DNA of 64,000 nt from Cryobacterium luteum. GTDB lineage: Bacteria; Actinomycetota; Actinomycetes; Actinomycetales; Microbacteriaceae. The notes under the pieces are model-generated. The model was not told where the DNA came from and did not search any database. It saw nothing but the letters and a program-made list of their open reading frames with translations. The stretch lies in assembly GCF_900110125.1 (NCBI RefSeq), contig NZ_FOCN01000016.1:1-64000 (forward strand), in the 5' to 3' direction. Position numbers and translations under genes: made by a program. This document shows, piece after piece, positions 1 through 64,000 of this stretch. The stretch's first letter is position 1; the number at the start of each line of letters is the position of its first letter.

Positions 1-260
1 ATGCAGGCCCGCTCAATCTGCCGCGACGACGAGATCCCGCGGGCCGACGCGTAAATCCACACCGCCAACAACAGGTCGGGGTTATACCCCCCACGGCCCG
101 TGCCGCCGAGTTTGGTCTTGTCGTGCAAAGCGCTCGTGTCGAGCTGCTTCACGACATCGATCAGGAACCACGCGAGGTGATTCGTCGGCAACCAATCACG
201 CATATCCGGCGGTATCAGAAACGATTGATCACGATCCACCGGACGATAATTCAGGGCCAT
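1..260 (-). mobile_element. IS1182-like transposase, N-terminal fragment (runs off window)
   Basis: Reading leftward from an ATG at 260, the frame is open to the window edge and encodes about 86 residues. It begins MALNYRPVDRDQSFLIPPDM and contains WLPTNHLAWFLIDVV, GRGGYNPDLLLAVWIYA and SSRQIERAC. This is the N-terminal (DUF772) region of IS1182/IS5-superfamily transposases, which bind the element ends before the DDE domain. The catalytic part lies outside the window, so intactness cannot be judged. The element's terminal inverted repeat should lie between 261 and about 360, but it cannot be defined without the other end. Confidence 0.85.
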
Positions 261-470
261 AAACCATTTTCCCAGACCCCCCAAACACACCCCGCAACGA
301 CACGCACCCGAGCAAAATTCAATTCAGGAGCGATCCCATTAAGCAACAGGCTCTAGATCATGGGCCCGGCTTCCGAAGGTGGTCCCGGGGCGCCCAGGCA
401 GCACACTCCGAACGTCGGAACCTCGGCTAGGCTGCTCCCAACGCGCCCCCACCGCAGTGAAGGAGATTCA
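261..470. other. IS end and upstream region of the oxidoreductase gene
   Basis: This gap separates the transposase start codon from the flavoprotein ATG at 471. It should contain the outer end of the insertion element and the promoter of the flavoprotein. A ribosome-binding site AGGAG lies at 461-465. No gene is supported here: the open frames are shadows of the transposase or an extension of the flavoprotein frame. Confidence 0.5.
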
Positions 471-1958
471 ATGTCGAGTCAGAGTTACGACGTCATCGTG
501 ATCGGCGGCGGCGCTGTCGGGGAGAACGTCGCGGACCGCACCAGCCAGGGCGACCTGAGCACGGTCGTCGTCGAAAGCGACCTGGTGGGCGGTGAGTGTT
601 CGTACTGGGCCTGCATGCCATCGAAGGCTCTGCTGCGCAGCGGCGCCGCCCTCGCCGCAGCCCGGCGGGTGCCGGGCGCCGCCGAAGCTGTCAGCGGAAC
701 CGTTGATGCCCGCGCCGCCCTCCGCCAGCGCGACTCCATTGCCAGCCATTGGAAGGACGACGGCCAGGCGAAATGGCTCGACTCGGCCGGCATCGCCCTC
801 GTGCGCGGCCACGCCCGCCTCACCGGTGTCAAAGAAGTCACCGTGACCGCAGCGGATGGCGCGGTGACCGTTCTCACGGCCACCCACGCCGTCGTCGTCA
901 GCACCGGATCGGCGGCGCTGCTGCCCGACATCGACGGCCTCCGGGCGGTCAACCCGTGGACCAGCCGCGAGGCCACGAGCGCCCAGCAGATTCCACCGCG
1001 CCTCGCGGTGATCGGCGGCGGCGTCGTCGCCGCCGAGATGGCCGCCGCCTACGCCTCGCTCGGCTCGGCGGTGACCGTCATCGCCCGCAGCCCCCTGCTC
1101 GGCGGGCAGGAACCTTTCGCCGGTGAACTCGTCACCGCCGCGCTCGAGGAGAACGGGGTGACCGTGCTCATCGGCCGCTCTACCACCACAGCGCACCGCG
1201 AACACGACGGCACGGTCACCCTCGCTCTCGATGACGCAAGCACCGTCACGGCCGATCAGGTGCTCGTGGCCATCGGTCGCACAGCGCGCACCGACGATCT
1301 CGGCCTCGATACGGTCGGACTCGGTGCCGGCGACTGGCTCGACGTGGACGATACCCTGCTCGTGCAGGGCGACTCCCCCGACCTCGCCGGCGACTGGCTC
1401 TACGCCACCGGCGACGTCAACCACCGGGCCCTCCTTACCCACCAGGGCAAATACCAGGCGCGGGCCGCCGGCGATGCGATCGTCACCCGGGCGGCCGGCC
1501 GACCGGTCGACGATACACCGTGGGGCGCCCACGTCGCGACCGCCGACCACGCCGCCGTTCCGCAGGTGACCTTCACCGACCCGCAAGTCGCCTCGGTGGG
1601 GCACACCGCCGCATCCGCGGTGAAGGCAGGGTTTCGCATCCGTATTCTCGATTACGATCTCGCCAACCTGGGCGGCGCGTCGGTGCTCGCCGTCGGCTAC
1701 GTCGGCAAGGCCCGGGCGATCGTCGACCTCGACCGGGAAGTGCTGCTCGGCGTCACCTTCGTGGGCCAGGACGTCGCCGAACTGCTGCACTCCGCCACGG
1801 TCGCCATCGTCGGCGAGGTGCCGATCAATCGGCTCTGGCACGCGGTGCCGAGCTACCCGACGCTCACCGAGGTATGGCTGCGCCTGCTCGAGGCGTACGG
1901 TCGCCCCGGGTTCACCGATAACGACACCGACACCGACACCGACGAAGAATTAGGCTGA
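471..1958 (+). CDS. FAD-dependent pyridine nucleotide-disulfide oxidoreductase
   Basis: A 495-residue flavoprotein of the lipoamide dehydrogenase/mercuric reductase class, predicted to pass electrons from NAD(P)H through FAD to a disulfide or metal substrate in the cytoplasm. The FAD-binding GGGAVGEN lies at residues 12-19. The redox pair is C43 and C48 in GGECSYWACMPSK, with SYWA replacing the classical LNVG. A second dinucleotide motif (IGGGVVAAEM) lies near 180, and a C-terminal HAVPSYPTLTE resembles the His/Glu dyad of the dimer partner. The ATG at 471 is chosen because AGGAG ends 5 bases upstream; an in-frame ATG at 360 has no such site. The protein ends in an acidic DTDTDTDEE tail. Substrate is unknown. 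Confidence 0.9.
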   Translation: MSSQSYDVIVIGGGAVGENVADRTSQGDLSTVVVESDLVGGECSYWACMPSKALLRSGAALAAARRVPGAAEAVSGTVDARAALRQRDSIASHWKDDGQAKWLDSAGIALVRGHARLTGVKEVTVTAADGAVTVLTATHAVVVSTGSAALLPDIDGLRAVNPWTSREATSAQQIPPRLAVIGGGVVAAEMAAAYASLGSAVTVIARSPLLGGQEPFAGELVTAALEENGVTVLIGRSTTTAHREHDGTVTLALDDASTVTADQVLVAIGRTARTDDLGLDTVGLGAGDWLDVDDTLLVQGDSPDLAGDWLYATGDVNHRALLTHQGKYQARAAGDAIVTRAAGRPVDDTPWGAHVATADHAAVPQVTFTDPQVASVGHTAASAVKAGFRIRILDYDLANLGGASVLAVGYVGKARAIVDLDREVLLGVTFVGQDVAELLHSATVAIVGEVPINRLWHAVPSYPTLTEVWLRLLEAYGRPGFTDNDTDTDTDEELG

Positions 1959-1962
1959 CCGG

Positions 1963-2322
1963 ATGCGACGTATCCTCTTCGATTCGCCGCTGAGCCGGGC
2001 CGGCTACCTCTACGCGACGGCGGTCGGGCTGGTCTGGGGCTCGATCTGGAGCACCGGCCGCGTCGAAAAACGGGCCGGCCTGTTCGTCTTTCGCGGCATG
2101 CCACCGTGGACCTTTGGGCGCGGCGGCTCCTGCGTTGGCGGCTGCTACCTCACCAACCAGAACGTCACGGCGACCGTGCTCGAGCACGAGGCCGTGCACA
2201 AACGCCAGTGGCAACGGTTCGGCCTGGTCTTTCCGCTGCTCTACGCGCTCGCCGGGCGCAGCCCCCTGAACAACCGCTTCGAAATCGAGGCGGGCCTGAA
2301 AAAGGGCGGGTACATCCGCTAG
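1963..2322 (+). CDS. Small HExxH-motif conserved protein, putative metalloprotein
   Basis: A 119-residue protein starting 4 bases after the flavoprotein stop, so probably co-transcribed. It has a short hydrophobic stretch (about residues 14-30), a glycine-rich patch with two cysteines (GGSCVGGC, 55-61), and HEAVH at 75-79, the HExxH zinc-ligand pattern of metallopeptidases. FEIEAG about 27 residues later could supply the third (Glu) ligand. Similar short proteins are common in Microbacteriaceae as hypotheticals. A protease role is inferred from the motif alone, and the usual family is much longer. Confidence 0.7.
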   Translation: MRRILFDSPLSRAGYLYATAVGLVWGSIWSTGRVEKRAGLFVFRGMPPWTFGRGGSCVGGCYLTNQNVTATVLEHEAVHKRQWQRFGLVFPLLYALAGRSPLNNRFEIEAGLKKGGYIR

Positions 2323-2438
2323 CTCAAGCCAGCGTGGTTCGAGATCGCACCGCCGACACCGGCGAGGGGTCGCAAATCGTCCCAGAGCGTCCCTGGAACG
2401 AGCGAATTGCGCCCCCTCCAGGGAAGCAGCTGACACAC

Positions 2439-2470
2439 AACCGCCCGGCCTGCGAACAGGCCGGGCGGTT
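2439..2470 (-). terminator. Strong hairpin terminator after katA
   Basis: A perfect 14-bp stem (AACCGCCCGGCCTG, loop CGAA, then its complement) lies between the convergent ends of the HExxH gene (stop 2322) and katA (stop 2489). AA/TT flanks allow it to work on both strands. It sits 18 bases downstream of the katA stop. Confidence 0.8.
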
Positions 2471-2488
2471 CTGGTTAGGCGGTAAGTA

Positions 2489-3979
2489 CTACTGCGCGGC
2501 GATGTACTCGGCGTCGACCGCGGCAGCCGCGGCGAAGACGGCGAGGTTGGCGCGCAGCTTGGCGCCGAGGTCGGCGTCCACGCTGGTCCAGTAGCCGATG
2601 GCTCGCTCGGTGACCTCGGGCCGGGTCACTCCGCTGATGGCACCGGTGATGGTGTCGAGAAAACGCGCCTTCTGGGCGTCGTCGTAGACCTCGCGGTACA
2701 GCGTTCCGGCCTGGCCGAAGTCGTCGTCTTCACTGCGCAGGGTGGCGGCGGCACGCAGCAGCGAACCGTCATTCTCCCACGAGCCCTCGCCCGCGGCGGC
2801 GGGGTCGGCGACCGGGCCGCCGAGGGAGTTCGGCGCGTAGTTCGGCTGGCTCGGTGCGTTGTAGTGGTGACGCTGCGCGCCGTCCTGCGAGTAGTTGTTC
2901 AGCGGGCTGATCGGTGCGTTGACCGGCAGCTGGGTGAAGTTGGTGCCCACACGATAGCGCTGTGCGTCGGGGTAGGAGAAGATGCGCGCCATGAGCATCT
3001 TGTCGGGGCTCGCCGCGATGCCGGGCACGAAGTTGGCGGGCGAGAACGCCGACTGCTCGATCTCGGCGAAGAAGTTGTCGGGGTTGCGGTTGAGCGTGTG
3101 GGTGCCGACCGGGATGAGCGGGAAGTCGGCGTGCGGCCAGACCTTGGTGACGTCGAACGGGTTGAACCGGTAGGTGTTGCCCTGCTCGTACGGCATGACC
3201 TGCACCGAGACGTTCCAGGACGGGAAGTTGCCGGCGGCGATCGCGTCGGACAGGTCGCGACGGTAGTAGTCGGCATCCGCGCCGGCGATGAGCTCGGCTT
3301 CTGATCCCTCCATCTCGACGTTGCCCTGGTTGGATTCGAAGTGGTACTTCACCCAGAAGCGCGAGCCTTCGGCGTTGATCCACTGGTAGGTGTGCGAGCC
3401 GAAGCCGGGCATTTCACGCCAGGAGCGCGGCAGGCCGCGGTCGCCCATGAGGTAGGTGACCTGGTGGGCCGACTCCGGGGAGAGGGTCCAGAAGTCCCAC
3501 TGCATGGTCGCGTCGCGCAGGCCCGTGCCCGGCAGGCGCTTCTGCGAGTGGATGAAGTCGGGGAATTTGATGCCGTCGCGGATGAAGAACACCGGGGTGT
3601 TGTTGCCGACGATGTCGTAGTTGCCCTCGCTGGTGTAGAACTTCACCGAGAAGCCGCGCACGTCGCGCCAGGTGTCGGGGCTGCCCTGCTCGCCGGCGAC
3701 GCTGGAGAAGCGCTGCAGGGTGGGGGTGACGGTACCCGGCTGGAACACGGCCGCGCGGGTGTATTTCGAGACGTCGCCGGTGACGACGAACTCGCCGTGC
3801 GCTCCACCGCCCTTGGCGTGCACGATGCGCTCCGGAATGCGCTCGCGGTTGAACTGGGCGAGCTTTTCGACCAGGTAACGGTCGTGCAGCGCGGTGACGC
3901 CGTTGTCGCCGACGGTGAGGGAGTGTGCGTCGCTGGCGACGGGGGTACCCGTCTGGTCGGTAGTGGGTTTGATAGTCAT
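2489..3979 (-). CDS. katA: Monofunctional haem catalase
   Basis: A 496-residue clade-type small-subunit catalase that dismutates hydrogen peroxide to water and oxygen in the cytoplasm. The active-site block [14 protein letters not shown] places the distal His at H54. [20 protein letters not shown] carries the catalytic Asn, and [12 protein letters not shown] near residue 335 carries the proximal haem Tyr. Length matches the family (about 480-500). The ATG at 3979 has AAGGAG 7 bases upstream; an in-frame ATG at 4003 lies upstream of that site and is not used here. The gene follows the Fur-family regulator by 45 bp on the same strand, the usual furA-katA arrangement for peroxide control. Confidence 0.97.
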
Positions 3980-4024
3980 GGTGCTCCTTATTGTGAACAG
4001 CAACGCGAGGTTGACGGAGGAAGT

Positions 4025-4525
4025 TTAGGGGTGGGAGGTTTCCAGCTGGCTTGCGGTCTCGAGCTGGCACTGCACGCACAGGCCCCAGTAGGTGACCTCG
4101 GCGGCGCGCACGTCGAAACCGAGGGCATCCGCCGGTTCGAGGCAGGGGGCGTGGCCGACCGCGCAGTCCACATCGTGTACCGCGTGGCAACGAGTGCACA
4201 CGATGTGGTGGTGATTGTCACCGACCCGGCGTTCGAACAGCGCCGGCGAGCCGGCCGGTTCAATCTTGCGCACGAGCCCGGCGCTGCCGAACGAGGCAAG
4301 CACCCCATAGACCGCCTGCAGCGAGGTGCCGGGCAGGCCGGCGTGCACCACGCCGAACAGCGCGTCGGCGTTGGAGTGCGGCGCGGCGGTGAGGGCACGC
4401 AGCACGGCCAGACGCGGCGCGGTCACCTTGAGACCGGCCGATCGGATGATGCCGGCCAACGACTCGGAGTCGGCCGCGGCCAGGCCAGGGCCTGCGTGGT
4501 CGCTGCTCGAATCAATCGTTGTCAT
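4025..4525 (-). CDS. furA: Fur/PerR-family metalloregulator of catalase
   Basis: A 166-residue Fur-superfamily repressor. A winged helix (about 25-95, with GLKVTAPRLAVLRAL and SLQAVYGVLASF) is followed by the dimer/metal domain HHHIVCTRCHAVHDVDC and a second CxxC (CVQC) near the C-terminus, giving a structural zinc site. It is promoter-proximal to katA with only a 45-bp gap, so it probably represses itself and katA until peroxide or metal loss inactivates it. Context favours a PerR/FurA-type peroxide sensor over an iron-uptake Fur; ligand specificity cannot be read from sequence. Confidence 0.92.
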   Translation of the reverse strand: MTTIDSSSDHAGPGLAAADSESLAGIIRSAGLKVTAPRLAVLRALTAAPHSNADALFGVVHAGLPGTSLQAVYGVLASFGSAGLVRKIEPAGSPALFERRVGDNHHHIVCTRCHAVHDVDCAVGHAPCLEPADALGFDVRAAEVTYWGLCVQCQLETASQLETSHP

Positions 4526-4541
4526 GCTTCGACCCTAGCAG

Positions 4542-4564
4542 TTGTTTTGATTAATTCAAAACAA
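4542..4564. promoter_or_regulatory. Perfect inverted repeat, candidate FurA operator
   Basis: TTGTTTTGA, 5-base spacer TTAAT, then TCAAAACAA: a perfect 9+9 inverted repeat of A/T-rich character in G+C-rich surroundings. It is centred about 28 bp upstream of the furA start and 66 bp upstream of the mmpL-like start on the other strand. Fur-family boxes are A/T-rich interrupted palindromes of this size. It could control both divergent transcripts. Confidence 0.7.
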
Positions 4565-4630
4565 TTCCGCAGCCTGAGCCGGGGAGACTTTAGCTAGCTA
4601 GGATAGCGAGCACAAAGTTCTGGAGGAACT

Positions 4631-6688
4631 GTGCTCGCGATCACCCGCTTCATCACCGGCAAACGCACCGCGTGGGCGGTGTTGCTCGGCACCGTCATTG
4701 CCGTCGGGCTGCTGTTCACCCTGCTGCCGGCCAACGAATCCGAGGATTTTCCCGCCGCCGGTCTGCCGAAAACCAGCCAGGCCGCCCAGGTCACCGAGCT
4801 GCTCGCCGAGTTTCCCTCGGCCGACCAGACCGCCGCGATCGTGGTCTGGAGCCGGGACGGCGCCGAACTGACCGCGGGCGATCGCACCGCGATCACCGCC
4901 GCGGCTGAACAGCTCGGCGCCGCGTCGATCGCGCCGCGCGCCGCGACGCCGCAGTTCAGCGACGACGGCGAGGCCTCGCTGAGCGTGATGCCGCTGGAGG
5001 CGCTCGGGGCGACCGCCGACATCGAGAATACGGCCACCGACATCCGTCGGACGGCATCGGGCGGGCTGCCGAACGGGCTGACCGCCTACGTCACCGGGCC
5101 GGTCGGGTTTCAGGCCGACATCACCAATGCCTTCGCCGGAGCCGACTTTCGCCTGCTGCTGGTGACCGTCATCGTGGTCGCCGTGCTGCTCATCGTGACC
5201 TACCGCAGCCCCGTGCTCTGGATCGTGCCGCTCGTCGTGGTCGGGCTCGCCGACGGCCTCGCCGGCAAAGTGGCCGGCGCGCTGGCCGAACCACTCGGTT
5301 TCGCCCTCGACGCCTCGATCTCCGGCATCCTCTCTGTGCTGGTGTTCGGTGCCGGCACCAACTATGCGCTGCTGCTGGTGGCCCGCTACCGCGAAGAACT
5401 GCTACACACCGAGAGCCGCAATGTGGCGATGCGCACCGCGGTGACGAGCGCCGGCCCGGCCATCGCGGCCAGCGGCGGCACCGTCGCGCTGAGCCTCGCC
5501 ACCCTGGTCTTCGCCGAACTCGCCGGCAACCGCGCGCTCGGCATCGCCTGCGCGATCGGCGTGATCATCGCCATTCTGTTCGCCCTGCTCGTGTTGCCGG
5601 CCGCCCTCGTGGTGTGCGGGCGTGGCCTGTTCTGGCCGTTCATTCCCCGCGTGCAGGCCGAAGCCGCCGCCCCGCGCGCCGGCTTCTGGACCAGGCTCGG
5701 TCGGGGCGTGGCCCGGCACCCGGCGATCATCACAACCGTGTCGGTGCTCGCGATCGGTTCGCTCGCGTTCGGGCTGAACGGCGCCGCGGTGGGATTGTCG
5801 CAGGCAGACCAGTTGCTCGGCAACCCGGAGTCGGTCGTGGCGCAGAAAATTGTGGACGAGTCGTTTTCGGCGGGGCTGACCAGCCAGACGGTCGTGCTCG
5901 CTCCGGATGCGGCATCCGCTGACGCCGTAGCTGTTGCCCTCGCGACCCCCGGGGTGACCGCGGCGGTCGCCGGTGAGAACGCCGGCGGGCTCACCCGCAT
6001 TGACGTCACCCTCGACAGTGAACCGGGCAGCGACGAGACCTTCGATACGATCGCCGCGCTGCGCACCGACTTGGCGGATGCCCCGGCTGCGGTTTCGCAG
6101 TCGCTGGTCGGCGGCAGCGATGCCACGGCCCTCGACACGAAGACGAGCGCCGAGCGCGACCAGGCCCTGATCCTGCCGCTCATTCTGGGCATCGTCTTTC
6201 TGATTCTGGCGCTGCTGCTGCGCTCGCTCGTGGCGCCGGTGTTGCTCATAGCGACCGTGCTCGGTACCTTCTTCGCGAGCCTCGGCGCGTCGAACCTGAT
6301 CTTTCAGAATCTGCTCGGCTTCGCGGCGTTCGACACCAACGTCGTGTTGTTCTCGTTTCTGTTCCTGGTGGCGCTCGGCGTGGATTACAACATCTTCCTG
6401 ACCACCCGGGCCCGCGAAGAGGCCCGGCGTTACGGCACCCGGGAGGGCATGGTGCGGGCACTGTCGTCGACCGGCGCGGTGATCACGAGCGCCGGAATTC
6501 TGATCGCGGCGGTGTTCGCCGTGCTCGGGGTGCTGCCCGTCGTAGCGCTCACCCAGATCGGGGTGATCGTCTGCATTGGCGTGCTGCTCGACACCCTGGT
6601 CGTGCGCACCGTACTTGTGCCCGCCCTGGTCTTTCTGATCGACGACCGATTCTGGTGGCCGTCCCGGCCGGTTTCGACGCGCGGCTAG
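4631..6688 (+). CDS. MMPL-family RND transporter
   Basis: A 685-residue integral membrane protein with the duplicated RND plan: N-terminal helix (about 11-30), periplasmic loop, a block of about five helices (170-330), a second loop (380-510) and a second helix block (520-670). The paired MMPL signatures GAGTNYALLLVARYREEL and GVDYNIFLTTRAREEA are visible. Such proteins export lipids, drugs or hydrophobic compounds using proton motive force. It starts with GTG at 4631, preceded by GGAGGA. It is divergent from furA-katA and shares that promoter region. Substrate is unknown; being short, it is the simple MmpL type without long extensions. Confidence 0.9.
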   Translation: MLAITRFITGKRTAWAVLLGTVIAVGLLFTLLPANESEDFPAAGLPKTSQAAQVTELLAEFPSADQTAAIVVWSRDGAELTAGDRTAITAAAEQLGAASIAPRAATPQFSDDGEASLSVMPLEALGATADIENTATDIRRTASGGLPNGLTAYVTGPVGFQADITNAFAGADFRLLLVTVIVVAVLLIVTYRSPVLWIVPLVVVGLADGLAGKVAGALAEPLGFALDASISGILSVLVFGAGTNYALLLVARYREELLHTESRNVAMRTAVTSAGPAIAASGGTVALSLATLVFAELAGNRALGIACAIGVIIAILFALLVLPAALVVCGRGLFWPFIPRVQAEAAAPRAGFWTRLGRGVARHPAIITTVSVLAIGSLAFGLNGAAVGLSQADQLLGNPESVVAQKIVDESFSAGLTSQTVVLAPDAASADAVAVALATPGVTAAVAGENAGGLTRIDVTLDSEPGSDETFDTIAALRTDLADAPAAVSQSLVGGSDATALDTKTSAERDQALILPLILGIVFLILALLLRSLVAPVLLIATVLGTFFASLGASNLIFQNLLGFAAFDTNVVLFSFLFLVALGVDYNIFLTTRAREEARRYGTREGMVRALSSTGAVITSAGILIAAVFAVLGVLPVVALTQIGVIVCIGVLLDTLVVRTVLVPALVFLIDDRFWWPSRPVSTRG

Positions 6689-6732
6689 CGGGCCCGCCAG
6701 AACCGGCCCGCCACAAGCCAACCCGCCACAAC

Positions 6733-8163
6733 CTAGGCAGGCTCGGGCGGCACCCTGTCCTGCCAGCGGATGCGCCGCTCCAGCTGCGCTCCGAGCGCGA
6801 GCAGGGTGGCCTCGCCGCCCGGCCGGCCGATGAGCTGCACGCCCATCGGCAGGCCGTTCTCGGTCTGGTGCACCGGGAGCACGATGGCCGGCAGGCCGCT
6901 CACGTTGATCATCGAGGTGAACGGCGTGTACTGCACCTGCTGGGCGAAGTTGGCCTCGGCGTCGTCGGCGTCGTACCAGCCGACCGGACGCGGAGTGAGC
7001 GCCATGGCCGGGGTCAGCACGGCATCGAATTTTGACAGTTGGCGAATGAACGAGCGCTCGAACGCCGTCAGCGCGGCGAGCGCCTCGGCGAGGTCCCGGG
7101 CGCTGAGGGCGCGACCGCGGGCGAGCAGCCACTGGGTCAGCGGTTCAAGCAGGGCGATCTGGGCGTCGGTGTCGGCGGGGATGGTCGCCGCCCCGGCCTG
7201 CCAGAGGGCCCGGAACGCGGGCACGTAGCTCGGGTCGGGCTTGAGGGCCGTCTCCTCGAGCCCATGCTGCAGCGCGGCAAACCCGGCCACGGCCAGGTCG
7301 AGGGCGGCCTGTGCTTCCGGGGCGATCGTAATGTCATAAGCGTCGTCCCAGGCCGAGGTGGTCATCACGCCGAGCTGAAAACGGCCCTCGCCGCGGACTG
7401 CCGCCGCCAGCAGCGGCGTCTCGTCGCCGGGGGCGCGCAGGGCGTAGTGGTGGTCGGGGTGACCGTCTCGCGGCGCGATCATGGCGTCGAGCAGCAGCGC
7501 GGCATCCGCTACCGTGCGGGCGAGCGGACCGCCGACGGCCAGCCCGCCGAGCTTGTCGATGCCGGAAGCGGACGGCACCCGCCCACGGCCGGGCTTGAGC
7601 CCGACCAGCCCGCAGGCGGCGGCGGGAATGCGAATCGACCCGCCGCCGTCGGAGCCCGGCGCGAACGGCAGCAGGCGTGCGGCGACCGCGACGGCAGCGC
7701 CGCCGCTCGAGCCGCCGGCCCCGAGCGCAAGGTTCCACGGGGTGCGCGCCGGCGGGGCGGCGAGACTTTCGGTGTAGGAAGCGAGCCCGAATTCTGGGGT
7801 GTTGGTCTTGCCGAGGCTGACCCCGCCGGCGTCATCGAGCGCCTGCACGAGGTCGTCCGACTCGTCGGGCACGAAGCCCTCGAACAGCCGCGACCCGAAC
7901 CCGACTGGCACCCCGGCGCGCAGGTACAGGTCTTTGTCGGCGAACGGGAGGCCCCAGAGCGGCGCGGTACGCGGCATCCGCTCTTCGACGTAGCGCGCGC
8001 GGGCGCGGGCGGCGTGCGTGGTCACGGTGACGAACGCGCCGAGGGCCGGATTGAACTTTTCGATGCGCGCAAGGTAGTGCTCCGTGAGCTCGCTCGGACT
8101 GATCTCGCGGTTCTGCAGGGCCTGCCATTGTTCCAGGGCGGTCAGTTCGTGTGGATCAGCCAT
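6733..8163 (-). CDS. Amidase signature-family hydrolase
   Basis: A 476-residue cytoplasmic hydrolase of the amidase signature family, cleaving carboxamide bonds. The Ser-cisSer-Lys triad is visible: K77 in LPFADKDLY, the Ser of GGSSGG at 152-153 and the nucleophile S176 in SDGGGSIRIPAAACGLVG. It lacks the extra glutamine-channel features of GatA and no gatB/gatC is nearby, so a role in tRNA amidation is unlikely. Substrate is unknown. It stands alone between convergent and divergent neighbours. Confidence 0.9.
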   Translation of the reverse strand: MADPHELTALEQWQALQNREISPSELTEHYLARIEKFNPALGAFVTVTTHAARARARYVEERMPRTAPLWGLPFADKDLYLRAGVPVGFGSRLFEGFVPDESDDLVQALDDAGGVSLGKTNTPEFGLASYTESLAAPPARTPWNLALGAGGSSGGAAVAVAARLLPFAPGSDGGGSIRIPAAACGLVGLKPGRGRVPSASGIDKLGGLAVGGPLARTVADAALLLDAMIAPRDGHPDHHYALRAPGDETPLLAAAVRGEGRFQLGVMTTSAWDDAYDITIAPEAQAALDLAVAGFAALQHGLEETALKPDPSYVPAFRALWQAGAATIPADTDAQIALLEPLTQWLLARGRALSARDLAEALAALTAFERSFIRQLSKFDAVLTPAMALTPRPVGWYDADDAEANFAQQVQYTPFTSMINVSGLPAIVLPVHQTENGLPMGVQLIGRPGGEATLLALGAQLERRIRWQDRVPPEPA

Positions 8164-8240
8164 GTGCCGAGCCTAGTTCGACCCGGCGCGGCGACCGGCC
8201 ACCTCTGGTGATGCACGTCCGGGGCGGCTAGCCTCGAGCC

Positions 8241-9056
8241 ATGGCCAGCGCTTTGTACAATCCCATCGGCACCACCGCGCTCATCACCGGCGCGTCGAGC
8301 GGACTCGGCGTCGGGTACGCCCACGAGCTCGCCCAGCGCGGCGCAGATTTGGTGCTCGTCGCCCGCCGGCAGGCCCGCCTCGAAGCCCTCGCGGTGGACC
8401 TCGCCGAGAAATACGGCACCGTCTCGACGGTCATCCCCCTCGACCTCAGCACAGCGGATGCCGTGCCCGAGCTGGTCAGCGACCTGCGCGAGCGCGCGAT
8501 TACCATCGGCACGCTCGTGAACAATGCCGGCTTCGCGACCTTCGGCACGGTGCTCGACTCCGACGAGGAACGGGAACGCGAGCAGGTAGCCGTCAACGTG
8601 CACGCGCTGACCGCGCTGACCCACGCTTTTCTGCCCGACCTGGTCGAGACCGCGTCGCTGTACCCGCATACCGCGGCGCTCGTGAACCTCGCCAGCACGG
8701 CGGCGTTCCAGCCGGTGCCGCGCATGGCGGTCTACGGCGCGACCAAGGCCTACGTGCTCAGCTACACCGAAGCGGTCAGCTATGAAACGCGGGCGAGCGG
8801 CCTCAAGGTGACGGCGATCTGCCCGGGCCCGGCCGACACCGAATTCTTCGAGGTTGCCCAGACCAGCGGTGGCAAGAAGGGCACGCCGCTCACGGTCGAG
8901 GAGGTCATGCGCTCATCGTTCGCTGCGCTCGACCGGTCGGTGACGCCATCCGTGGTGCTGGTCGGCGCCCGCAACGCGCTGCTCGCCCGGGTCGCGAGCA
9001 TCTACCCCCGCCGGGCCGTGCTCAACGCGGTCGGTCGCCTGAACACGCCGCGCTGA
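8241..9056 (+). CDS. Short-chain dehydrogenase/reductase (SDR)
   Basis: A 271-residue classical SDR. The nucleotide-binding TGASSGLG lies at 16-23, NNAGF near 95, and the catalytic Tyr/Lys in VYGATKAYVLSYTE near 165; an upstream catalytic Ser is present in LASTAAF. The C-terminal part is longer than in minimal SDRs, as in the DltE/YqjQ-like subgroup. Predicted NAD(P)H-dependent oxidoreductase of the cytoplasm; substrate unknown. Transcribed alone. Confidence 0.88.
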   Translation: MASALYNPIGTTALITGASSGLGVGYAHELAQRGADLVLVARRQARLEALAVDLAEKYGTVSTVIPLDLSTADAVPELVSDLRERAITIGTLVNNAGFATFGTVLDSDEEREREQVAVNVHALTALTHAFLPDLVETASLYPHTAALVNLASTAAFQPVPRMAVYGATKAYVLSYTEAVSYETRASGLKVTAICPGPADTEFFEVAQTSGGKKGTPLTVEEVMRSSFAALDRSVTPSVVLVGARNALLARVASIYPRRAVLNAVGRLNTPR

Positions 9057-9108
9057 CCCGCGCTCGGGAGCCCGGCCCGGCCCCGCAACCGCTTGCGTTT
9101 GTGGGGCC

Positions 9109-9193
9109 AATTCAGGAAATCTGCTCCGCAGCGGATGCGCCGCCCCGTGATTTGCGCCTGGCGATCAGCGCCGAGACCTGGATTTCCTGAATT
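9109..9193. repeat. 13-bp perfect inverted repeat with 59-base loop
   Basis: AATTCAGGAAATC at 9109-9121 is exactly complementary to GATTTCCTGAATT at 9181-9193. The 180-bp gap between the convergent SDR and GNAT genes holds no gene. An imperfect GGCCCC...GGGGCC hairpin lies just to the left (9079-9108). The pair could be a bidirectional termination structure or the ends of a decayed small element. Confidence 0.55.
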
Positions 9194-9236
9194 AGCCACC
9201 GTAGGTCGCTCTGAGATGCCGGCCCGAGGCGCGAGC

Positions 9237-9815
9237 CTACTTCAGGCTTTTCTGCAGCAGGATGGTGCCGAGCCAGCGCTCGAACTTGAAACCGACCTTG
9301 CCCATGCGGCCGATCTCCTCGAAACCGAAATCGCGGTGCAGTTTGATCGAGGCATCCGCTCCCTGGTCGGCGATGACGGCGATGATCTCCTTCAGGCCGG
9401 CCGCTTTGCACCGTCGGATCAGCTCGCCGAGCAGTTCACGCCCGAGTCCCTTACCGGTCGACGCGGCGCCGAGGTAGATCGAGTTCTCCACCGTGAACCG
9501 GTAAGCCCGTTTCTGCTTCCACGGGCTGACCAGGGCATACCCGAGAATCTGTCCGGCCGGCGAGACGGCGGTGATGAACGGCATCCCCTGCTTGTTCAGG
9601 TAGTAGAACTTATCGCGCCACTCGGCGAGCGTCATGGCATCTTCATCGAAGGTGACGGTGCTGTTGGCGACGAAATAGTTGTAGATCTCGCGAATGTGCG
9701 GCAGGTCGGTCGCCCGAACCTCACGCATCTCGTATTCGAACGGCGCCTCGGCCGCAATCTCCGGACGCAGATGGCGAGGCAGCCGACGACGAGGCGCGTA
9801 TTCTTCCTCAAGCAC
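9237..9815 (-). CDS. GNAT-family N-acetyltransferase
   Basis: A 192-residue protein whose residues about 28-185 form a GNAT fold of the phosphinothricin acetyltransferase/YncA type. It shows [27 protein letters not shown] at the N-terminus and the acetyl-CoA pyrophosphate loop GKGLGRELL near 122, then [22 protein letters not shown]. It would transfer acetyl from acetyl-CoA to an amine such as an amino acid or analogue. Its start overlaps the 3' end of ung by 8 bp, so it is probably the last gene of that minus-strand group. Confidence 0.88.
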
Positions 9816-10587
9816 CGGGCACTCCCCTTTCTGGTTGGTTCCAGATTACCGGAAGCTCCCAACGGACCGGCGCCGCCCCCTGCCGGGCGAGCAGGCGATT
9901 GGCCGCGCTGAACGGCGCCGAGCCGAAAAAGCCGCGGCGGGCTGACAACGGGCTCGGGTGCGCCGACTCCAGCACGGGCGTGTCGCCGAGCAGGGGCTTC
10001 AGGGTGCCGGCGTCTTTGCCCCACAGAATCGCCACGAGCGGATGCCGCCGCGCCACCAGCGCACGAATAGCCTGGTCGGTCACCGCCTCCCAGCCGTGCC
10101 GACGATGCGATCCGGCCGCCCCGGCGCGCACGCTGAGCACCCGGTTGAGCAGCAATACCCCCTGCTCGGACCAGGCCGAGAGGTCGCCGTGCTCGGGCCG
10201 CGGCAGTGTGAGGTCGGCGGCGAGTTCGGTGTAGATGTTGCCGAGGCTGCGCGGCAGCGGCCGCACGTGTGCGTTGACGGCGAAGGCCAGGCCGATCGGA
10301 TGCCCCGGCGTGGGGTAGGGATCCTGCCCCACGATGAGCACCCGCACCGCGGCGAACGGCTGACGAAAGGCCCGAAGCAGGTGCTCCGGCTCCGGCAGAA
10401 CCTCGTGCCCGGCTGCGCGTTCGGTCGCCAGGAACGAGCCGACCCTGGCCAGGTCGTCGGCTACGGGGGCGAGCGCCTGCGCCCAGCCCGGGTCGATCTG
10501 CCCGTTTGCGGCCAGCTCGTCGAGGGTCACGCGGTGACCATCCTGCCGCGCCCGCTGGCGCCCGCCGCCGGGCGCGGCGGCATCCAT
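9808..10587 (-). CDS. ung: Uracil-DNA glycosylase, family 1
   Basis: Excises uracil from DNA to start base-excision repair. Signatures of family 1 are GQDPYPTPG (catalytic Asp about 89), [10 protein letters not shown] and [17 protein letters not shown] (catalytic His and intercalation loop). At 259 residues it is slightly longer than usual (about 220-230). A GTG at 10530, beginning [16 protein letters not shown], would give a more typical N-terminus, so the first 19 residues are doubtful. It overlaps the GNAT gene downstream and follows the S51-type peptidase by 21 bases. Confidence 0.93.
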
Positions 10588-10608
10588 TTACCGGCTCGCA
10601 TCACCAGA

Positions 10609-11316
10609 TCAGGCGCCGATGGTGCTCACGAGCACGCCGCCGTCGGCTTGGCTGACCTTCCAGACGCTGCCGGCGCCGAGCACGCGGAGTGCGCCCTCGC
10701 CGATGACGAGCACGGTGTTCTCGTCGATGGCCAGACCGCCGTCGACGAGGCCGGCCTCGGTCGCCGCAATCAGGCGGGACAGGCTGCCGGACTGGGCAGC
10801 GTGCACGTCGACGGTCACGTCGAGCAGGCCGAGGCCCTGGGCGAGGGTGATCTCGTCGAGGCCCTCGGCGACGTCTTCGGGCGCGACTTCGACGCCGCCG
10901 ATGCGCCAGCCGCCGATCAGGGCGCGTTCGGCGGCGATCATGGCGCCGGCCGAGAAACCAAGGTACGGCACGCCGGCCGAGACTTGGCGGCGAATCTCGC
11001 CCGCGATCGGCAGCAGGGCGGCCAGATAATCGGGGGTCACACCGCCGCCGATGATGATGCCGTCAACGGCGCCCAGAGCGGTCAGGTCGGCCGTGTCGCC
11101 GGGCGCGAGCATGGTGCGGCGGGTTTGCGCGGTGGCCCCGAGCGACGCGGCCAGTTCCTCGGCGTGCGCGCTGCCCGGCCCGACGGTGATGACGGCCACG
11201 ATCGGTTCGTCGCGGTCGGCTGTGAAAGCCTGAGCCGTAACCTCGGCTCGGAACATTCCGAACACCTCGGCATCGTGCGCCGGGTCTCCCCCGCCGCCGA
11301 CCAGGTGCACGCTCAC
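10609..11316 (-). CDS. Peptidase S51 (dipeptidase E)-like protein
   Basis: A 235-residue class I glutamine amidotransferase-like fold of the peptidase E/cyanophycinase group. The nucleophile elbow is GFSAGAM with Ser at 122, preceded by the family's IIGGGVTPDYL strand (87-98). In the family the Ser-His-Glu triad cleaves aspartyl peptides or cyanophycin. The His near DVTVDVHAAQSGSLSRL is a candidate. It overlaps the upstream phosphoribosyltransferase by 4 bp (ATGA), implying [13 protein letters not shown] coupling. Substrate not inferable. Confidence 0.85.
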   Translation of the reverse strand: MSVHLVGGGGDPAHDAEVFGMFRAEVTAQAFTADRDEPIVAVITVGPGSAHAEELAASLGATAQTRRTMLAPGDTADLTALGAVDGIIIGGGVTPDYLAALLPIAGEIRRQVSAGVPYLGFSAGAMIAAERALIGGWRIGGVEVAPEDVAEGLDEITLAQGLGLLDVTVDVHAAQSGSLSRLIAATEAGLVDGGLAIDENTVLVIGEGALRVLGAGSVWKVSQADGGVLVSTIGA

Positions 11317-11879
11317 GCCGTGACCTCAGCAGCGGTGACGTCGGCGAGCGCTTCCGGCGCGATGCTGTCGGGGGCTCCCGGTACCGGCGGCAGCGCCGAC
11401 CACGGGAACACGATCCACTTGTCGGTCTCCCGCCAGGTGAAGTCGGGCACGTGCACCGTGCGCGGCTTGGTATAGAGCGTCGCGGTGCGCACCTCCATCG
11501 CGGTCTCGCCGAGCAGGCGCATCACGAGCGCGAGGGTGTGGCCGGAGTCGGAGACGTCGTCGACCAGCAGCACCCGCTTGCCGGCGAGGGCCGGAGCGTC
11601 GAGCATCGGGGCCGACAACACGGGCTCCGGCAGGCGTTCGTCGATGCCGGTGTAGAACTCCACGTTGATGCTGCCGCAGTTCTTGGTGCCGAGCGCGTAC
11701 GACACGGCTCCGGCCAGCAGCAGGCCGCCGCGGGCGATGGCGATCACGACATCCGGGTGAAAACCGCTCTCCCGCACCCGCACGGCCAGCTCACGCGACG
11801 CCGCTGCGAAGTCGGTCCACTGCAGAATTTCGCGGTCGATCACGGACGGTGTGGGCACAGCCTCGGCATCATTGGTCAT
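11313..11879 (-). CDS. Purine-type phosphoribosyltransferase
   Basis: A 188-residue type I phosphoribosyltransferase. The PRPP-binding signature KRVLLVDDVSDSGHTL lies near residues 99-114, with VVIAIARGGLLLAG upstream. Architecture resembles Gpt/xanthine-guanine phosphoribosyltransferase-like proteins that salvage purine bases. The C-terminal WRETDKWIVFPW matches this group. First gene of the run phosphoribosyltransferase, S51 peptidase, ung, GNAT. Confidence 0.88.
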   Translation of the reverse strand: MTNDAEAVPTPSVIDREILQWTDFAAASRELAVRVRESGFHPDVVIAIARGGLLLAGAVSYALGTKNCGSINVEFYTGIDERLPEPVLSAPMLDAPALAGKRVLLVDDVSDSGHTLALVMRLLGETAMEVRTATLYTKPRTVHVPDFTWRETDKWIVFPWSALPPVPGAPDSIAPEALADVTAAEVTA

Positions 11880-11914
11880 CCGTCAATGCTAGCGACCATC
11901 CACACCATCCAAAA

Positions 11915-11950
11915 CGGATGCCGCGCTGCCAGCTGGCAGCGCGGCATCCG
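11915..11950 (-). terminator. Terminator of the prpDBC operon
   Basis: A perfect 16-bp stem with loop AGCT (CGGATGCCGCGCTGCC and its complement) lies 15 bases past the prpC stop. On the minus strand it is followed by TTTT, as in an intrinsic terminator. The stem is built from inverted copies of the GGATGC/GCATCC core of the word that recurs across the window. Confidence 0.88.
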
Positions 11951-11964
11951 CTTGCAGACAACGG

Positions 11965-13104
11965 CTACGGAACCTGACGCTGGTCGACGCCGTTGTAAGC
12001 GGACAGCGGTCGGATGAGCGCGTTGCTCTTCTTCTGCTCCATGATGTGCGCGGTCCACCCGGTGATGCGCGCCGCGACGAAGATGGGCGTGAAGGTGAGG
12101 GTGTCGAACCCCATCAGGTGGTAGGCCGGGCCCGACGGGTAGTCGAGGTTCGGCAGGATCGCCTTGCGGGTGGTCATCGCCGTCTCGAGGGCTTCGTAGA
12201 GTTCGAGCAGTTCGGGCTTCTGGTAGTGGTCGACGAGGGTGACCAGCGAGGCCCGCATGGTCGGCACCCGCGAGTCGCCGCTCTTGTAGACGCGGTGCCC
12301 GAAGCCCATGATCTTGCGCTTCTCGGCGAGCGCCTGCTCGAGCCATGGCTCGGCCCGTGCGGCCGAACCGGCTTCGAGGCCGATCTCGGTGAAGGTGTGC
12401 ATGACGGCCTCGTTGGCTCCGCCGTGCAGGGCGCCCTTGAGCGCCCCGACCGCACCGGTCACGGCCGAATACAGGTCAGACAACGTGGAGGTGATGACGC
12501 GTGCGGTGAAGGTCGACGCGTTGAAGGAATGCTCGGCGTAAAGGATCATCGATACGTCGAAGGCGTTGACGACGACAAGCTCAGGTACCTCGCCGAAGGC
12601 CATGTGCAGAAAGTTCGCCGAATAGCCGAGGTCATCGCGCGGTTCGACCAGGTCCTGGCCGCGCCGGCGACGCTGGTCGTAACAGACGATCGCGGGCAAC
12701 TGCGCCATCAGACGAATCGACTTCGCGAGGTCGGATTGCGGGGACGGGTTCTCGGCGTCGGGGTCGCTCGCGCCGATGACGCTCACCGCGGTGCGCACGA
12801 CGTCCATCGGGTGGGCGGTCAGCGGCAGCTCGTCGATGATGCGCTTGATCATCGGGCTGAGGTGACGCAGCGAGCGTTCGAGCGCTTCGAAGTCGGCGAG
12901 CTCCTGGTCGTTGGGCAGTTCGCCGTGCCAGAGCAGGTAGGCGACCTCTTCGAAGCTCTTCTTGGCCGCGAGTTCCTGCACCGGGTAGCCCCGATAAAGC
13001 AGCGAGTTGGTTTCCGGGTTGACCTTGGAGACCGCGGTCGTGTCGACGACGACGCCGGTCAATCCTTTATAGATGTGCGGTTCCACCGTTTGGGTGTCAG
13101 ACAT
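11965..13104 (-). CDS. prpC: 2-methylcitrate synthase
   Basis: A 379-residue citrate synthase-fold enzyme condensing propionyl-CoA with oxaloacetate to 2-methylcitrate. Family blocks are KGLTGVVVDTTAVSKV at the N-terminus, EHSFNASTFTARV, GALKGALHGGANEAVM with an active-site His, and MGFGHRVYKSGDSRV. The short length and the missing N-terminal extension fit PrpC/type I rather than the housekeeping type II citrate synthase. Context settles the assignment: it is the last gene of prpR-prpD-prpB-prpC, 9 bases after prpB, with AAAGGAG before its ATG. Confidence 0.95.
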   Translation of the reverse strand: MSDTQTVEPHIYKGLTGVVVDTTAVSKVNPETNSLLYRGYPVQELAAKKSFEEVAYLLWHGELPNDQELADFEALERSLRHLSPMIKRIIDELPLTAHPMDVVRTAVSVIGASDPDAENPSPQSDLAKSIRLMAQLPAIVCYDQRRRRGQDLVEPRDDLGYSANFLHMAFGEVPELVVVNAFDVSMILYAEHSFNASTFTARVITSTLSDLYSAVTGAVGALKGALHGGANEAVMHTFTEIGLEAGSAARAEPWLEQALAEKRKIMGFGHRVYKSGDSRVPTMRASLVTLVDHYQKPELLELYEALETAMTTRKAILPNLDYPSGPAYHLMGFDTLTFTPIFVAARITGWTAHIMEQKKSNALIRPLSAYNGVDQRQVP

Positions 13105-13113
13105 GGTGCTCCT

Positions 13114-14043
13114 TTAGACCTGCGTCGAACTGGGCGTCGAAATGTGCGGGTTCAGCGTGAAATCGAAGATACCCGAATCGAACTGGCTGTACGAGGAGTA
13201 GTCGAGCAACTTGTACAGGTCGGCCCGGTGCTGCATTTCCGGCAGCATCGTGGTGAGTGAGCCGTGGCTCTCGATCGCGTCGAGTCCGCGGGCGGCGGAA
13301 CCCATCGCGAGGCGCAGGAGCGACACCGGAAAGATCACCAGGTTCATGCCGACGTCTTCGAGCTGCTGCACGGTGTACAGCTCGCCCTTGCCGAATTCGG
13401 TCATGTTCGCCAGAATCGGCACCGACACGGCCGCCCGAATGGTCTCGAACTCGGCCAGGCTGCCCATCGCCTCGGGGAAGATCGCGTCGGCGCCGGCATC
13501 CTGCAGCGCCTTGGCGCGCGTGACCGCCGCATCCAGCCCGTCGACGGCACGGATGTCCGTGCGCGCCATCACGAGAAAGTTCGGGTCCCGCCGCGCGTCG
13601 ACCGCCGCACGGATGCGTTTGATCGCGGTGTCGGTATCCACGACCTGCTTGCCATCGAGGTGACCGCAGCGTTTCGGGTTGATCTGGTCTTCGATGTGCA
13701 TGCCGGCGAGGCCGGCATCCTCGAGGGTCTGGATGGTGCGCGCCACGTTCATCGGCTCGCCGAAACCGGTGTCGGCGTCGACGATCGCCGGCAGGTCGGT
13801 CATGCGGGCGATCTGCTGCGACCGGCCGGCCACCTCGGTCAGGGTGGTCAGGCCGATGTCGGGCAGGCCGAGGTCGGCCGAGAGCACTGCGCCCGAAATG
13901 TAGACCCCCTCGAACCCCTTCTGCTGGATCAGCTTGGCCGAGAGCGGGTTGAACGCGCCGGGGTAGCGCAGTATCCGGCCGCTCGACAGGCCGGCGCGCA
14001 GGGCGACGCGCTTGTCGGCGGCGCTGGCCTTGGCGTACAGCAT
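13114..14043 (-). CDS. prpB: Methylisocitrate lyase
   Basis: A 309-residue member of the isocitrate lyase superfamily that splits 2-methylisocitrate into pyruvate and succinate. The catalytic loop KRCGH gives C126; VDADTGFGEP (88-97) holds metal ligands. The start is the ATG at 14043, which overlaps the prpD stop as TAATG; longer open reading upstream is only prpD DNA in another frame. The length matches PrpB (about 295-310). Confidence 0.96.
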   Translation of the reverse strand: MLYAKASAADKRVALRAGLSSGRILRYPGAFNPLSAKLIQQKGFEGVYISGAVLSADLGLPDIGLTTLTEVAGRSQQIARMTDLPAIVDADTGFGEPMNVARTIQTLEDAGLAGMHIEDQINPKRCGHLDGKQVVDTDTAIKRIRAAVDARRDPNFLVMARTDIRAVDGLDAAVTRAKALQDAGADAIFPEAMGSLAEFETIRAAVSVPILANMTEFGKGELYTVQQLEDVGMNLVIFPVSLLRLAMGSAARGLDAIESHGSLTTMLPEMQHRADLYKLLDYSSYSQFDSGIFDFTLNPHISTPSSTQV

Positions 14044-15578
14044 TAGAAGATACCGTTCGGGGTGGCGATCGACTCGAGCAGTCCCGGCTTGGCCACGATG
14101 GTCAGGCCGCCGAGGTCGGCGGCAGTGAGCTCGGGCAGGCGCTGCGCGAGGGCGAGGAAGCGTTCGATCTCGGATTCCTCCATCACCGGCGCGGCGAGGG
14201 TGCGGAACTTGGTGATGTACTCGGCGCGGGCGAAGGGTCGAGCGCCCAGCGGATGCGCATCGGCCACGGCGATCTCGTCGACCAGGCGGGTTCCATCGGC
14301 CAGCTCGATTTCGACGCGACCGCCGAAGGCCTTCTCGGCCGGGTCGAGGGAGTGGTACCGACGCGTCCACTCCTGGTCTTCGGTCGTGGTGACGGTGTTC
14401 CACAGGGCGATCGTGTCGGGGCGGCCGGCACGCTCCGGGCTGTAGGAGTCGACGTGGTTCCAGCTGCCGTCCTGCAAGGCCACCGTGAAGATATAGGGAA
14501 TGGAGTGGTCGAGGGTTTCGCGGCTCGCGGTGGGGTCGTACTTCTGCGGGTCGTTGGCGCCGGAACCGATCACGTAGTGCGTATGGTGGCTGGTGTGGAG
14601 ACGTACGCTCTTAATGGCACCGGCCACCAGCAGTTCGGGGTGCTCGTTGTGCAGCTTGCGGGCCAGGTCGATCCAGGCCTGCGCCTGGTATTCGGCCGAA
14701 TGCTCCTTGGTGTAGCTGTCGAGGATGGCGCGCTTGGCGCTGCCGGCCGCCGGCAGCGACACGTCGTACGAGCCGTCCGGGCCGTCGAGCAGCCAGGCAA
14801 TGACGCCGTCTTCGCCCTCATAGATGGGGGTCGGGCTGGTCTCGCCGCGCAGCGCCCGGTCGACGGCTTCAACGGCCATCTTGCCGGCGAACGCCGGGGC
14901 GTGGGCCTTCCAACTGGAGATCTCGCCCTTGCGCGACTGGCGGGTGGCGGTCGTGGTGTGTAGCGCCTGGCCGACGGCCTGAAAGATGGTCTCCTTGTCG
15001 AGGCCGAGCAGGGTTCCGATGCCGGCGGCGACCGACGGGCCGAGGTGGGCGACGTGGTCGATCTTGTGCGCGTGCAGGCTGATCGATTTCACGAGGTCGA
15101 TCTGAATTTCATAGCCGGTGGCGATACCGCGAATCAGGGCGCTGCCGGTCAGCCCGCGCGACGTGGCGAGGTGCTGGGCGACGGCGACGATCGGCGGAAT
15201 GTTGTCGCCGGGGTGCGAGTACTCGGCGGCCAGAAAGGTGTCGTGGTAGTCCAGTTCACGCACGGCAACACCGTTGGCCCAGGCGGCCCACTCCGGGGAC
15301 ACCCGGCGGGCCGGCGCGAGGCCGAACACGGTCGAGCCGTCGCCACCGTTGGAACGCGGGTGGGCGAGCGCCTGCGAGCGGGCGGCAATCACCGGGCGAC
15401 GGGTCAGGCTCGCCGCAGCCACAGAGGCATTGTCGATCACGCGGTTGATGACCATCTCGGTCACGTCCTCGGAGACCAGGGCAGGGTCCGCGGCGACCTC
15501 GGCGATCTTCCAGGCCAGCTGGTCCTCGCGGGCCAGATTCTCGTCGCTCTTGTGAACTCGAACGTGGTGAAGCTGCAC
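14043..15578 (-). CDS. prpD: 2-methylcitrate dehydratase
   Basis: A 511-residue MmgE/PrpD-family protein that dehydrates 2-methylcitrate in the methylcitrate cycle. Features include [22 protein letters not shown] (substrate-site region), [21 protein letters not shown] and [17 protein letters not shown]. It starts with GTG at 15578, 14 bases after the prpR stop, and is coupled to prpB by a TAATG overlap. The C-terminal lid domain is present, so the gene looks intact. Confidence 0.95.
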
Positions 15579-15592
15579 TGTGGATCCCTTCG

Positions 15593-16327
15593 TTAGTCGG
15601 CCGCAGTCGCAGATCGACTACTGGCCGAGTCCTCATCGATCGCCGCGAGGACGCTCAGGAGGCTTTGGTGAAGATGAATATGGGTGGCGTGGGCTGCCAG
15701 CGACGGGTCGCCGGCAATGATGGCGTCGATAATCAGCAGATGCTCCGCCGCTGCAGCACGCAGTCGCAGCGGATTTCTACGAGCAAGCCGGCGGATACGG
15801 GCCAAGTGGGTGCGAACGGCGCGCAGGGCGCCGACGAGAAAGGGGTTTTCGACGGCAGCATCGACGGCGTCTTCCAGTTCGTCGATCAGCGCGTAGTAGC
15901 GGTGCACGCCGATGTCGCCCTGCTCCAGAAGCTCCGGCGCGGTGAGGAACGCGCCGCGCAGCTCCACGAACGGCGCGGGATCACGTCGAGTCGCGGCCAG
16001 GCGGATGGCCTGCACCTCGAGGGCCTGACGCAACTCATACAGCTCGGAGATACTGTCGACGGAGATGTCGGTCACTTCGAAGCCCCGTCCACGACGGCCG
16101 ACCACGAGGCCGTCGGCAATCAGTCGGGCCACCGCTTCCCGCAGCGGGGTGCGAGAGACGCCGATGCGTTCAGCCTGTTCTACTTCGAGCAGGGCAGCGC
16201 CCGGGGCGAGGAGTCCGTTGAGAATCTCCCCGCGCAGCTGGCGGTACGCCCGCTCACTGGCGCGAAGCGGTACGTCCAACCCCAACATTGCGGTTTCTGT
16301 ATACACAAGAGCGATCCTATTCCACAT
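15593..16327 (-). CDS. GntR-family (FCD) regulator of the prp divergon
   Basis: A protein of up to 244 residues with an N-terminal winged helix-turn-helix ([39 protein letters not shown]) and a C-terminal FCD effector domain (about 90-230). It is the first gene of the prpDBC strand and is divergent from prpE, so it probably senses a propionate-pathway metabolite and controls both arms. The ATG at 16327 lies 6 bases after a TATAAC -10 element (16334-16339), fitting a leaderless transcript; an ATG at 16288 is the alternative. Neither has a ribosome-binding site. With the longer start, one TGTATACA palindrome falls inside codons 8-10. Confidence 0.88.
16298..16305. promoter_or_regulatory. TGTATACA operator candidate, prpR side
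   Basis: A perfect 8-bp palindrome of the type bound by GntR/FCD regulators. Its centre is exactly 63 bp (six helical turns) from the identical site at 16361-16368. It lies just downstream of the predicted prpR transcription start. Confidence 0.7.
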
Positions 16328-16360
16328 TGTCGGGTTATATGCAATACTTCAACCACTCTT

Positions 16361-16368
16361 TGTATACA
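16361..16368. promoter_or_regulatory. TGTATACA operator candidate, prpE side
   Basis: The second identical palindrome, 26 bases before the prpE ATG and near the expected -35 region of the prpR promoter. The two sites bracket the whole divergent promoter region, so one dimer pair could control both directions or form a loop. Confidence 0.7.
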
Positions 16369-16394
16369 GAGGCTCTTCAATGGAGAAGGTAACT

Positions 16395-18323
16395 ATGAAT
16401 GGCGCATCAGGTGGGGCCTATCAGGAGGCTTGGCGACGCAGCATTTCGTCGCCGGACGACTTCTGGTTGGACGCCGCCGCGGGCATCGACTGGATCACGC
16501 CGCCATCGAAAGCCCTCGACGCCGACGGGCCGGTGACCGGAAGCTGGTTCCCCGGGGGGACGCTCAACACGAGCTATAACGCCCTCGACCGTCACGTCCT
16601 GGCCGGGCGCGGCTCCCACACGGCCCTGATCTACGACTCGGCCATGACCGGCACCCGGATTCGTTTGAGCTACCTCGATCTGCTCGGCCGAGTCGCCAAG
16701 TTCGCCGGCGCTCTGCGCGCCAACGGTGTCGGTACCGGCGACCGGGTCATCATCTACCTGCCGATGATTCCCGAAGCTGTCATCGCCATGCTCGCCTGCG
16801 CACGCATCGGCGCGGTGCACTCGGTAGTGTTCGGTGGTTTCGCGGCCACGGAACTGGCCGTGCGCATCGATGACGCACGGCCGAGTGTCATCGTCACGGC
16901 ATCCGGCGGGCTGGAACCGGGCCGTGTGGTGGAATATCTGCCGCTGGTCGAGAAGGCACTGGCGCTCAGTCAGGGTTCGGTGCACACCGTCATCGCGCGA
17001 AGCCGGGAGAGCATTCCCGGTTCGGCGGCGGACTACCAGGACCGTTCCGGAACGACGGTGCACTGGCTGGACTGGGCCGACGAAGAAGCGAAGGCGGCAC
17101 CGGCCGACCCGATTGCCCTCCGCTCCGACGATCCGCTGTACATTCTCTACACCTCCGGCACAACCGGTAAGCCCAAGGGCATCATCCGGGACAATGGCGG
17201 CCACGCCGTCGCCCTGAACTGGTCGATGCGCAACGTCTACAACGTCGGGCCGGGCGACGTTTTCTGGGCCGCCTCCGACGTCGGCTGGGTGGTCGGGCAT
17301 TCCTATATCGTCTACGCACCGTTGTTGGCCGGGGCGACCACGGTTATCTACGAGGGCAAACCGATCGGAACCCCGAATGCCGGCGCATTCTGGCGCGTCG
17401 TCGACGACTACAAGGTCAAGGTGCTGTTCACCGCACCGACGGCCATCCGCGCAATCCGCCGCGTCGATCCTGACCTGCTCGAACTGAAAAATCACGACGT
17501 GTCGAGCCTGACCAGCCTGTTCCTGGCCGGTGAACGTCTCGACCCCGAAACCTTCCACTGGGCCAACGATGGGCTGCACTGCCCGGTGGTCGACCACTGG
17601 TGGCAGACCGAGACCGGCTGGGCGATCTGCGCCAACCTGCTCGGCATCGAAGAGCTGCCGACCAAGCCGGGCTCGGCCACGGTGCCGGTACCCGGCTACG
17701 ACATCGCCATTCTGGATTCCAAGGGCAAGCCGATCGACAAGGTCGGCAAGGACGGCAACATCGCCATTCGGCTGCCATTGCCGCCCGGAACCCTGCTCGG
17801 CGTCTGGGGCAGCGCGGAACGTTTCGCGAGTTCGTACCTCACCGCGTTCCCCGGCTACTACGCCACCGGAGACTCCGGGCATTTCGATGCCGACGGCTAC
17901 CTGTTCGTGATGGGCCGCACCGACGACGTCATCAACGTGGCCGGGCACCGATTGTCGACCGGCTCGCTCGAGGAGGTTCTCACGCTGCATCCGGCCGTCG
18001 CCGAATGCGCGGTTCTCGGCGTACACGACCAGCTCAAGGGTCAGCGTGCCGCTGGTTTCGTCACGCTCAAGGCCGGCAGTACCATCGACCATGGCGTTCT
18101 CGCCGCAGAGCTCGTCGCCCTCGTCCGGGAGCATGTCGGCCCGGTCGCAGCGTTTCGCGACGTCACCATACTCGACCGACTGCCCAAAACGCGGTCGGGC
18201 AAGATTCTTCGCAAAACCATTCGACAAATCGTCGACGGTGAAGAATATTCCGTCCCTCCCACCATCGAAGATCCCACCGTTCTCGACGATCTGAAACGTG
18301 CGCTGTCAGCATCCGTTTCTTAG
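16395..18323 (+). CDS. prpE: Propionyl-CoA synthetase
   Basis: A 642-residue AMP-forming acyl-CoA synthetase. Motifs are YTSGTTGKPKGI (P-loop, about 250), VVDHWWQTETGW (substrate pocket), YYATGDSG and the catalytic lysine in PKTRSGKILRKT near 600. It resembles acetyl-CoA synthetase, but the PrpE assignment rests on its place opposite prpDBC. The ATG at 16395 is preferred because GGAGAAGG lies 5 bases upstream; ATG 16380 is possible. It heads the plus-strand unit prpE-DUF485-actP. Confidence 0.92.
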   Translation: MNGASGGAYQEAWRRSISSPDDFWLDAAAGIDWITPPSKALDADGPVTGSWFPGGTLNTSYNALDRHVLAGRGSHTALIYDSAMTGTRIRLSYLDLLGRVAKFAGALRANGVGTGDRVIIYLPMIPEAVIAMLACARIGAVHSVVFGGFAATELAVRIDDARPSVIVTASGGLEPGRVVEYLPLVEKALALSQGSVHTVIARSRESIPGSAADYQDRSGTTVHWLDWADEEAKAAPADPIALRSDDPLYILYTSGTTGKPKGIIRDNGGHAVALNWSMRNVYNVGPGDVFWAASDVGWVVGHSYIVYAPLLAGATTVIYEGKPIGTPNAGAFWRVVDDYKVKVLFTAPTAIRAIRRVDPDLLELKNHDVSSLTSLFLAGERLDPETFHWANDGLHCPVVDHWWQTETGWAICANLLGIEELPTKPGSATVPVPGYDIAILDSKGKPIDKVGKDGNIAIRLPLPPGTLLGVWGSAERFASSYLTAFPGYYATGDSGHFDADGYLFVMGRTDDVINVAGHRLSTGSLEEVLTLHPAVAECAVLGVHDQLKGQRAAGFVTLKAGSTIDHGVLAAELVALVREHVGPVAAFRDVTILDRLPKTRSGKILRKTIRQIVDGEEYSVPPTIEDPTVLDDLKRALSASVS

Positions 18324-18399
18324 GCCGTCACGAGCACCCCACCGCGCACCCACAATTTTTCGACACCCACATTTTTCGTCCCTGAGGCAAGGAGGCCCC

Positions 18400-18747
18400 A
18401 TGAGTGAAGCAGTGAAAGACGCCCCACCGAAGTCCACGATCGACTACGAGGCGTATGAGAAGACGCCGCAGTTTTTGCACATGAAGAAGACCCGCAACCG
18501 TTTCGTGGTGCCGCTGTCGATCTTCTTCCTGGTCTGGTACATCGCCTACGTGCTCGCGGCAGCCTACGCGCGTGATTTCATGGCAACGCCGGTGTTCGGC
18601 AGCATCAACATCGGTCTGCTCCTCGGCCTCGCGCAGTTCGTCACGACCTTCGCCATCACGATGAGCTACGTGACCTTCGCCAACCGCAAGATCGATCCCC
18701 TGACCGCAGAACTTCGCGGCGAACTTGAAGGGCTGGAACAGCGATGA
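18400..18747 (+). CDS. DUF485 membrane subunit of an acetate/propionate symporter
   Basis: A 115-residue protein with two membrane helices (about 42-64 and 75-100) and the family pattern FLHMKKTRNRFVVPLSIFFLVWY. DUF485 proteins accompany ActP-type sodium/solute symporters as small partners. The start at 18400 has AAGGAGG at 18389-18395. Its stop overlaps the actP start by 4 bp (ATGA), implying coupled production. Confidence 0.92.
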   Translation: MSEAVKDAPPKSTIDYEAYEKTPQFLHMKKTRNRFVVPLSIFFLVWYIAYVLAAAYARDFMATPVFGSINIGLLLGLAQFVTTFAITMSYVTFANRKIDPLTAELRGELEGLEQR

Positions 18748-20360
18748 ACGCTTTGCAGATTCTGGCCACGACGGTCAAACCGGTTGAGAACAACCCCGTT
18801 CTGAACATCTCGATCTTTCTCGCCTTCGTGGCGGTGACGCTGATCATCGTCATTCGCTCGGGCCGCAACAACAAGACTGCGGCGGATTATTACGCCGGTG
18901 GCCGCTCCTTCACCGGGCCGCAGAACGGGTTCGCCATCGCGGGCGACTATCTTTCGGCAGCGTCGTTCCTTGGCATTGTCGGCGCGATCGCCGTCACCGG
19001 CTATGACGGCTTCATGTATTCCATCGGCTTCCTCGTGGCCTGGCTCGTCGCCCTGCTGCTGGTTGCCGAGCTCATGCGCAACACGGCCAAGTTCACCATG
19101 GCCGATGTGCTCTCCTTCCGGCTGAAACAGGGCCCGGTGCGCATGGCAGCAGCCACGACCACACTGGCCGTCTGCTTCTTCTACCTGCTCGCCCAGATGG
19201 CCGGCGCCGGCGGACTCGTCTCGCTGCTCCTCGGCATCAACGACAAGCTCGGCCAGTCCATCGTGGTCACCGTCGTCGGCGGCCTGATGATCGTCTATGT
19301 ACTCGTCGGCGGTATGAAGGGCACCACCTGGGTGCAGATCGTCAAGGCCTTCCTGCTGATCATCGGCGCGTTCGCGATGACCATCTGGGTCCTCGCGATC
19401 AACGGCTTCAGCTTGTCGAACCTGCTCGACAGCGCCGTCGCGATCTCCGCCTCCGGCGCCGACATCCTCGCTCCGGGACTGAAGTACGGCGCCAACCCGC
19501 TCGACTTCATCTCGCTCGCCCTGGCTCTGGTGCTCGGCACCGCCGGGCTGCCGCACGTGCTCATGCGTTTCTACACGGTTCCCACCGCCAAGGAAGCTCG
19601 TCGCTCGGTGGTCTGGGCTATCTGGCTGATCGGCGCGTTCTACATCTTCACCCTCGTGCTCGGCTTCGGTGCTGCCTCGCTCGTCGGTGCGGACACCATT
19701 GAGGCCGCTCCCGGCGGCGTGAACTCGGCGGCTCCGCTGCTCGCGCTCGCCCTCGGTGGTCCACTGCTGCTCGGCTTCATCTCCGCCATCGCCTTCGCGA
19801 CGATCCTGGCAGTGGTAGCCGGAATCACCATCACGGCGGCCACGAGCTTCGCGCATGACATCTATGGCTCCGTAATCAAAAAGGGCAAGGGAAATCCGGA
19901 CGACGAGGTCAAGGTTGCACGTCGCACCGTCGTCGTCATCGGAATCCTGGCCATCGCCGGTGGTATCGGTGTACAGGGTCAGAACATCGCCTTCCTGGTA
20001 GCACTGGCGTTCGCCGTCGCGGCGAGCGCCAACCTGCCGACCATTCTCTATTCCCTGTTCTGGCGTCGGTTCACGACCCGCGGCGCGGTCTGGAGCATGT
20101 ACGGCGGCCTGTCCTCGGCTGTTCTCCTGATCATCTTCTCGCCGGTGTTCTCGGGCACCGACACGTCGATGTTCGGTGCCGGTGTCGACTTCGCGTTCTT
20201 CCCGCTGAGCAACCCCGGTATCGTCTCCATCCCGCTCGGCTTCTTCCTGGGCTGGCTCGGATCGGTCACCAGCACCGTGAAGGAGAGCCCGAAGCTCGCC
20301 GCCGAAATGGCCGTGCGCTCGCTCACCGGCCACGGCGCCGAAAAGGCCGTCGAGCACTAA
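18744..20360 (+). CDS. actP: Cation/acetate (monocarboxylate) symporter, SSS family
   Basis: A 538-residue solute:sodium symporter with about 13 membrane helices. Family blocks are ADYYAGGRSFTGPQNGFAIAGDYLSAASFLG, the conserved GLPHVLMRFYTVPTAKEARRSV, and the AISASGADILAPGLKYG loop. ActP carries acetate and propionate. Here the operon position directly after prpE suggests propionate as the natural substrate. A hairpin terminator follows at 20376-20415. Confidence 0.93.
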   Translation: MNALQILATTVKPVENNPVLNISIFLAFVAVTLIIVIRSGRNNKTAADYYAGGRSFTGPQNGFAIAGDYLSAASFLGIVGAIAVTGYDGFMYSIGFLVAWLVALLLVAELMRNTAKFTMADVLSFRLKQGPVRMAAATTTLAVCFFYLLAQMAGAGGLVSLLLGINDKLGQSIVVTVVGGLMIVYVLVGGMKGTTWVQIVKAFLLIIGAFAMTIWVLAINGFSLSNLLDSAVAISASGADILAPGLKYGANPLDFISLALALVLGTAGLPHVLMRFYTVPTAKEARRSVVWAIWLIGAFYIFTLVLGFGAASLVGADTIEAAPGGVNSAAPLLALALGGPLLLGFISAIAFATILAVVAGITITAATSFAHDIYGSVIKKGKGNPDDEVKVARRTVVVIGILAIAGGIGVQGQNIAFLVALAFAVAASANLPTILYSLFWRRFTTRGAVWSMYGGLSSAVLLIIFSPVFSGTDTSMFGAGVDFAFFPLSNPGIVSIPLGFFLGWLGSVTSTVKESPKLAAEMAVRSLTGHGAEKAVEH

Positions 20361-20375
20361 CCCTCGCAGTCCCAC

Positions 20376-20415
20376 GAACGGGCCGGCCAGGAATTACATC
20401 CTGTCCGGCCCGTTC
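20376..20415 (+). terminator. Terminator after actP
   Basis: An 11-bp perfect outer stem (GAACGGGCCGG/CCGGCCCGTTC), extended inward by AGGA/TCCT, begins 15 bases past the actP stop. A weak T-rich tail (TCTGTAT) follows. Confidence 0.78.
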
Positions 20416-20468
20416 TGTATGCCAACACGAGGAGCGACGGGGGCGGGTTGTTCGCGGGGTTGCGAGTT

Positions 20469-20527
20469 TTGAGGTGTTTCAGGGGTCTTGCGCACGCTTT
20501 TCGCGCAAGACCCCTGGAACGCCTCAA
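20469..20527. repeat. Long imperfect hairpin in gap between actP and SDR
   Basis: Arms at 20469-20493 and 20503-20527 pair over 25 bases with two mismatches around a 9-base loop; the inner 14 bp (CAGGGGTCTTGCGC) are perfect. It lies downstream of the minus-strand SDR stop (20573) and separately from the actP terminator. It may terminate the SDR transcript or be a dispersed hairpin element. Confidence 0.65.
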
Positions 20528-20572
20528 TGTTTGAGCGAGGAGCGGATGACCCGTCCCAGACGCGGGCCGCGA

Positions 20573-21355
20573 TTAGGGCTCGCGCACCGTCAGCTCGCCG
20601 CGGGCGATGCGGGTCGGCGCGGCCTGGGCGACCGGCTTGATCACGATCAGGTCGAGGTTCACGTGCGCCGGGCGCTCAACGCTCGACACGATCGTCTCGG
20701 CCACGTCCTCCGCCGACAGCGGATCTGGCACGTTGTCGTAGGCCGCGAATGCCTTGTCGGCGTCACCGTTGAAGCGAACCAGGCCGAACTCATCCGTTTT
20801 GACCATGCCCGGCGCGATCTCGATCACCCGGATCGGCTCCCCTGAAAGCTCGAGGCGCAGCACCTCGGTCATCGCGTGCGCGGCGAACTTGGCCGCGTTG
20901 TACCCGCCGCCGCCGAGGTAAGCGACGTGCCCGGCGATCGACGTGACGGTGACGATATCGGCCGACCCTGCCCCCGAGCGGATGCCGGCGCGCAGCAGCG
21001 GCAGCAGGGCCGTGGTGACCCGTTTGACGGCGAGCACGTTGATCTCGAACATCCAGGCCCAGTCTTCGATGCTGCCGGCCTCGACCGAATCGAGTCCCTT
21101 GGCGCCGCCGGCGTTGTTGACGAGGGCGTGCACCGGGCCGGTCTCGGCCAAATAGTCGCGCAGCGCGTCCACATCCGCTTGCACGGTGAGGTCGGCGGTG
21201 AAGACATCCGCTCCCGTTTCCGCCCGCAGTGCGGCCAGGCGATCGGCACGCCGGGCGACTCCCACCACATCCCAGCCTCGAAGCCGGAACAGACGAACGG
21301 TCGCCGCTCCAATTCCTGAACTTGCTCCGGTTACAACGACTCGTCGAGTACTCAT
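20573..21355 (-). CDS. Short-chain dehydrogenase/reductase, YdfG-like
   Basis: A 260-residue classical SDR: TGASSGIG at about 8-15, NNAGG near 82, SIAG and YNAAK (catalytic Tyr/Lys) near 145-165. It resembles YdfG-type serine/3-hydroxy-acid NADP dehydrogenases. The ATG at 21355 has GGAGAA immediately upstream; an in-frame ATG 42 bases upstream lies at the divergent acyltransferase gene and is rejected. Monocistronic, divergent from the acyltransferase by 29 bp. Confidence 0.88.
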   Translation of the reverse strand: MSTRRVVVTGASSGIGAATVRLFRLRGWDVVGVARRADRLAALRAETGADVFTADLTVQADVDALRDYLAETGPVHALVNNAGGAKGLDSVEAGSIEDWAWMFEINVLAVKRVTTALLPLLRAGIRSGAGSADIVTVTSIAGHVAYLGGGGYNAAKFAAHAMTEVLRLELSGEPIRVIEIAPGMVKTDEFGLVRFNGDADKAFAAYDNVPDPLSAEDVAETIVSSVERPAHVNLDLIVIKPVAQAAPTRIARGELTVREP

Positions 21356-21384
21356 TTCTCCATTGTGGCGGGAGAATGGATTGA

Positions 21385-22518
21385 ATGAGCACCGCACCGA
21401 CGAACTCAGTGGGAAACACCACCAGCCAACCAGTCAAGCGCCGCGTACCCCTCTGGGACAACGCGCGCTGGATCGCGATCACCCTCATGGTGGTCGGCCA
21501 CGCGATTCTCAAACTCATCGGCGAAGCGGATGTCGCGTACACGCTGTACCTGTTCATCTACGCGTTTCACGTACCGGTTTTCGTGGCGGTGAGCGGCTAT
21601 TTTGCCAAGAGCGGGCCGCCCGACGCGCGGCAGATGCACCGGCTGCTCAGCGACATCATCATTCCGTACGTCATCTTCGAGACGATCTGGACCGGCCTGC
21701 GCTGGATTCTCGGCGGCAAGCTCCTGCTTGACTACTCCACCGCGAGCTGGACCCTGTGGTTTCTGCTCGCCCTGCTCGTTTGGCGCATCGCGCTGCCCTA
21801 TCTCGTTCTGCTGCGCTACCCCCTGCTGATCAGCATCGTGATCTCCATCGGCGCCGGGTACCTGCCCAACATCGACGGAACCTTCACCCTTTCTCGTACC
21901 CTCGGCCTGCTGCCGTTCTTCGTGTTCGGCTGGAAACTGCGCCAGTGGCTGCTGACCGACACCTGGCTGGAACTGCGCGCCGGCCTCATCTGGCGCTGGC
22001 GGACCGGAGCGCTCGGGCTGTTCGCCGCGCTCTACCTGATCATCGCGCTGAACATCCAGACGCTGCGCGACCTGCAGGTGCGCCGGTTCCTGCTCTACGA
22101 CGAGGCCTACGGGGTCTTCGACTATTCAGAGTTCTGGGCCGGCGGCATCCGTTTGGCGGTGATGCTGCTCGCTTTCACGCTGATCGTGGCCTTTTTGATG
22201 CTGATTCCCCGGCGTTCGACCTGGTTCACCCACCTGGGAGCGGCGACGATGTACATCTACCTGCTGCATACCTTCGTGCTGTACCCGCTGCGGGAGTCGG
22301 GAGTACTCGACGGGCCGCAGCCAGCATGGGTGCTGCCCGGCATGATCGTGCTGAGCGTGGCCATCTCGATCGTGCTGTCGATGCCCGTCGTTCGACGGGT
22401 GTTCCGGCCGCTCGTCGAGCCGCGGGCCCGGTGGCTGTTCCGGCCCGATGCTGCCACACCGACGGGAACGATCGTGCTGCCGCACGAGAATCGCACATTG
22501 CCGCCAGCGAGAAAATGA
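21385..22518 (+). CDS. Acyltransferase 3-family membrane protein
   Basis: A 377-residue integral membrane protein with about ten helices. The N-terminal DNARWIAITLMVVGHAI carries the conserved His of the acyltransferase_3 fold, followed by FHVPVFVAVSGYFAKSG, the typical second block. These enzymes move acetyl or other acyl groups onto sugars or lipids outside the cytoplasm. The C-terminal tail after about 345 is soluble. Acceptor unknown. Confidence 0.87.
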   Translation: MSTAPTNSVGNTTSQPVKRRVPLWDNARWIAITLMVVGHAILKLIGEADVAYTLYLFIYAFHVPVFVAVSGYFAKSGPPDARQMHRLLSDIIIPYVIFETIWTGLRWILGGKLLLDYSTASWTLWFLLALLVWRIALPYLVLLRYPLLISIVISIGAGYLPNIDGTFTLSRTLGLLPFFVFGWKLRQWLLTDTWLELRAGLIWRWRTGALGLFAALYLIIALNIQTLRDLQVRRFLLYDEAYGVFDYSEFWAGGIRLAVMLLAFTLIVAFLMLIPRRSTWFTHLGAATMYIYLLHTFVLYPLRESGVLDGPQPAWVLPGMIVLSVAISIVLSMPVVRRVFRPLVEPRARWLFRPDAATPTGTIVLPHENRTLPPARK

Positions 22519-22614
22519 CGCTGTGTTTCGCCCGTTGTTGCACGGCCATTCGGGCCTCTTTATGATCGGGGCCAGAGCGTTGGAGAGTCCGCGCTGTATG
22601 AGCCGGAGGCTATC

Positions 22615-23946
22615 GTGACCGACAATTCTTCATCGTGGAAGTTTGAAACCAAGCAGGTTCACTCCGGCGCTCGTCCCGACCCGGTCACCAACGCCCGGGC
22701 CACCCCGATCTACCAGACCACGTCGTACGTGTTCAACAGCGCCGAGCACGCCCAGAACCTGTTCGCGCTGGCCGAATTCGGCAACATCTACACCCGCATC
22801 CAGAATCCCACCCAGGCGGTCGTCGAGGAGCGGGTCGCAGCGCTCGAGGGCGGCACGGCGGCGCTGCTGCTGTCCAGCGGCCAGTCGGCATCCACTTTTG
22901 CGGTGTTGAACATCGCCCAGGCCGGCGACCACATCGTGTCGTCGAGCTCGATCTACGGCGGCACCTACAACCTGTTCAAGTACACCCTGGCCAAGCTCGG
23001 CATCGAGGTCACCTTTGTGGAAGACCAGGATGACGTCGCCGAGTGGGAGCGCGCGGTGCGCCCCAACACCAAACTGTTCTTCGCCGAGACCATCGGCAAC
23101 CCGCGCATCAACGTGCTCGATATCAGCCTGGTAGCGGATGTCGCCCACGCGAACGGTATTCCGTTGATCGTAGACAACACGATTGCGACGCCGTACCTCA
23201 TTCGCCCGTTCGAGCACGGCGCCGATATCATCGTGCACTCGGCCACCAAATTTCTCGGCGGCCACGGCACCATCATCGGCGGCGTTCTCGTGGACGGCGG
23301 CAAATTCGAGTGGTCCAAGAACGTCGAGAAGTTTCCCGGTCTGACCGAACCCGACCCGTCGTACCATGGCGCGAGCTACACCACCGCGGTCGGCGACGGC
23401 ATCGCCTACGTCATCAAAGCGCGCGTGCAGCTGCTGCGCGACCTCGGCAGTGCCATCGCCCCGGCGAGCGCCTGGCAGCTCATCCAGGGCATCGAAACGC
23501 TCAGCCTGCGCATCGAACGGCATGTGCAGAACGCCCAGGACATCGCAGAGTGGCTCGACAACCACGACGACATTGCCTCGGTGAACTACGCCGGCCTCCC
23601 GTCGAGCCCCTGGTACGCCACCGCCAACAAGTACGCCCCGCTCGGCGTCGGCGCGGTGCTCTCGTTCGAGCTCAAGGGCGGCGTCGCGGCCGGCCGCGCC
23701 CTCGTCGACAACCTGAGCCTGTTCAGCCACCTCGCCAACATCGGCGACGTGCGCTCCCTGGTGATTCACCCGGCCTCGACCACACACGCCCAGCTCACCC
23801 CCGAGCAGCAGCTGACCGCCGGCGTGACGCCCGGCCTGGTACGCCTCTCGGTGGGCATCGAGAACGTCACCGACCTGAAAGCCGACCTCGAGGCCGGCCT
23901 GGCCGCCGCCCGCGCCATCGTCAAGCGTGACCGCGCCGACGCCTGA
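22615..23946 (+). CDS. metY: O-acetylhomoserine sulfhydrylase
   Basis: A 443-residue Cys/Met-metabolism PLP enzyme making homocysteine from O-acetylhomoserine and sulfide. The PLP lysine is K212 in HSATKFLGGHGTIIGG; YTRIQNPTQAVVEERVAALEGG and the length (about 430-445) fit MetY rather than MetB (about 380). The GTG at 22615 has GGAGG 6 bases upstream. It precedes metX by 72 bp, the classic actinobacterial methionine pair. No S-adenosylmethionine riboswitch is recognisable in the 96-bp leader. Confidence 0.95.
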   Translation: MTDNSSSWKFETKQVHSGARPDPVTNARATPIYQTTSYVFNSAEHAQNLFALAEFGNIYTRIQNPTQAVVEERVAALEGGTAALLLSSGQSASTFAVLNIAQAGDHIVSSSSIYGGTYNLFKYTLAKLGIEVTFVEDQDDVAEWERAVRPNTKLFFAETIGNPRINVLDISLVADVAHANGIPLIVDNTIATPYLIRPFEHGADIIVHSATKFLGGHGTIIGGVLVDGGKFEWSKNVEKFPGLTEPDPSYHGASYTTAVGDGIAYVIKARVQLLRDLGSAIAPASAWQLIQGIETLSLRIERHVQNAQDIAEWLDNHDDIASVNYAGLPSSPWYATANKYAPLGVGAVLSFELKGGVAAGRALVDNLSLFSHLANIGDVRSLVIHPASTTHAQLTPEQQLTAGVTPGLVRLSVGIENVTDLKADLEAGLAAARAIVKRDRADA

Positions 23947-23957
23947 GGTCGGTCATC

Positions 23958-23989
23958 GCCCGGGCGCACAACGTAACATGCGCCCGGGC
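23958..23989 (+). terminator. Hairpin between metY and metX
   Basis: A perfect 11-bp G+C-rich stem (GCCCGGGCGCA/TGCGCCCGGGC) with a 10-base loop begins 11 bases after the metY stop. There is no T-run, so it may be a weak terminator or a processing/stability element setting different metY and metX levels. Confidence 0.6.
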
Positions 23990-24018
23990 CGGTCATTCCA
24001 CCGACAGAATGGACGGGT

Positions 24019-25221
24019 ATGGAATGGCAATCATCAGCGGACACGGTCCCGTCGAGCTTCATCACCGAAGCCCAGGCGCGCTCGGTCCTCGGCAAACCCC
24101 CGGCGACCGGCGCCTGGCGCGACGGCGACCCGGTCGGCCACCGACAGTTCCTGAATCTAGGCCCGCTCACCTTCGAGGCCGGCGGTCGCCTGCCGGCAGC
24201 CCGCCTCGCCTATGAGACCTGGGGAACCCTGAGCCCGGCCGGCGACAACGCCGTGCTCGTGCTGCACGCCCTCACCGGTGACAGTCACGTGGTCGGCGCG
24301 CCCGGCCCCGGGCACGAGACGGGCGGCTGGTGGGACGGCATCGTCGGTCCCGGCCTCGCCATCGACACCGATCGCTGGTTCGTCGTTGCACCGAACATGC
24401 TCGGCGGCTGTCAGGGCAGCACCGGGCCGGCCTCGCTCGCGCCCGATGCGCTGGAGTGGGGCATCCGCTTTCCCTATCTGACCATCCGAGACCAGGTCAC
24501 CGCGCAGCGCGTGCTCAGCGACCGGCTCGGTATCGACCGCTGGGCGGCAGTCATCGGCGGGTCCATGGGCGGCATGCACGCCCTCGAATGGGCCATCGAG
24601 ACCCCCGACCGGGTTGACCGCCTCATCATCCTGGCTGCGCCGCCCGTCACCACCGCTGACCAGATCGGCCTGAACTCGGTGCAGATCGAGGCCATCCGTA
24701 CCGACCCGGCGTTTCGCGCCGGTGACTACTACGACGAAGCGGATGGCGACGGCCCGACCCGCGGTCTGGCCCTGGCCCGCCGCATGGCCCTGTTGAACTA
24801 CCGCAGCCCGGCCGAACTGAACGCCCGCTTCGACCGGGGCTGGCAGAGCGGCATCAGTCCGCTCGGCGCCAACGGCCGCTTCGCCGTGGAATCCTACCTC
24901 GACTTTCACGGTAATAAATTCACCAGACGGTTCGACGCCAACAGCTACATCGTGCTCGTCGAAGCCATGAACTCCCACGACGTCGGTCGCGATCGCGGCG
25001 GCGTCGCGGCCGCTCTCGGGCGGGTCACCGCCCGCTCGGTCGTGGTCGGAATCGACAGCGACCGACTGTTTCCGGCCGACGGCCAGCGCACCATCGCCGC
25101 CCATCTGCCGAACAATATTGACGGCCCCACCGCGGTGGTGCTCGAATCCGGGTATGGTCACGATGGCTTCCTGATCGAGAACGAAGCGATCGGCGCCCAG
25201 ATTCGGCGGGTATTGCACTAG
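24019..25221 (+). CDS. metX: Homoserine O-acetyltransferase
   Basis: A 400-residue alpha/beta-hydrolase fold enzyme acetylating homoserine with acetyl-CoA, the step before MetY. The nucleophile is S182 in GGSMGGM; LHALTGDSHVVG and the C-terminal ESGYGHDGFL (His of the triad) are present, with the Asp in VVGIDSDRLFP. The N-terminus is about 20 residues longer than in many homologues. Downstream member of metYX. Confidence 0.95.
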   Translation: MEWQSSADTVPSSFITEAQARSVLGKPPATGAWRDGDPVGHRQFLNLGPLTFEAGGRLPAARLAYETWGTLSPAGDNAVLVLHALTGDSHVVGAPGPGHETGGWWDGIVGPGLAIDTDRWFVVAPNMLGGCQGSTGPASLAPDALEWGIRFPYLTIRDQVTAQRVLSDRLGIDRWAAVIGGSMGGMHALEWAIETPDRVDRLIILAAPPVTTADQIGLNSVQIEAIRTDPAFRAGDYYDEADGDGPTRGLALARRMALLNYRSPAELNARFDRGWQSGISPLGANGRFAVESYLDFHGNKFTRRFDANSYIVLVEAMNSHDVGRDRGGVAAALGRVTARSVVVGIDSDRLFPADGQRTIAAHLPNNIDGPTAVVLESGYGHDGFLIENEAIGAQIRRVLH

Positions 25222-25291
25222 GGGGGACCCGTGTCGGTGGCGCCCGGTATGGTGCTGTTAGACACGTTCATCTCCAATCGGACAGGCACCC

Positions 25292-26461
25292 ATGCAACGC
25301 ATTTTCAAGGAGCGCGACCGCCTCCTGCGAAGAGCGGTGCAGGCGGCCGGGCTCACCGGTTCGGCCACGACCTTCGCGTGCCTGCTGGTTCCGGGCGGTC
25401 TGGAGGCCGACGCACGTCTGTGGGCCGTCGTGCTCGTGCTGGTCATGGTGGCCGGCCAGTACCTGCTCGGCAGCACGGGGGCCCTGCGCTGGGCCGTCCT
25501 GATAGTGCTCTGCGGCCTGGCCATCATTCTGGTCGTCGGCTTCACCAGCCATCCCGGCGTGCCCCCGAACCTGATCGAGGAAAGTGTCATCGGCATGGTC
25601 TCGACCGCACCGATGTGCGCCGTCGCGGCCGTGCTGCTGACCAGCCCACGCCGGCTGCTGCTGCTCGTGTTGTTCTTCGTGCTCACCGTCACGAGCGTGG
25701 CCGTCGTGACGGTCGATGCGCCCGACCGCACCGTGCTGCTGGCCCTGACCGTGAGCATGTGGCTGGCCTTCACTCTGGCCTCCTGGTGGATCGCGCAAAG
25801 CGTGCCCCGCGTCATGCACCGCATCGCCGCGATCGGCCGCGCCCACCGGGCCGAACGACACGCGAGCGAGCTCGAAGCCCAGCGCCGTCAGGACGCCCGA
25901 CTGCTGCACGACACCGTGCTGGCCACCCTCACCCTGCTCGCACACTCCGGTGTCGGGGTCAGCCCGACCGCCCTGCAGAAACAGGCCGGCGACGACGCCC
26001 GGCTGCTGCGCCAGCTGCGCCTCGGCGGCCTGCCGACCCCGCGCCGGTCCGGGGCGTACAGCCTCGAGCCGGCCACGGTACTCACCCTCGGCGACACCCT
26101 CGACGCGGTGCGCCAACGATTCGAACGCATGGGCCTCACCGTCAACTGGCACGGCTGCGGCCAGGTGCAGCTGCACAGCAACGTGCTCGACTCTTTCTTG
26201 CTGGCGCTCTCCGAATGCCTCGAGAACGTGCGCCGCCACTCCGGCGTCGACCACGCCGACGTGACCATAACGGATGACGCCACCACCGTTCGCGCGATGG
26301 TCACCGACACCGGGGTCGGCTTCGATCTCGGCCAGGTCGGCTCCGAGCGGCTCGGCGTCGCCGAATCGGTCATCGCCCGGCTGCGCGACGTGGGCGGCAA
26401 CGCCCGCCTGTTCTCCTCACCGGGCGCCGGGACGACGGTCGTCCTGGAGGTTCCCAAGTGA
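25292..26461 (+). CDS. Membrane sensor histidine kinase (NarL/DesK-type partner)
   Basis: A 389-residue kinase with about six membrane helices in residues 20-170 and no large extracellular sensor domain. The dimerisation block ARLLHDTVLATL gives a phospho-acceptor at H206. The ATPase domain shows ECLENVRRHSG (N box) and DTGVGFDLGQVGSERLG (G box). The next two genes encode a kinase-like partner, overlapping by 4 bp (GTGA), and a LuxR-type response regulator. The signal is probably sensed in or at the membrane. Confidence 0.88.
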   Translation: MQRIFKERDRLLRRAVQAAGLTGSATTFACLLVPGGLEADARLWAVVLVLVMVAGQYLLGSTGALRWAVLIVLCGLAIILVVGFTSHPGVPPNLIEESVIGMVSTAPMCAVAAVLLTSPRRLLLLVLFFVLTVTSVAVVTVDAPDRTVLLALTVSMWLAFTLASWWIAQSVPRVMHRIAAIGRAHRAERHASELEAQRRQDARLLHDTVLATLTLLAHSGVGVSPTALQKQAGDDARLLRQLRLGGLPTPRRSGAYSLEPATVLTLGDTLDAVRQRFERMGLTVNWHGCGQVQLHSNVLDSFLLALSECLENVRRHSGVDHADVTITDDATTVRAMVTDTGVGFDLGQVGSERLGVAESVIARLRDVGGNARLFSSPGAGTTVVLEVPK

Positions 26462-27789
26462 GCCAGTTCAGCGATACAGCGCCAATCGCCACCCACCCGC
26501 GGGGTGTCGGTTCGCGTCTGCTCGGCGGCCCCGTTGAACGCAGCTGGCCGCCGGCATCCGCTGATCGACGCAGCCGCGCCGACCTCCTACCGCTGCGGTT
26601 TCCGCGCACAATTCTGCGTGGTGACGGCCGCATCACCGTGTTCCGGTCGGACCAGAACGGTTTGGGCGCCCGTCATCTGGGCATCGGCATGAGCGTCAGC
26701 GGTGCCTGCATCGTGCTGTTCCTCATGGTGCGACTGATCATCCAGGCGCAGCCGGGCCACCTTCCGGTGCTCAGCATTCTGGCCTGGGTGATTCTGCTGG
26801 CCACCGCCGTGACCGTGCACCTCGCCGTGCACAAGCTGGCCTCCCGCCTGCCGCTCTGGCTGTTTCTGGCGGCCCTGGGCGCCTGCTCGGTCGTGCTGGC
26901 CCTGGATCTGGCCGGGTCGTGGGGGCTGGCCGGGGCCGGCGACTTTCCCACCGCGGCCCCCGCCGTCGGCGCCTTTCTGCTCTCGATCGTGACACTGCGG
27001 GAGACCGGGGACATCACCATGGCCACCGTCGTCCTCGGCGTGGTTATGAGCGTGGTGACCCTGTTCGAAAAGCGCACTGACCTGCTCACCCTCGGCCCTG
27101 ACATTCTGTCCATTGCCCTCGCGGTGGCGCCGCCGCTGGTCGGGGCGAGCATCGTGCAGGCGTTTCGGCGCATGGTGCAGCGCGAACTCGACCTGGTGCT
27201 GGTGCAAAGCACGGTCTCCCAGCCCCGGTTCGCGGTGGGCATGCTCGCTTCCGAGCAGCTGGCCCGGCTCGACCTCGACGCTGAGACTCTGCTCGACGAT
27301 GTGGCCCAGGGCCGCACCGCCCTGCCGCTGGCACCGTCGACGGCGACAACGGCAGCGTCACTGGCCACCCAGTTGCGGTTGCACCTGATCGAGGGCCGCA
27401 CCGAAACCTGGCTGCACCATGCCATCACCGAGAGCGAATTCCTCGGCCCGGTCGTCGCGCTGAGCGACCCGGCCGGCCTCGCCGGCCTACTGTCACCGCC
27501 GCAACGCGACGGGCTGCTGCTCACGATTTGGCTACTGATCGGGGATACGGCGCGGTCGGGGGCATCCGTTTCGCTGAGACTTGGACCGATTGCCCCCACA
27601 CATGGGGCAGGTCCGCACCACAAGGTACGTTTTCCGATCGAACTGACCACAACGGGGGTCGCCCGGCGGCGTGTCGATCCGGAAACCTGGCAGGCGATTC
27701 GTGCCGTCGGCCCGCATGTGGACTCAAATCGGTCCGGAAGTCTGCGGGTAGACATCGAGTGCAGTGTGGACAATCCCGCGGATGCCTAA
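26458..27789 (+). CDS. Membrane protein, possible non-catalytic kinase-like partner
   Basis: A 443-residue protein with about six helices (80-240) and a soluble C-terminal part (240-443). The layout mimics the preceding kinase, but no phospho-acceptor His block and no N or G ATP-binding motifs can be found. It starts with GTG overlapping the kinase stop. It is placed between kinase and regulator, so it may form a heteromeric receptor or modulate kinase activity. The family is not recognised by me; function is inferred from position only. Confidence 0.7.
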   Translation: MSQFSDTAPIATHPRGVGSRLLGGPVERSWPPASADRRSRADLLPLRFPRTILRGDGRITVFRSDQNGLGARHLGIGMSVSGACIVLFLMVRLIIQAQPGHLPVLSILAWVILLATAVTVHLAVHKLASRLPLWLFLAALGACSVVLALDLAGSWGLAGAGDFPTAAPAVGAFLLSIVTLRETGDITMATVVLGVVMSVVTLFEKRTDLLTLGPDILSIALAVAPPLVGASIVQAFRRMVQRELDLVLVQSTVSQPRFAVGMLASEQLARLDLDAETLLDDVAQGRTALPLAPSTATTAASLATQLRLHLIEGRTETWLHHAITESEFLGPVVALSDPAGLAGLLSPPQRDGLLLTIWLLIGDTARSGASVSLRLGPIAPTHGAGPHHKVRFPIELTTTGVARRRVDPETWQAIRAVGPHVDSNRSGSLRVDIECSVDNPADA

Positions 27790-27834
27790 TATTGGGGATT
27801 TTGACGATAAGGTGCAGGCAGTAGGAGGCAGAAA

Positions 27835-28491
27835 ATGACGACAACAGACCGTCCCATTCGTTTGGCCCTGGTTGATGACCACAGAATGCTTCTGGGGGCA
27901 CTCACCGAGTGGATCCGGAGCGCCGCTGATGACATCGAGATGGTAGCGGCGGTGACCACCTGGCCCGAGCTGCTCACGCATCCCGAGTTTCCGGTGGATG
28001 TCGTGCTGCTCGACCTCGATCTCAAAGACAACATCCCGGTGTCCCTGAAGATTTCCACGCTCAAGACGACCGGCGTCAAGACGGTGCTCATGAGCACCTA
28101 TTCCGAGCCGGCCCTCGTGCGCGAGGCCCTCGCGGCCGGAGCGCTCGGCTACCTCGTGAAGAGCGAAGAGGCGAGCATGATCGTCGACGCCATTCGCGCC
28201 GCGTACAACGGCAAGTCGTATATCTCGGCTGAGCTCGACTACGCGCTCAACTCCACCGAGAACGTCGAAGGTCCCCGCCTCAGCGCGCAGGAACGCCGGG
28301 TCATGGCGCTCTACGGTGCCGGCGAGCCGGTCAAGGCCGTCGCCTACCAGCTTGGCATCTCCGAGGAGACCGCCAAGAGCTACCTCAAGCGCATTCGCGA
28401 GAAGTACCGCCTCGCCGGGTACGACGTGGGAACCAAGGTCGCGCTGCGTAAGCGCGCCATCCACGACGGCATCCTGCTGCAGACGGACTGA
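27835..28491 (+). CDS. LuxR/NarL-family response regulator
   Basis: A 218-residue regulator: receiver domain 8-125 with acidic pair D14/D15, phospho-acceptor D60 in VVLLDLDLKD, conserved Thr/Ser in LMSTYSEP and Lys in GYLVKSEE; C-terminal HTH (LSAQERRVMALYGAGEPVKAVAYQLGISEETAKSYLKRI). AGGAGG lies 8 bases before its ATG. Target genes are unknown. A hairpin follows the stop. Confidence 0.92.
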   Translation: MTTTDRPIRLALVDDHRMLLGALTEWIRSAADDIEMVAAVTTWPELLTHPEFPVDVVLLDLDLKDNIPVSLKISTLKTTGVKTVLMSTYSEPALVREALAAGALGYLVKSEEASMIVDAIRAAYNGKSYISAELDYALNSTENVEGPRLSAQERRVMALYGAGEPVKAVAYQLGISEETAKSYLKRIREKYRLAGYDVGTKVALRKRAIHDGILLQTD

Positions 28492-28506
28492 CGCCCCCTC
28501 TGAAAC

Positions 28507-28542
28507 CTGACCGGCCCACCCGGCGACAGGCGGGCCGGTCAG
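28507..28542 (+). terminator. Terminator after the signalling trio
   Basis: A perfect 11-bp stem (CTGACCGGCCC/GGGCCGGTCAG) with a 14-base loop begins 15 bases after the regulator stop. It lies between convergent genes and lacks a strong T-run. Confidence 0.7.
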
Positions 28543-28548
28543 TGTGCG

Positions 28549-28575
28549 TTAACGTGAGCGTTCGACCGGGATGAG
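28549..28575 (-). pseudogene. Remnant resembling the 3' end of the adjacent MFS gene
   Basis: On the minus strand this stretch reads PLIPVERSR-stop. The neighbouring MFS gene ends QLIPVVRSR-stop at 28615-28641. The two 27-base segments match at 22 positions. It looks like the tail of a duplicated or recombined copy with the rest lost. Confidence 0.5.
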
Positions 28576-28614
28576 CGGGTCTCAATTGGTCAGGCCGAAA
28601 CGGCACGCCCCGGG

Positions 28615-29892
28615 CTAACGGGAGCGTACGACGGGGATCAGCTGCGTGCCGTACGGAACGTGGTGGCCGGCGTGGCGGCGTCGCCGGTCGATGCTGAAGG
28701 TGAGCAGGGTCAGCAGCACGCCGATGACGCTGAGCCCCACACCGATCCAGACCGGCGCGAGATAGCCGAGCCCGGCAGCGATTGCGCCGCCGCCGAGGGC
28801 TGCACCGAGCGCATTCCCGACGTTGAGCGAGGAATGATTGAGCGCCGCGGCGAGCGACTGGCTCTCGTGGGCGACGTCCATCAGGCGCGCCTGAATGGTC
28901 GGTGAGAGAGCGGATGCCGCCGCACCGACCAGGAACACGCCCACCAGCAGCCCGGCCAGGAACTGCGCCGACAGGCCGAGGGTGACGAGCGCGAGAATGA
29001 GCACGCCGAAGGCGATGTACATGGTGCGGCGCACGCTCCAGTCGGCCAGCGCTCCCCCGGCGAAGTTGCCCGCCGTCATGCCGAGGCCGATGACCACGAG
29101 GATGAGCGGTACCGCGGCCGCGGCCAGCCCGGTGATTTCGATCACGAGCGGCGCGACATAGGTGTAGACGGCGAACAGCCCGCCGAAGCCGATCGCGCCG
29201 ATCGACAGGGTGATCCACACCTGCAGTGTGCGGAAGGCCCGCAGCTCGGCCCGCATGGTGGCCTTCGGGTTGCCGGCCTGGAACGGCACGAACACGGCGA
29301 CCGCCACAAAGGTGAGCGCGAAAATGGCGGCGACGACGAGGTAGGCGACGCGCCATCCGCTCATCTGGCCGATCCAGGTGATCGTCGGCACCCCGATCAC
29401 GTTGGAAATGGTCAGGCCGGAGAGCACGATGGCGATGCCGCGGGCTCGCTTGCCCGGTCCCATCAGGTGGGCGGCGACGAGCGAAGCGATGCCGAAGTAG
29501 GCGCCGTGCGGCAGCCCGGCCACGAAGCGGGCGGCGAGCACGGTCTCGAAGGTGGGTAGCGCGGCCGAGGCGATCGTGCCGAGGGTGAACGCGGTCAGCA
29601 GGCCGAGCAGCAACTGTTTGCGCGGCCAGCGGGCGGCGGCCGCTGCGATGGTCGGCGCGCCCACGACGACGCCGAGGGCGTAGGCGGAGATGAGCCAGCC
29701 GGCCTGCGCGTTGGCGGCATCCGGTGCGCTCGCGTACAAGCCGGGCAGCAGGTCGGCGGCGAGGTTCGGCAGCAGACCCATAGCGACGAATTCGGTCGCG
29801 CCGATGCCGAAGCCGCCCAGGGCGAGGGCGAGCAGGGCAAAACGAATACGGGTCGACGGCAGCGGCGTCGACCCGTCAGGTGTGAGGGGCAT
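28615..29892 (-). CDS. MFS transporter, DHA1-type
   Basis: A 425-residue transporter with 12 predicted helices. The N-terminal ALGGFGIGATEFVAMGLLPNLA and GWLISAYALGVVVGAPTIAAAAARWPRKQ are the AraJ/YdhP-like pattern of the drug/sugar-efflux DHA1 family, with the conserved motif A loop between helices 2 and 3. Likely proton-coupled exporter; substrate unknown. Tandem remnant of its 3' end lies just downstream. Confidence 0.9.
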   Translation of the reverse strand: MPLTPDGSTPLPSTRIRFALLALALGGFGIGATEFVAMGLLPNLAADLLPGLYASAPDAANAQAGWLISAYALGVVVGAPTIAAAAARWPRKQLLLGLLTAFTLGTIASAALPTFETVLAARFVAGLPHGAYFGIASLVAAHLMGPGKRARGIAIVLSGLTISNVIGVPTITWIGQMSGWRVAYLVVAAIFALTFVAVAVFVPFQAGNPKATMRAELRAFRTLQVWITLSIGAIGFGGLFAVYTYVAPLVIEITGLAAAAVPLILVVIGLGMTAGNFAGGALADWSVRRTMYIAFGVLILALVTLGLSAQFLAGLLVGVFLVGAAASALSPTIQARLMDVAHESQSLAAALNHSSLNVGNALGAALGGGAIAAGLGYLAPVWIGVGLSVIGVLLTLLTFSIDRRRRHAGHHVPYGTQLIPVVRSR

Positions 29893-29930
29893 GCAATCAG
29901 CCTAATCGCCAGCCTGCTCGCGCGGGAGGT

Positions 29931-30233
29931 CTAACCGTCGAGTGCGGTCTCCAGGCGTTCGAGCTTGCCGGTGAGCTCGCCGGTGTGGCCGGGGCGGATA
30001 TCCGCCTTCAACACCAGGGACACGCGCGGCCCGAACGCGCCCACCGCCTCGGTCGCCGCCTTGATGACGGCGAAGACTTCGTCCCAGTCGCCCTCGATGG
30101 TGGTGAACATGGAATCGGTGTGGTTGGGCAGGCCGGAGGCCCGAACGACACGCACGGCAGCGGCGACCGCGTCGTGCACGGATCCCTGCGAGTCGGCGGC
30201 GACGGACGGTGCGACAGAGAATGCTACGAGCAT
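29931..30233 (-). CDS. MTH1187/YkoF-family thiamine-binding protein
   Basis: A 100-residue protein of the DUF77 family, ferredoxin-like fold, forming multimers that bind thiamine or related ligands. It begins MLVAFSVAPSV and contains VRVVRASGLPNHTDSMFTTIEGDWDEV, the ligand-site block. AAGGAG lies 8 bases before the ATG. Between the MFS exporter and P-type ATPase, but no operon partner is evident. Confidence 0.88.
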   Translation of the reverse strand: MLVAFSVAPSVAADSQGSVHDAVAAAVRVVRASGLPNHTDSMFTTIEGDWDEVFAVIKAATEAVGAFGPRVSLVLKADIRPGHTGELTGKLERLETALDG

Positions 30234-30271
30234 GGGTGACTCCTTCGGTGGGATGATCGGAAAGGTGACGA

Positions 30272-33064
30272 TTATTTCTCGGCCGAGCCGAGCCGGCGGC
30301 GCACGGACGCCCGCACGACGGCCTTACCGGTTTCCTCGACCCAGAGGGCGGACGACCCCACCAGCACCGCCACACCCCACTGGGGCGCGGTGAGCGCTGT
30401 GGTGTCGAAGAGTCCCTGAAGCACCTCGAGCTGAACCACAGCGACCTGCAGCACGATGACCGCGACCAGGGCAACCCAGATGCTCCGGTTGGTCAGGGTC
30501 TGGGCGGAGAAGACGGAATGGGTGTCCGAGCGCACGTTGAGCAGGTTGAACACCTGATAGAACACGAACGTCGTGAAGGCCAGGGTACTGGCGAAGGCTG
30601 CGTCATCGGCGCTGTCCGGGAACACCACCGGGGCCAGGGTCAGTACGGCCAGGGTTCCGGCGGCCATGACGAGACCCAGTCCGAGGATTCGGACGAGCCG
30701 GGCCCGGGTCAGCAGCCGTTCATTCGCCGGGCGAGGCTGTTGCTGCATCGTGCCCGGTTCGGCCGGATCCACGCCGAGGGCGAGGGCGGGCGGGCCGTCC
30801 ATGATGATGTTGACCCAGAGGATCTGCAGGGCGGTGAACGGCGCCCCGCCGGCCAGCCCGGTCACGCCGGCGACCAGGAAAATCAGTACGAACCCCCAGG
30901 CCGTGGTGAGCTGGAACCTGACGAATTTCAGGATGTTGGCGTAGATGCCGCGGCCTTCCCTGACCGCGGCCACGATGGTGGCGAAGTTGTCGTCGGTGAG
31001 GATCATGTTCGCGGCGCCCTTGGCCACATCCGTGCCGGTGATACCCATGGCGATCCCGATGTCCGCCTGCTTCAGCGCCGGCGCATCGTTGACACCGTCC
31101 CCGGTCATCGCCACGACATTGCCCTCCCTTTGCAGAGCCTTCACCATGCGAATCTTGTGTGCGGGAGTGACCCGGGCGAGCACACCGAACCCGGCAGCAC
31201 GTCGGCCGAGCTCGCCGTCGTCCAGCTCGTCGAGGTCAAGACCGGATGCGGCGGCGCCGGGAATGCCCAGGTCCTTGGCGATGGCCGATGCGGTGACCAG
31301 ATGGTCGCCCGTGATCATGTGCACCTGGATTCCCGCTCCGCGCGCCTCCGCGATGGCCTGAGCCGCCTCGGTTCGGGCCGGATCGACGATTCCTACGATG
31401 GCGTAGATCGTCAAACCGGTGACCAGCGCCTGCAGCGATTTCTCGTCGTCGGGGAGAGCCGTGTGCAAACGCCGCCCGGCCAGCATGAGGGTGCGCAGGC
31501 CCTCGCCGGCCAATCCCTGGATGGCCTCATGAATATTGCGGCGATGCAGGTCATCGATCGGCCGGATGCCGTCCGCGGTGAGCACCGAGTCGGTCACCTG
31601 CATCAAGGCCACCGGGGCCCCCTTGGCCAGGCATCGGTAGCCGATGACAGGCGCGGACTGGCTCGCATCCGCCGTGGTATCTGTCAGCCGGTGGAAGGTG
31701 GCCATGTACTTGTAGTCCGCGTCGAACGGGACCTCCGCCAGGCGCGGGTGATCCCGCCGCGCTGCGGCAACATCCAGACCGCCCTTTTCGGCCAGTACGA
31801 CCAGTGCGCCCTCCGTCGGATCGCCGACCAGCTTGCCGTCACCGATGACGGCATCGTTACACAGCGCCATCGTCAGCAGCGCCTCGGTCAGGTCGGGCAG
31901 CCCGCCCTCGCTCAAAATTTCCCCGTCGGTTGAGTACCCGGTGCCGGTGATCTGAAAGTCGTGTCCGTGGATGTTCAGGCGGTGGGCCGTCATCTCGTTC
32001 ATCGTCAACGTGCCGGTCTTGTCCGTGGCGATGTGCGTGACGCTGCCGAGGGTCTCCACCGCCGAGAGCTGCTTGAGAATGGCCCCCCGGCCGGCCAACC
32101 GCGCGGCCCCCATCGCCAGCGTGAAGGCGACGACCGCCGTGAGCCCCTCGGGAATGGTCGCGACGGCCAGCGACACCGAGATGATCAGCAGATCGGACCA
32201 CGACTGCCCGCGCAGCAGACCCAGTGCGAACACCACCGCGACCACGATCAGGGCAACCAGGGTCAGCGTCCGGGCCAGCTGGTCGATCCGTCGCTGCAGC
32301 GGGGTGCGTTCGCGTTTCACCTCACCGATCAACGCCGCAATGGCACCGACCTCCGTGCCCAGGCCTATCGCGGTGACGACCATGGTCGCCCGGCCACGGG
32401 TGACTTCGGTGTTCATGAAGAGCATATTGTCGCGGTCGCCGAGTGGCAGGTTCTCCGCGGCGAGCGGATGCGTCGACTTGCCGACGGGTTCGGATTCGCC
32501 GGTCAGCGTGGCCTCGGCCACCTGCAACCGCGATTCCTCCAGGACGCGACCGTCGGCCGGAATGGAATCTCCGGCATCGAGCAGAACGATGTCGCCGGGA
32601 ACCAGGGCGCTCCGGGCCACCTCCTGCTCGCTGCCGTCACGGCGGACCACCGCCATGCCCGCCGACATGATCCGCAGCGCCTGGAGGCTGTTTTCGGCGC
32701 GGCGTTCCTGCAGATAGTTCAGGGCCGTGTTGAGCATGATCACCGCCAGGATGACAACCGGTGTCTCCCATTCCCGGGACACGACGGCACTGACCACCGC
32801 GGCGATCACCAGCACGAGCGTCATTTTCTCGGCCAGCAGGCCGATAATTTTACGCCAGGCTGCAACTTTCGCGGGCTCGGGGAGCAGATTGGGGCCATAT
32901 TCCCCCTGCCGGGCCAAGGCCGTCCCGGCCGTCAGACCGATGGTCGGATCAACCTGCAGCCGGCTCGCGACGACCGTGGCGGCGAGGGTATGCCACGCCA
33001 CGAGCGGGGCCGCTGGCTCAGCACCGACACCGGCGGCTGACGACGCGCGGGATCTGGCACTCAC
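30272..33064 (-). CDS. P-type cation ATPase, P2A (Ca2+/Mn2+)-like
   Basis: A roughly 930-residue P2-type pump. Motifs in order: LTGESEPV (actuator), ATIPEGLTAVVAFTLAMG (helix 4, ion site), DKTGTLTMNEM (phosphorylated Asp), KGAPVALMQV (nucleotide site), TGDGVNDAPALKQADIGIAMG (hinge), then four to six C-terminal helices. It exports or imports divalent cations; the ion is not certain. The GTG at 33064 forms a GTGA overlap with the upstream glycosyltransferase stop and has GGAG 8 bases before it, so it is preferred to the ATG at 33100. Confidence 0.9.
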   Translation of the reverse strand: MSARSRASSAAGVGAEPAAPLVAWHTLAATVVASRLQVDPTIGLTAGTALARQGEYGPNLLPEPAKVAAWRKIIGLLAEKMTLVLVIAAVVSAVVSREWETPVVILAVIMLNTALNYLQERRAENSLQALRIMSAGMAVVRRDGSEQEVARSALVPGDIVLLDAGDSIPADGRVLEESRLQVAEATLTGESEPVGKSTHPLAAENLPLGDRDNMLFMNTEVTRGRATMVVTAIGLGTEVGAIAALIGEVKRERTPLQRRIDQLARTLTLVALIVVAVVFALGLLRGQSWSDLLIISVSLAVATIPEGLTAVVAFTLAMGAARLAGRGAILKQLSAVETLGSVTHIATDKTGTLTMNEMTAHRLNIHGHDFQITGTGYSTDGEILSEGGLPDLTEALLTMALCNDAVIGDGKLVGDPTEGALVVLAEKGGLDVAAARRDHPRLAEVPFDADYKYMATFHRLTDTTADASQSAPVIGYRCLAKGAPVALMQVTDSVLTADGIRPIDDLHRRNIHEAIQGLAGEGLRTLMLAGRRLHTALPDDEKSLQALVTGLTIYAIVGIVDPARTEAAQAIAEARGAGIQVHMITGDHLVTASAIAKDLGIPGAAASGLDLDELDDGELGRRAAGFGVLARVTPAHKIRMVKALQREGNVVAMTGDGVNDAPALKQADIGIAMGITGTDVAKGAANMILTDDNFATIVAAVREGRGIYANILKFVRFQLTTAWGFVLIFLVAGVTGLAGGAPFTALQILWVNIIMDGPPALALGVDPAEPGTMQQQPRPANERLLTRARLVRILGLGLVMAAGTLAVLTLAPVVFPDSADDAAFASTLAFTTFVFYQVFNLLNVRSDTHSVFSAQTLTNRSIWVALVAVIVLQVAVVQLEVLQGLFDTTALTAPQWGVAVLVGSSALWVEETGKAVVRASVRRRLGSAEK

Positions 33065-34299
33065 GAGGAGACTCCGGGAGCTCGCCGGTACAGTGCCCAA
33101 AGCGCCCAGCCGAGCAGCACGAATTCGAGCAGATTGCGCAGGCTCAGCACGAGCACCATGAGGGGGTGGGCCTCGATCACCCAGTCATACAGGGACGGGT
33201 AGATCACCTGCGTGAGCGCGGCGAGCGCAAGGCCGAGCAGCGCGGGGGTGCGCCAGGCACGACCGTTCAGAACGAGTCCGAAAATGATCGGTGCGGCCAG
33301 CCAGCTGATGAACTGCGGCGAACCCACCTTGTTGAACGCGATCAGGGTCAGAGTCAGCGCGAGGGCCAGGGGCGGCAGTACTGCCAGCACGTCGGCTCCC
33401 CGGCGCCCTGCCCGCAGACCGAGCAGCAGCACCACGCCGGCGGCGAGCGCCAGCAGCGGGGTCATCGCGGCGCTCACGGCGGTGACGCCCGCGCCGGCCA
33501 CCTGAAACGTGAGAATCTGCTGGTCGTAGTAGATGGCGCTACCCGGCACGCCGAGGGCCGCCTGCCAAAGCCACGGCACGGCCACCGGTGACTCGATCTG
33601 AATTCCCCGCCCCGCCTGCTCGGCGACGAAACTCAGCACGTGGATTCCGCTGCCCCGGCTCAGGCTGAGCAGCGCGGCCATCCCGATCACCGTCACGGTG
33701 ACCGCGGCGGCGACTGCGAGCATCCGCCAGCGTAGTTTCGACGCCACGAACAGGGCGGCGAGCGCGGCGACCGGCCAGATCTTGATCCAGGCGATGATCG
33801 TGAGCAGCATGGTGCCCCAGAGCGGGCGGCGGCGCAGCCAGAGCAGGGCGACGATGACGAGCGGCACCGTGACCGCGTCGATGCGCAACACCGCGATCGG
33901 GCCGAGCAGCGTCAGAAAGGCCAGCCACCACCAGGCCGCTGCCCGGTGCGAGCACGCGAGCACCCGGAAGGCCGCGGCGTTCAGCCCGGTCACCAGCAGA
34001 AACCAGGTGGCGAGGTAGGCCGGGCCGCCCAGGGTGAAGGCCGCCAGGATCGGTACGAGGGCGAGCACCGGGTAGACGAAATTCTCGGTGATTCCCACGA
34101 TGTTGCCGGTGGCCGCGCTCTCGGCCCAGCCGCGGTAGACGACCTCCACGTCGCCGAGCGGATACCCCGGCCCGAACAGGGCCAACAGAATCAGCAGCAG
34201 GTGCACGATCGCAAAAGCCGACCACAGCCCGGCGGGCGGATGCCGCAGTGCCGGCCGCGCAGGCCCGGTCACGGCCCTGCTCTCCTCATGAATGTGCAC
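33061..34299 (-). CDS. GT87-type membrane glycosyltransferase
   Basis: A 412-residue protein with about 10-12 helices and the periplasmic acidic loop GPGYPLGDVEVVYRGWAESA near residues 43-62, as in polyprenol-dependent mannosyltransferases of the GT87/DUF2029 group. IKIWPVAALAALF and NKVGSPQFISWLAAP are further family blocks. It would add sugars to envelope glycolipids from polyprenyl-phosphate donors. It starts with GTG and is [15 protein letters not shown] coupled to the P-type ATPase, a pairing with no obvious metabolic logic. Confidence 0.82.
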   Translation of the reverse strand: MHIHEESRAVTGPARPALRHPPAGLWSAFAIVHLLLILLALFGPGYPLGDVEVVYRGWAESAATGNIVGITENFVYPVLALVPILAAFTLGGPAYLATWFLLVTGLNAAAFRVLACSHRAAAWWWLAFLTLLGPIAVLRIDAVTVPLVIVALLWLRRRPLWGTMLLTIIAWIKIWPVAALAALFVASKLRWRMLAVAAAVTVTVIGMAALLSLSRGSGIHVLSFVAEQAGRGIQIESPVAVPWLWQAALGVPGSAIYYDQQILTFQVAGAGVTAVSAAMTPLLALAAGVVLLLGLRAGRRGADVLAVLPPLALALTLTLIAFNKVGSPQFISWLAAPIIFGLVLNGRAWRTPALLGLALAALTQVIYPSLYDWVIEAHPLMVLVLSLRNLLEFVLLGWALWALYRRAPGVSS

Positions 34300-34336
34300 G
34301 CTTTACCTTTGCACAACCGGCCGGTTCTCGTACCGG

Positions 34337-35212
34337 TCAGCGGGTTGGGCGTGGCCCCGGATCGACCCCGTGGTCGAGCAGAGCGGCGACGGCCCGCGGC
34401 ACGGCGTCGGCAATGTCGAGGGCCGCGATCGGGCCGCCGGCGGAGGCCAGATTCGCGGCCGCAGCGTGCAGGAGCGCGGCGGTGGCGGCGAGCGGGGCGA
34501 GCGAGGCCGCATCCGTTTCGAGCTGATCGGAATGGGTGGCCAGGAGGGCGCCCAGGATGCCGCCGAGCACGTCGCCCGAGCCGGCCGTGGCCAACCAGGC
34601 CGGTCCGGTGGAGACGGTCAGGCGGGCGCCGGCCGGCGAGGCCACGTGGGTGACGGCGCCCTTGAGCAGCACCGTCACGTCGAACAAGCGGGCGGCGCGA
34701 ATGGCCCACTCCCCCGGGTTGGCGGCGATCTGCGAGGCGGAGCCCGGCTTGGCCTCACCCTCGAGCATCGCCGCGAGCTCACCGGCGTGCGGGGTGATCA
34801 CGGTGGGCCCGATCGCGCGCGACACGAGGTCGAGGGCGCCGGCGTCGATGACGGTGGGCAGGCCCTCGGCGAGTGCGTGCTGGAGGGCGGTGGTGACGGC
34901 ATCCGTTCTCGTGGTGGTAGTGATGCCGGAGCCGAGCAGCCAGGCCTGCACCCGGCCGGGCCCAATCACGATCTCGGGGCGGCGCTGCAGCACGAGGGTG
35001 GCGGCGCGGCGCGGGCCGAGATAGCGCACCATGCCGAGGCCGGTGCGCACGGCCGCGTCGACGCCGAGCACCGCGGCGCCCGGGTAGTCCTTGGAACCGG
35101 TACGCACACCGAGCACGCCGCGCGAGTACTTGTCGTCGCCGGCCTGGGGCCGGGAGATCCAGTCGCGGGCCTGTTCGGCCTCCCATTCGAGCCAGCCGCG
35201 CGGTTTCACCAT
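34337..35212 (-). CDS. nnrD: ADP/ATP-dependent NAD(P)H-hydrate dehydratase
   Basis: A 291-residue ribokinase-like enzyme that repairs damaged NAD(P)H hydrates. Motifs include KYSRGVLGVRTGSKDYPGAAV, VITPHAGELAAM and the nucleotide-binding TAGSGDVLGGILGALLA. Only the dehydratase domain is present; the epimerase domain, fused in many bacteria, is absent and not nearby. The ATG at 35212 has GGAG just upstream; the upstream 138 bases are low-complexity Arg-rich and rejected. Confidence 0.9.
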   Translation of the reverse strand: MVKPRGWLEWEAEQARDWISRPQAGDDKYSRGVLGVRTGSKDYPGAAVLGVDAAVRTGLGMVRYLGPRRAATLVLQRRPEIVIGPGRVQAWLLGSGITTTTRTDAVTTALQHALAEGLPTVIDAGALDLVSRAIGPTVITPHAGELAAMLEGEAKPGSASQIAANPGEWAIRAARLFDVTVLLKGAVTHVASPAGARLTVSTGPAWLATAGSGDVLGGILGALLATHSDQLETDAASLAPLAATAALLHAAAANLASAGGPIAALDIADAVPRAVAALLDHGVDPGPRPTR

Positions 35213-35373
35213 GTCTCCACGATAGGACGTTTCCGAACGGCGCGCGCCTGCGACGTGTGCGCCTGGTCGCGCCCCCGGTCGCGACCGCGCCCGGTACCGG
35301 CGCGCGCTACGGTAACGGTCGTAGCGGCCACCCGTCTCGGGCGCGGTCATCCGTTCGGACGTGTCGCGGCGGG

Positions 35374-35811
35374 TCAGTCACTGACCGTCGAGTTGGCGGT
35401 GCCCTCACGCTCGCGCGCTTCGCCGCGGCCGAAGGCGACGGTCTGCGACACGCAGATGATGTTGCCCTCGGTGTCCTTGAACCAGGCCGCACGATCATCG
35501 TTGGTCGTCGCGATGCCGTTCTCGGTCTTCAACCCCGGAAAATCGTATTCCTCAAACGTGACGCCGCGCCCACGCAGCGCCGCAACCTCGGCATCGATGT
35601 CGTCGGTGTCGAAGCCGATCGCGGTGTTCGTCGCGCTTCCGGCATTCTCGGTCTCGTAGACCATGATGGCGGCGCCCTTCGGGGTGCGGTAGAGCAGCCC
35701 CTCCACGCGTTCCTCCACCGGTTCCATGCCGAGCACGTCCTTGTAGAAGCGCCGGGCGCGCGCGAGGTCACGCGCGGGAAGCACGGAGTAGGTTTCCAAT
35801 TGACTTAACAT
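35374..35811 (-). CDS. VOC (glyoxalase/bleomycin-resistance) family protein
   Basis: A 145-residue single-unit vicinal-oxygen-chelate protein: TYSVLPARDLARARRFYKDVLGMEP, then DTDDIDAEVAALRGRGVTFEEYDFPG and AAWFKDTEGNIICV. Metal ligands in such proteins are His/Glu residues; here Glu in DTEGN is clear. Function could be dioxygenase, lyase or antibiotic binding. A second, broken VOC gene lies at 43929-44196. The ATG at 35811 is preceded by AAAGGGAA. Confidence 0.85.
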   Translation of the reverse strand: MLSQLETYSVLPARDLARARRFYKDVLGMEPVEERVEGLLYRTPKGAAIMVYETENAGSATNTAIGFDTDDIDAEVAALRGRGVTFEEYDFPGLKTENGIATTNDDRAAWFKDTEGNIICVSQTVAFGRGEAREREGTANSTVSD

Positions 35812-35893
35812 GAGCGTTCCCTTTCTGCACCGAATGTGCATTTTTCAGGAAGCATTTTACGCCCGTGTCGCCGCCTTGGCGAGACGTGCAGCC

Positions 35894-35915
35894 GGACGGG
35901 GCCCGGGCCCCGTCC
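35894..35915. repeat. 22-bp perfect palindrome, copy 1
   Basis: Two inverted copies of GGACGGGGCCC meet at the centre without a loop. It starts 14 bases beyond the stop of the CBS/DUF21 gene. The identical palindrome recurs at 49495-49516, 15 bases after the pdtaS stop. No T-run follows either copy. Confidence 0.8.
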
Positions 35916-35929
35916 AGAAACGTGAGGGA

Positions 35930-37000
35930 CTACTCGCGGCGGGTGGCGTCCTGCACTTCGCCGACGAGCTCCTCGATGATGTCCTCGAGAAAGAGCACCC
36001 CGGTGGTCTCGCCCTCCGCGGTGAATGACCGCGCCAGGTGCGCGCCGGAGCGGCGCATGGTGGCGAGGGCATCCTCGAGGTCGGTGTCTTCGAAGATTGA
36101 GATCAAGGCACGGATGCGCTTGGCCGGGATCTGCCCCGCGTAACTGTCCGGCGCGGCCAGCGTTGCTTCCCCGGCCGGAGCGACTTCGAGGTCGAGCACA
36201 TCCTTCAAGTGCACATACCCGGTGAGGAAGCCCTCGGCGTCGGCGAGCACGTACCGCGAGAACCCGTGACGCGTGACGGCCTTCTCCACATCGGCCGGTG
36301 TAGCCGACTCCGGCAGGCTGACCAGCTTGCCGAGGCTGACGGCCACGTCACGCACCTTGAGATTGGTGAACTCGAACGCCGCGCTGAGCGCGCCGGTTCC
36401 ATCGCTCAGCACACCCTCCCGGGTGGACTGGGTGACGATCGTGGCGACCTCGTCGAGCGTGTACGCGCTCGTCGCCTCGTTCTTCGGCTGCACGCCGAAC
36501 AGGCGCAGCACGCCGTTGGCGCAGGCGTTGAGGGTGACGATCAAGGGTTTGAAGACGCGAGCGACGAAGACGAGCGGCGGCGCGAGCAGCAGCACAGCGC
36601 GGTCCGGCACCGAGAACGACAGGTTCTTCGGCACCATCTCACCGAACACGACGTGCAGGTAGGAGACCAACAGCAGCGCGACGATGAACGCGATGGTGCC
36701 GATGTACCCGTCGGGCAGTCCGGTCAGGCCGAGCGGCACCTCGAGCAGATGATGGATCGCCGGCTCTGACACGTTGAGAATGAGCAGCGAGCACACCGTG
36801 ATGCCCAGCTGGGAGGTCGCGAGCATGAGGGTCGCGTGTTCCATCGCCCACAGCGCGGTTTTTGCGCTGCGTTTTCCGGCTTCGGCGAGCGGTTCGATCT
36901 GCGAGCGGCGGGCCGAGATGACGGCGAATTCCGCTCCGACGAAGAAGGCATTGGCGGCGAGGAGCACAACCAGCCAGGCAAGTCCGGCCCAGTCGCTCAT
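35930..37000 (-). CDS. DUF21/CBS-domain membrane protein, CNNM/HlyC type
   Basis: A 356-residue protein: three to four helices in the DUF21/CNNM domain (1-150, with [20 protein letters not shown] and [13 protein letters not shown]), then a CBS pair (about 200-350) ending [15 protein letters not shown]. It lacks the C-terminal CorC_HlyC domain found in its upstream partner. These proteins are linked to Mg2+/Co2+ homeostasis. It overlaps its partner by 4 bp, suggesting a heteromeric complex. Confidence 0.9.
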
Positions 37001-38358
37001 TTGTCGCTCACCTTCTTTCGATCAGTCTTGGTGTCGGCCTTCAGCGCGGGCTCCACAACGGCTTCGGGGGTGAAACGCAGCCGGTCGATGCGGCGTCCCT
37101 CAAGCCGCTCGACGGTGAGGAATCCGCCGCCCACCGGCACCCGGTCACCGATCACCGGCAGTCGACCCAGCTCGCTCATGACGAAACCGGCCACGGTCTC
37201 GTACGGGCCCTGCTCCGGCACGGTGACGCTCGTACGTTCGAGTAGTTCGTCGGGGCGCAGCATGCCGGGAAAGGTCAGCGAATCGGGGGAACGCACCACA
37301 CCGGCGCGGGCCCGGTCATGCTCGTCGGCGACCTCGCCGACGAGCTCTTCGACCAGGTCTTCGAGGGTGACGACACCCGCCGTTCCGCCGTATTCGTCCA
37401 CGACGATCGCCATCTGGTAGCCGCGGCCGCGCAGTTCGCCGAGCAGGTCGTCGAGCTTCATCGTCTCGGGGACGCGCACCGGGTCGGTCTGCAGGGCCGA
37501 CACCGGCACATCCGCTCGTCGGCCGCGGGGCACGGCCACGGCCTGCTTGACGTGCACGACACCCACAACGTCGTCGGCGCTCTCGTCGACGACCGGAAAC
37601 CGCGAGTAGCCGGTGGCGCGCGTGAGGTCGATGACGTCCTGCGCCGAGTCGGTGCGATGAATGCTCGCCACGCGCGGCCGGGGCGTCATCACGTCGGAGG
37701 CGTCGTGGCCGGAGAACAGCAGCGTGCGGTGCAGCAGGGTGGCGGTGTCCTTTTCGAGCAGCCCGGCGCTGGCCGATCGACGTACGAGGGAGGAGAGTTC
37801 TTCGGCGGTGCGGGCGCCGGACAGCTCCTCTCTCGGTTCAATGTCGATGGCGCGCAGCAGCCCGTTGGCGCTGTTGTTGAGTAGCAGCACGGCCGGTTTG
37901 AACACGGTCGTGAACACGGTCTGGAACGGGATCACCAGGCGCGCGGTCTGAATCGGCAGGGCGAGGGCGAAGTTCTTCGGAACCAGTTCACCGATCACCA
38001 TCGACACCAGGGTCGCCGTCACGATGGCGATGGTGGTGCCGAACGCCGGAACCAGGTCGACGGGCAGTCCGATCGAGGTGAGCGGGCCGCGCAGCAGCGA
38101 CGACAGGGCCGGTTCGATCGTGTACCCGGTGAGCAGCGTCGTGAGGGTGATGCCCAGCTGCGCGCTCGACAGGTGCGTCGACGTGATCTTCAGCGCGGAG
38201 ATGGTGAGGTGGAGGCGGGTTTCCCCACGATCGCGCCTGGCTTCGAGGTCGGCGCGATCGAGATTCACCAGGGCGAATTCACTGGCGACGAAGAGGCCCG
38301 TTCCGACGGTCAGGAGAAGTCCGAACCCGAGCATGATCAGCTCAGACAAGGAGGTCAC
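36997..38358 (-). CDS. DUF21/CBS/CorC-HlyC membrane protein
   Basis: A 453-residue relative of its neighbour: DUF21 domain 1-190 ([33 protein letters not shown]), CBS pair (about 205-340, [23 protein letters not shown]) and a C-terminal CorC_HlyC FAD-like domain (350-435, [32 protein letters not shown]). It follows guaB1 on the same strand by 111 bp. The order guaB1 and two CBS proteins matches Mycobacterium Rv1843c-Rv1842c-Rv1841c. Confidence 0.92.
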
Positions 38359-38469
38359 CGCCAGCGGCTACGGGCGAAGGTTTGTGAGAAGCGGGTTCAG
38401 CGGTGGGAGGGTCGTCCATTATTCCTCCGAGTATACCGGGCGCACCTGGCCGCGCACCCGGCAGCAGCG

Positions 38470-39909
38470 CTACCAGGAAACCGGCAGCGCCTTGCCCTCT
38501 TCATAGCCGGCGGCCGACTGGATGCCCACGAGCGCCTTCTCGTGAAAATCGGCGACAGAGGTGGCCCCGGCGTAGGTGAACGAGGAACGTACCCCGGAGG
38601 TGATCATGTCGAGCAGGTCCTCGATCGACGGCCGCAGCGGGTCGAGGTAGATCTTCGAGCTTGAAATCCCCTCCGCAAACAGGGTTTTGCGGGCGAGGTC
38701 GTAGGCGTCGAGGCGCTCGAACCGTGCCTGAACGGCCTTGGTCGAGGCCATTCCCCAGCTTTCCTTGTACAGCGCGCCGCGGGCATCCGTATTGAGGGTG
38801 CCCGGAGCTTCGGCCGTTCCGGCGAACCAGGAACCGATCATGACGGATGCCGCGCCCGCAGCCAGCGCCAGCGCCACGTCCCGCGGGTAGCGCACCCCGC
38901 CGTCTGCCCAGACGTGTGCCCCCAGTTCGCGGGCGGCGGTGGCCGTTTCGAGCACCGCGGAGAACTGCGGCCGGCCGACGGCGGTCATCATGCGGGTGGT
39001 GCACATGGCGCCGGGGCCGACTCCGACCTTGACGATCGTGGCGCCGGCTCCGACCAGGTCGCGCACGGCGTCCTTCGTCACGACGTTGCCGGCCACGATC
39101 GGAAGCCCGAGGTTCAGGTCGGCGACGATGCCGAGCGCACGCAACATGCCGTCCTGGTGGCCGTGCGCGGTGTCGATCACGAGGATGTCCACGCCGGCGG
39201 CGGCGAGCGCCCTGGCTTTCGCGGCGACGTCGCCGTTGATGCCGATCGCCGCGGCGACCTTGAGCCGGCCGTGCGTGTCGAGGGTCGGCTGGTAGAGGGT
39301 GGAGCGCAGGGCGCTCTTGCGGCTGAGCGTTCCGACGACGACGCCGTGGTGCAGCACCGGGGCGAAGTCGATATCGGCCTCGGTCATCAGGTCGAAGGCG
39401 CGGCGCGGTCCGTCGACGTCATCGGCGTCGAGCGCGGTCAGTTCACCGTGCAGCAGGTCGCCCAGGCGAGCATCGGGCAGAGCGGTCGCCAGACGACTCG
39501 CGACGATGCAGCCGAGGTAGTCACCGCTGTCGGAATGAATTACGATGCCCTGCCCGGCCACGGCCGGAACCTGACGTAGTGCGCGTTCCACGGTGTCGTC
39601 CGGGGCGAACACGAACGGCGTGTCGAAACGAACCGACTGGTCTTTTACCCAGCGGATGGCCGCGTCCAGGTCTTGCAGGTGCATGTCCTGCGGCAGCACC
39701 CCGAGCCCGCCACGCCGGGCGAGCGAGGCCGCCAGTCGCGGACCGGTGACCGAGTTCATGTTCGCCGACACGATCGGGATCGTGGCTCCGGTGCCGTCAT
39801 TCGGGGCCAGTGAGACGTCCAAACGGCTGGTGACGGCCGATTGACCTGGCACCAGAAACACGTCGGAATAGGTCAAATCGTGGCTGGGCGTCGTTCCATA
39901 GAACTGCAT
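38470..39909 (-). CDS. guaB1: GuaB1-type IMP dehydrogenase-related protein, GMP reductase
   Basis: A 479-residue TIM-barrel enzyme with an inserted CBS-like pair (about 93-205). The catalytic loop is GPGAMCTTRMMT with C303, in place of the GxGSICxT of true IMP dehydrogenase. WADGGVRYPRDVALALAAGAASVMIGSWFAGTAEAPG is the family block. Mycobacterial GuaB1 is a GMP reductase returning GMP to IMP. Context with the two CBS membrane proteins supports the assignment. Confidence 0.9.
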   Translation of the reverse strand: MQFYGTTPSHDLTYSDVFLVPGQSAVTSRLDVSLAPNDGTGATIPIVSANMNSVTGPRLAASLARRGGLGVLPQDMHLQDLDAAIRWVKDQSVRFDTPFVFAPDDTVERALRQVPAVAGQGIVIHSDSGDYLGCIVASRLATALPDARLGDLLHGELTALDADDVDGPRRAFDLMTEADIDFAPVLHHGVVVGTLSRKSALRSTLYQPTLDTHGRLKVAAAIGINGDVAAKARALAAAGVDILVIDTAHGHQDGMLRALGIVADLNLGLPIVAGNVVTKDAVRDLVGAGATIVKVGVGPGAMCTTRMMTAVGRPQFSAVLETATAARELGAHVWADGGVRYPRDVALALAAGAASVMIGSWFAGTAEAPGTLNTDARGALYKESWGMASTKAVQARFERLDAYDLARKTLFAEGISSSKIYLDPLRPSIEDLLDMITSGVRSSFTYAGATSVADFHEKALVGIQSAAGYEEGKALPVSW

Positions 39910-40075
39910 ACCAAGAACGCTAGCCGTTCAGGGGGGTGTTCATGGTCGCGCGGGATGGGATTAGGCTAGATGGGCAGACTGACCTGACGGTCGATATCGT
40001 CAGCGACAGCCGCACTGAAAACGCAGATTGCCCGGCGAATGACCGCGCCGAGGGCATCCAAATTCAAAGCAGAGA

Positions 40076-43000
40076 GTGGGCGATCCCACGGTGTCAAGCC
40101 AGGTAACCGGTGGAGCTTCTGACGAGACAACGTCAGGCGAATTCGGAGCAAACGAGTGGCTCGTTGACGAATTGTATGAACGATTTCTCATCGACAAGCA
40201 GTCGGTGGATGAATCGTGGTGGCCCGTGCTCGAGAGCTACCACCAGACCGCCAACACCCCGGCGGCTGCCGTGACGGTTCCGCAGGCGGCCCCGCCGGCA
40301 GCATCCGCTCCCCCGGCAGCAGCGCCCGTCGCTGCAGCGCCGACAGCAGCGCCGGCCACCGTCACCGAGACCCAGAAGACGGCCCGCACCACGTCGAGTG
40401 CGCCCAAGCCGGCCCCGGTTCCCGCCGACGCTCCCGTCACCAGCCCGCAGGCCGTCGTCACCGATGAGTCCGAACCGGTCAAGAACGACAAAGTCTCACC
40501 GCTGCGCGGTATGGCGAAGTCCCTCGCGACCAACATGGTCACGAGCCTGACCGTACCGACCGCCACGAGCGTGCGCACCATTCCGGCCAAACTGCTCATC
40601 GACAACCGCATCGTCATGAACAACCACATGAAGCGGGCTCGCGGCGGCAAGGTGTCGTTCACCCACCTCATCGGGTGGGCGCTGATTCGCGCGCTCAAGA
40701 TGTTCCCCAGCCAGAACGTGTACTACGACGAGGTCGATGGCAAGCCCTCCGTCGTCGCCCCCGCGTATGTCGGCATGGGCCTGGCCATCGACATGCCCAA
40801 GCCCGACGGCACCCGCGCCCTGCTCGTTCCGGCGATCAAGCGCGCCGACACGATGACCTTCGGCGAATACCTCGCCGCCTACGAAGACCTCGTCACCCGC
40901 GCACGCAAAAACAAGCTCACCGCCGACGACTTCGCCGGCGCGACCCTGTCGCTGACCAACCCGGGCGGCATCGGCACCGTGCACTCGGTGCCCCGTCTGA
41001 TGAAGGGTCAGGGCTGCATCATCGGCGCCGGCGCCCTCGACTACCCGGCCGAATTCCAGGGGTCGAGCGTCAAGACGCTCACCGGCCTGGCCATCTCCAA
41101 GACCATCACCCTCACGAGCACCTATGACCACCGCGTCATTCAGGGCGCCGGTTCGGGCGAGTTCCTCAAGATTGTGCACGAGCTGCTGATCGGCCAGCAC
41201 AACTTCTACGAAGAGATCTTCTCGGCGTTGCGCATTCCCTACGACCCGATTCACTGGGCACCGGACATCAGCGTCGACCTCACGAGCGCCGTCGACAAGA
41301 CCGCTCGTGTGCAGGAACTGATCAACTCGTTCCGCGTGCGCGGCCACCTGATGGCCGACATCGACCCGCTGGAGTACTCGCAGCGCAGTCACCCCGACCT
41401 CGACATCGCCACCCACGGACTCACGTTCTGGGACCTCGACCGCTCCTTCGTGACTGGCGGATTCGGTTCGCAGCGCCAGATGCTGCTGCGCGACATCCTC
41501 GGTGTGCTGCGCGACTCGTACTGTCGCACCACCGGCATCGAGTACATGCACATCCAGGACCCGGCCCAGCGCAAGTGGGTGCAGGAGAAGATGGAAAAGT
41601 CCTACGTCAAGCCCACGCACCACGAGCAGATGCGCATTCTCGCCAAGCTCAACGAGGCCGAAGCCTTCGAGACGTTCCTGCAGACCAAGTACGTCGGGCA
41701 GAAGCGTTTCAGCCTCGAGGGCGGCGAGTGCACCATTCCGCTGCTCGACACCATTCTGCAGGGCGCTGCCGAGCAGGGCCTCGACGAGGTCGCGATCGGC
41801 ATGGCCCACCGCGGTCGTCTGAACGTGCTCACCAACATTGCCGGCAAGACCTACGGCGAAATCTTCCGCGAGTTCGAGGGAACGCAGGACCCGCGCACCG
41901 TGCACGGTTCCGGCGACGTGAAGTACCACCTCGGCACCACGGGCATGTTCCGCGGTGAGGACGGCGCGGAGATCCCGGTGTCGCTGGCCGCCAACCCGTC
42001 CCACCTCGAGGCCGGAGACGGCGTGCTCGAGGGCATCGTGCGGGCCAAGCAGGACCGCAAGCCGATCGGCACCTTCTCCACCCTGCCCATCCTCATCCAC
42101 GGCGACGCCGCGATGGCCGGCCAGGGCGTCGTGCTCGAAACCCTGCAGATGTCCCAGCTGCGCGGTTACCGCACCGGCGGAACCGTGCACATCGTCGTCA
42201 ACAACCAGCTCGGTTTCACGACCCTGCCGCAGGATGCCCGCACCAGCGTCTACGCGACCGACGTCGCCAAGACCATCCAGGCACCCATCTTCCACGTCAA
42301 CGGGGATGACCCCGAAGCCGTCGTGCGTGCCGGCGAACTCGCGTTCGCCTACCGCCAGGAATTCAAGAAGGATGTCGTCCTCGACCTCATCTGCTACCGC
42401 CGTCGTGGTCACAACGAGGGCGACGACCCCTCGATGACGCAGCCGCTGATGTACAACCTGGTCGAGGCCAAGCGCAGCGTGCGGAAGCTCTACACCGAGG
42501 CGCTTGTCGGCCGTGGTGACATTACAGAGGAAGAATACGAAGCCGCTCACCGCGACTTCCAGGACCGCCTCGAGCGCGCCTTCATGGAGACGCACGCCGC
42601 GCAGACCGCGTCGATTCCGATCATCACTCCGGAGATGGCCGCTGCGGCCAAGGCCGAGTCTGAAGCGCAGGCCAGAGAAGACGCCGCCGGCGAGCCGGAG
42701 ACGACCGGTGTTCCCGAGAGCGTCATCCAGCTCATCGGTGACGCGTTCAACAACAAGCCGGCCGGGTTCACCGTGCACAACAAGCTGCAGCAGCTGTTGC
42801 AGAAGCGTCTCGACATGAGCCGCAACGGCAACATCGACTGGAGCTTCGGCGAACTGCTCGCACTCGGTTCGCTGCTGGTGGAGGGCACCCCCGTGCGTTT
42901 CGCCGGCCAGGATGCCCGCCGCGGCACGTTCGTGCAGCGTCACGCGGTGCTGCACGACCGGGTGAACGGCCAGGAATGGCTGCCGCTGGCCAACTTGAAA

Positions 43001-43852
43001 GACAACCAGGCCAGGTTCTGGATCTACGACTCGCTGCTGAGCGAATACGCCGCCATGGGCTTCGAGTACGGGTATTCGGTGGAACGCGCCGACGCCCTCG
43101 TGCTCTGGGAAGCTCAGTTCGGTGACTTCGCCAACGGCGCGCAGACCATCATCGACCAGTTCGTCTCGTCTGCCGAGCAAAAGTGGGGGCAGCGGTCATC
43201 CGTCGTGCTGCTGCTGCCCCACGGGTATGAGGGCCAGGGGCCCGACCACTCGTCGGCTCGCATCGAACGGTTCCTGCAGCTGTGTGCCGAGGAAAACATG
43301 ACCGTAGCGCGCCCGTCGACGCCTGCGTCGTACTTCCACCTGCTGCGCCGCCAGGCATACATGCGCCCGCGCCGTCCGCTGATCGTGTTCACGCCCAAAT
43401 CGATGCTGCGTCTGCGCGGCGCGACGAGCGCCGTGGCCGAACTCACCAGTGGCAAGTTCGAGACGGTCATCGACGATGCCCGCATCAGCGACAAGAACGC
43501 CGTCAAGCGCGTTCTGTTCATGGCCGGAAAGATCTACTACGACCTGCTGAACGAACTCGACAAGAACCCGAACCCCGAGATCGCCCTCGTGCGTGTCGAG
43601 CAGTATTATCCGCTTCCCGCCGTGGAGTTGAAGAACGTGGCCGCCCAGTATCCGAACGCCGAACTGGCCTGGGTGCAGGACGAGCCGGAAAACCAGGGAG
43701 CCTGGCCGTTCTTCTACCTGGAAACCAGCAAGCTCGGCCCGCGCGCCATGCGGTTGTTCTCGCGTCCCGCGTCGGCCTCTCCGGCCGCCGGTTCGGCCAA
43801 GCGCCACGCGATCGAGCAGGCCAAGCTGCAGCGCGAGGCGTTGACGCTGTAA
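40076..43852 (+). CDS. kgd: Multifunctional 2-oxoglutarate metabolism enzyme
   Basis: A 1258-residue actinobacterial fusion: N-terminal segment EFGANEWLVDELYERF, a Pro/Ala linker (60-135), an E2-like acyltransferase domain (about 140-375, catalytic His in TYDHRVIQGAGSGEFL), then the thiamine-diphosphate E1 domain (HRGRLNVL near 577, GDAAMAGQGVV, RRGHNEGDDPS) and transketolase-like C-terminal part. It decarboxylates 2-oxoglutarate for the TCA cycle and supports the oxoglutarate dehydrogenase complex with a lipoyl partner. GTG 40076 or GTG 40091 could start it; neither has a strong binding site. Confidence 0.95.
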   Translation: MGDPTVSSQVTGGASDETTSGEFGANEWLVDELYERFLIDKQSVDESWWPVLESYHQTANTPAAAVTVPQAAPPAASAPPAAAPVAAAPTAAPATVTETQKTARTTSSAPKPAPVPADAPVTSPQAVVTDESEPVKNDKVSPLRGMAKSLATNMVTSLTVPTATSVRTIPAKLLIDNRIVMNNHMKRARGGKVSFTHLIGWALIRALKMFPSQNVYYDEVDGKPSVVAPAYVGMGLAIDMPKPDGTRALLVPAIKRADTMTFGEYLAAYEDLVTRARKNKLTADDFAGATLSLTNPGGIGTVHSVPRLMKGQGCIIGAGALDYPAEFQGSSVKTLTGLAISKTITLTSTYDHRVIQGAGSGEFLKIVHELLIGQHNFYEEIFSALRIPYDPIHWAPDISVDLTSAVDKTARVQELINSFRVRGHLMADIDPLEYSQRSHPDLDIATHGLTFWDLDRSFVTGGFGSQRQMLLRDILGVLRDSYCRTTGIEYMHIQDPAQRKWVQEKMEKSYVKPTHHEQMRILAKLNEAEAFETFLQTKYVGQKRFSLEGGECTIPLLDTILQGAAEQGLDEVAIGMAHRGRLNVLTNIAGKTYGEIFREFEGTQDPRTVHGSGDVKYHLGTTGMFRGEDGAEIPVSLAANPSHLEAGDGVLEGIVRAKQDRKPIGTFSTLPILIHGDAAMAGQGVVLETLQMSQLRGYRTGGTVHIVVNNQLGFTTLPQDARTSVYATDVAKTIQAPIFHVNGDDPEAVVRAGELAFAYRQEFKKDVVLDLICYRRRGHNEGDDPSMTQPLMYNLVEAKRSVRKLYTEALVGRGDITEEEYEAAHRDFQDRLERAFMETHAAQTASIPIITPEMAAAAKAESEAQAREDAAGEPETTGVPESVIQLIGDAFNNKPAGFTVHNKLQQLLQKRLDMSRNGNIDWSFGELLALGSLLVEGTPVRFAGQDARRGTFVQRHAVLHDRVNGQEWLPLANLKDNQARFWIYDSLLSEYAAMGFEYGYSVERADALVLWEAQFGDFANGAQTIIDQFVSSAEQKWGQRSSVVLLLPHGYEGQGPDHSSARIERFLQLCAEENMTVARPSTPASYFHLLRRQAYMRPRRPLIVFTPKSMLRLRGATSAVAELTSGKFETVIDDARISDKNAVKRVLFMAGKIYYDLLNELDKNPNPEIALVRVEQYYPLPAVELKNVAAQYPNAELAWVQDEPENQGAWPFFYLETSKLGPRAMRLFSRPASASPAAGSAKRHAIEQAKLQREALTL

Positions 43853-43868
43853 CAGCGACACCGATGCG

Positions 43869-43902
43869 GCAATGGAGGGTGACTGCGGTCACCCTCCATT
43901 GC
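43869..43902 (+). terminator. Terminator after kgd
   Basis: A perfect 15-bp stem (GCAATGGAGGGTGAC, loop TGCG, complement) begins 17 bases past the kgd stop. The T-run is poor, but the stem is the strongest structure in the gap. Confidence 0.78.
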
Positions 43903-43928
43903 TGTATCCGTTGCTCAATGACACGGCC

Positions 43929-44196
43929 GATTTTCGGTACAGCACCTTCGACCACGTCGAGTCGATGACGGGCGGAGTGTACGACGCCGACGCCATACTG
44001 CCGGAGGGCGTGCCGTCACGCTGGCAGGTCTATCTGGGCGTTGCCGACATTCGGGCGGCCGCAGCGCGGATGCCCGAACCGGGCGGCACGGTGCTGCGGG
44101 AGCCCTGGGATTTCCGATTTCCGAACCGTCGCCCAGCTAACCGATGCGACCGGCGCCGCTTTCCTTCTCGGCCAGGTCGAACCGTCGCCGCGCTGA
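43929..44196 (+). pseudogene. VOC-family protein remnant, 5' truncated and frameshifted
   Basis: One frame reads ADFRYSTFDHVESMTGG, then ILPEGVPSRWQVYLGVADI and GGTVLREPWD, the second half of a VOC/glyoxalase protein. The match is lost near 44110-44124 and continues in the next frame as TVAQLTDATGAAFLLGQVE to a TGA at 44194. The N-terminal half is missing; the kgd terminator occupies its place. No usable start or binding site is seen. Its end abuts the rsrA stop (44197). Confidence 0.8.
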
Positions 44197-44439
44197 CTAG
44201 TGCGAGGCCTGCAGGGCGCGCAATTTGATCAGGACCTGATCGCGCAGGTCTTCCGGCGCGGTCTCCTTGCAGGCACGCTGCATCACCTCGGTCAGGGTGC
44301 GCCCGACAAGGTGCTCGCTGCTGCAGTCGGGGCAGCTGGCGAGGTGCTCCTGAATGTCGGCCGCATCATTTTTGCGAAGTTCGTTGTGCAGGTATTCTTC
44401 GAGCTCGGCCTTGGCCTTCTCGCAACCACAATCGGTCAT
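44197..44439 (-). CDS. rsrA: Zinc anti-sigma factor, RsrA/RshA type
   Basis: An 80-residue redox-sensing anti-sigma factor. The zinc motif is H32-x3-C36-x2-C39 (EHLASCPDC), with a CGC pair at the N-terminus. In Streptomyces RsrA and Mycobacterium RshA, disulfide stress releases the cognate sigma factor. It overlaps the 3' end of the sigma gene by 4 bp, so it is produced in step with it. Confidence 0.93.
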
Positions 44440-45110
44440 TTGTCTGCGCTCCTGGATGTTTTCTGGCCCTGGCCCAGCCCGCGCTCAGCCGCGTAGCCGG
44501 CCAGCAGTTCGCGCAGGAGTCGCCGGCCACGGTGCAGGCGGCTCATCACGGTGCCAATAGGGGTTTTCATGATTTCGGCGATCTCCTGGTAGGAGAACCC
44601 TTCGACGTCGGCGAAGTACACGGCGAGTCGGAAGTCTTCGGGAATGGACTGCAGGGCGTCCTTGACGGCACTGTCGGGCAGATGATCGATCGCCTCGGCC
44701 TCGGCCGAACGCCCCGACGTGGCCGTGGTTGATTCGGCGCCGCCGAGCTGCCAGTCTTCGAGGTCGTCAATGGTGCCCTGATAGGGCTCGCGCTGCTTCT
44801 TACGGTACTGATTGATGAAGGTGTTGGTGAGGATGCGGTACAGCCACGCCTTGAGGTTGGTGCCCTGCTCGTACTGCGCGAAAGCGGCGAAGGCCTTCAC
44901 AAAAGTCTCCTGCACGAGGTCCTGCGCGTCGGACGGATTGCGCGTCATGCGCATGGCCGCCGCGTAGAGCTGGTCGAGAAAAGGCAGCGCCTGCTCTTCG
45001 AACAATCCGCGGGTCTGCTCGCGCAGTTCGGCCTTGGTCGGTGCAGGAGGCGTGAGTTCTGGGTCGCTGCTCGAAGGGTGTTCAGCGGAAACCGGCGTGT
45101 CTGAAGTCAT
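44436..45110 (-). CDS. sigR: ECF sigma factor for thiol-oxidative stress (SigR/SigH type)
   Basis: A 224-residue ECF sigma factor: region 2 about 45-115 ([41 protein letters not shown]) and region 4 about 150-210 ([38 protein letters not shown]). It directs transcription of thioredoxin and mycothiol-related genes in related bacteria. The ATG at 45110 is favoured; an ATG at 45167 is possible. A GGAAC element with GTATC 15 bases further on lies upstream and could be its own ECF promoter, but spacing is short. Coupled to rsrA. Confidence 0.9.
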
Positions 45111-45189
45111 CACGGGCAATTCTAAGCTGATACCCACAGCCGGGGGTCGTTCCAACAGCATTGACACCGTTACGGATCTCCCTCAGATT

Positions 45190-45213
45190 GTTATCACCGA
45201 CTATTCTGATAAC
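45190..45213. promoter_or_regulatory. Inverted repeat and likely leaderless promoter of aroA
   Basis: GTTATCA and TGATAAC flank a 10-base spacer, ending 2 bases before the aroA ATG. Within it TATTCT (45203-45208) is a candidate -10 for a transcript starting at or near the ATG. The repeat could be an operator for aroA or for the divergent sigR region. Confidence 0.45.
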
Positions 45214-45215
45214 CG

Positions 45216-46577
45216 ATGTTGATCTCGAGATATTCCAAGCCGGAGTTCGATCCGTACGGCGACAATTCACCGACCGAAGCGGATGCCTGGTGGCCGGCGC
45301 CGACCACCGCCGCCCCCCTGCAGGCGGTCCTGGCCCTGCCGGGCTCGAAATCGTTGACCAACCGGGAGCTGGTGGCATCCGCTTTGGCCAGTGAACCGTC
45401 CCTGTTGCGGTCGCCGCTGCACTCTCGCGACAGCGACCTCATGGTCGACGCGCTGCGGCAACTCGGCGCCACGATCGAGGCCGTCCCCGGTGCGGGCGCG
45501 TTCGGCGCCGACCTGCGCGTGACCCCGCCGGTCGAACTGCTCGGGTCTACCACGATCGACTGCGGCCTGGCCGGCACCGTCATGCGGTTTCTGCCGCCGC
45601 TGGCTGCCCTCGCTCTCGGCCCGACCACGTTCGACGGTGATGCCGGTGCGCGCCGGCGCCCGATGGGTCCCATCATCGGGGCGCTGCGCGACCTCGGCGG
45701 CGACATCAACGATGACGGCAAGCGCGCCCTCCCGTTCACCGTGCACGGCCGTGGAGCGGTCACCGGCGGCGCCGTGACCATCGACGCCGGCACGTCGAGC
45801 CAGTTCGTCTCCGGGCTGCTGCTGGCCGGCGCCCGCTTCGAGCAGGGCCTGCACCTGACCCACTCGGGCGACCGGCTGCCGAGCCTGCCGCACATCGAGA
45901 TGACCATCGAGGTCCTGCGCGCCCGCGGAGTGATCGTGGCCACTCCCAACGTCGGCGAATGGATCATCGAACCCGGTGAACTCGCCGGCCGAACAGTCGA
46001 CCTCGAACCCGACCTTTCCAACGCCGCGCCGTTCCTCTGCGCAGCGCTCGTGGCCGGCGGCAGCGTCACGATCACCGGCTGGCCGCCCCACACCACGCAG
46101 GTCGGCGCCGACCTCGAGCAACTGCTGCCACGCTTCGGTGCCACCGTCACTCGGGTCGGCGACCGCCTCACCGTCACCGGCGGCGAGCACATTCAGGGCG
46201 TCGCGCTGGATCTCTCCACCGGCGGCGAACTCGCCTGCACCCTCGTGGCGCTGGCCGCCCTGGCCGAGACTCCCAGCACGATCACCGGCATCGGACACAT
46301 ACGCAACCACGAGACCGACCGTCTCACCGCCCTCGCGACCGAGATCAACCGGCTCGGCGGCAACGTCACCGAACTGCCCGACGGCCTCCAGATCGAGCCG
46401 GCTCCCCTGCACGGCGGGCAGTGGCTGAGCTACGACGACCACCGCATGGCCACGGCCGGCGCGCTGATCGGGCTCGCGGTGGCCGGTGTCGACGTGGAGA
46501 ACATCGGCACGACCGCCAAGACCCTCCCCCAGTTTCCCGAGTTGTGGCACGCGATGCTCACCGAAGCGGCACTGTAA
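45216..46577 (+). CDS. aroA: 3-phosphoshikimate 1-carboxyvinyltransferase (EPSP synthase)
   Basis: A 453-residue enzyme joining shikimate 3-phosphate and PEP in aromatic amino-acid synthesis. Signatures are LPGSKSLTNRELVASALA, DCGLAGTVMRFLPPLAAL, GDAGARRRPMGPI, SSQFVSGLLLAG and IRNHETDRLTALATEINRLG. The N-terminal about 20 residues exceed the usual length, as in other Microbacteriaceae. No binding site precedes the ATG, consistent with a leaderless message. rsgA starts on the next base after its stop. Confidence 0.96.
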   Translation: MLISRYSKPEFDPYGDNSPTEADAWWPAPTTAAPLQAVLALPGSKSLTNRELVASALASEPSLLRSPLHSRDSDLMVDALRQLGATIEAVPGAGAFGADLRVTPPVELLGSTTIDCGLAGTVMRFLPPLAALALGPTTFDGDAGARRRPMGPIIGALRDLGGDINDDGKRALPFTVHGRGAVTGGAVTIDAGTSSQFVSGLLLAGARFEQGLHLTHSGDRLPSLPHIEMTIEVLRARGVIVATPNVGEWIIEPGELAGRTVDLEPDLSNAAPFLCAALVAGGSVTITGWPPHTTQVGADLEQLLPRFGATVTRVGDRLTVTGGEHIQGVALDLSTGGELACTLVALAALAETPSTITGIGHIRNHETDRLTALATEINRLGGNVTELPDGLQIEPAPLHGGQWLSYDDHRMATAGALIGLAVAGVDVENIGTTAKTLPQFPELWHAMLTEAAL

Positions 46578-47720
46578 ATGGCCGCGCTTCCGCCCGCCTC
46601 AGACCGAGGCGACAGTGACCTCGATCCAGCCTCCGGCCGGCACAGCGAGGCCGACGACCTGGCCGGGGAGGCCGGCGACACCTGGTGGTCCTCGGCCGAC
46701 GACGACGAACCCGAGTTCGACGAGTCGAGCGTGCGCGTGCGCCCCGGCCGTAAGGGCAGTAAGCCCCGTTCCAAGACCCGGCCGAGCCATCAGGACGCCC
46801 TGACCGGACGCATCCTCTCGGTCGACCGCGGACGCTACACCGTCATGCTCGACGAGAACCTGCCCACCGAACGGCGCATTACGACCGCGAGGGCGAGCGA
46901 GCTGCGCAAGAAGGCCGTCGTCAACGGCGACCGCGTCGACATCGTCGGCGACACCACCGGCGCCGAGGGCAGCCTGGCTCGCATCGTACGGATCGTGCCG
47001 CGGGACACCCTGCTCCGGCGCAGCGCCGACGACACCGACGCCGTCGAGCGCGTGATCGTCGCCAATGCCGACCAGATGCTCATCGTGGTCGCGGCCGCCA
47101 ACCCGGAGCCGCGCATCCGCTTGGTGGATCGCTACCTGGTCGCGGCCTACGACGCCGGCGTGAAGCCCATTCTGTGCATCACCAAGACCGACCTCGCCGA
47201 CCCGGCCGCGTTCCTGGCCAACTTCGCCGGCCTCGACCTGCCCGTGTTCCAGAGCGGTGAGGGCGGCATGCCGATCGAGGCGATCTCGGCGGCGCTGATC
47301 GGGCACGACACGGTCTTCGTCGGGCACTCCGGCGTCGGCAAATCCACCCTCGTGAACGCGCTCGTGCCCGGCACCAACCGGGCCATCGGCGTCGTCAACA
47401 CCGTGACCGGCCGCGGACGCCACACCTCGTCGTCGACCGTGTCACTGCGCCTGCAAACGGATGCCGGCCGCGGCTGGGTCATCGACACCCCCGGCGTGCG
47501 GTCCTTCGGCCTGGGCCACATCAACACCGACAACATCCTCAGGGCGTTCACCGACCTCGCTGCGATCGCCGAGCGCTGCCCGCGCGGCTGCACCCACCTG
47601 CCCGGCTCGCCGGACTGCGCGATCGTCGATGCCGTCGAGGCCGACGAGCTCGGCGACACCGGCCGGGTGCGCCTCGACTCGCTGCAGCGCCTGCTCGCGA
47701 CGTTCGCGCCCGCCCGCTGA
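46578..47720 (+). CDS. rsgA: Ribosome small-subunit-dependent GTPase A
   Basis: A 380-residue circularly permuted GTPase for late 30S assembly. After an acidic, low-complexity N-terminal extension (1-75) comes an OB fold, then G4 (ITKTD) before G1 (GHSGVGKST) and G3 (DTPGVRSF), then the zinc cluster CPRGCTHLPGSPDC. ATG follows the aroA stop directly, so the two are [12 protein letters not shown]. Confidence 0.95.
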   Translation: MAALPPASDRGDSDLDPASGRHSEADDLAGEAGDTWWSSADDDEPEFDESSVRVRPGRKGSKPRSKTRPSHQDALTGRILSVDRGRYTVMLDENLPTERRITTARASELRKKAVVNGDRVDIVGDTTGAEGSLARIVRIVPRDTLLRRSADDTDAVERVIVANADQMLIVVAAANPEPRIRLVDRYLVAAYDAGVKPILCITKTDLADPAAFLANFAGLDLPVFQSGEGGMPIEAISAALIGHDTVFVGHSGVGKSTLVNALVPGTNRAIGVVNTVTGRGRHTSSSTVSLRLQTDAGRGWVIDTPGVRSFGLGHINTDNILRAFTDLAAIAERCPRGCTHLPGSPDCAIVDAVEADELGDTGRVRLDSLQRLLATFAPAR

Positions 47721-47757
47721 GCCGGCTCGCCAGGTCGGCCGCGGATACGATGGAAAC

Positions 47758-48237
47758 ATGACGGATTCAGCACGCCTCGCAGTCGGCGACACGGCCCCCC
47801 AGTTCACTCTGACCGACCAGGATGGGGCATCCGTTTCGCTGAGCGGTTTCGCCGGCAGCAAGGTCGTCGTGTACTTCTACCCGGCGGCGATGACCCCCGG
47901 CTGCACAACGCAGGCCTGCGACTTTCGGGACAACCTCGGATCACTCAAGTCGGCCGGCTATCAGGTGCTCGGCCTGTCCAAAGACGCCCCGGCCAAGCTT
48001 AAGAAGTTCCAGGAGCACGATGCGGTCAACTTTCCGCTGCTCAGCGACACCGACCTCGCCGTGCACCGCGCGTATGGCGCGTGGGGCGAGAAGAACCTGT
48101 ACGGCAAGATCGTCACCGGCGTGCTGCGGTCGACCTTCGTGATCGACGAGGCCGGCGTCATCACGCACGCGCTGTACAACGTGAAGGCCACCGGGCACGT
48201 CGCGAGCCTGCGCAAGAAGCTCGGCATCGACGCCTGA
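47758..48237 (+). CDS. bcp: Thiol peroxidase, Bcp/PrxQ type
   Basis: A 159-residue peroxiredoxin reducing hydroperoxides with thioredoxin. The peroxidatic Cys is C49 and the resolving Cys C54 (TPGCTTQACDF), the PrxQ spacing. Active-site Pro/Thr and FVIDEAGVITHALYNV are present. It follows rsgA by 37 bp and may share its transcript. A GC hairpin (48249-48265) follows the stop. Confidence 0.95.
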   Translation: MTDSARLAVGDTAPQFTLTDQDGASVSLSGFAGSKVVVYFYPAAMTPGCTTQACDFRDNLGSLKSAGYQVLGLSKDAPAKLKKFQEHDAVNFPLLSDTDLAVHRAYGAWGEKNLYGKIVTGVLRSTFVIDEAGVITHALYNVKATGHVASLRKKLGIDA

Positions 48238-48248
48238 GGTTGAGCGAC

Positions 48249-48265
48249 CGGGCCGTCACGGCCCG
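48249..48265 (+). terminator. Short hairpin after bcp
   Basis: A 7-bp stem CGGGCCG/CGGCCCG with loop TCA lies 12 bases past the bcp stop and between convergent genes. No T-run, so assignment is weak. Confidence 0.4.
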
Positions 48266-48291
48266 CACACGGCCGCTCTGGGCCCAGCCGG

Positions 48292-48741
48292 TCAGTCGGT
48301 TTCGGACTCGGGCTCGTGGCTGGTCGCGGCAACGACCCGGGGGTTGAAGACCAGCACGAGCACGATGATCGAGGGCAGCAGCAGCGCCCAGCCCACGTCG
48401 GGCCGGGCGTAGATCCCCTGAAAACAGCCGATGGCTATCATGACCTGCACGAGCTGCCAGGTCACGGCGGCACCGCGAATCCACGGCCGTCGACGCAGTG
48501 CCCCGACGGTGATGGCGCTGACCCACACGGCAGCGACCACGGTGAGGGCCAGCAGGGCGAGCGAGGCGCCTACCGAGTTGGGGGTGTCGATGAGCAGTTC
48601 GAGCACCCACCAGGCGCTCAAGACCCAGAGGGCGAGTGCTTCCAGCGTGAGCAGCACGATGAACACCCCCAACATGGGGGCACGACGAAGCGCCTGGAGG
48701 TCAATCCAGGCTGGGCGCCCTGTACCAGAGCCGCTGTTCAC
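48292..48741 (-). CDS. Conserved four-helix membrane protein
   Basis: A 149-residue protein with four predicted helices (about 24-46, 58-80, 90-107, 117-134) and a charged C-terminus. It starts with GTG and no clear binding site. No domain is recognised; such proteins are frequent in Actinobacteria next to whiB1. Function unknown. Confidence 0.75.
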   Translation of the reverse strand: MNSGSGTGRPAWIDLQALRRAPMLGVFIVLLTLEALALWVLSAWWVLELLIDTPNSVGASLALLALTVVAAVWVSAITVGALRRRPWIRGAAVTWQLVQVMIAIGCFQGIYARPDVGWALLLPSIIVLVLVFNPRVVAATSHEPESETD

Positions 48742-48804
48742 AGCGAAAAGCCATACAAAACTATTGATTTGATACCTCTATTATGGGACGATATTTGAGG
48801 CCCG

Positions 48805-48837
48805 GTTGACGCTCACAGGGACGTGAGCTGTTTCAAC
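48805..48837. promoter_or_regulatory. Composite inverted repeat upstream of whiB1
   Basis: GCTCAC, six bases, GTGAGC, framed by GTTGA and TCAAC. It lies about 100 bp before the whiB1 ATG, in the 193-bp gap shared with the divergent membrane gene. It is a candidate operator; mycobacterial whiB1 is controlled by a cAMP-receptor-type factor, but this sequence has inverted half-site order, so the factor is unclear. Confidence 0.4.
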
Positions 48838-48934
48838 GCGGTTATCGCGCAGATCCCATCTTCCTGCAACCGGTCATCACCCCTGCAACTCTGGCCAATC
48901 GGCCGTGCACCCATGTAATAAAAGGAGCATCCCT

Positions 48935-49183
48935 ATGGACTGGCGCGATAAAGCTGCCTGCCTCACCGCTGACCCGGAACTTTTCTTTCCGGTCGGTAAC
49001 ACTGGACCCGCTGTGGACCAGATCGAGAAGGCCAAGTCGGTGTGCGCTCGATGCAACGTCACCGAGGTGTGCCTCCAGTACGCCCTCGAGACCGGCCAGG
49101 ACTCCGGAGTCTGGGGCGGTCTGAGCGAAGACGAGCGCCGCGCGCTCAAGCGCCGCGCCGCACGCGCCCGCCGCGCCTCCTAG
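48935..49183 (+). CDS. whiB1: WhiB-family iron-sulfur transcription factor, WhiB1
   Basis: An 82-residue [4Fe-4S] protein with cysteines at 9, 37, 40 and 46, the same positions as in mycobacterial WhiB1, followed by GVWGG (beta-turn) and a basic C-terminal KRRAARARR that contacts DNA. WhiB1 binds the sigma factor and senses nitric oxide. AAAGGAG precedes ATG 48935 by 8 bases. The neighbouring pdtaS and the order to secA and mtrB are conserved in actinobacteria. Confidence 0.96.
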   Translation: MDWRDKAACLTADPELFFPVGNTGPAVDQIEKAKSVCARCNVTEVCLQYALETGQDSGVWGGLSEDERRALKRRAARARRAS

Positions 49184-49205
49184 CGAGCCAGCGCACCGAC
49201 AGAAC

Positions 49206-49256
49206 GCGAGCCTACGGCCCTCCGGTATTCCCGGAAGGGCCTGGGCTCGCTTTTTT
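49206..49256 (+). terminator. Rho-independent terminator after whiB1
   Basis: Outer stem GCGAGCC/GGCTCGC with an inner paired segment GGCCCT...AGGGCC, followed directly by TTTTTT. This is the best classical terminator in the window. Confidence 0.92.
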
Positions 49257-49289
49257 ATGCCCGCCGGCGCCCTCGTGCGGCGCCCCCGG

Positions 49290-49494
49290 GGCGCGCGACG
49301 GGCATCCGCTGCCGGGCGCACCTTATGCAACCGGGCCCATGATCTAATCTGGGCCCAGTTTCCGGGACCGGGCCCGGAAACATGTCCACGCGGGCCGTCT
49401 CCGGAAGTGCCACGGTCCGTTCCGGCCGCGCGACCGGCATCCGCTTGCTGGGCCCACCCTATGAACGTGGGCCCAGTTTCTAAACTGGGCCCAT
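49290..49494. repeat. Tandem imperfect direct repeat rich in GGGCCC
   Basis: Two related units of about 70 bases start near 49295 and 49430 (period 135). Both read GAC, GGCATCCGCT, a GGGC-rich stretch, ACC, TATG, AAC, then GGGCCCA twice. Unit 2 includes a 12+12 inverted repeat (49468-49493: TGGGCCCAGTTT, CT, complement). Between units there is a GTTTCCGGG/CCCGGAAAC inverted pair (49358-49381). This 348-bp gap between whiB1 and pdtaS holds no gene. Confidence 0.7.
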
Positions 49495-49516
49495 GGACGG
49501 GGCCCGGGCCCCGTCC
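49495..49516. repeat. 22-bp perfect palindrome, copy 2
   Basis: Identical to 35894-35915 (inverted GGACGGGGCCC). It sits 15 bases after the pdtaS stop, adjoining the GGGCCC repeat cluster. Confidence 0.8.
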
Positions 49517-49531
49517 ACGAAAAAGGCGGGG

Positions 49532-51025
49532 CTAATTCTCCTGCATGAAACGCAGGGGGATCTCGATGGTGACCTCGGTGCCGCTGCCCATCATGGTGTG
49601 CCAGTCGATAGTGCCGCCGAGTTCGCCCTGAATGAGGGTACGCACGATCTGCGTGCCGAGGCCCGAACCGACCTTGCCCTCCGGCAGGCCGGCGCCGGTG
49701 TCGCGCACCATCACGGTGAGGGTCTCGTCGCTGCGCTGCGCCTCGATCGACACCTCACCTTCGCGTCCGGCCAGGCCGTGCTCGACCGCGTTGGTGACGA
49801 GTTCGGTCAGCACGAGCGCGAGCGGTGTCGCGTACGCGCTCGGCAGCGTTCCGAAACTGCCAAAGGACTTCGGATGCACGGTGGTGTTGTGAGCGGATGC
49901 GACCTCCACCGTCAGCAGCAGCACCCGTTCGAAGACGGCGTCGAAGTCGACAATCTGGCTGAGCCCCTCCGAGAGGGTGTCGTGCACGACCGCGATGGCC
50001 GCGACCCGCCGCATCGCCTGGGTCAGCGCCTCGCGCGCGCGGTCGGACTGGGTGCGCCGTGCCTGGATGCGCAGCAGCGACGCGACGGTCTGCAAGTTGT
50101 TCTTGACCCGGTGATGAATCTCTCGAATGGTGGCATCCTTGGTGATCAGCTCCCGTTCCTGATGCCGCAGCTCGGTGACGTCTCGGGAGAGAATGATCGC
50201 GCCGACCCGTTCGCCGCGGTTGCGAATGGGAATCGCGCGCAGCGACACCGTCACCCCGCGCGCTTCGATATCGGTGCGCCACGGCGCGCGCCCGGTAACC
50301 ACGAGGGGCAGAGACTCGTCGACGACGGCGGTGCCGGTGAGCAGGCCGGTGGTGACTTCAGCGAGCGACTCGCCCTCGAGTTCCTCGGCGAAGCCCATGC
50401 GGTTGAATGCGGAGAGCGCATTCGGGCTGGCAAAGGTGGTCAGGCCGTCGACATCGAGCCGCAGCAGGCCGTCCGATGCGCGCGGGGCGCCGCGGCGCGG
50501 CCCGGTCGGGGCGCCGAGGTCGGGAAAGTCCCCGGAGGCGATCATGGCGAACAGATCGTTTGCGCAGTCGTTGAAGGTGAGCTCCTGACGGCTCGGCGTA
50601 CGTGCCTCACTCAGGTTGGTGTGGCGGGTGAGCACCGCCACCGGGGAAGGCGCCACCTCGGCACCGGTCGTGCTCAGCCGACGCAGCACCGGGATGGCAC
50701 GCACCCGAGTGGGAGTTTCCTCGTACCAGTCGGGGGCCGTGGTATCGACGATCTTGGCGGTCTCGAACGCTTCGGTGACCTGATTGCGCCACTCGGCCTT
50801 GACCTGCTGACCGACGAAGTCCCGATAGAACAGGGTGGCGGCACTCGACGGGCGCGCGTGCGCGACCGCCACGAAGTTGCCGGAACTCGTCGGAACCCAC
50901 ACGACGATATCCGCGAAGGCGAGGTCAGCCAGCAGCTGGCCGTCCGCAACGAGCATGTGCAGCCAGTCCACATCTTCCGCGCTGCTGCGGCCCTGGGCAA
51001 GTACGAGATCACTGAGAGTCGACAC
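49532..51025 (-). CDS. pdtaS: Cytoplasmic sensor histidine kinase PdtaS
   Basis: A 497-residue soluble kinase. Residues 1-160 form the GAF-like sensor (STLSDLVLAQGRSSAEDVDWLHMLVADGQLLADLAFADIVVW in segments typical of PdtaS), a PAS domain follows (about 175-295), then HisKA_2 with phospho-acceptor in REIHHRVKNNLQT and an HWE-like ATPase (NAVEHGLAG, DTGAGLP). In mycobacteria PdtaS phosphorylates the RNA-binding antiterminator PdtaR; no pdtaR is in this window. Start GTG at 51025; an in-frame GTG 6 bases upstream is possible. Confidence 0.92.
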   Translation of the reverse strand: MSTLSDLVLAQGRSSAEDVDWLHMLVADGQLLADLAFADIVVWVPTSSGNFVAVAHARPSSAATLFYRDFVGQQVKAEWRNQVTEAFETAKIVDTTAPDWYEETPTRVRAIPVLRRLSTTGAEVAPSPVAVLTRHTNLSEARTPSRQELTFNDCANDLFAMIASGDFPDLGAPTGPRRGAPRASDGLLRLDVDGLTTFASPNALSAFNRMGFAEELEGESLAEVTTGLLTGTAVVDESLPLVVTGRAPWRTDIEARGVTVSLRAIPIRNRGERVGAIILSRDVTELRHQERELITKDATIREIHHRVKNNLQTVASLLRIQARRTQSDRAREALTQAMRRVAAIAVVHDTLSEGLSQIVDFDAVFERVLLLTVEVASAHNTTVHPKSFGSFGTLPSAYATPLALVLTELVTNAVEHGLAGREGEVSIEAQRSDETLTVMVRDTGAGLPEGKVGSGLGTQIVRTLIQGELGGTIDWHTMMGSGTEVTIEIPLRFMQEN

Positions 51026-51103
51026 CCTCACTAGCCTAGATCCCCGCGCGCTTCCCCGAAGCCCGCTGTGGTGGCAGTACAAAATTGGGTCCATGATGTG
51101 ATC

Positions 51104-51568
51104 ATGCACACGACGCCGGCACCGAAGGATCGCACCTTGATTCTCATCCTCAGCATCATCGGCGTCCTCGTGCTCGTCTCTCTTGTTGTGGTCTTCACGC
51201 GGGGGGCACCGGAAACGCTCGATCCGACCACTCCGGAAGGCGTGGTGCAGGCCTATTCCGCGGCCGTGATCGACGGTGATGAGGCGGCCGTTGCCGCATT
51301 CCTCACGGAGGACGCCGCGGTGGGCTGCAGCCAGGGTGAGCGCGGTCCGACCGACAACCTGCGGGTCGTCCTGGTGTCCACGACGGTTCGTCCCGATTCG
51401 GCCGATGTCATCGTGTCGCTGGTCACCTCCTACGACGACGGTCCATTCGGTGCCTCCGAGTATGAGTTCGAGAGCAACTTCGACCTGGTCAGGGTCGACG
51501 GCGACTGGTTGATCGCTCAGGCCCCGTGGGAGCTCACCATCTGCCCGAACCCGACGTTGACGAAATGA
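51104..51568 (+). CDS. Single-helix membrane-anchored hypothetical protein
   Basis: A 154-residue protein with one N-terminal membrane helix (about 11-34: LILILSIIGVLVLVSLVVVF) and a small extracytoplasmic domain beginning TTPEGVVQAYSAAVIDGDEAAVAAFLTEDA, resembling the SnoaL/NTF2-like fold. No lipobox. Divergent from pdtaS and 27 bp before the large repeated membrane gene, probably co-transcribed with it. Function unknown. Confidence 0.75.
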   Translation: MHTTPAPKDRTLILILSIIGVLVLVSLVVVFTRGAPETLDPTTPEGVVQAYSAAVIDGDEAAVAAFLTEDAAVGCSQGERGPTDNLRVVLVSTTVRPDSADVIVSLVTSYDDGPFGASEYEFESNFDLVRVDGDWLIAQAPWELTICPNPTLTK

Positions 51569-51595
51569 TCGTGACGACATGACGGCGACGCGATA

Positions 51596-53308
51596 ATGTC
51601 CGTTCTGGTTCTCCTCGTTCTTCTCGTCGTGTTGGGCGCCGGCATCACCGCCATCGTTGTGGTCGTGCGCCGATCAGCCGGGCAACCCGGCAGCGCCTCG
51701 GCCCCGGCTGCGCGCCGAGTGGTGGTGTACGTTCTGCTGTTCGCGCTGGTGGTCATCGGCGCGATCGGCCTCAGCGGCCTTCTGGGACGCCTCCTCGACA
51801 CCGGAAATCTCCCGACCGGCCCCAACCTGGCCGGGAGCGATGTGTCAGCGCTGGCGCGGTCGCTGGCCTTCACCCTGATCGCCGGCCCGTTCGCCTCGTT
51901 GCTGTGGTGGGTGCTCTGGCGGCGATTGGCCGGCGCGGAGCGTGAGTCGATCGCCTGGGGGCTGTACCTCGCCGGCATGCAGACTGTTGCGCTCGTGACG
52001 GCGACCTCGGCCCTGCTCTCGACCCTTGCCGCGCTGGTGCGCACCGACTGGCAGCCGCGCAGCTTCGCGATCGCGCTGGTCTGGGCTCTGGTCTGGGCCT
52101 GTCACCGGTGGATGTCCCGGCATCACGCCAAAAGCCCCACCCGGCTGACCGGCGTCGCGCCGATCCTCGGCGCGATTTTCGGCCTGCTGATCGGGGCCGT
52201 CGGCGCAGTGACCGCCGTGGCGTCCGTGGTGAACGCGGCCGTCGACGCCCTGCTCTTCTCGACCGCCGTCGGCGACCCGTGGTGGCGGCTGACGCTGCAG
52301 GCCGGCGTCTGGCTGCTCGGCGGCGGCCTGATCTGGTGGTGGCAGTGGATGCGTGAGCACGCCCAGCTGGTGCGCGGCGTACTGGCCGATCTCGTGCTCA
52401 TCGTCGTGGGTATCGCCGCCGCAGCCGCCACAACTCTGGTCGGAACGGGAACGGTGCTGTTCGTGCTGCTCCGGCTGGCTTTCGCCCGGGAGTCCTCGCT
52501 CAACGATATTCTCGACCCGGTCGGTACCGCCATCGCGGCGGCGCTCGTGGGCGCCCTGGTCTGGTCCTACCACCACGGCCTGCTGCGGCAGCGCCCGGTG
52601 CTGAGTCGGCTGGCCGCGAGCCTCGTCGTTTCCGGTTTCGGACTGGTGGCGGCCGCGACCGGGCTGGGCATCGTGGTCAACGCCCTGCTGGCTGGCCTGG
52701 CACCGGTCGTGGTCGGGTCGGACACCCGCTCACTGCTGCTCGGCGGCCTCAGCGCGGCACTCGTCGGCGGCCCGGTCTGGTGGGCCACCTGGAAGCCGCT
52801 GCGCCCGGTCGATCCGGTGTTCGCGCAGGTGACGGGCCGCCGGGTTTACCTCATTCTGATCTTCGGGCTCAGCGCGATCGTGGCGATCATCACCCTGCTC
52901 GTGATCGGCTACCGGGTGTTCGAGTTCGCCCTCGACGATCTGAGCGGGCAGAGCCTGCTCGACCGGGTGCGAGCACCGCTCGGGCTGCTCGTCGCCACCG
53001 GCCTCGCCGCCGGATACCACTTCTCGGTCTGGCGACGGGACCGGTCGGCCCTGGCCGCGGCCGGCCTGCCAGGCCGTGCCATCCACCGGGTGATCCTGGT
53101 CACGGCCGGAGACCCGACCGCACTGCGTGACCTCATCGCCGATCTGACCGGAGCCGCCATAACCGTCTGGTCGCGCGCTGACTCGCCCGCTGATTCTTTG
53201 CCGTCGGTCGAGCGCCTCAGGCTGGCCTTCGCGGGAGTGACAGCACCGCGCGTGCTGGTCGTCGTGGGTGCCGGCGGCAGTGTCGACGTGGTCCCGCTGC
53301 GGAATTGA
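51596..53308 (+). CDS. DUF5671-type membrane protein with about six repeated modules
   Basis: A 570-residue protein of at least 14 predicted helices. It is built from roughly six similar modules of about 75-90 residues, each containing two or more helices, a polar loop and an endpoint with a Trp-rich helix, for example LLWWVLWRRL, LVWACHRWM, LIWWWQWM, LVWSYHHGL, PVWWATWKPL and GYHFSVWRR. This is the DUF5671 pattern. A soluble C-terminal tail (485-570) ends VLVVVGAGGSVDVVPLRN. Transport or envelope role unknown. Confidence 0.8.
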   Translation: MSVLVLLVLLVVLGAGITAIVVVVRRSAGQPGSASAPAARRVVVYVLLFALVVIGAIGLSGLLGRLLDTGNLPTGPNLAGSDVSALARSLAFTLIAGPFASLLWWVLWRRLAGAERESIAWGLYLAGMQTVALVTATSALLSTLAALVRTDWQPRSFAIALVWALVWACHRWMSRHHAKSPTRLTGVAPILGAIFGLLIGAVGAVTAVASVVNAAVDALLFSTAVGDPWWRLTLQAGVWLLGGGLIWWWQWMREHAQLVRGVLADLVLIVVGIAAAAATTLVGTGTVLFVLLRLAFARESSLNDILDPVGTAIAAALVGALVWSYHHGLLRQRPVLSRLAASLVVSGFGLVAAATGLGIVVNALLAGLAPVVVGSDTRSLLLGGLSAALVGGPVWWATWKPLRPVDPVFAQVTGRRVYLILIFGLSAIVAIITLLVIGYRVFEFALDDLSGQSLLDRVRAPLGLLVATGLAAGYHFSVWRRDRSALAAAGLPGRAIHRVILVTAGDPTALRDLIADLTGAAITVWSRADSPADSLPSVERLRLAFAGVTAPRVLVVVGAGGSVDVVPLRN

Positions 53309-53313
53309 TCCGG

Positions 53314-54579
53314 TCACTGCGCCGGGGCCGCCTTGCGGGCGGGCCACCACGCGCGCCGCGGCATCCGCTTTGATGCCTGAGCCGGAGCGACGATGAGTTC
53401 TTCCAACACAAAACGACGGATGCCCAGGCGCACCGGAGACTTCGGGCTCGCGTCCCGCAGGGTGCGACCGGTGAGTATCGCCACGTCGAGGGCTCCCTGG
53501 TCGTGCGGCACCAGAACGGGATCCTGGATACTGCCGTAACGCAGCAGCATGGCCGCCACCTGACCGCGTGGATTCAGCCCGACAGCGCTCGACCGTACCT
53601 GGTTCATCACGACGCTGACCGTGGTGCTCCCGATCGTTTCGGTGAGGTCGCTCCAGGTGCGCAGAAACCGGGCCATGCCGACCGGGTCGGCCAGCCCGCA
53701 GGCGACGACGTGATCGGCCACGCGCAGGGCCGTGATGGTGGCCGCATTGCGGCGGGGTGCCCGAAGGTCGCTGGACAACTCTTCGTCGCTCTCGAGGTTG
53801 AAGCCGGTGTCGAGCACCACGTAATCCGTCCAGTGCCGCAGCGCGTCGATGGTGCGGGTGACGCGCTCCGTGGAGAGTTCGGGCCAGCGTGACGACAGGC
53901 CGAGGCCGGTGAGCACCCAGAAGGCGCCCTTGGGCGAGTTGTACCGCTGAGCGATGCGTTCCAGTTCCGATTGGTTCAGGCTGTCGCTGCCGGCCAGCCG
54001 GCACGCGGCCGCGAAGCCCGGTGCCTCATCGAGCATGCCGAGGCTCGGTGCGATCGAGGCACTGTAGGTGTCGAGGTCGGCCAACACCACGGTGTGGCCG
54101 GCCGCGGCGATTTCCGCGGCGATGTTGATGGCGAGGGTGGTCCGTCCGGGAGCGCCCGACGGCCCCCAGACCGCGATCACCGAACCGGTATTGAGCGCGC
54201 CGCCGGTGAGTTGCCGCTCCCCCACACGCAACGGAACGACGACGCCCGACACAAGCAGGTCCTCGATGTTCGACCAGTCGCAGGGGATCGCTACCGTTTC
54301 GTAGAGGCCGAGCGTGCCGGCGTGGCGCCGTTCCTGTTCCGTCGCGGTGAGGGCGACCACCCGGATTCCGCGTTCGTCACAGGCGGCGATCAACTGACCG
54401 GTCAATGATTCCCGGCGGCCGCTGACCACCACGACGTGCGGCTGTCCGTGGGAGAGAGTCTCCAGAAATTCGCGGGCGGTGTCAACGCGCGTGACCACGC
54501 TGTGATTGCAGTCGATGATGTCGGACAGCATGCGCTGTTCGGTGGCCCGGTCCAGAACGAGCGCGAGCCGGGCCATCAC
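53314..54579 (-). CDS. CpaE/MinD-like P-loop ATPase
   Basis: A 421-residue protein: receiver-like N-terminus (1-110, VVVSGRRESLTGQLIAACDERGIRVVALT), then a ParA/MinD-type ATPase. The deviant Walker A reads GPSGAPGRTTLAINIA, without the signature Lys of MinD/ParA at the first position; Walker B-like VVLADLDTYSASIAP and DYVVLDTGFNLES follow. It ends with a basic tail. In tad loci CpaE positions the pilus apparatus. It overlaps the SAF gene (GTGA); the other tad genes are absent. Confidence 0.85.
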   Translation of the reverse strand: MMARLALVLDRATEQRMLSDIIDCNHSVVTRVDTAREFLETLSHGQPHVVVVSGRRESLTGQLIAACDERGIRVVALTATEQERRHAGTLGLYETVAIPCDWSNIEDLLVSGVVVPLRVGERQLTGGALNTGSVIAVWGPSGAPGRTTLAINIAAEIAAAGHTVVLADLDTYSASIAPSLGMLDEAPGFAAACRLAGSDSLNQSELERIAQRYNSPKGAFWVLTGLGLSSRWPELSTERVTRTIDALRHWTDYVVLDTGFNLESDEELSSDLRAPRRNAATITALRVADHVVACGLADPVGMARFLRTWSDLTETIGSTTVSVVMNQVRSSAVGLNPRGQVAAMLLRYGSIQDPVLVPHDQGALDVAILTGRTLRDASPKSPVRLGIRRFVLEELIVAPAQASKRMPRRAWWPARKAAPAQ

Positions 54580-55211
54580 GCACCTGCCGGGGTGTTCACG
54601 GGAACGATTGCGAGGGCGTCGCCGTTCATGACGGCTTCGAGCACCGCGCCCACCGTGGCCTTCGGCACGAGCATCTCGACCGATTGGCCGCTGGAAGCCG
54701 CGATGATGCCGGTCGGTTCGACGATACGCACGACGACGGCCTGCCCCACCAGGATCGTCGGCGGCGCGTATTCGCTTGGTCCGGTCGCGCGCGCCGACCA
54801 GATATCGACGACGGATCCGGCCGAGATGGACCCGGCCAGTCCGCCGGGGATGTCGACGACGACGCTGGTGACGTCGCTCCCCGACGAGTCACCGACCGCT
54901 GACCGGGCCACGAGTTCGCCGGCCAGAATGGTCTGGGTGACCAGCAGCCCACCCTTCAGGTCCGCTGAGGGCACAAGATACAGGTCCGTCGCGCCGCCGA
55001 GCTGCACGCGGGTCAGGGTGACGTCGGCTGTCTTCAGATGGTCGCCGACGGTCAGCGTGTGCCGTGCGGTGTAGACCGCCGTGGTGCGATCACTGCCGGC
55101 GACGATCATTCCGACTCCCGCGATCGACGCGGCGACGAGTACCAGACCGATGACGAATCGGGGATCGACCCAGAATCGGCGGCGCGTGCGGGTGGGACGG
55201 GGTGTTTTCAT
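54576..55211 (-). CDS. SAF-domain protein, CpaB/RcpC-like
   Basis: A 211-residue protein with one N-terminal helix (18-38) and a SAF domain (about 48-115, HTLTVGDHLKTADVTLTRVQ and GGLLVTQTILAGELVARSAV) followed by a CpaB-like C-terminal half (GSVVDIWSARATG). CpaB is a periplasmic component of Flp/tad pili. Here only CpaB- and CpaE-like proteins are found, so a diverged role is likely. It follows the LSm-like gene by 57 bp. Confidence 0.82.
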   Translation of the reverse strand: MKTPRPTRTRRRFWVDPRFVIGLVLVAASIAGVGMIVAGSDRTTAVYTARHTLTVGDHLKTADVTLTRVQLGGATDLYLVPSADLKGGLLVTQTILAGELVARSAVGDSSGSDVTSVVVDIPGGLAGSISAGSVVDIWSARATGPSEYAPPTILVGQAVVVRIVEPTGIIAASSGQSVEMLVPKATVGAVLEAVMNGDALAIVPVNTPAGA

Positions 55212-55268
55212 CCGTTTCCTCGCTTGTCGGTATCGGGTTGCTGAATAGGTGGGCGGAACGAGTGGGCA

Positions 55269-55895
55269 CTAGTGCAGGCGAACGATATGGATCTGCCAGA
55301 ACGGGACCAGGTTGTAGTGCAAAACGTCGGGCGTGCGGCGCAAGGTTCCCAGCGGATGCACCGCCAGATCGAGGTGGTCACGCGCCACCCGGTCGATGGT
55401 GCCGATCAGGACACCGCCCTTGGTATGGAGTTCCACGGTGCGTCGTCGGCGGCACAGGCTGCTCAGCACGAAGGGGAATCCGACGCGTTCGGTCTGCCTG
55501 CCGGCGGCCTCTGACTCGATGGCGAGCGAGGCCTGACTCTGCTGTTCGGTCAGCAACACACCGGCAACGGCCGACAGCGGGATCACACACTCCACCGGAT
55601 TGTTGGCCGCACCGGGCAGGTCGGCCGCCAGCCAGTCCAGCCCGAGCGTCGTCGGGCGGAGGGTGAGAGTCTCGCCGGTCACCAGCACCACGCGGATCTG
55701 AAGTGCACCGCCGACACCGGCGGAACGCAGGACGTTGCTGATCCGGGTGCGCAGGGAGAGTTTTTCCAGGCGCTGGCGTTCCGCTTGCAGGCTGAGGTCA
55801 GCTGCCGCGGAGCTCAGCGCGCGGTCGAGCTGCCCTTCGAGGTCGTCAAACAGATCATCCCAGCGCACAGGTAGAAAGTAGCCGACACCGAGCAT
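55269..55895 (-). CDS. Hypothetical protein with LSm-like C-terminal half
   Basis: A 208-residue protein beginning near RWDDLFDDLEGQLDRALSS, with a helical N-terminus (15-60), then beta-rich segments LQIRVVLVTGETLTLRPTTLGLDWLAADL and RTVELHTKGGVLIGTIDRVARDHLDLAVHP, which resemble LSm/SRP-like barrels. Start could be ATG 55895 or a GTG at 55868. First gene of the SAF/CpaE-like group. Family not named by me. Confidence 0.7.
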   Translation of the reverse strand: MLGVGYFLPVRWDDLFDDLEGQLDRALSSAAADLSLQAERQRLEKLSLRTRISNVLRSAGVGGALQIRVVLVTGETLTLRPTTLGLDWLAADLPGAANNPVECVIPLSAVAGVLLTEQQSQASLAIESEAAGRQTERVGFPFVLSSLCRRRRTVELHTKGGVLIGTIDRVARDHLDLAVHPLGTLRRTPDVLHYNLVPFWQIHIVRLH

Positions 55896-56000
55896 TCTCG
55901 CTGGCCTTATACACAGGCTCTTTAAGCGCTCGACAGCGCTCCGACCGGGCTGCTTAGGTTTTGCGCCAGAGAAGTTGCAGGTTCGATGGCAGGAGATACG

Positions 56001-56441
56001 ATGACATCACCGGGTTTCAGCGCTCCGCGGTTGCGGGATGACCGAGGGGAACAGCGTCCCGACGGTCCCGGCACGGCCCCGCAAGCGATCGTTCCCGCGC
56101 TACCGCTCGAAGCGGAGCGGTTCCTGCGCTCCCTCGCCCTGAGCGCTGTCGAGATCATCGCCGGGGCCAGGAATCTCGAGCAGATTGCTCGCTGGGTCAC
56201 CGACGACGTCTACGCCCATCTTCGTGTTCGCGTCTCGATCGCGGCCCGGGCCAGAGCAGTCACGGGGACCGTCGCCCACCGCCCGATGCTCTGGATCGAA
56301 CACGTCACTCTGTCACCGACCGCCACCGGCGGCTTCGACGCCGTCATTCTGGTGCACGACAAACGCCGACCGCATGTCGTCTCATTGCGGGTGGAAGGCG
56401 CGACCCGGCATCTGCGCGGCACCGTGCTCGTCGTCTTGTGA
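56001..56441 (+). CDS. Rv3235-family conserved protein
   Basis: A 146-residue protein whose residues 35-140 (FLRSLALSAVEIIAGARNLEQIARWVTDDVYAHLRVRV and VHDKRRPHVVSLRVEG) match the actinobacterial Rv3235-like family, found near secA. AGGAG precedes ATG 56001 by 6 bases, which decides the start over ATG 55986. Biochemical role unknown. Confidence 0.85.
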   Translation: MTSPGFSAPRLRDDRGEQRPDGPGTAPQAIVPALPLEAERFLRSLALSAVEIIAGARNLEQIARWVTDDVYAHLRVRVSIAARARAVTGTVAHRPMLWIEHVTLSPTATGGFDAVILVHDKRRPHVVSLRVEGATRHLRGTVLVVL

Positions 56442-56468
56442 TGCACCACCGGCACATGTAGCCCACGG

Positions 56469-56508
56469 CCCGGTGACACGCGCCCGCGGTTGGGCGTGCG
56501 TCACCGGG
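56469..56508 (-). terminator. Hairpin between Rv3235-like gene and secA
   Basis: Two 17-base arms around a 6-base loop pair at 15 positions, starting with CCCGGTGAC/GTCACCGGG. It lies between convergent stops (56441 and 56521), so it can serve both. Confidence 0.72.
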
Positions 56509-56520
56509 GTGTTCGACGCG

Positions 56521-59328
<2,808 letters not shown>

Positions 59329-59465
59329 GAATGTACTCCACTAGTCAAACGGTGCGGGCAGGTACTGCGGCAGCCCAATCGAACTACCGCAGCACACGCC
59401 TGCACCTCTCGTCTGGCAGATGCCAGAGCACCGACCTGGTCGGCGGCTAAGGCAATGCTAGTTGG

Positions 59466-60170
59466 TCAGTTGGCACGCCCGCTGGCAACGGGCACAGCCT
59501 CCTGCAGCTCCTCGCCCGAACCGTCGAGTTCGATGACCCCGTAGTCCCAGCCCTTACGCCGGTACACCACGCTGGGACGTTTGGTCTCCAGGTCCTGGAA
59601 TAGGTAGAAGTCGTGGCCGACGAGCTCCATGAAGTACAGGGCATCGTCAACGGACATCGGGGCTGCCGCGAAGACTTTGCGACGGATGACGACGGGGCAG
59701 TATTCTTCCTCTTCGGCGACGGCGGGAGCATCCGCTTGCACGATGGGAATCGCGCCGGTGCGTACCCGTTCGAGAGTTTCCGGGTTGGCCGGTGTGATGT
59801 CGATGACGCTGAAACCGACAGCGGACGCCTCGTGCAGTGAGGTGGGACGGTGGGCGCCGCCGCGGTGCACCTTCTTGCGGTCCTTGGCCCGGCGAACCCG
59901 CTCGAGCAGACGGCCAAGAGCCACATCAAAAGCGGCGTACTTGTCGGATCCGTCAGCTTCGGCCCGCACCAGAGGACCCTTGCCGATCAGGGTGAGTTCG
60001 ACTCGATCGTTGCCGGCGGCAGCACCGTTCTTCTCGTGGTGGCGGCTGACCTTGATCTCGAGCGCGAGGGCTTTCTCGGCGAGGAGGGCGATTTTCTCGG
60101 CCTTCTCCGTGGCGTACTCGCGGAAGCGATCAGTGATCCCCAGGTTGCGTCCGACGATGTTAGTTTCCAT
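59466..60170 (-). CDS. hpf: Long-form hibernation promoting factor
   Basis: A 234-residue ribosome hibernation factor: N-terminal S30AE domain (1-105, METNIVGRNLGITDRFREYATEKAEKIALL) and C-terminal dimerisation domain (180-225, YCPVVIRRKVFAAAPMSVDDALYFMELVGHDFYLFQ). It pairs 70S ribosomes into 100S dimers in stationary phase. GGAGG precedes ATG 60170 by 5 bases; the longer in-frame reading upstream is rejected. Confidence 0.96.
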   Translation of the reverse strand: METNIVGRNLGITDRFREYATEKAEKIALLAEKALALEIKVSRHHEKNGAAAGNDRVELTLIGKGPLVRAEADGSDKYAAFDVALGRLLERVRRAKDRKKVHRGGAHRPTSLHEASAVGFSVIDITPANPETLERVRTGAIPIVQADAPAVAEEEEYCPVVIRRKVFAAAPMSVDDALYFMELVGHDFYLFQDLETKRPSVVYRRKGWDYGVIELDGSGEELQEAVPVASGRAN

Positions 60171-60256
60171 GACGACCTCCAGTTTGGCGGACCGCCCCAA
60201 AACCGGGCGATCATTGCGCGCCTTTGTCTCCACCGTAGCCGTGGCGGTGAGATATG

Positions 60257-60961
60257 TCACAGTATTTGTCGATCAGTTTGCCCAGAGCTCGAAGACGGAG
60301 GCAGCCGACGCCGTGTTTGCGCCAGTGTGGCCAGGCCGACGACGATACCGCCCGCAGCGAACACGGCGCGCCGCGCCTCGAGCAGGGTCGCACCGGTGGT
60401 CACGATGTCGTCGACGAGGATCACCCTCGTTCCATTGAGCGGATGCCGCGCGACGAGGCTGTTGCTTTTGTTCGCGACGCGCGCCGCGCGGCCGAGGCCG
60501 ACCTGGTCGACGGATTCCCCGCGCTGCGCGAGCGCCGGGATCGGGTACAGCCCAGCCCGGTGCAGCAGGGCATCGACCGGGTGGTAACCGCGCAGGCGCC
60601 AGGCCAGGCGGGACGAGGGAATGGTGACGAGCTGGATGCCGCCGCCGTTCCCACGCGGGACGGCGGCGAGCGCGGCCACGATGGCCGCTCGCAGCGGCGC
60701 GGCGAGCGCACCGGCGGCATCCGTTCGACCACCGTCTTTGTAGGCGGCGATCACGTGGCGGGCCACCCCTTCGTAGCTCAGGGCCGCCCAGACGAGTGCA
60801 TCGTCGCGCGTGACCGAATGCACCGCCGGGAGCAGGGCCAACCGGCAGCTTGAACACAGGGCGCGGTCGAGGGCACCGCAGCCGCTGCACGCGGTCGGCA
60901 GGACCGTGGCCCAGGCATCCAGTCCCGCAGCGGTCAGTCGAGTGCGCAGCCCTCGCATCAT
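60257..60961 (-). CDS. comF: ComF-family phosphoribosyltransferase-like protein
   Basis: A roughly 234-residue protein: a four-Cys zinc motif at the N-terminus (CSGCGALDRALCSSC) and a C-terminal PRPP-binding RVILVDDIVTTGATL. ComF proteins take part in DNA uptake in competent bacteria; in others their role is unclear. Start ATG 60961, 60958 or a GTG at 61033 are all possible. It follows lpqB, as in mycobacteria. Confidence 0.9.
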   Translation of the reverse strand: MMRGLRTRLTAAGLDAWATVLPTACSGCGALDRALCSSCRLALLPAVHSVTRDDALVWAALSYEGVARHVIAAYKDGGRTDAAGALAAPLRAAIVAALAAVPRGNGGGIQLVTIPSSRLAWRLRGYHPVDALLHRAGLYPIPALAQRGESVDQVGLGRAARVANKSNSLVARHPLNGTRVILVDDIVTTGATLLEARRAVFAAGGIVVGLATLAQTRRRLPPSSSSGQTDRQIL

Positions 60962-61059
60962 CGGGCCAGTCTTCCGCGTGCATGCGGCGTGCGGGGCGCC
61001 AACTCTCCACCCGTGCAGGAACGCCTCTGGCACCGCCTGGGGAGGAGACGGCCGACCGG

Positions 61060-62757
61060 CTAGCTGCCGAGGCCCTGTTGGGTGGCCAGCAGGATCACGT
61101 CGTCGATGCGGGCCTGCCAGCCCGCTCCCCGCTGCACCTCCAGGCTGCCGGTGTCGGTGATTACGCGCAGGTCGCGCACGGAGTTGCTGCCGACGATGAA
61201 CCGGCTGCTCGCCGGGGATTCCAGGACGGAGCTGACGCCGCCGATCTGCTGCGCCACGATGCGTGCCTCACCGCTCGGCAGGGTGCTGAGCGACGCCACG
61301 GTCAATTCGTCGATCCAGGTTGCGTCGAGGCCGGCCCCGCCGCCCGCCGCCAACAGCACGGGCGCGCCGAGGCCGGTCGGCGCCTGCTCGGTGCGAATGA
61401 TGGACGCGACGACGAAACGGGTCTCCGAGCCGGTGCCGAGCAGGGCGATCAGCCGGGCGCCGTCCCTCGAGATTTTCAGGGCCGTGATCGAGGTGGCTTC
61501 GGGCCACGGCGTCGGCAGCACGGTCGCCTCTCCCGTTGGGCTGTAGACGACCAGGGCGGTCGGATCGTTTGACGGCACCGACCAGACGAAGCGGTCGTTG
61601 TCGATCGACGGCGCCAGGAGCCCAGCGCGCGCGTCGAGCAATTCGGGCTCGCCGCCGTCACGCACGACGTAAACGCCGTCGCTGTTCAGCACGGCGGCTG
61701 AAGCCTGGCCAGACGCCAGCGTCACCGCGGTGGGGGCCAGTTGGGCGATGGTCGCAGACAGCCCGTCCAGCGGGGTGACGCTCTGCCCGGTGGCGGCCAG
61801 AAAACCGAATTCGTCCCCGCGCAGCACGAGGGCGCGGGCGTCCACGCGCGGATCGATGACGGGAGCCCCGGTCTCGACGTCGTCGATGGCCTGGAAGTTC
61901 TGGTCGATGGTGATCTCGACCGTGAGGCCGGACGGCAGGCTCGCCGCCAGCTGCGCTTTCATGCGCTGCAGCGTCTGCCGGTCAGCGTTGAGTGCTTCGC
62001 TGTTCAGGTCGACCATGGCCTGGCGCCCAACCACCTGTACGGCGTCGGCGGTGAGCTTGGAGCCTTCCGGAAACGCCGTGGCGACCGCTCCGGTCAGCCA
62101 GGCGCTCGGTCCGTTCAAGACGGCGTTGACCAGCTTGGTGGGAGCGGATGCCCCGCGCGGAAACCAGCGCAGGTCCGGAACCAGGAACCGAAAGCCGGGA
62201 TCGTAGAAGTACACGGGTTGGGCGCTAAACACGTCGTTGAACGTGTTTTCGTCGATCACGGTGCCGTTCGGGGCCGAGCTGATGCGCCACTGGCCGCCGA
62301 TCTGCTGAAACTCGTAGCGTAATGGGACCGGACTGGCGTCGACCTCACGGTATTCCCCCGCCTGGTCAACCTCGGCCACCGGCGTGACGGCAACCAGGGT
62401 GGTGCCGTCGTCGATGACCGTCAGGGTGCGCCCGGAGCCGTTGTCGACGGTGACCCCCGCCGTGGCATCCCAGCTGGATTGGAAGGCCGGGGCCAGGAAC
62501 TGGCGGGCGATGTCGTAATTGTTCTCAGGGCTCGAGGAGGCGTCGATGAAGCCCCGCAGAATCGATTCCGGCGCGGCATCCTTTTGCGGCAGCGCCGGCA
62601 GAAATACCGGGGCTGGATTGTCGTCGGGTGCGATGTCGTTGCCGGCGTGCACCGCACCGTCGCGCGGAATGCCGGTGCAGCCCCCCAGACCGACGGCGAG
62701 GCTGATGGCGACGAGCAGCGCCGGGAAGACGCGGCGGCGAGGTGTGCGCTCAGTCAT
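61060..62757 (-). CDS. lpqB: Lipoprotein LpqB, MtrAB accessory
   Basis: A 565-residue lipoprotein. The signal peptide (residues 8-28) ends in the lipobox LGGC, with acylation at the Cys. A GerMN domain lies about 190-320 (QPVYFYDPGFRFLVPDLRWFPRGASAPTKLVNAVL), followed by a beta-propeller-like C-terminal half. It interacts with MtrB and modulates its signalling. ATG 62757 overlaps the mtrB 3' end by 8 bp; the Pro-rich upstream reading is mtrB repeat DNA. Confidence 0.95.
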   Translation of the reverse strand: MTERTPRRRVFPALLVAISLAVGLGGCTGIPRDGAVHAGNDIAPDDNPAPVFLPALPQKDAAPESILRGFIDASSSPENNYDIARQFLAPAFQSSWDATAGVTVDNGSGRTLTVIDDGTTLVAVTPVAEVDQAGEYREVDASPVPLRYEFQQIGGQWRISSAPNGTVIDENTFNDVFSAQPVYFYDPGFRFLVPDLRWFPRGASAPTKLVNAVLNGPSAWLTGAVATAFPEGSKLTADAVQVVGRQAMVDLNSEALNADRQTLQRMKAQLAASLPSGLTVEITIDQNFQAIDDVETGAPVIDPRVDARALVLRGDEFGFLAATGQSVTPLDGLSATIAQLAPTAVTLASGQASAAVLNSDGVYVVRDGGEPELLDARAGLLAPSIDNDRFVWSVPSNDPTALVVYSPTGEATVLPTPWPEATSITALKISRDGARLIALLGTGSETRFVVASIIRTEQAPTGLGAPVLLAAGGGAGLDATWIDELTVASLSTLPSGEARIVAQQIGGVSSVLESPASSRFIVGSNSVRDLRVITDTGSLEVQRGAGWQARIDDVILLATQQGLGS

Positions 62758-64000
62758 GTCGCCCTCCGCCCGGCACGGGCATCTGCCCGGCGTCGCCGAG
62801 CACGGCGGTGGCGTCGGCGGTGGCGTCGGCGGTGGCGTCGGCGGTGGCGTCGGCGGGCGGCAAGGGGATCGGTGACGCTTGCAGCACGGCACCGGCCACG
62901 CGGGGCAGCGTCAACCGAAAACACGATCCTTCTCCCGGACTGGACCAGACCTGCAGCCAGCCGTTGTGCACACTCGCGTCCTCGCGGGAGATGGCCAGCC
63001 CGAGGCCGGTGCCGCCGATCGTGCGTTGGCGCGAGGGGTCGGCCCGCCAGAACCGGTCGAAGACGTGCGCGACCTCGGCCTGGCTCATTCCGAGGCCGTA
63101 GTCGCGTACGGCGAGCGCGACAGCATTCGCATCGCTGTCGACCGACACCACGACGGGTTTACCCTCACCGTGCTCGATGGCGTTGCCGATGAGGTTGTGC
63201 AGCACCCGGCGGATGCGCCGCGGATCGACGTCCGCGTTCAGATACCCGCCGGGAGCCACCAGGCGCAGGTCGCTGCCCTTGGACTCGGCGAGGGATCGCA
63301 GACTGTCGATGGCGTCTTCGGCGAGGTAGACCAGGTTGGTCGGTTCACTCTCGAGTTCAACGGATCCGGCGTCGTAGCGGCTGATTTCGAGCAGGTCGCT
63401 CAGCAGCAGCTCGAAACGTTCGACCTGGGTGTGCAGCAGCTCAGCGGTGCGGCCGGTGGCCGGCGCAAAGCTCGCCCGCTGGTCGTACAGCACATCGCCG
63501 GCCAAACGGATGGTCGTCAGTGGTGTGCGCAGTTCGTGCGAGACATCAGACACGAACCGTTGCTGCACCTCGGACAGGTCGGCGAGTGCACGAATCTGGC
63601 TTTGCAGGCTGTCGGCCATGCCGTTGAAGGAACGGGCCAGCGTCGCAATGACGTCCTCACCTTTTTCGGGAATGCGCACCTCGAGATCACCGGAGGCGAG
63701 TTTCTGGCTCGTCTCGGCGGCCACCCGCAGGGGCGTCACGACGAAGCGAACGACGATCCAGGTCACGGCGCCGATCAGCAGCATGAGGGCAACGCCGGCC
63801 ACCCCGAGGGTTTGCTGCACGAAGAGCAGGGTCTCTTCCGCGTCCTTCAGGCTGTAAGCGATGTACAGCTCGTAGCGGCCGGCCACCGGAACGGTGATCT
63901 GCGACCCCACCACGATGCCGGGAACGGTCGTGGCGTCATCGCCGGTGAGGGTGACCGACTGCCAGAACTGGTCGCCGATATTGGCCTGCACCTCGGTGCG
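62750..64000 (-). CDS. mtrB: Sensor histidine kinase MtrB, 3' part (5' end outside window)
   Basis: About 416 C-terminal residues are visible: end of the extracellular domain, second membrane helix (about LGVAGVALMLLIGAVTWIVV), HAMP, HisKA (VSDVSHELRTPLTTI, phospho-acceptor His), and ATPase with N (NLIGNAIEHG), G1 (DYGLGMS) and G2 (GTGLGLAIS) boxes. It controls cell-wall and division genes through MtrA. The C-terminal tail carries four ADAT repeats. Confidence 0.95.
   Translation of the reverse strand, partial: RTEVQANIGDQFWQSVTLTGDDATTVPGIVVGSQITVPVAGRYELYIAYSLKDAEETLLFVQQTLGVAGVALMLLIGAVTWIVVRFVVTPLRVAAETSQKLASGDLEVRIPEKGEDVIATLARSFNGMADSLQSQIRALADLSEVQQRFVSDVSHELRTPLTTIRLAGDVLYDQRASFAPATGRTAELLHTQVERFELLLSDLLEISRYDAGSVELESEPTNLVYLAEDAIDSLRSLAESKGSDLRLVAPGGYLNADVDPRRIRRVLHNLIGNAIEHGEGKPVVVSVDSDANAVALAVRDYGLGMSQAEVAHVFDRFWRADPSRQRTIGGTGLGLAISREDASVHNGWLQVWSSPGEGSCFRLTLPRVAGAVLQASPIPLPPADATADATADATADATAVLGDAGQMPVPGGGRHD
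62804..62851. repeat. Four tandem 12-bp repeats in the mtrB tail
   Basis: Four perfect copies of GGCGGTGGCGTC (plus strand) encode four ADAT units in the MtrB C-terminus. Copy-number change would be in frame, so only the length of the tail would vary. Confidence 0.9.

What the first reader, a model, noticed from the sequence alone, without database searches (positions are those of the whole stretch)
5912..62151. Nine-base word AGCGGATGC recurs 26 times on both strands across the window
By eye I find 13 forward copies (6765, 8453, 9130, 10037, 14248, 20977, 28909, 32463, 45278, 49892, 55351, 60438, 62143) and 13 reverse copies GCATCCGCT (5912, 7502, 7974, 9352, 11944, 24461, 26554, 40302, 45375, 49302, 49437, 53361, 59728). 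From composition alone about one copy would be expected if G+C is near two thirds. It occurs in all coding frames and in gaps, and an inverted pair of its core forms the prpC terminator stem. This resembles DNA-uptake signal sequences (which often form terminators) or chromosome-orienting/recombination words. A comF gene is also present, although ComF alone does not show competence.
Basis: partly seen in the sequence, partly recalled or inferred. Interest (0 to 1): 0.8.

Follow-up and report, generated by a model that had tools for sequence, protein, structure and literature searches.

The report
Genome-wide DNA word of uptake-signal type
A short DNA word, repeated hundreds to thousands of times in many genomes of one family of mostly soil and water bacteria and spelled slightly differently in different branches, looks like a self-recognition tag for taking up DNA, a kind of tag so far described in two unrelated Gram-negative families.

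Summary
The window holds 27 copies (13+14). The genome holds 1,460, against 145 for the reversed word. Synonymous-codon shuffles predict 19-23 coding copies in the 708 kb read; 219 are there.

The shared core, CGGATGCC, is enriched in much of the Microbacteriaceae. None of 200 sampled genomes from 16 other families of the order exceeds about 170 per Mb, against 543 here. Branches spell it differently: ARCGGATGCC in one Cryobacterium clade, CGGATCC in genus g32 and in one g78 species, GGATGCCG in another g78 species.

It shows no strand polarity along a sampled complete chromosome and almost no conserved flanks. It is scarce in low-GC regions and in three phages, and is kept at orthologous sites within a dialect group.

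Best reading: a DNA-uptake word maintained by biased transformation, perhaps through ComEA/EC and a Tad pilus. Uptake and receptor are untested. Tad loci associate with the word, but a prediction built on that failed in 6 of 7 newly sampled genomes. Recombination-hotspot, methylation and nucleoid-binding readings remain open.

The parts
5912..5920 (-). word AGCGGATGC
   Evidence: in gene 4631-6688
6765..6773 (+). word AGCGGATGC
   Evidence: in gene 6733-8163
7502..7510 (-). word AGCGGATGC
7974..7982 (-). word AGCGGATGC
8453..8461 (+). word AGCGGATGC
9130..9138 (+). word AGCGGATGC, outside called genes
9352..9360 (-). word AGCGGATGC
10037..10045 (+). word AGCGGATGC
11913..11952 (.). inverted pair AACGGATGC (11913, +) and AGCGGATGC (11944, -): perfect 16-bp hairpin, terminator-like, past the end of the prpC-like gene
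14248..14256 (+). word AGCGGATGC
20977..20985 (+). word AGCGGATGC
24461..24469 (-). word AGCGGATGC
26554..26562 (-). word AGCGGATGC
28909..28917 (+). word AGCGGATGC
32463..32471 (+). word AGCGGATGC
40301..40309 (-). word AGCGGATGC (reader gave 40302)
45278..45286 (+). word AGCGGATGC
45375..45383 (-). word AGCGGATGC
49302..49310 (-). word AGCGGATGC, outside called genes
49437..49445 (-). word AGCGGATGC, outside called genes
49892..49900 (+). word AGCGGATGC
53361..53369 (-). word AGCGGATGC
55351..55359 (+). word AGCGGATGC
59728..59736 (-). word AGCGGATGC
60438..60446 (+). word AGCGGATGC, inside the ComF-type gene
62143..62151 (+). word AGCGGATGC
47456..47464 (+). variant AACGGATGC; seven more on the minus strand at 18309, 22145, 27562, 34509, 34899, 47827, 60717
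   Evidence: in the 708 kb sample this variant is 18-19 times enriched over codon shuffles
60257..61033 (-). ComF-type gene (zinc finger plus phosphoribosyltransferase motif)
   Evidence: name from recalled motifs, no family search

Best explanation
The word is the local dialect (A-R-CGGATGC-C) of a family-wide self-recognition word of DNA-uptake-sequence type. Inferred mechanism: during natural transformation a surface protein, perhaps a minor component of a Tad/Flp competence pilus feeding ComEA/ComEC, binds DNA that carries the GGATG core and its graded flanks. DNA of the same lineage is then taken up and recombined more often. Biased gene conversion turns near-matches into full words, so they accumulate on both strands wherever the protein sequence allows, while foreign DNA stays poor in them. 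Receptor changes produce dialects; loss of uptake or of specificity lets the words decay. Shown here: the enrichment, its independence of codon usage in the sample, lack of polarity, dialects around a shared core, clade clustering of one dialect, retention at orthologous sites, scarcity in low-GC regions and in three phages. Not shown: uptake, the receptor, and the link to the pilus.
For: Codon-shuffle excess 219 against 18.9, and 110 against 6 for AACGGATGC; CGGATGCC is also in excess in the sampled parts of G109, G360, G151, G228 and G381. None of 200 genomes from 16 other families exceeds about 170 CGGATGCC per Mb, against 543 here (densities by hand). Non-polar: 203 forward and 190 reverse over 20 stretches of a 3.2 Mb single-contig genome. 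Dialects: 9 of 9 g32 genomes and G204 carry about 5,500-6,600 CGGATCC each, reversed-word controls 35-162; the ARC dialect needs 2 changes on a comEC tree of 27 loci, against 7.1 for shuffled labels (0 of 500 as low). Word sites are exactly kept in 37% of aligned comparisons between ARC-dialect species, against 15.5% for nearby 9-mers. Ten-kb bins under 63% G+C hold 0.75-1.9 ARCGGATGC, those at 65-69% hold 6.5-8.4. Three Microbacterium phages hold 0-0.13 core words per kb, three Microbacterium loci 0.5-0.9. Machinery: ComEC in 72 of 72; two or more TadE hits in 30 of 35 word-rich against 10 of 37 word-poor genomes, 18 of 21 against 7 of 23 genera, one tied genus dropped (not tree-corrected). 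Micrococcus luteus needs two tad loci and comEA/EC for transformation (PMC4322843, passages). Two Microbacteriaceae are naturally transformable (PMC11577799, passages). Weakly suggestive of drive: one-mismatch neighbours inside the GGATG core are below expectation, 123 against 146 here and 216 against 285 in G381 (hand sums).
Against: No uptake assay for a word-rich species was found, and no receptor. I predicted that word-poor genomes with two TadE hits would carry another dialect: of 7 newly sampled, 6 showed none and G074 showed a 2.9-fold GGATGCG excess. ComEC and ComEA do not separate word-rich from word-poor genomes. Density is equal in coding and non-coding DNA (0.55 and 0.54 per kb; 1.02 and 0.84 in G381), unlike the non-coding preference reported for known uptake words (PMC1939737, passages). 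Towards other Cryobacterium the retention advantage is small (12.4% against 8.6%), gaps are commoner at word sites (16.7% against 6.7%) and 512 of 948 comparisons did not align. The transformable relatives Rhodoluna and Aurantimicrobium are small-genome species, and the one Aurantimicrobium locus read has 0.05 core words per kb, so uptake in this family does not seem to need the word. The deficit of near-matches is uneven: core positions 4 and 6 show none.
Confidence: 0.6

Rival explanations
1. A Chi-like recombination word: the end-processing helicase-nuclease (AdnAB type in these bacteria, recalled) pauses or switches at the word, so selection spreads it through the chromosome.
For: Hundreds to thousands of copies, family-specific, scarce in the phages and low-GC regions tested; lineage-specific variants are also known for Chi (recalled; PMC8022716, search listing only).
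Against: RecC is absent from 72 of 72 genomes tested, so canonical RecBCD is unlikely. No polarity over a sampled complete chromosome, whereas E. coli Chi is oriented (recalled). AdnAB was not searched.
Confidence: 0.16
2. A methyltransferase or other DNA-modification site, as proposed for cyanobacterial HIP1, maintained by repair or replication bias around the modified base.
For: The GGATG core and the GGATCC of the other dialect match known Type II restriction sites (recalled). HIP1 shows that such words can reach high copy numbers (PMC4390886, search listing and start of abstract only).
Against: The word is not palindromic and has about 10 informative bases with graded tolerance; HIP1 is a palindrome. 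No methyltransferase was tested.
Confidence: 0.1
3. Binding site of an abundant nucleoid, segregation or condensin-loading protein, unrelated to uptake.
For: Spread over both strands and over coding and non-coding DNA.
Against: Apparent dialect switching and loss within one genus (G204 and G389 in g78) are hard to square with a core chromosomal function; scarcity in low-GC regions is not required.
Confidence: 0.09
4. Composition, codon or dipeptide usage, or a dispersed repeat element.
For: The two commonest frame classes read Ala-Asp-Ala and Ala-Ser-Ala (72 and 66 of 219).
Against: Synonymous shuffles within genes keep every protein fixed and predict 11.6 times fewer copies. Flanks carry at most 0.13 bits per base beyond the word and the base after it, and 2 of 393 sites have flanks 75% like another site.
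Confidence: 0.03

Closest known systems
DNA uptake sequence (DUS) of Neisseriaceae, receptor ComP
   Same: Abundant family-restricted word with a small fixed core and dialects that follow the core-genome tree (PMC3630211, passages); no orientation bias (PMC1939737, passages); link to terminators (recalled; PMC1852404, listing).
   Different: Gram-positive actinobacteria; N-methyl T4a pilins absent in 11 of 35 word-rich genomes (counted by hand); no ComP was sought; no non-coding preference; uptake not tested.
Uptake signal sequence (USS) of Pasteurellaceae
   Same: 9-bp word with weaker extension and two dialects, a majority of copies within genes in H. influenzae (PMC12616744, passages; PMC1939737, passages).
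   Different: Different inner core (GCGG there, GGATG here), no AT-rich tail, different cell envelope.
Chi and RecBCD
   Same: Genome-wide short non-palindromic word.
   Different: RecC not found in 72 genomes, no polarity.
HIP1 of cyanobacteria
   Same: Very high copy word that is low in some lineages (PMC4390886, listing and start of abstract).
   Different: HIP1 is a palindrome; this word is not.

Membership tests
DUS/USS | Strong genome-wide excess over a codon-aware model | tested here: met
   219 against 18.9 on 18% of the genome; other species
DUS/USS | No orientation bias along the chromosome | tested here: met
   203/190 over 20 stretches of G381; 750/710 in the own draft genome
DUS/USS | Dialects with a shared core that follow phylogeny | tested here: met
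   tree test for one dialect in one genus only
DUS/USS | Scarce in foreign DNA | tested here: met
   70 bins of 10 kb by G+C and parts of three phages
DUS/USS | Over-represented in non-coding DNA | tested here: not met
   0.54 against 0.55 per kb; 0.84 against 1.02 in G381
DUS/USS | Inverted pairs, some as terminators | tested here: inconclusive
   9 inverted pairs within 40 bases against about 4.7 expected; one clear terminator-like hairpin
DUS/USS | Competence machinery present | tested here: met
   ComEC 72 of 72, but not discriminating
DUS/USS | Word promotes uptake or transformation | not testable with these tools
   needs an assay
DUS/USS | Word-specific receptor in the pilus | tested here: inconclusive
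   TadE association only; comparison of tad loci could not be made
Chi | RecBCD present | tested here: not met
   RecC 0 of 72
Chi | Orientation along the replication arms | tested here: not met
KOPS or other FtsK-guiding words | Strand polarity switching at ori and ter | tested here: not met
HIP1 | Palindromic word | tested here: not met
   read from the sequence
HIP1 | Cognate methyltransferase | not tested
   no search made
REP, MITE or other dispersed repeat | Similar flanks around the word | tested here: not met
   2 of 393 sites

The most novel reading that the evidence does not exclude
Much of an actinobacterial family marks its DNA with a dialect-bearing uptake word read by a Tad/Flp-pilus competence system: an independent origin of self-recognising transformation, outside Gram-negative bacteria and outside T4a pili. 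Dialect switches would act as barriers to gene flow between closely related species.
Probability: 0.5. Interest if true: 0.93.

Novelty: new variant of a known kind. Interest (0 to 1): 0.82.

Why it matters
Sequence-specific DNA uptake is documented for Neisseriaceae and Pasteurellaceae, and the searches made listed no report of it in Actinomycetota (open-licence papers only, and only the top 15 of 233 and 25 of 4,280 papers were listed). If this word works the same way, the trait arose independently, probably with a different pilus, and a family with hundreds of sequenced species, several dialects, apparent losses and two transformable members becomes a test bed for why such words evolve and whether they isolate species. 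Even if it proves to be another kind of word, an 11-fold codon-independent excess, common in one family and not seen in 200 sampled genomes from other families of its order, needs an explanation.

Tried and rejected
Maximum-order Markov test inside the window gives no excess (27 against 27.6), because the sub-words are enriched; replaced by synonymous-codon shuffles.

Apparent strand polarity in the place listing (only '+' rows for several genomes) was a listing artefact: direct reading of one such genome found both strands.

ComEC as discriminator: in 72 of 72 genomes. N-methyl pilins: in 38 of 72. ComEA: the motif was found in 19 of 22 named loci searched, word-rich and word-poor; the two Agromyces loci and the Aurantimicrobium locus gave no hit. 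An earlier, stricter motif found 1 of 22.

Prediction that two-TadE word-poor genomes carry other dialects: failed in 6 of 7. The 40-80 kb samples have limited power: G204 was scored as having no strong word (CGGATCC 38 against 16.7) before one search showed 6,303 CGGATCC genome-wide.

Limits of the counts. The word-rich classes use cut-offs that I chose after seeing the counts (220 CGGATGCC or 1,500 CGGATCC per Mb), and so does the ARC label (0.3 per kb). Neither the Fisher tests nor the retention test is corrected for relatedness. The reversed-word control is not codon-aware; codon-aware tests were run on parts of 24 genomes. Other families of the order were scanned for CGGATGCC only, so other words there would be missed; genomes of family f4 reach up to about 4 times their reversed-word control at up to 160 per Mb and were not tested against codons. 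Genome sizes of relatives are rounded, so densities are approximate. The comEC tree used 25 of the 26 Cryobacterium loci (one short locus left out) and two outgroups.

I also recounted the close pairs as 9 inverted and 3 direct. One weakens and one strengthens the reading a little, so the odds stand.

Plasmids: one search gave no usable Microbacteriaceae plasmid.
Full report
What is there. The window lies in a draft genome of 3,834,069 bases in 73 contigs. Its genus is Cryobacterium: a same-genus genome, G001, has a comEC contig of 20,013 bases that matches C. adonitolivorans NZ_SOFL01000007.1 by length and 100% ComEC identity. AGCGGATGC occurs 13 times forward and 14 times reverse in the window. 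The genome has 750 and 710 copies, against 67 and 78 for the reversed word.

Is it more than codons? In 708 kb of the genome I called 556 genes with a simple ORF caller and shuffled synonymous codons within each gene, keeping proteins and codon usage. The word is seen 219 times in coding sequence against 18.9 expected, the largest excess among 9-mers seen at least 15 times; AACGGATGC follows with 110 against 6. Single-base variants show which bases matter: a change inside the GGATG core brings the count to 0.3-1.4 times expectation, while position 2 accepts A, G and partly C, position 3 partly A or T, and position 9 T and partly A. One-mismatch neighbours within the core are a little below expectation, 123 against 146, and 216 against 285 in G381; the deficit lies in the inner positions (46 against 79 at positions 5, 7 and 8) and is absent at positions 4 and 6 (hand sums). 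The motif is about A-R-CGGATGC-C, with at most 0.13 bits per base further out. It is not part of a longer repeat: 2 of 393 sites have flanks 75% like any other site.

Where it sits. In genes the word is on the coding strand 92 times and on the other 127 times. Coding and non-coding densities are the same (0.55 and 0.54 per kb). Gaps between sites have a coefficient of variation of 1.19, near random. Twelve neighbouring pairs lie within 40 bases where 9.4 are expected; 9 of the 12 are inverted. One intergenic inverted pair in the window makes a 16-bp perfect hairpin after the prpC-like gene. Word density rises with G+C over 70 ten-kb bins (Spearman 0.67): 16 bins under 63% G+C hold 0.75-1.9 words on average, 40 bins at 65-69% hold 6.5-8.4. 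Three contigs without AGCGGATGC in the part read (C55, C60, C65) gave 10 proteins for a Pfam scan; two of them, both on C55, are an IS110-type transposase and an integrase-core protein, and the rest are transporters, enzymes, a HipA-like protein and others. Parts of three Microbacterium phages hold 6 in 46 kb, 0 in 22 kb and 1 in 22 kb of the core CGGATGCC, whereas three Microbacterium comEC loci hold 0.5-0.9 per kb.

Polarity. I sampled 20 stretches of 20 kb, evenly spaced, from the single-contig genome G381. CGGATGCC stands 203 times forward and 190 reverse, with no stretch strongly one-sided. Chromosome-orienting words and a polar Chi are therefore not supported.

Distribution. In the genus scan 28 of 57 genomes have at least 264 forward copies of AGCGGATGC and the other 29 have at most 189. 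The low ones are not without the system: G020 has 244 AGCGGATGC but 2,028 CGGATGCC, and codon-aware tests of parts of G001, G002 and G003 find the same core with other bases in front. In 348 family genomes from 78 genera the core ranges from background (8 copies in a 1.4 Mb genome) to about 4,100 copies. In 218 genomes of the order, 18 of the family and 200 from 16 other families, the highest value outside the family that I could find by eye is about 170 per Mb (G592), against 543 here; two of the 18 family members (G204, G389) are also below 180 per Mb. Only this one word was counted outside the family.

Dialects. Codon-aware counts give CGGATCC in G087 of g32 (71 against 10.7 in 40 kb), GGATGCCG in G151 of g78 (49 against 13.4), CGGATGCG in G228 of g72 (20 against 4.5), and a weaker GGATGCG in G074 of g19 (37 against 12.6). 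A count of CGGATCC in 80 chosen genomes found about 5,500-6,600 copies in 9 of 9 g32 genomes, 6,303 in G204 of g78 (which has only 313 CGGATGCC) and 4,111 in G170 of g54 (which has 3,548 CGGATGCC too), against 60-2,222 in the other 69. This 7-mer count is not codon-controlled genome-wide. In 25 Cryobacterium loci and two outgroups the ARC dialect (8 loci) needs 2 changes on a comEC tree, where shuffled labels need 7.1 on average and 0 of 500 do as well; 7 of the 8 form one clade. Between ARC-dialect species the word is exactly kept in 156 of 419 aligned comparisons (37%), against 15.5% for 9-mers 30-60 bases away; 134 comparisons did not align. Towards other Cryobacterium the figures are 54 of 436 (12.4%) against 8.6%, with more gaps at word sites than nearby (16.7% against 6.7%) and 512 unaligned. 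Differences are more often substitutions than gaps in both sets.

Machinery. ComEC is in 72 of 72 genomes chosen to span high and low counts. TadE is found twice or more in 30 of 35 word-rich and 10 of 37 word-poor genomes. Micrococcus luteus, an actinobacterial competence model, needs two tad clusters plus comEA/EC (PMC4322843, passages). Two small-genome Microbacteriaceae, Rhodoluna lacicola and Aurantimicrobium photophilum, take up DNA naturally (PMC11577799, passages); the locus of another Aurantimicrobium that I read is word-poor. The Tad association is not corrected for relatedness or genome size, and the prediction I drew from it failed in 6 of 7 genomes. RecC was found in none of 72.

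Reading. The combination of codon-independent excess, a fixed core with graded flanks, lineage dialects, balance on both strands, scarcity in low-GC regions and phages, and retention within a dialect group is that of DUS and USS words (PMC3630211, PMC1939737, PMC12616744; passages). What differs is the host group, the lack of non-coding preference and, probably, the pilus. I therefore say that it behaves like an uptake word, with 0.6 confidence, and do not file it as a proven DUS: function is untested and one usual feature is not met.

Literature. Searches for uptake sequences with Actinobacteria, Microbacteriaceae or Gram-positive terms, for competence in the family and for the words themselves listed no paper describing this word. 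The lists were capped: 15 of 233 papers, 25 of 4,280, 12 of 26, 20 of 132. Subscription papers and preprints are not in that library.

Noticed in passing
G381, coding DNA of 20 sampled stretches (L140-L159): TGAGAGGTGA and overlapping 10-mers occur 13 times against 0 to 0.6 expected from codon shuffles: probably a local tandem or dispersed repeat.
   Followed up: no
own genome C51:173831-219115: Seven N-methyl type IV pilin hits in three clusters within 45 kb, in a family where 11 of 35 word-rich genomes have none.
   Followed up: no
G170 (g54): Carries both CGGATGCC (3,548) and CGGATCC (4,111), whereas its genus mate G109 has 4,041 and 880: possibly a dialect change in progress.
   Followed up: no
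G389 (g78): Low in both known dialects (619 and 725) although genus mates are rich and it has three TadE hits: recent loss or an unknown dialect.
   Followed up: no
window 1-64000: A second set of frequent 9-mers around CTGCTCGGC (24 copies in the window; 122 against 42.7 codon-shuffled in 708 kb). Similar words recur in word-poor family members (GCCGAGC in G155 and G165), so probably codon-context bias.
   Followed up: partly
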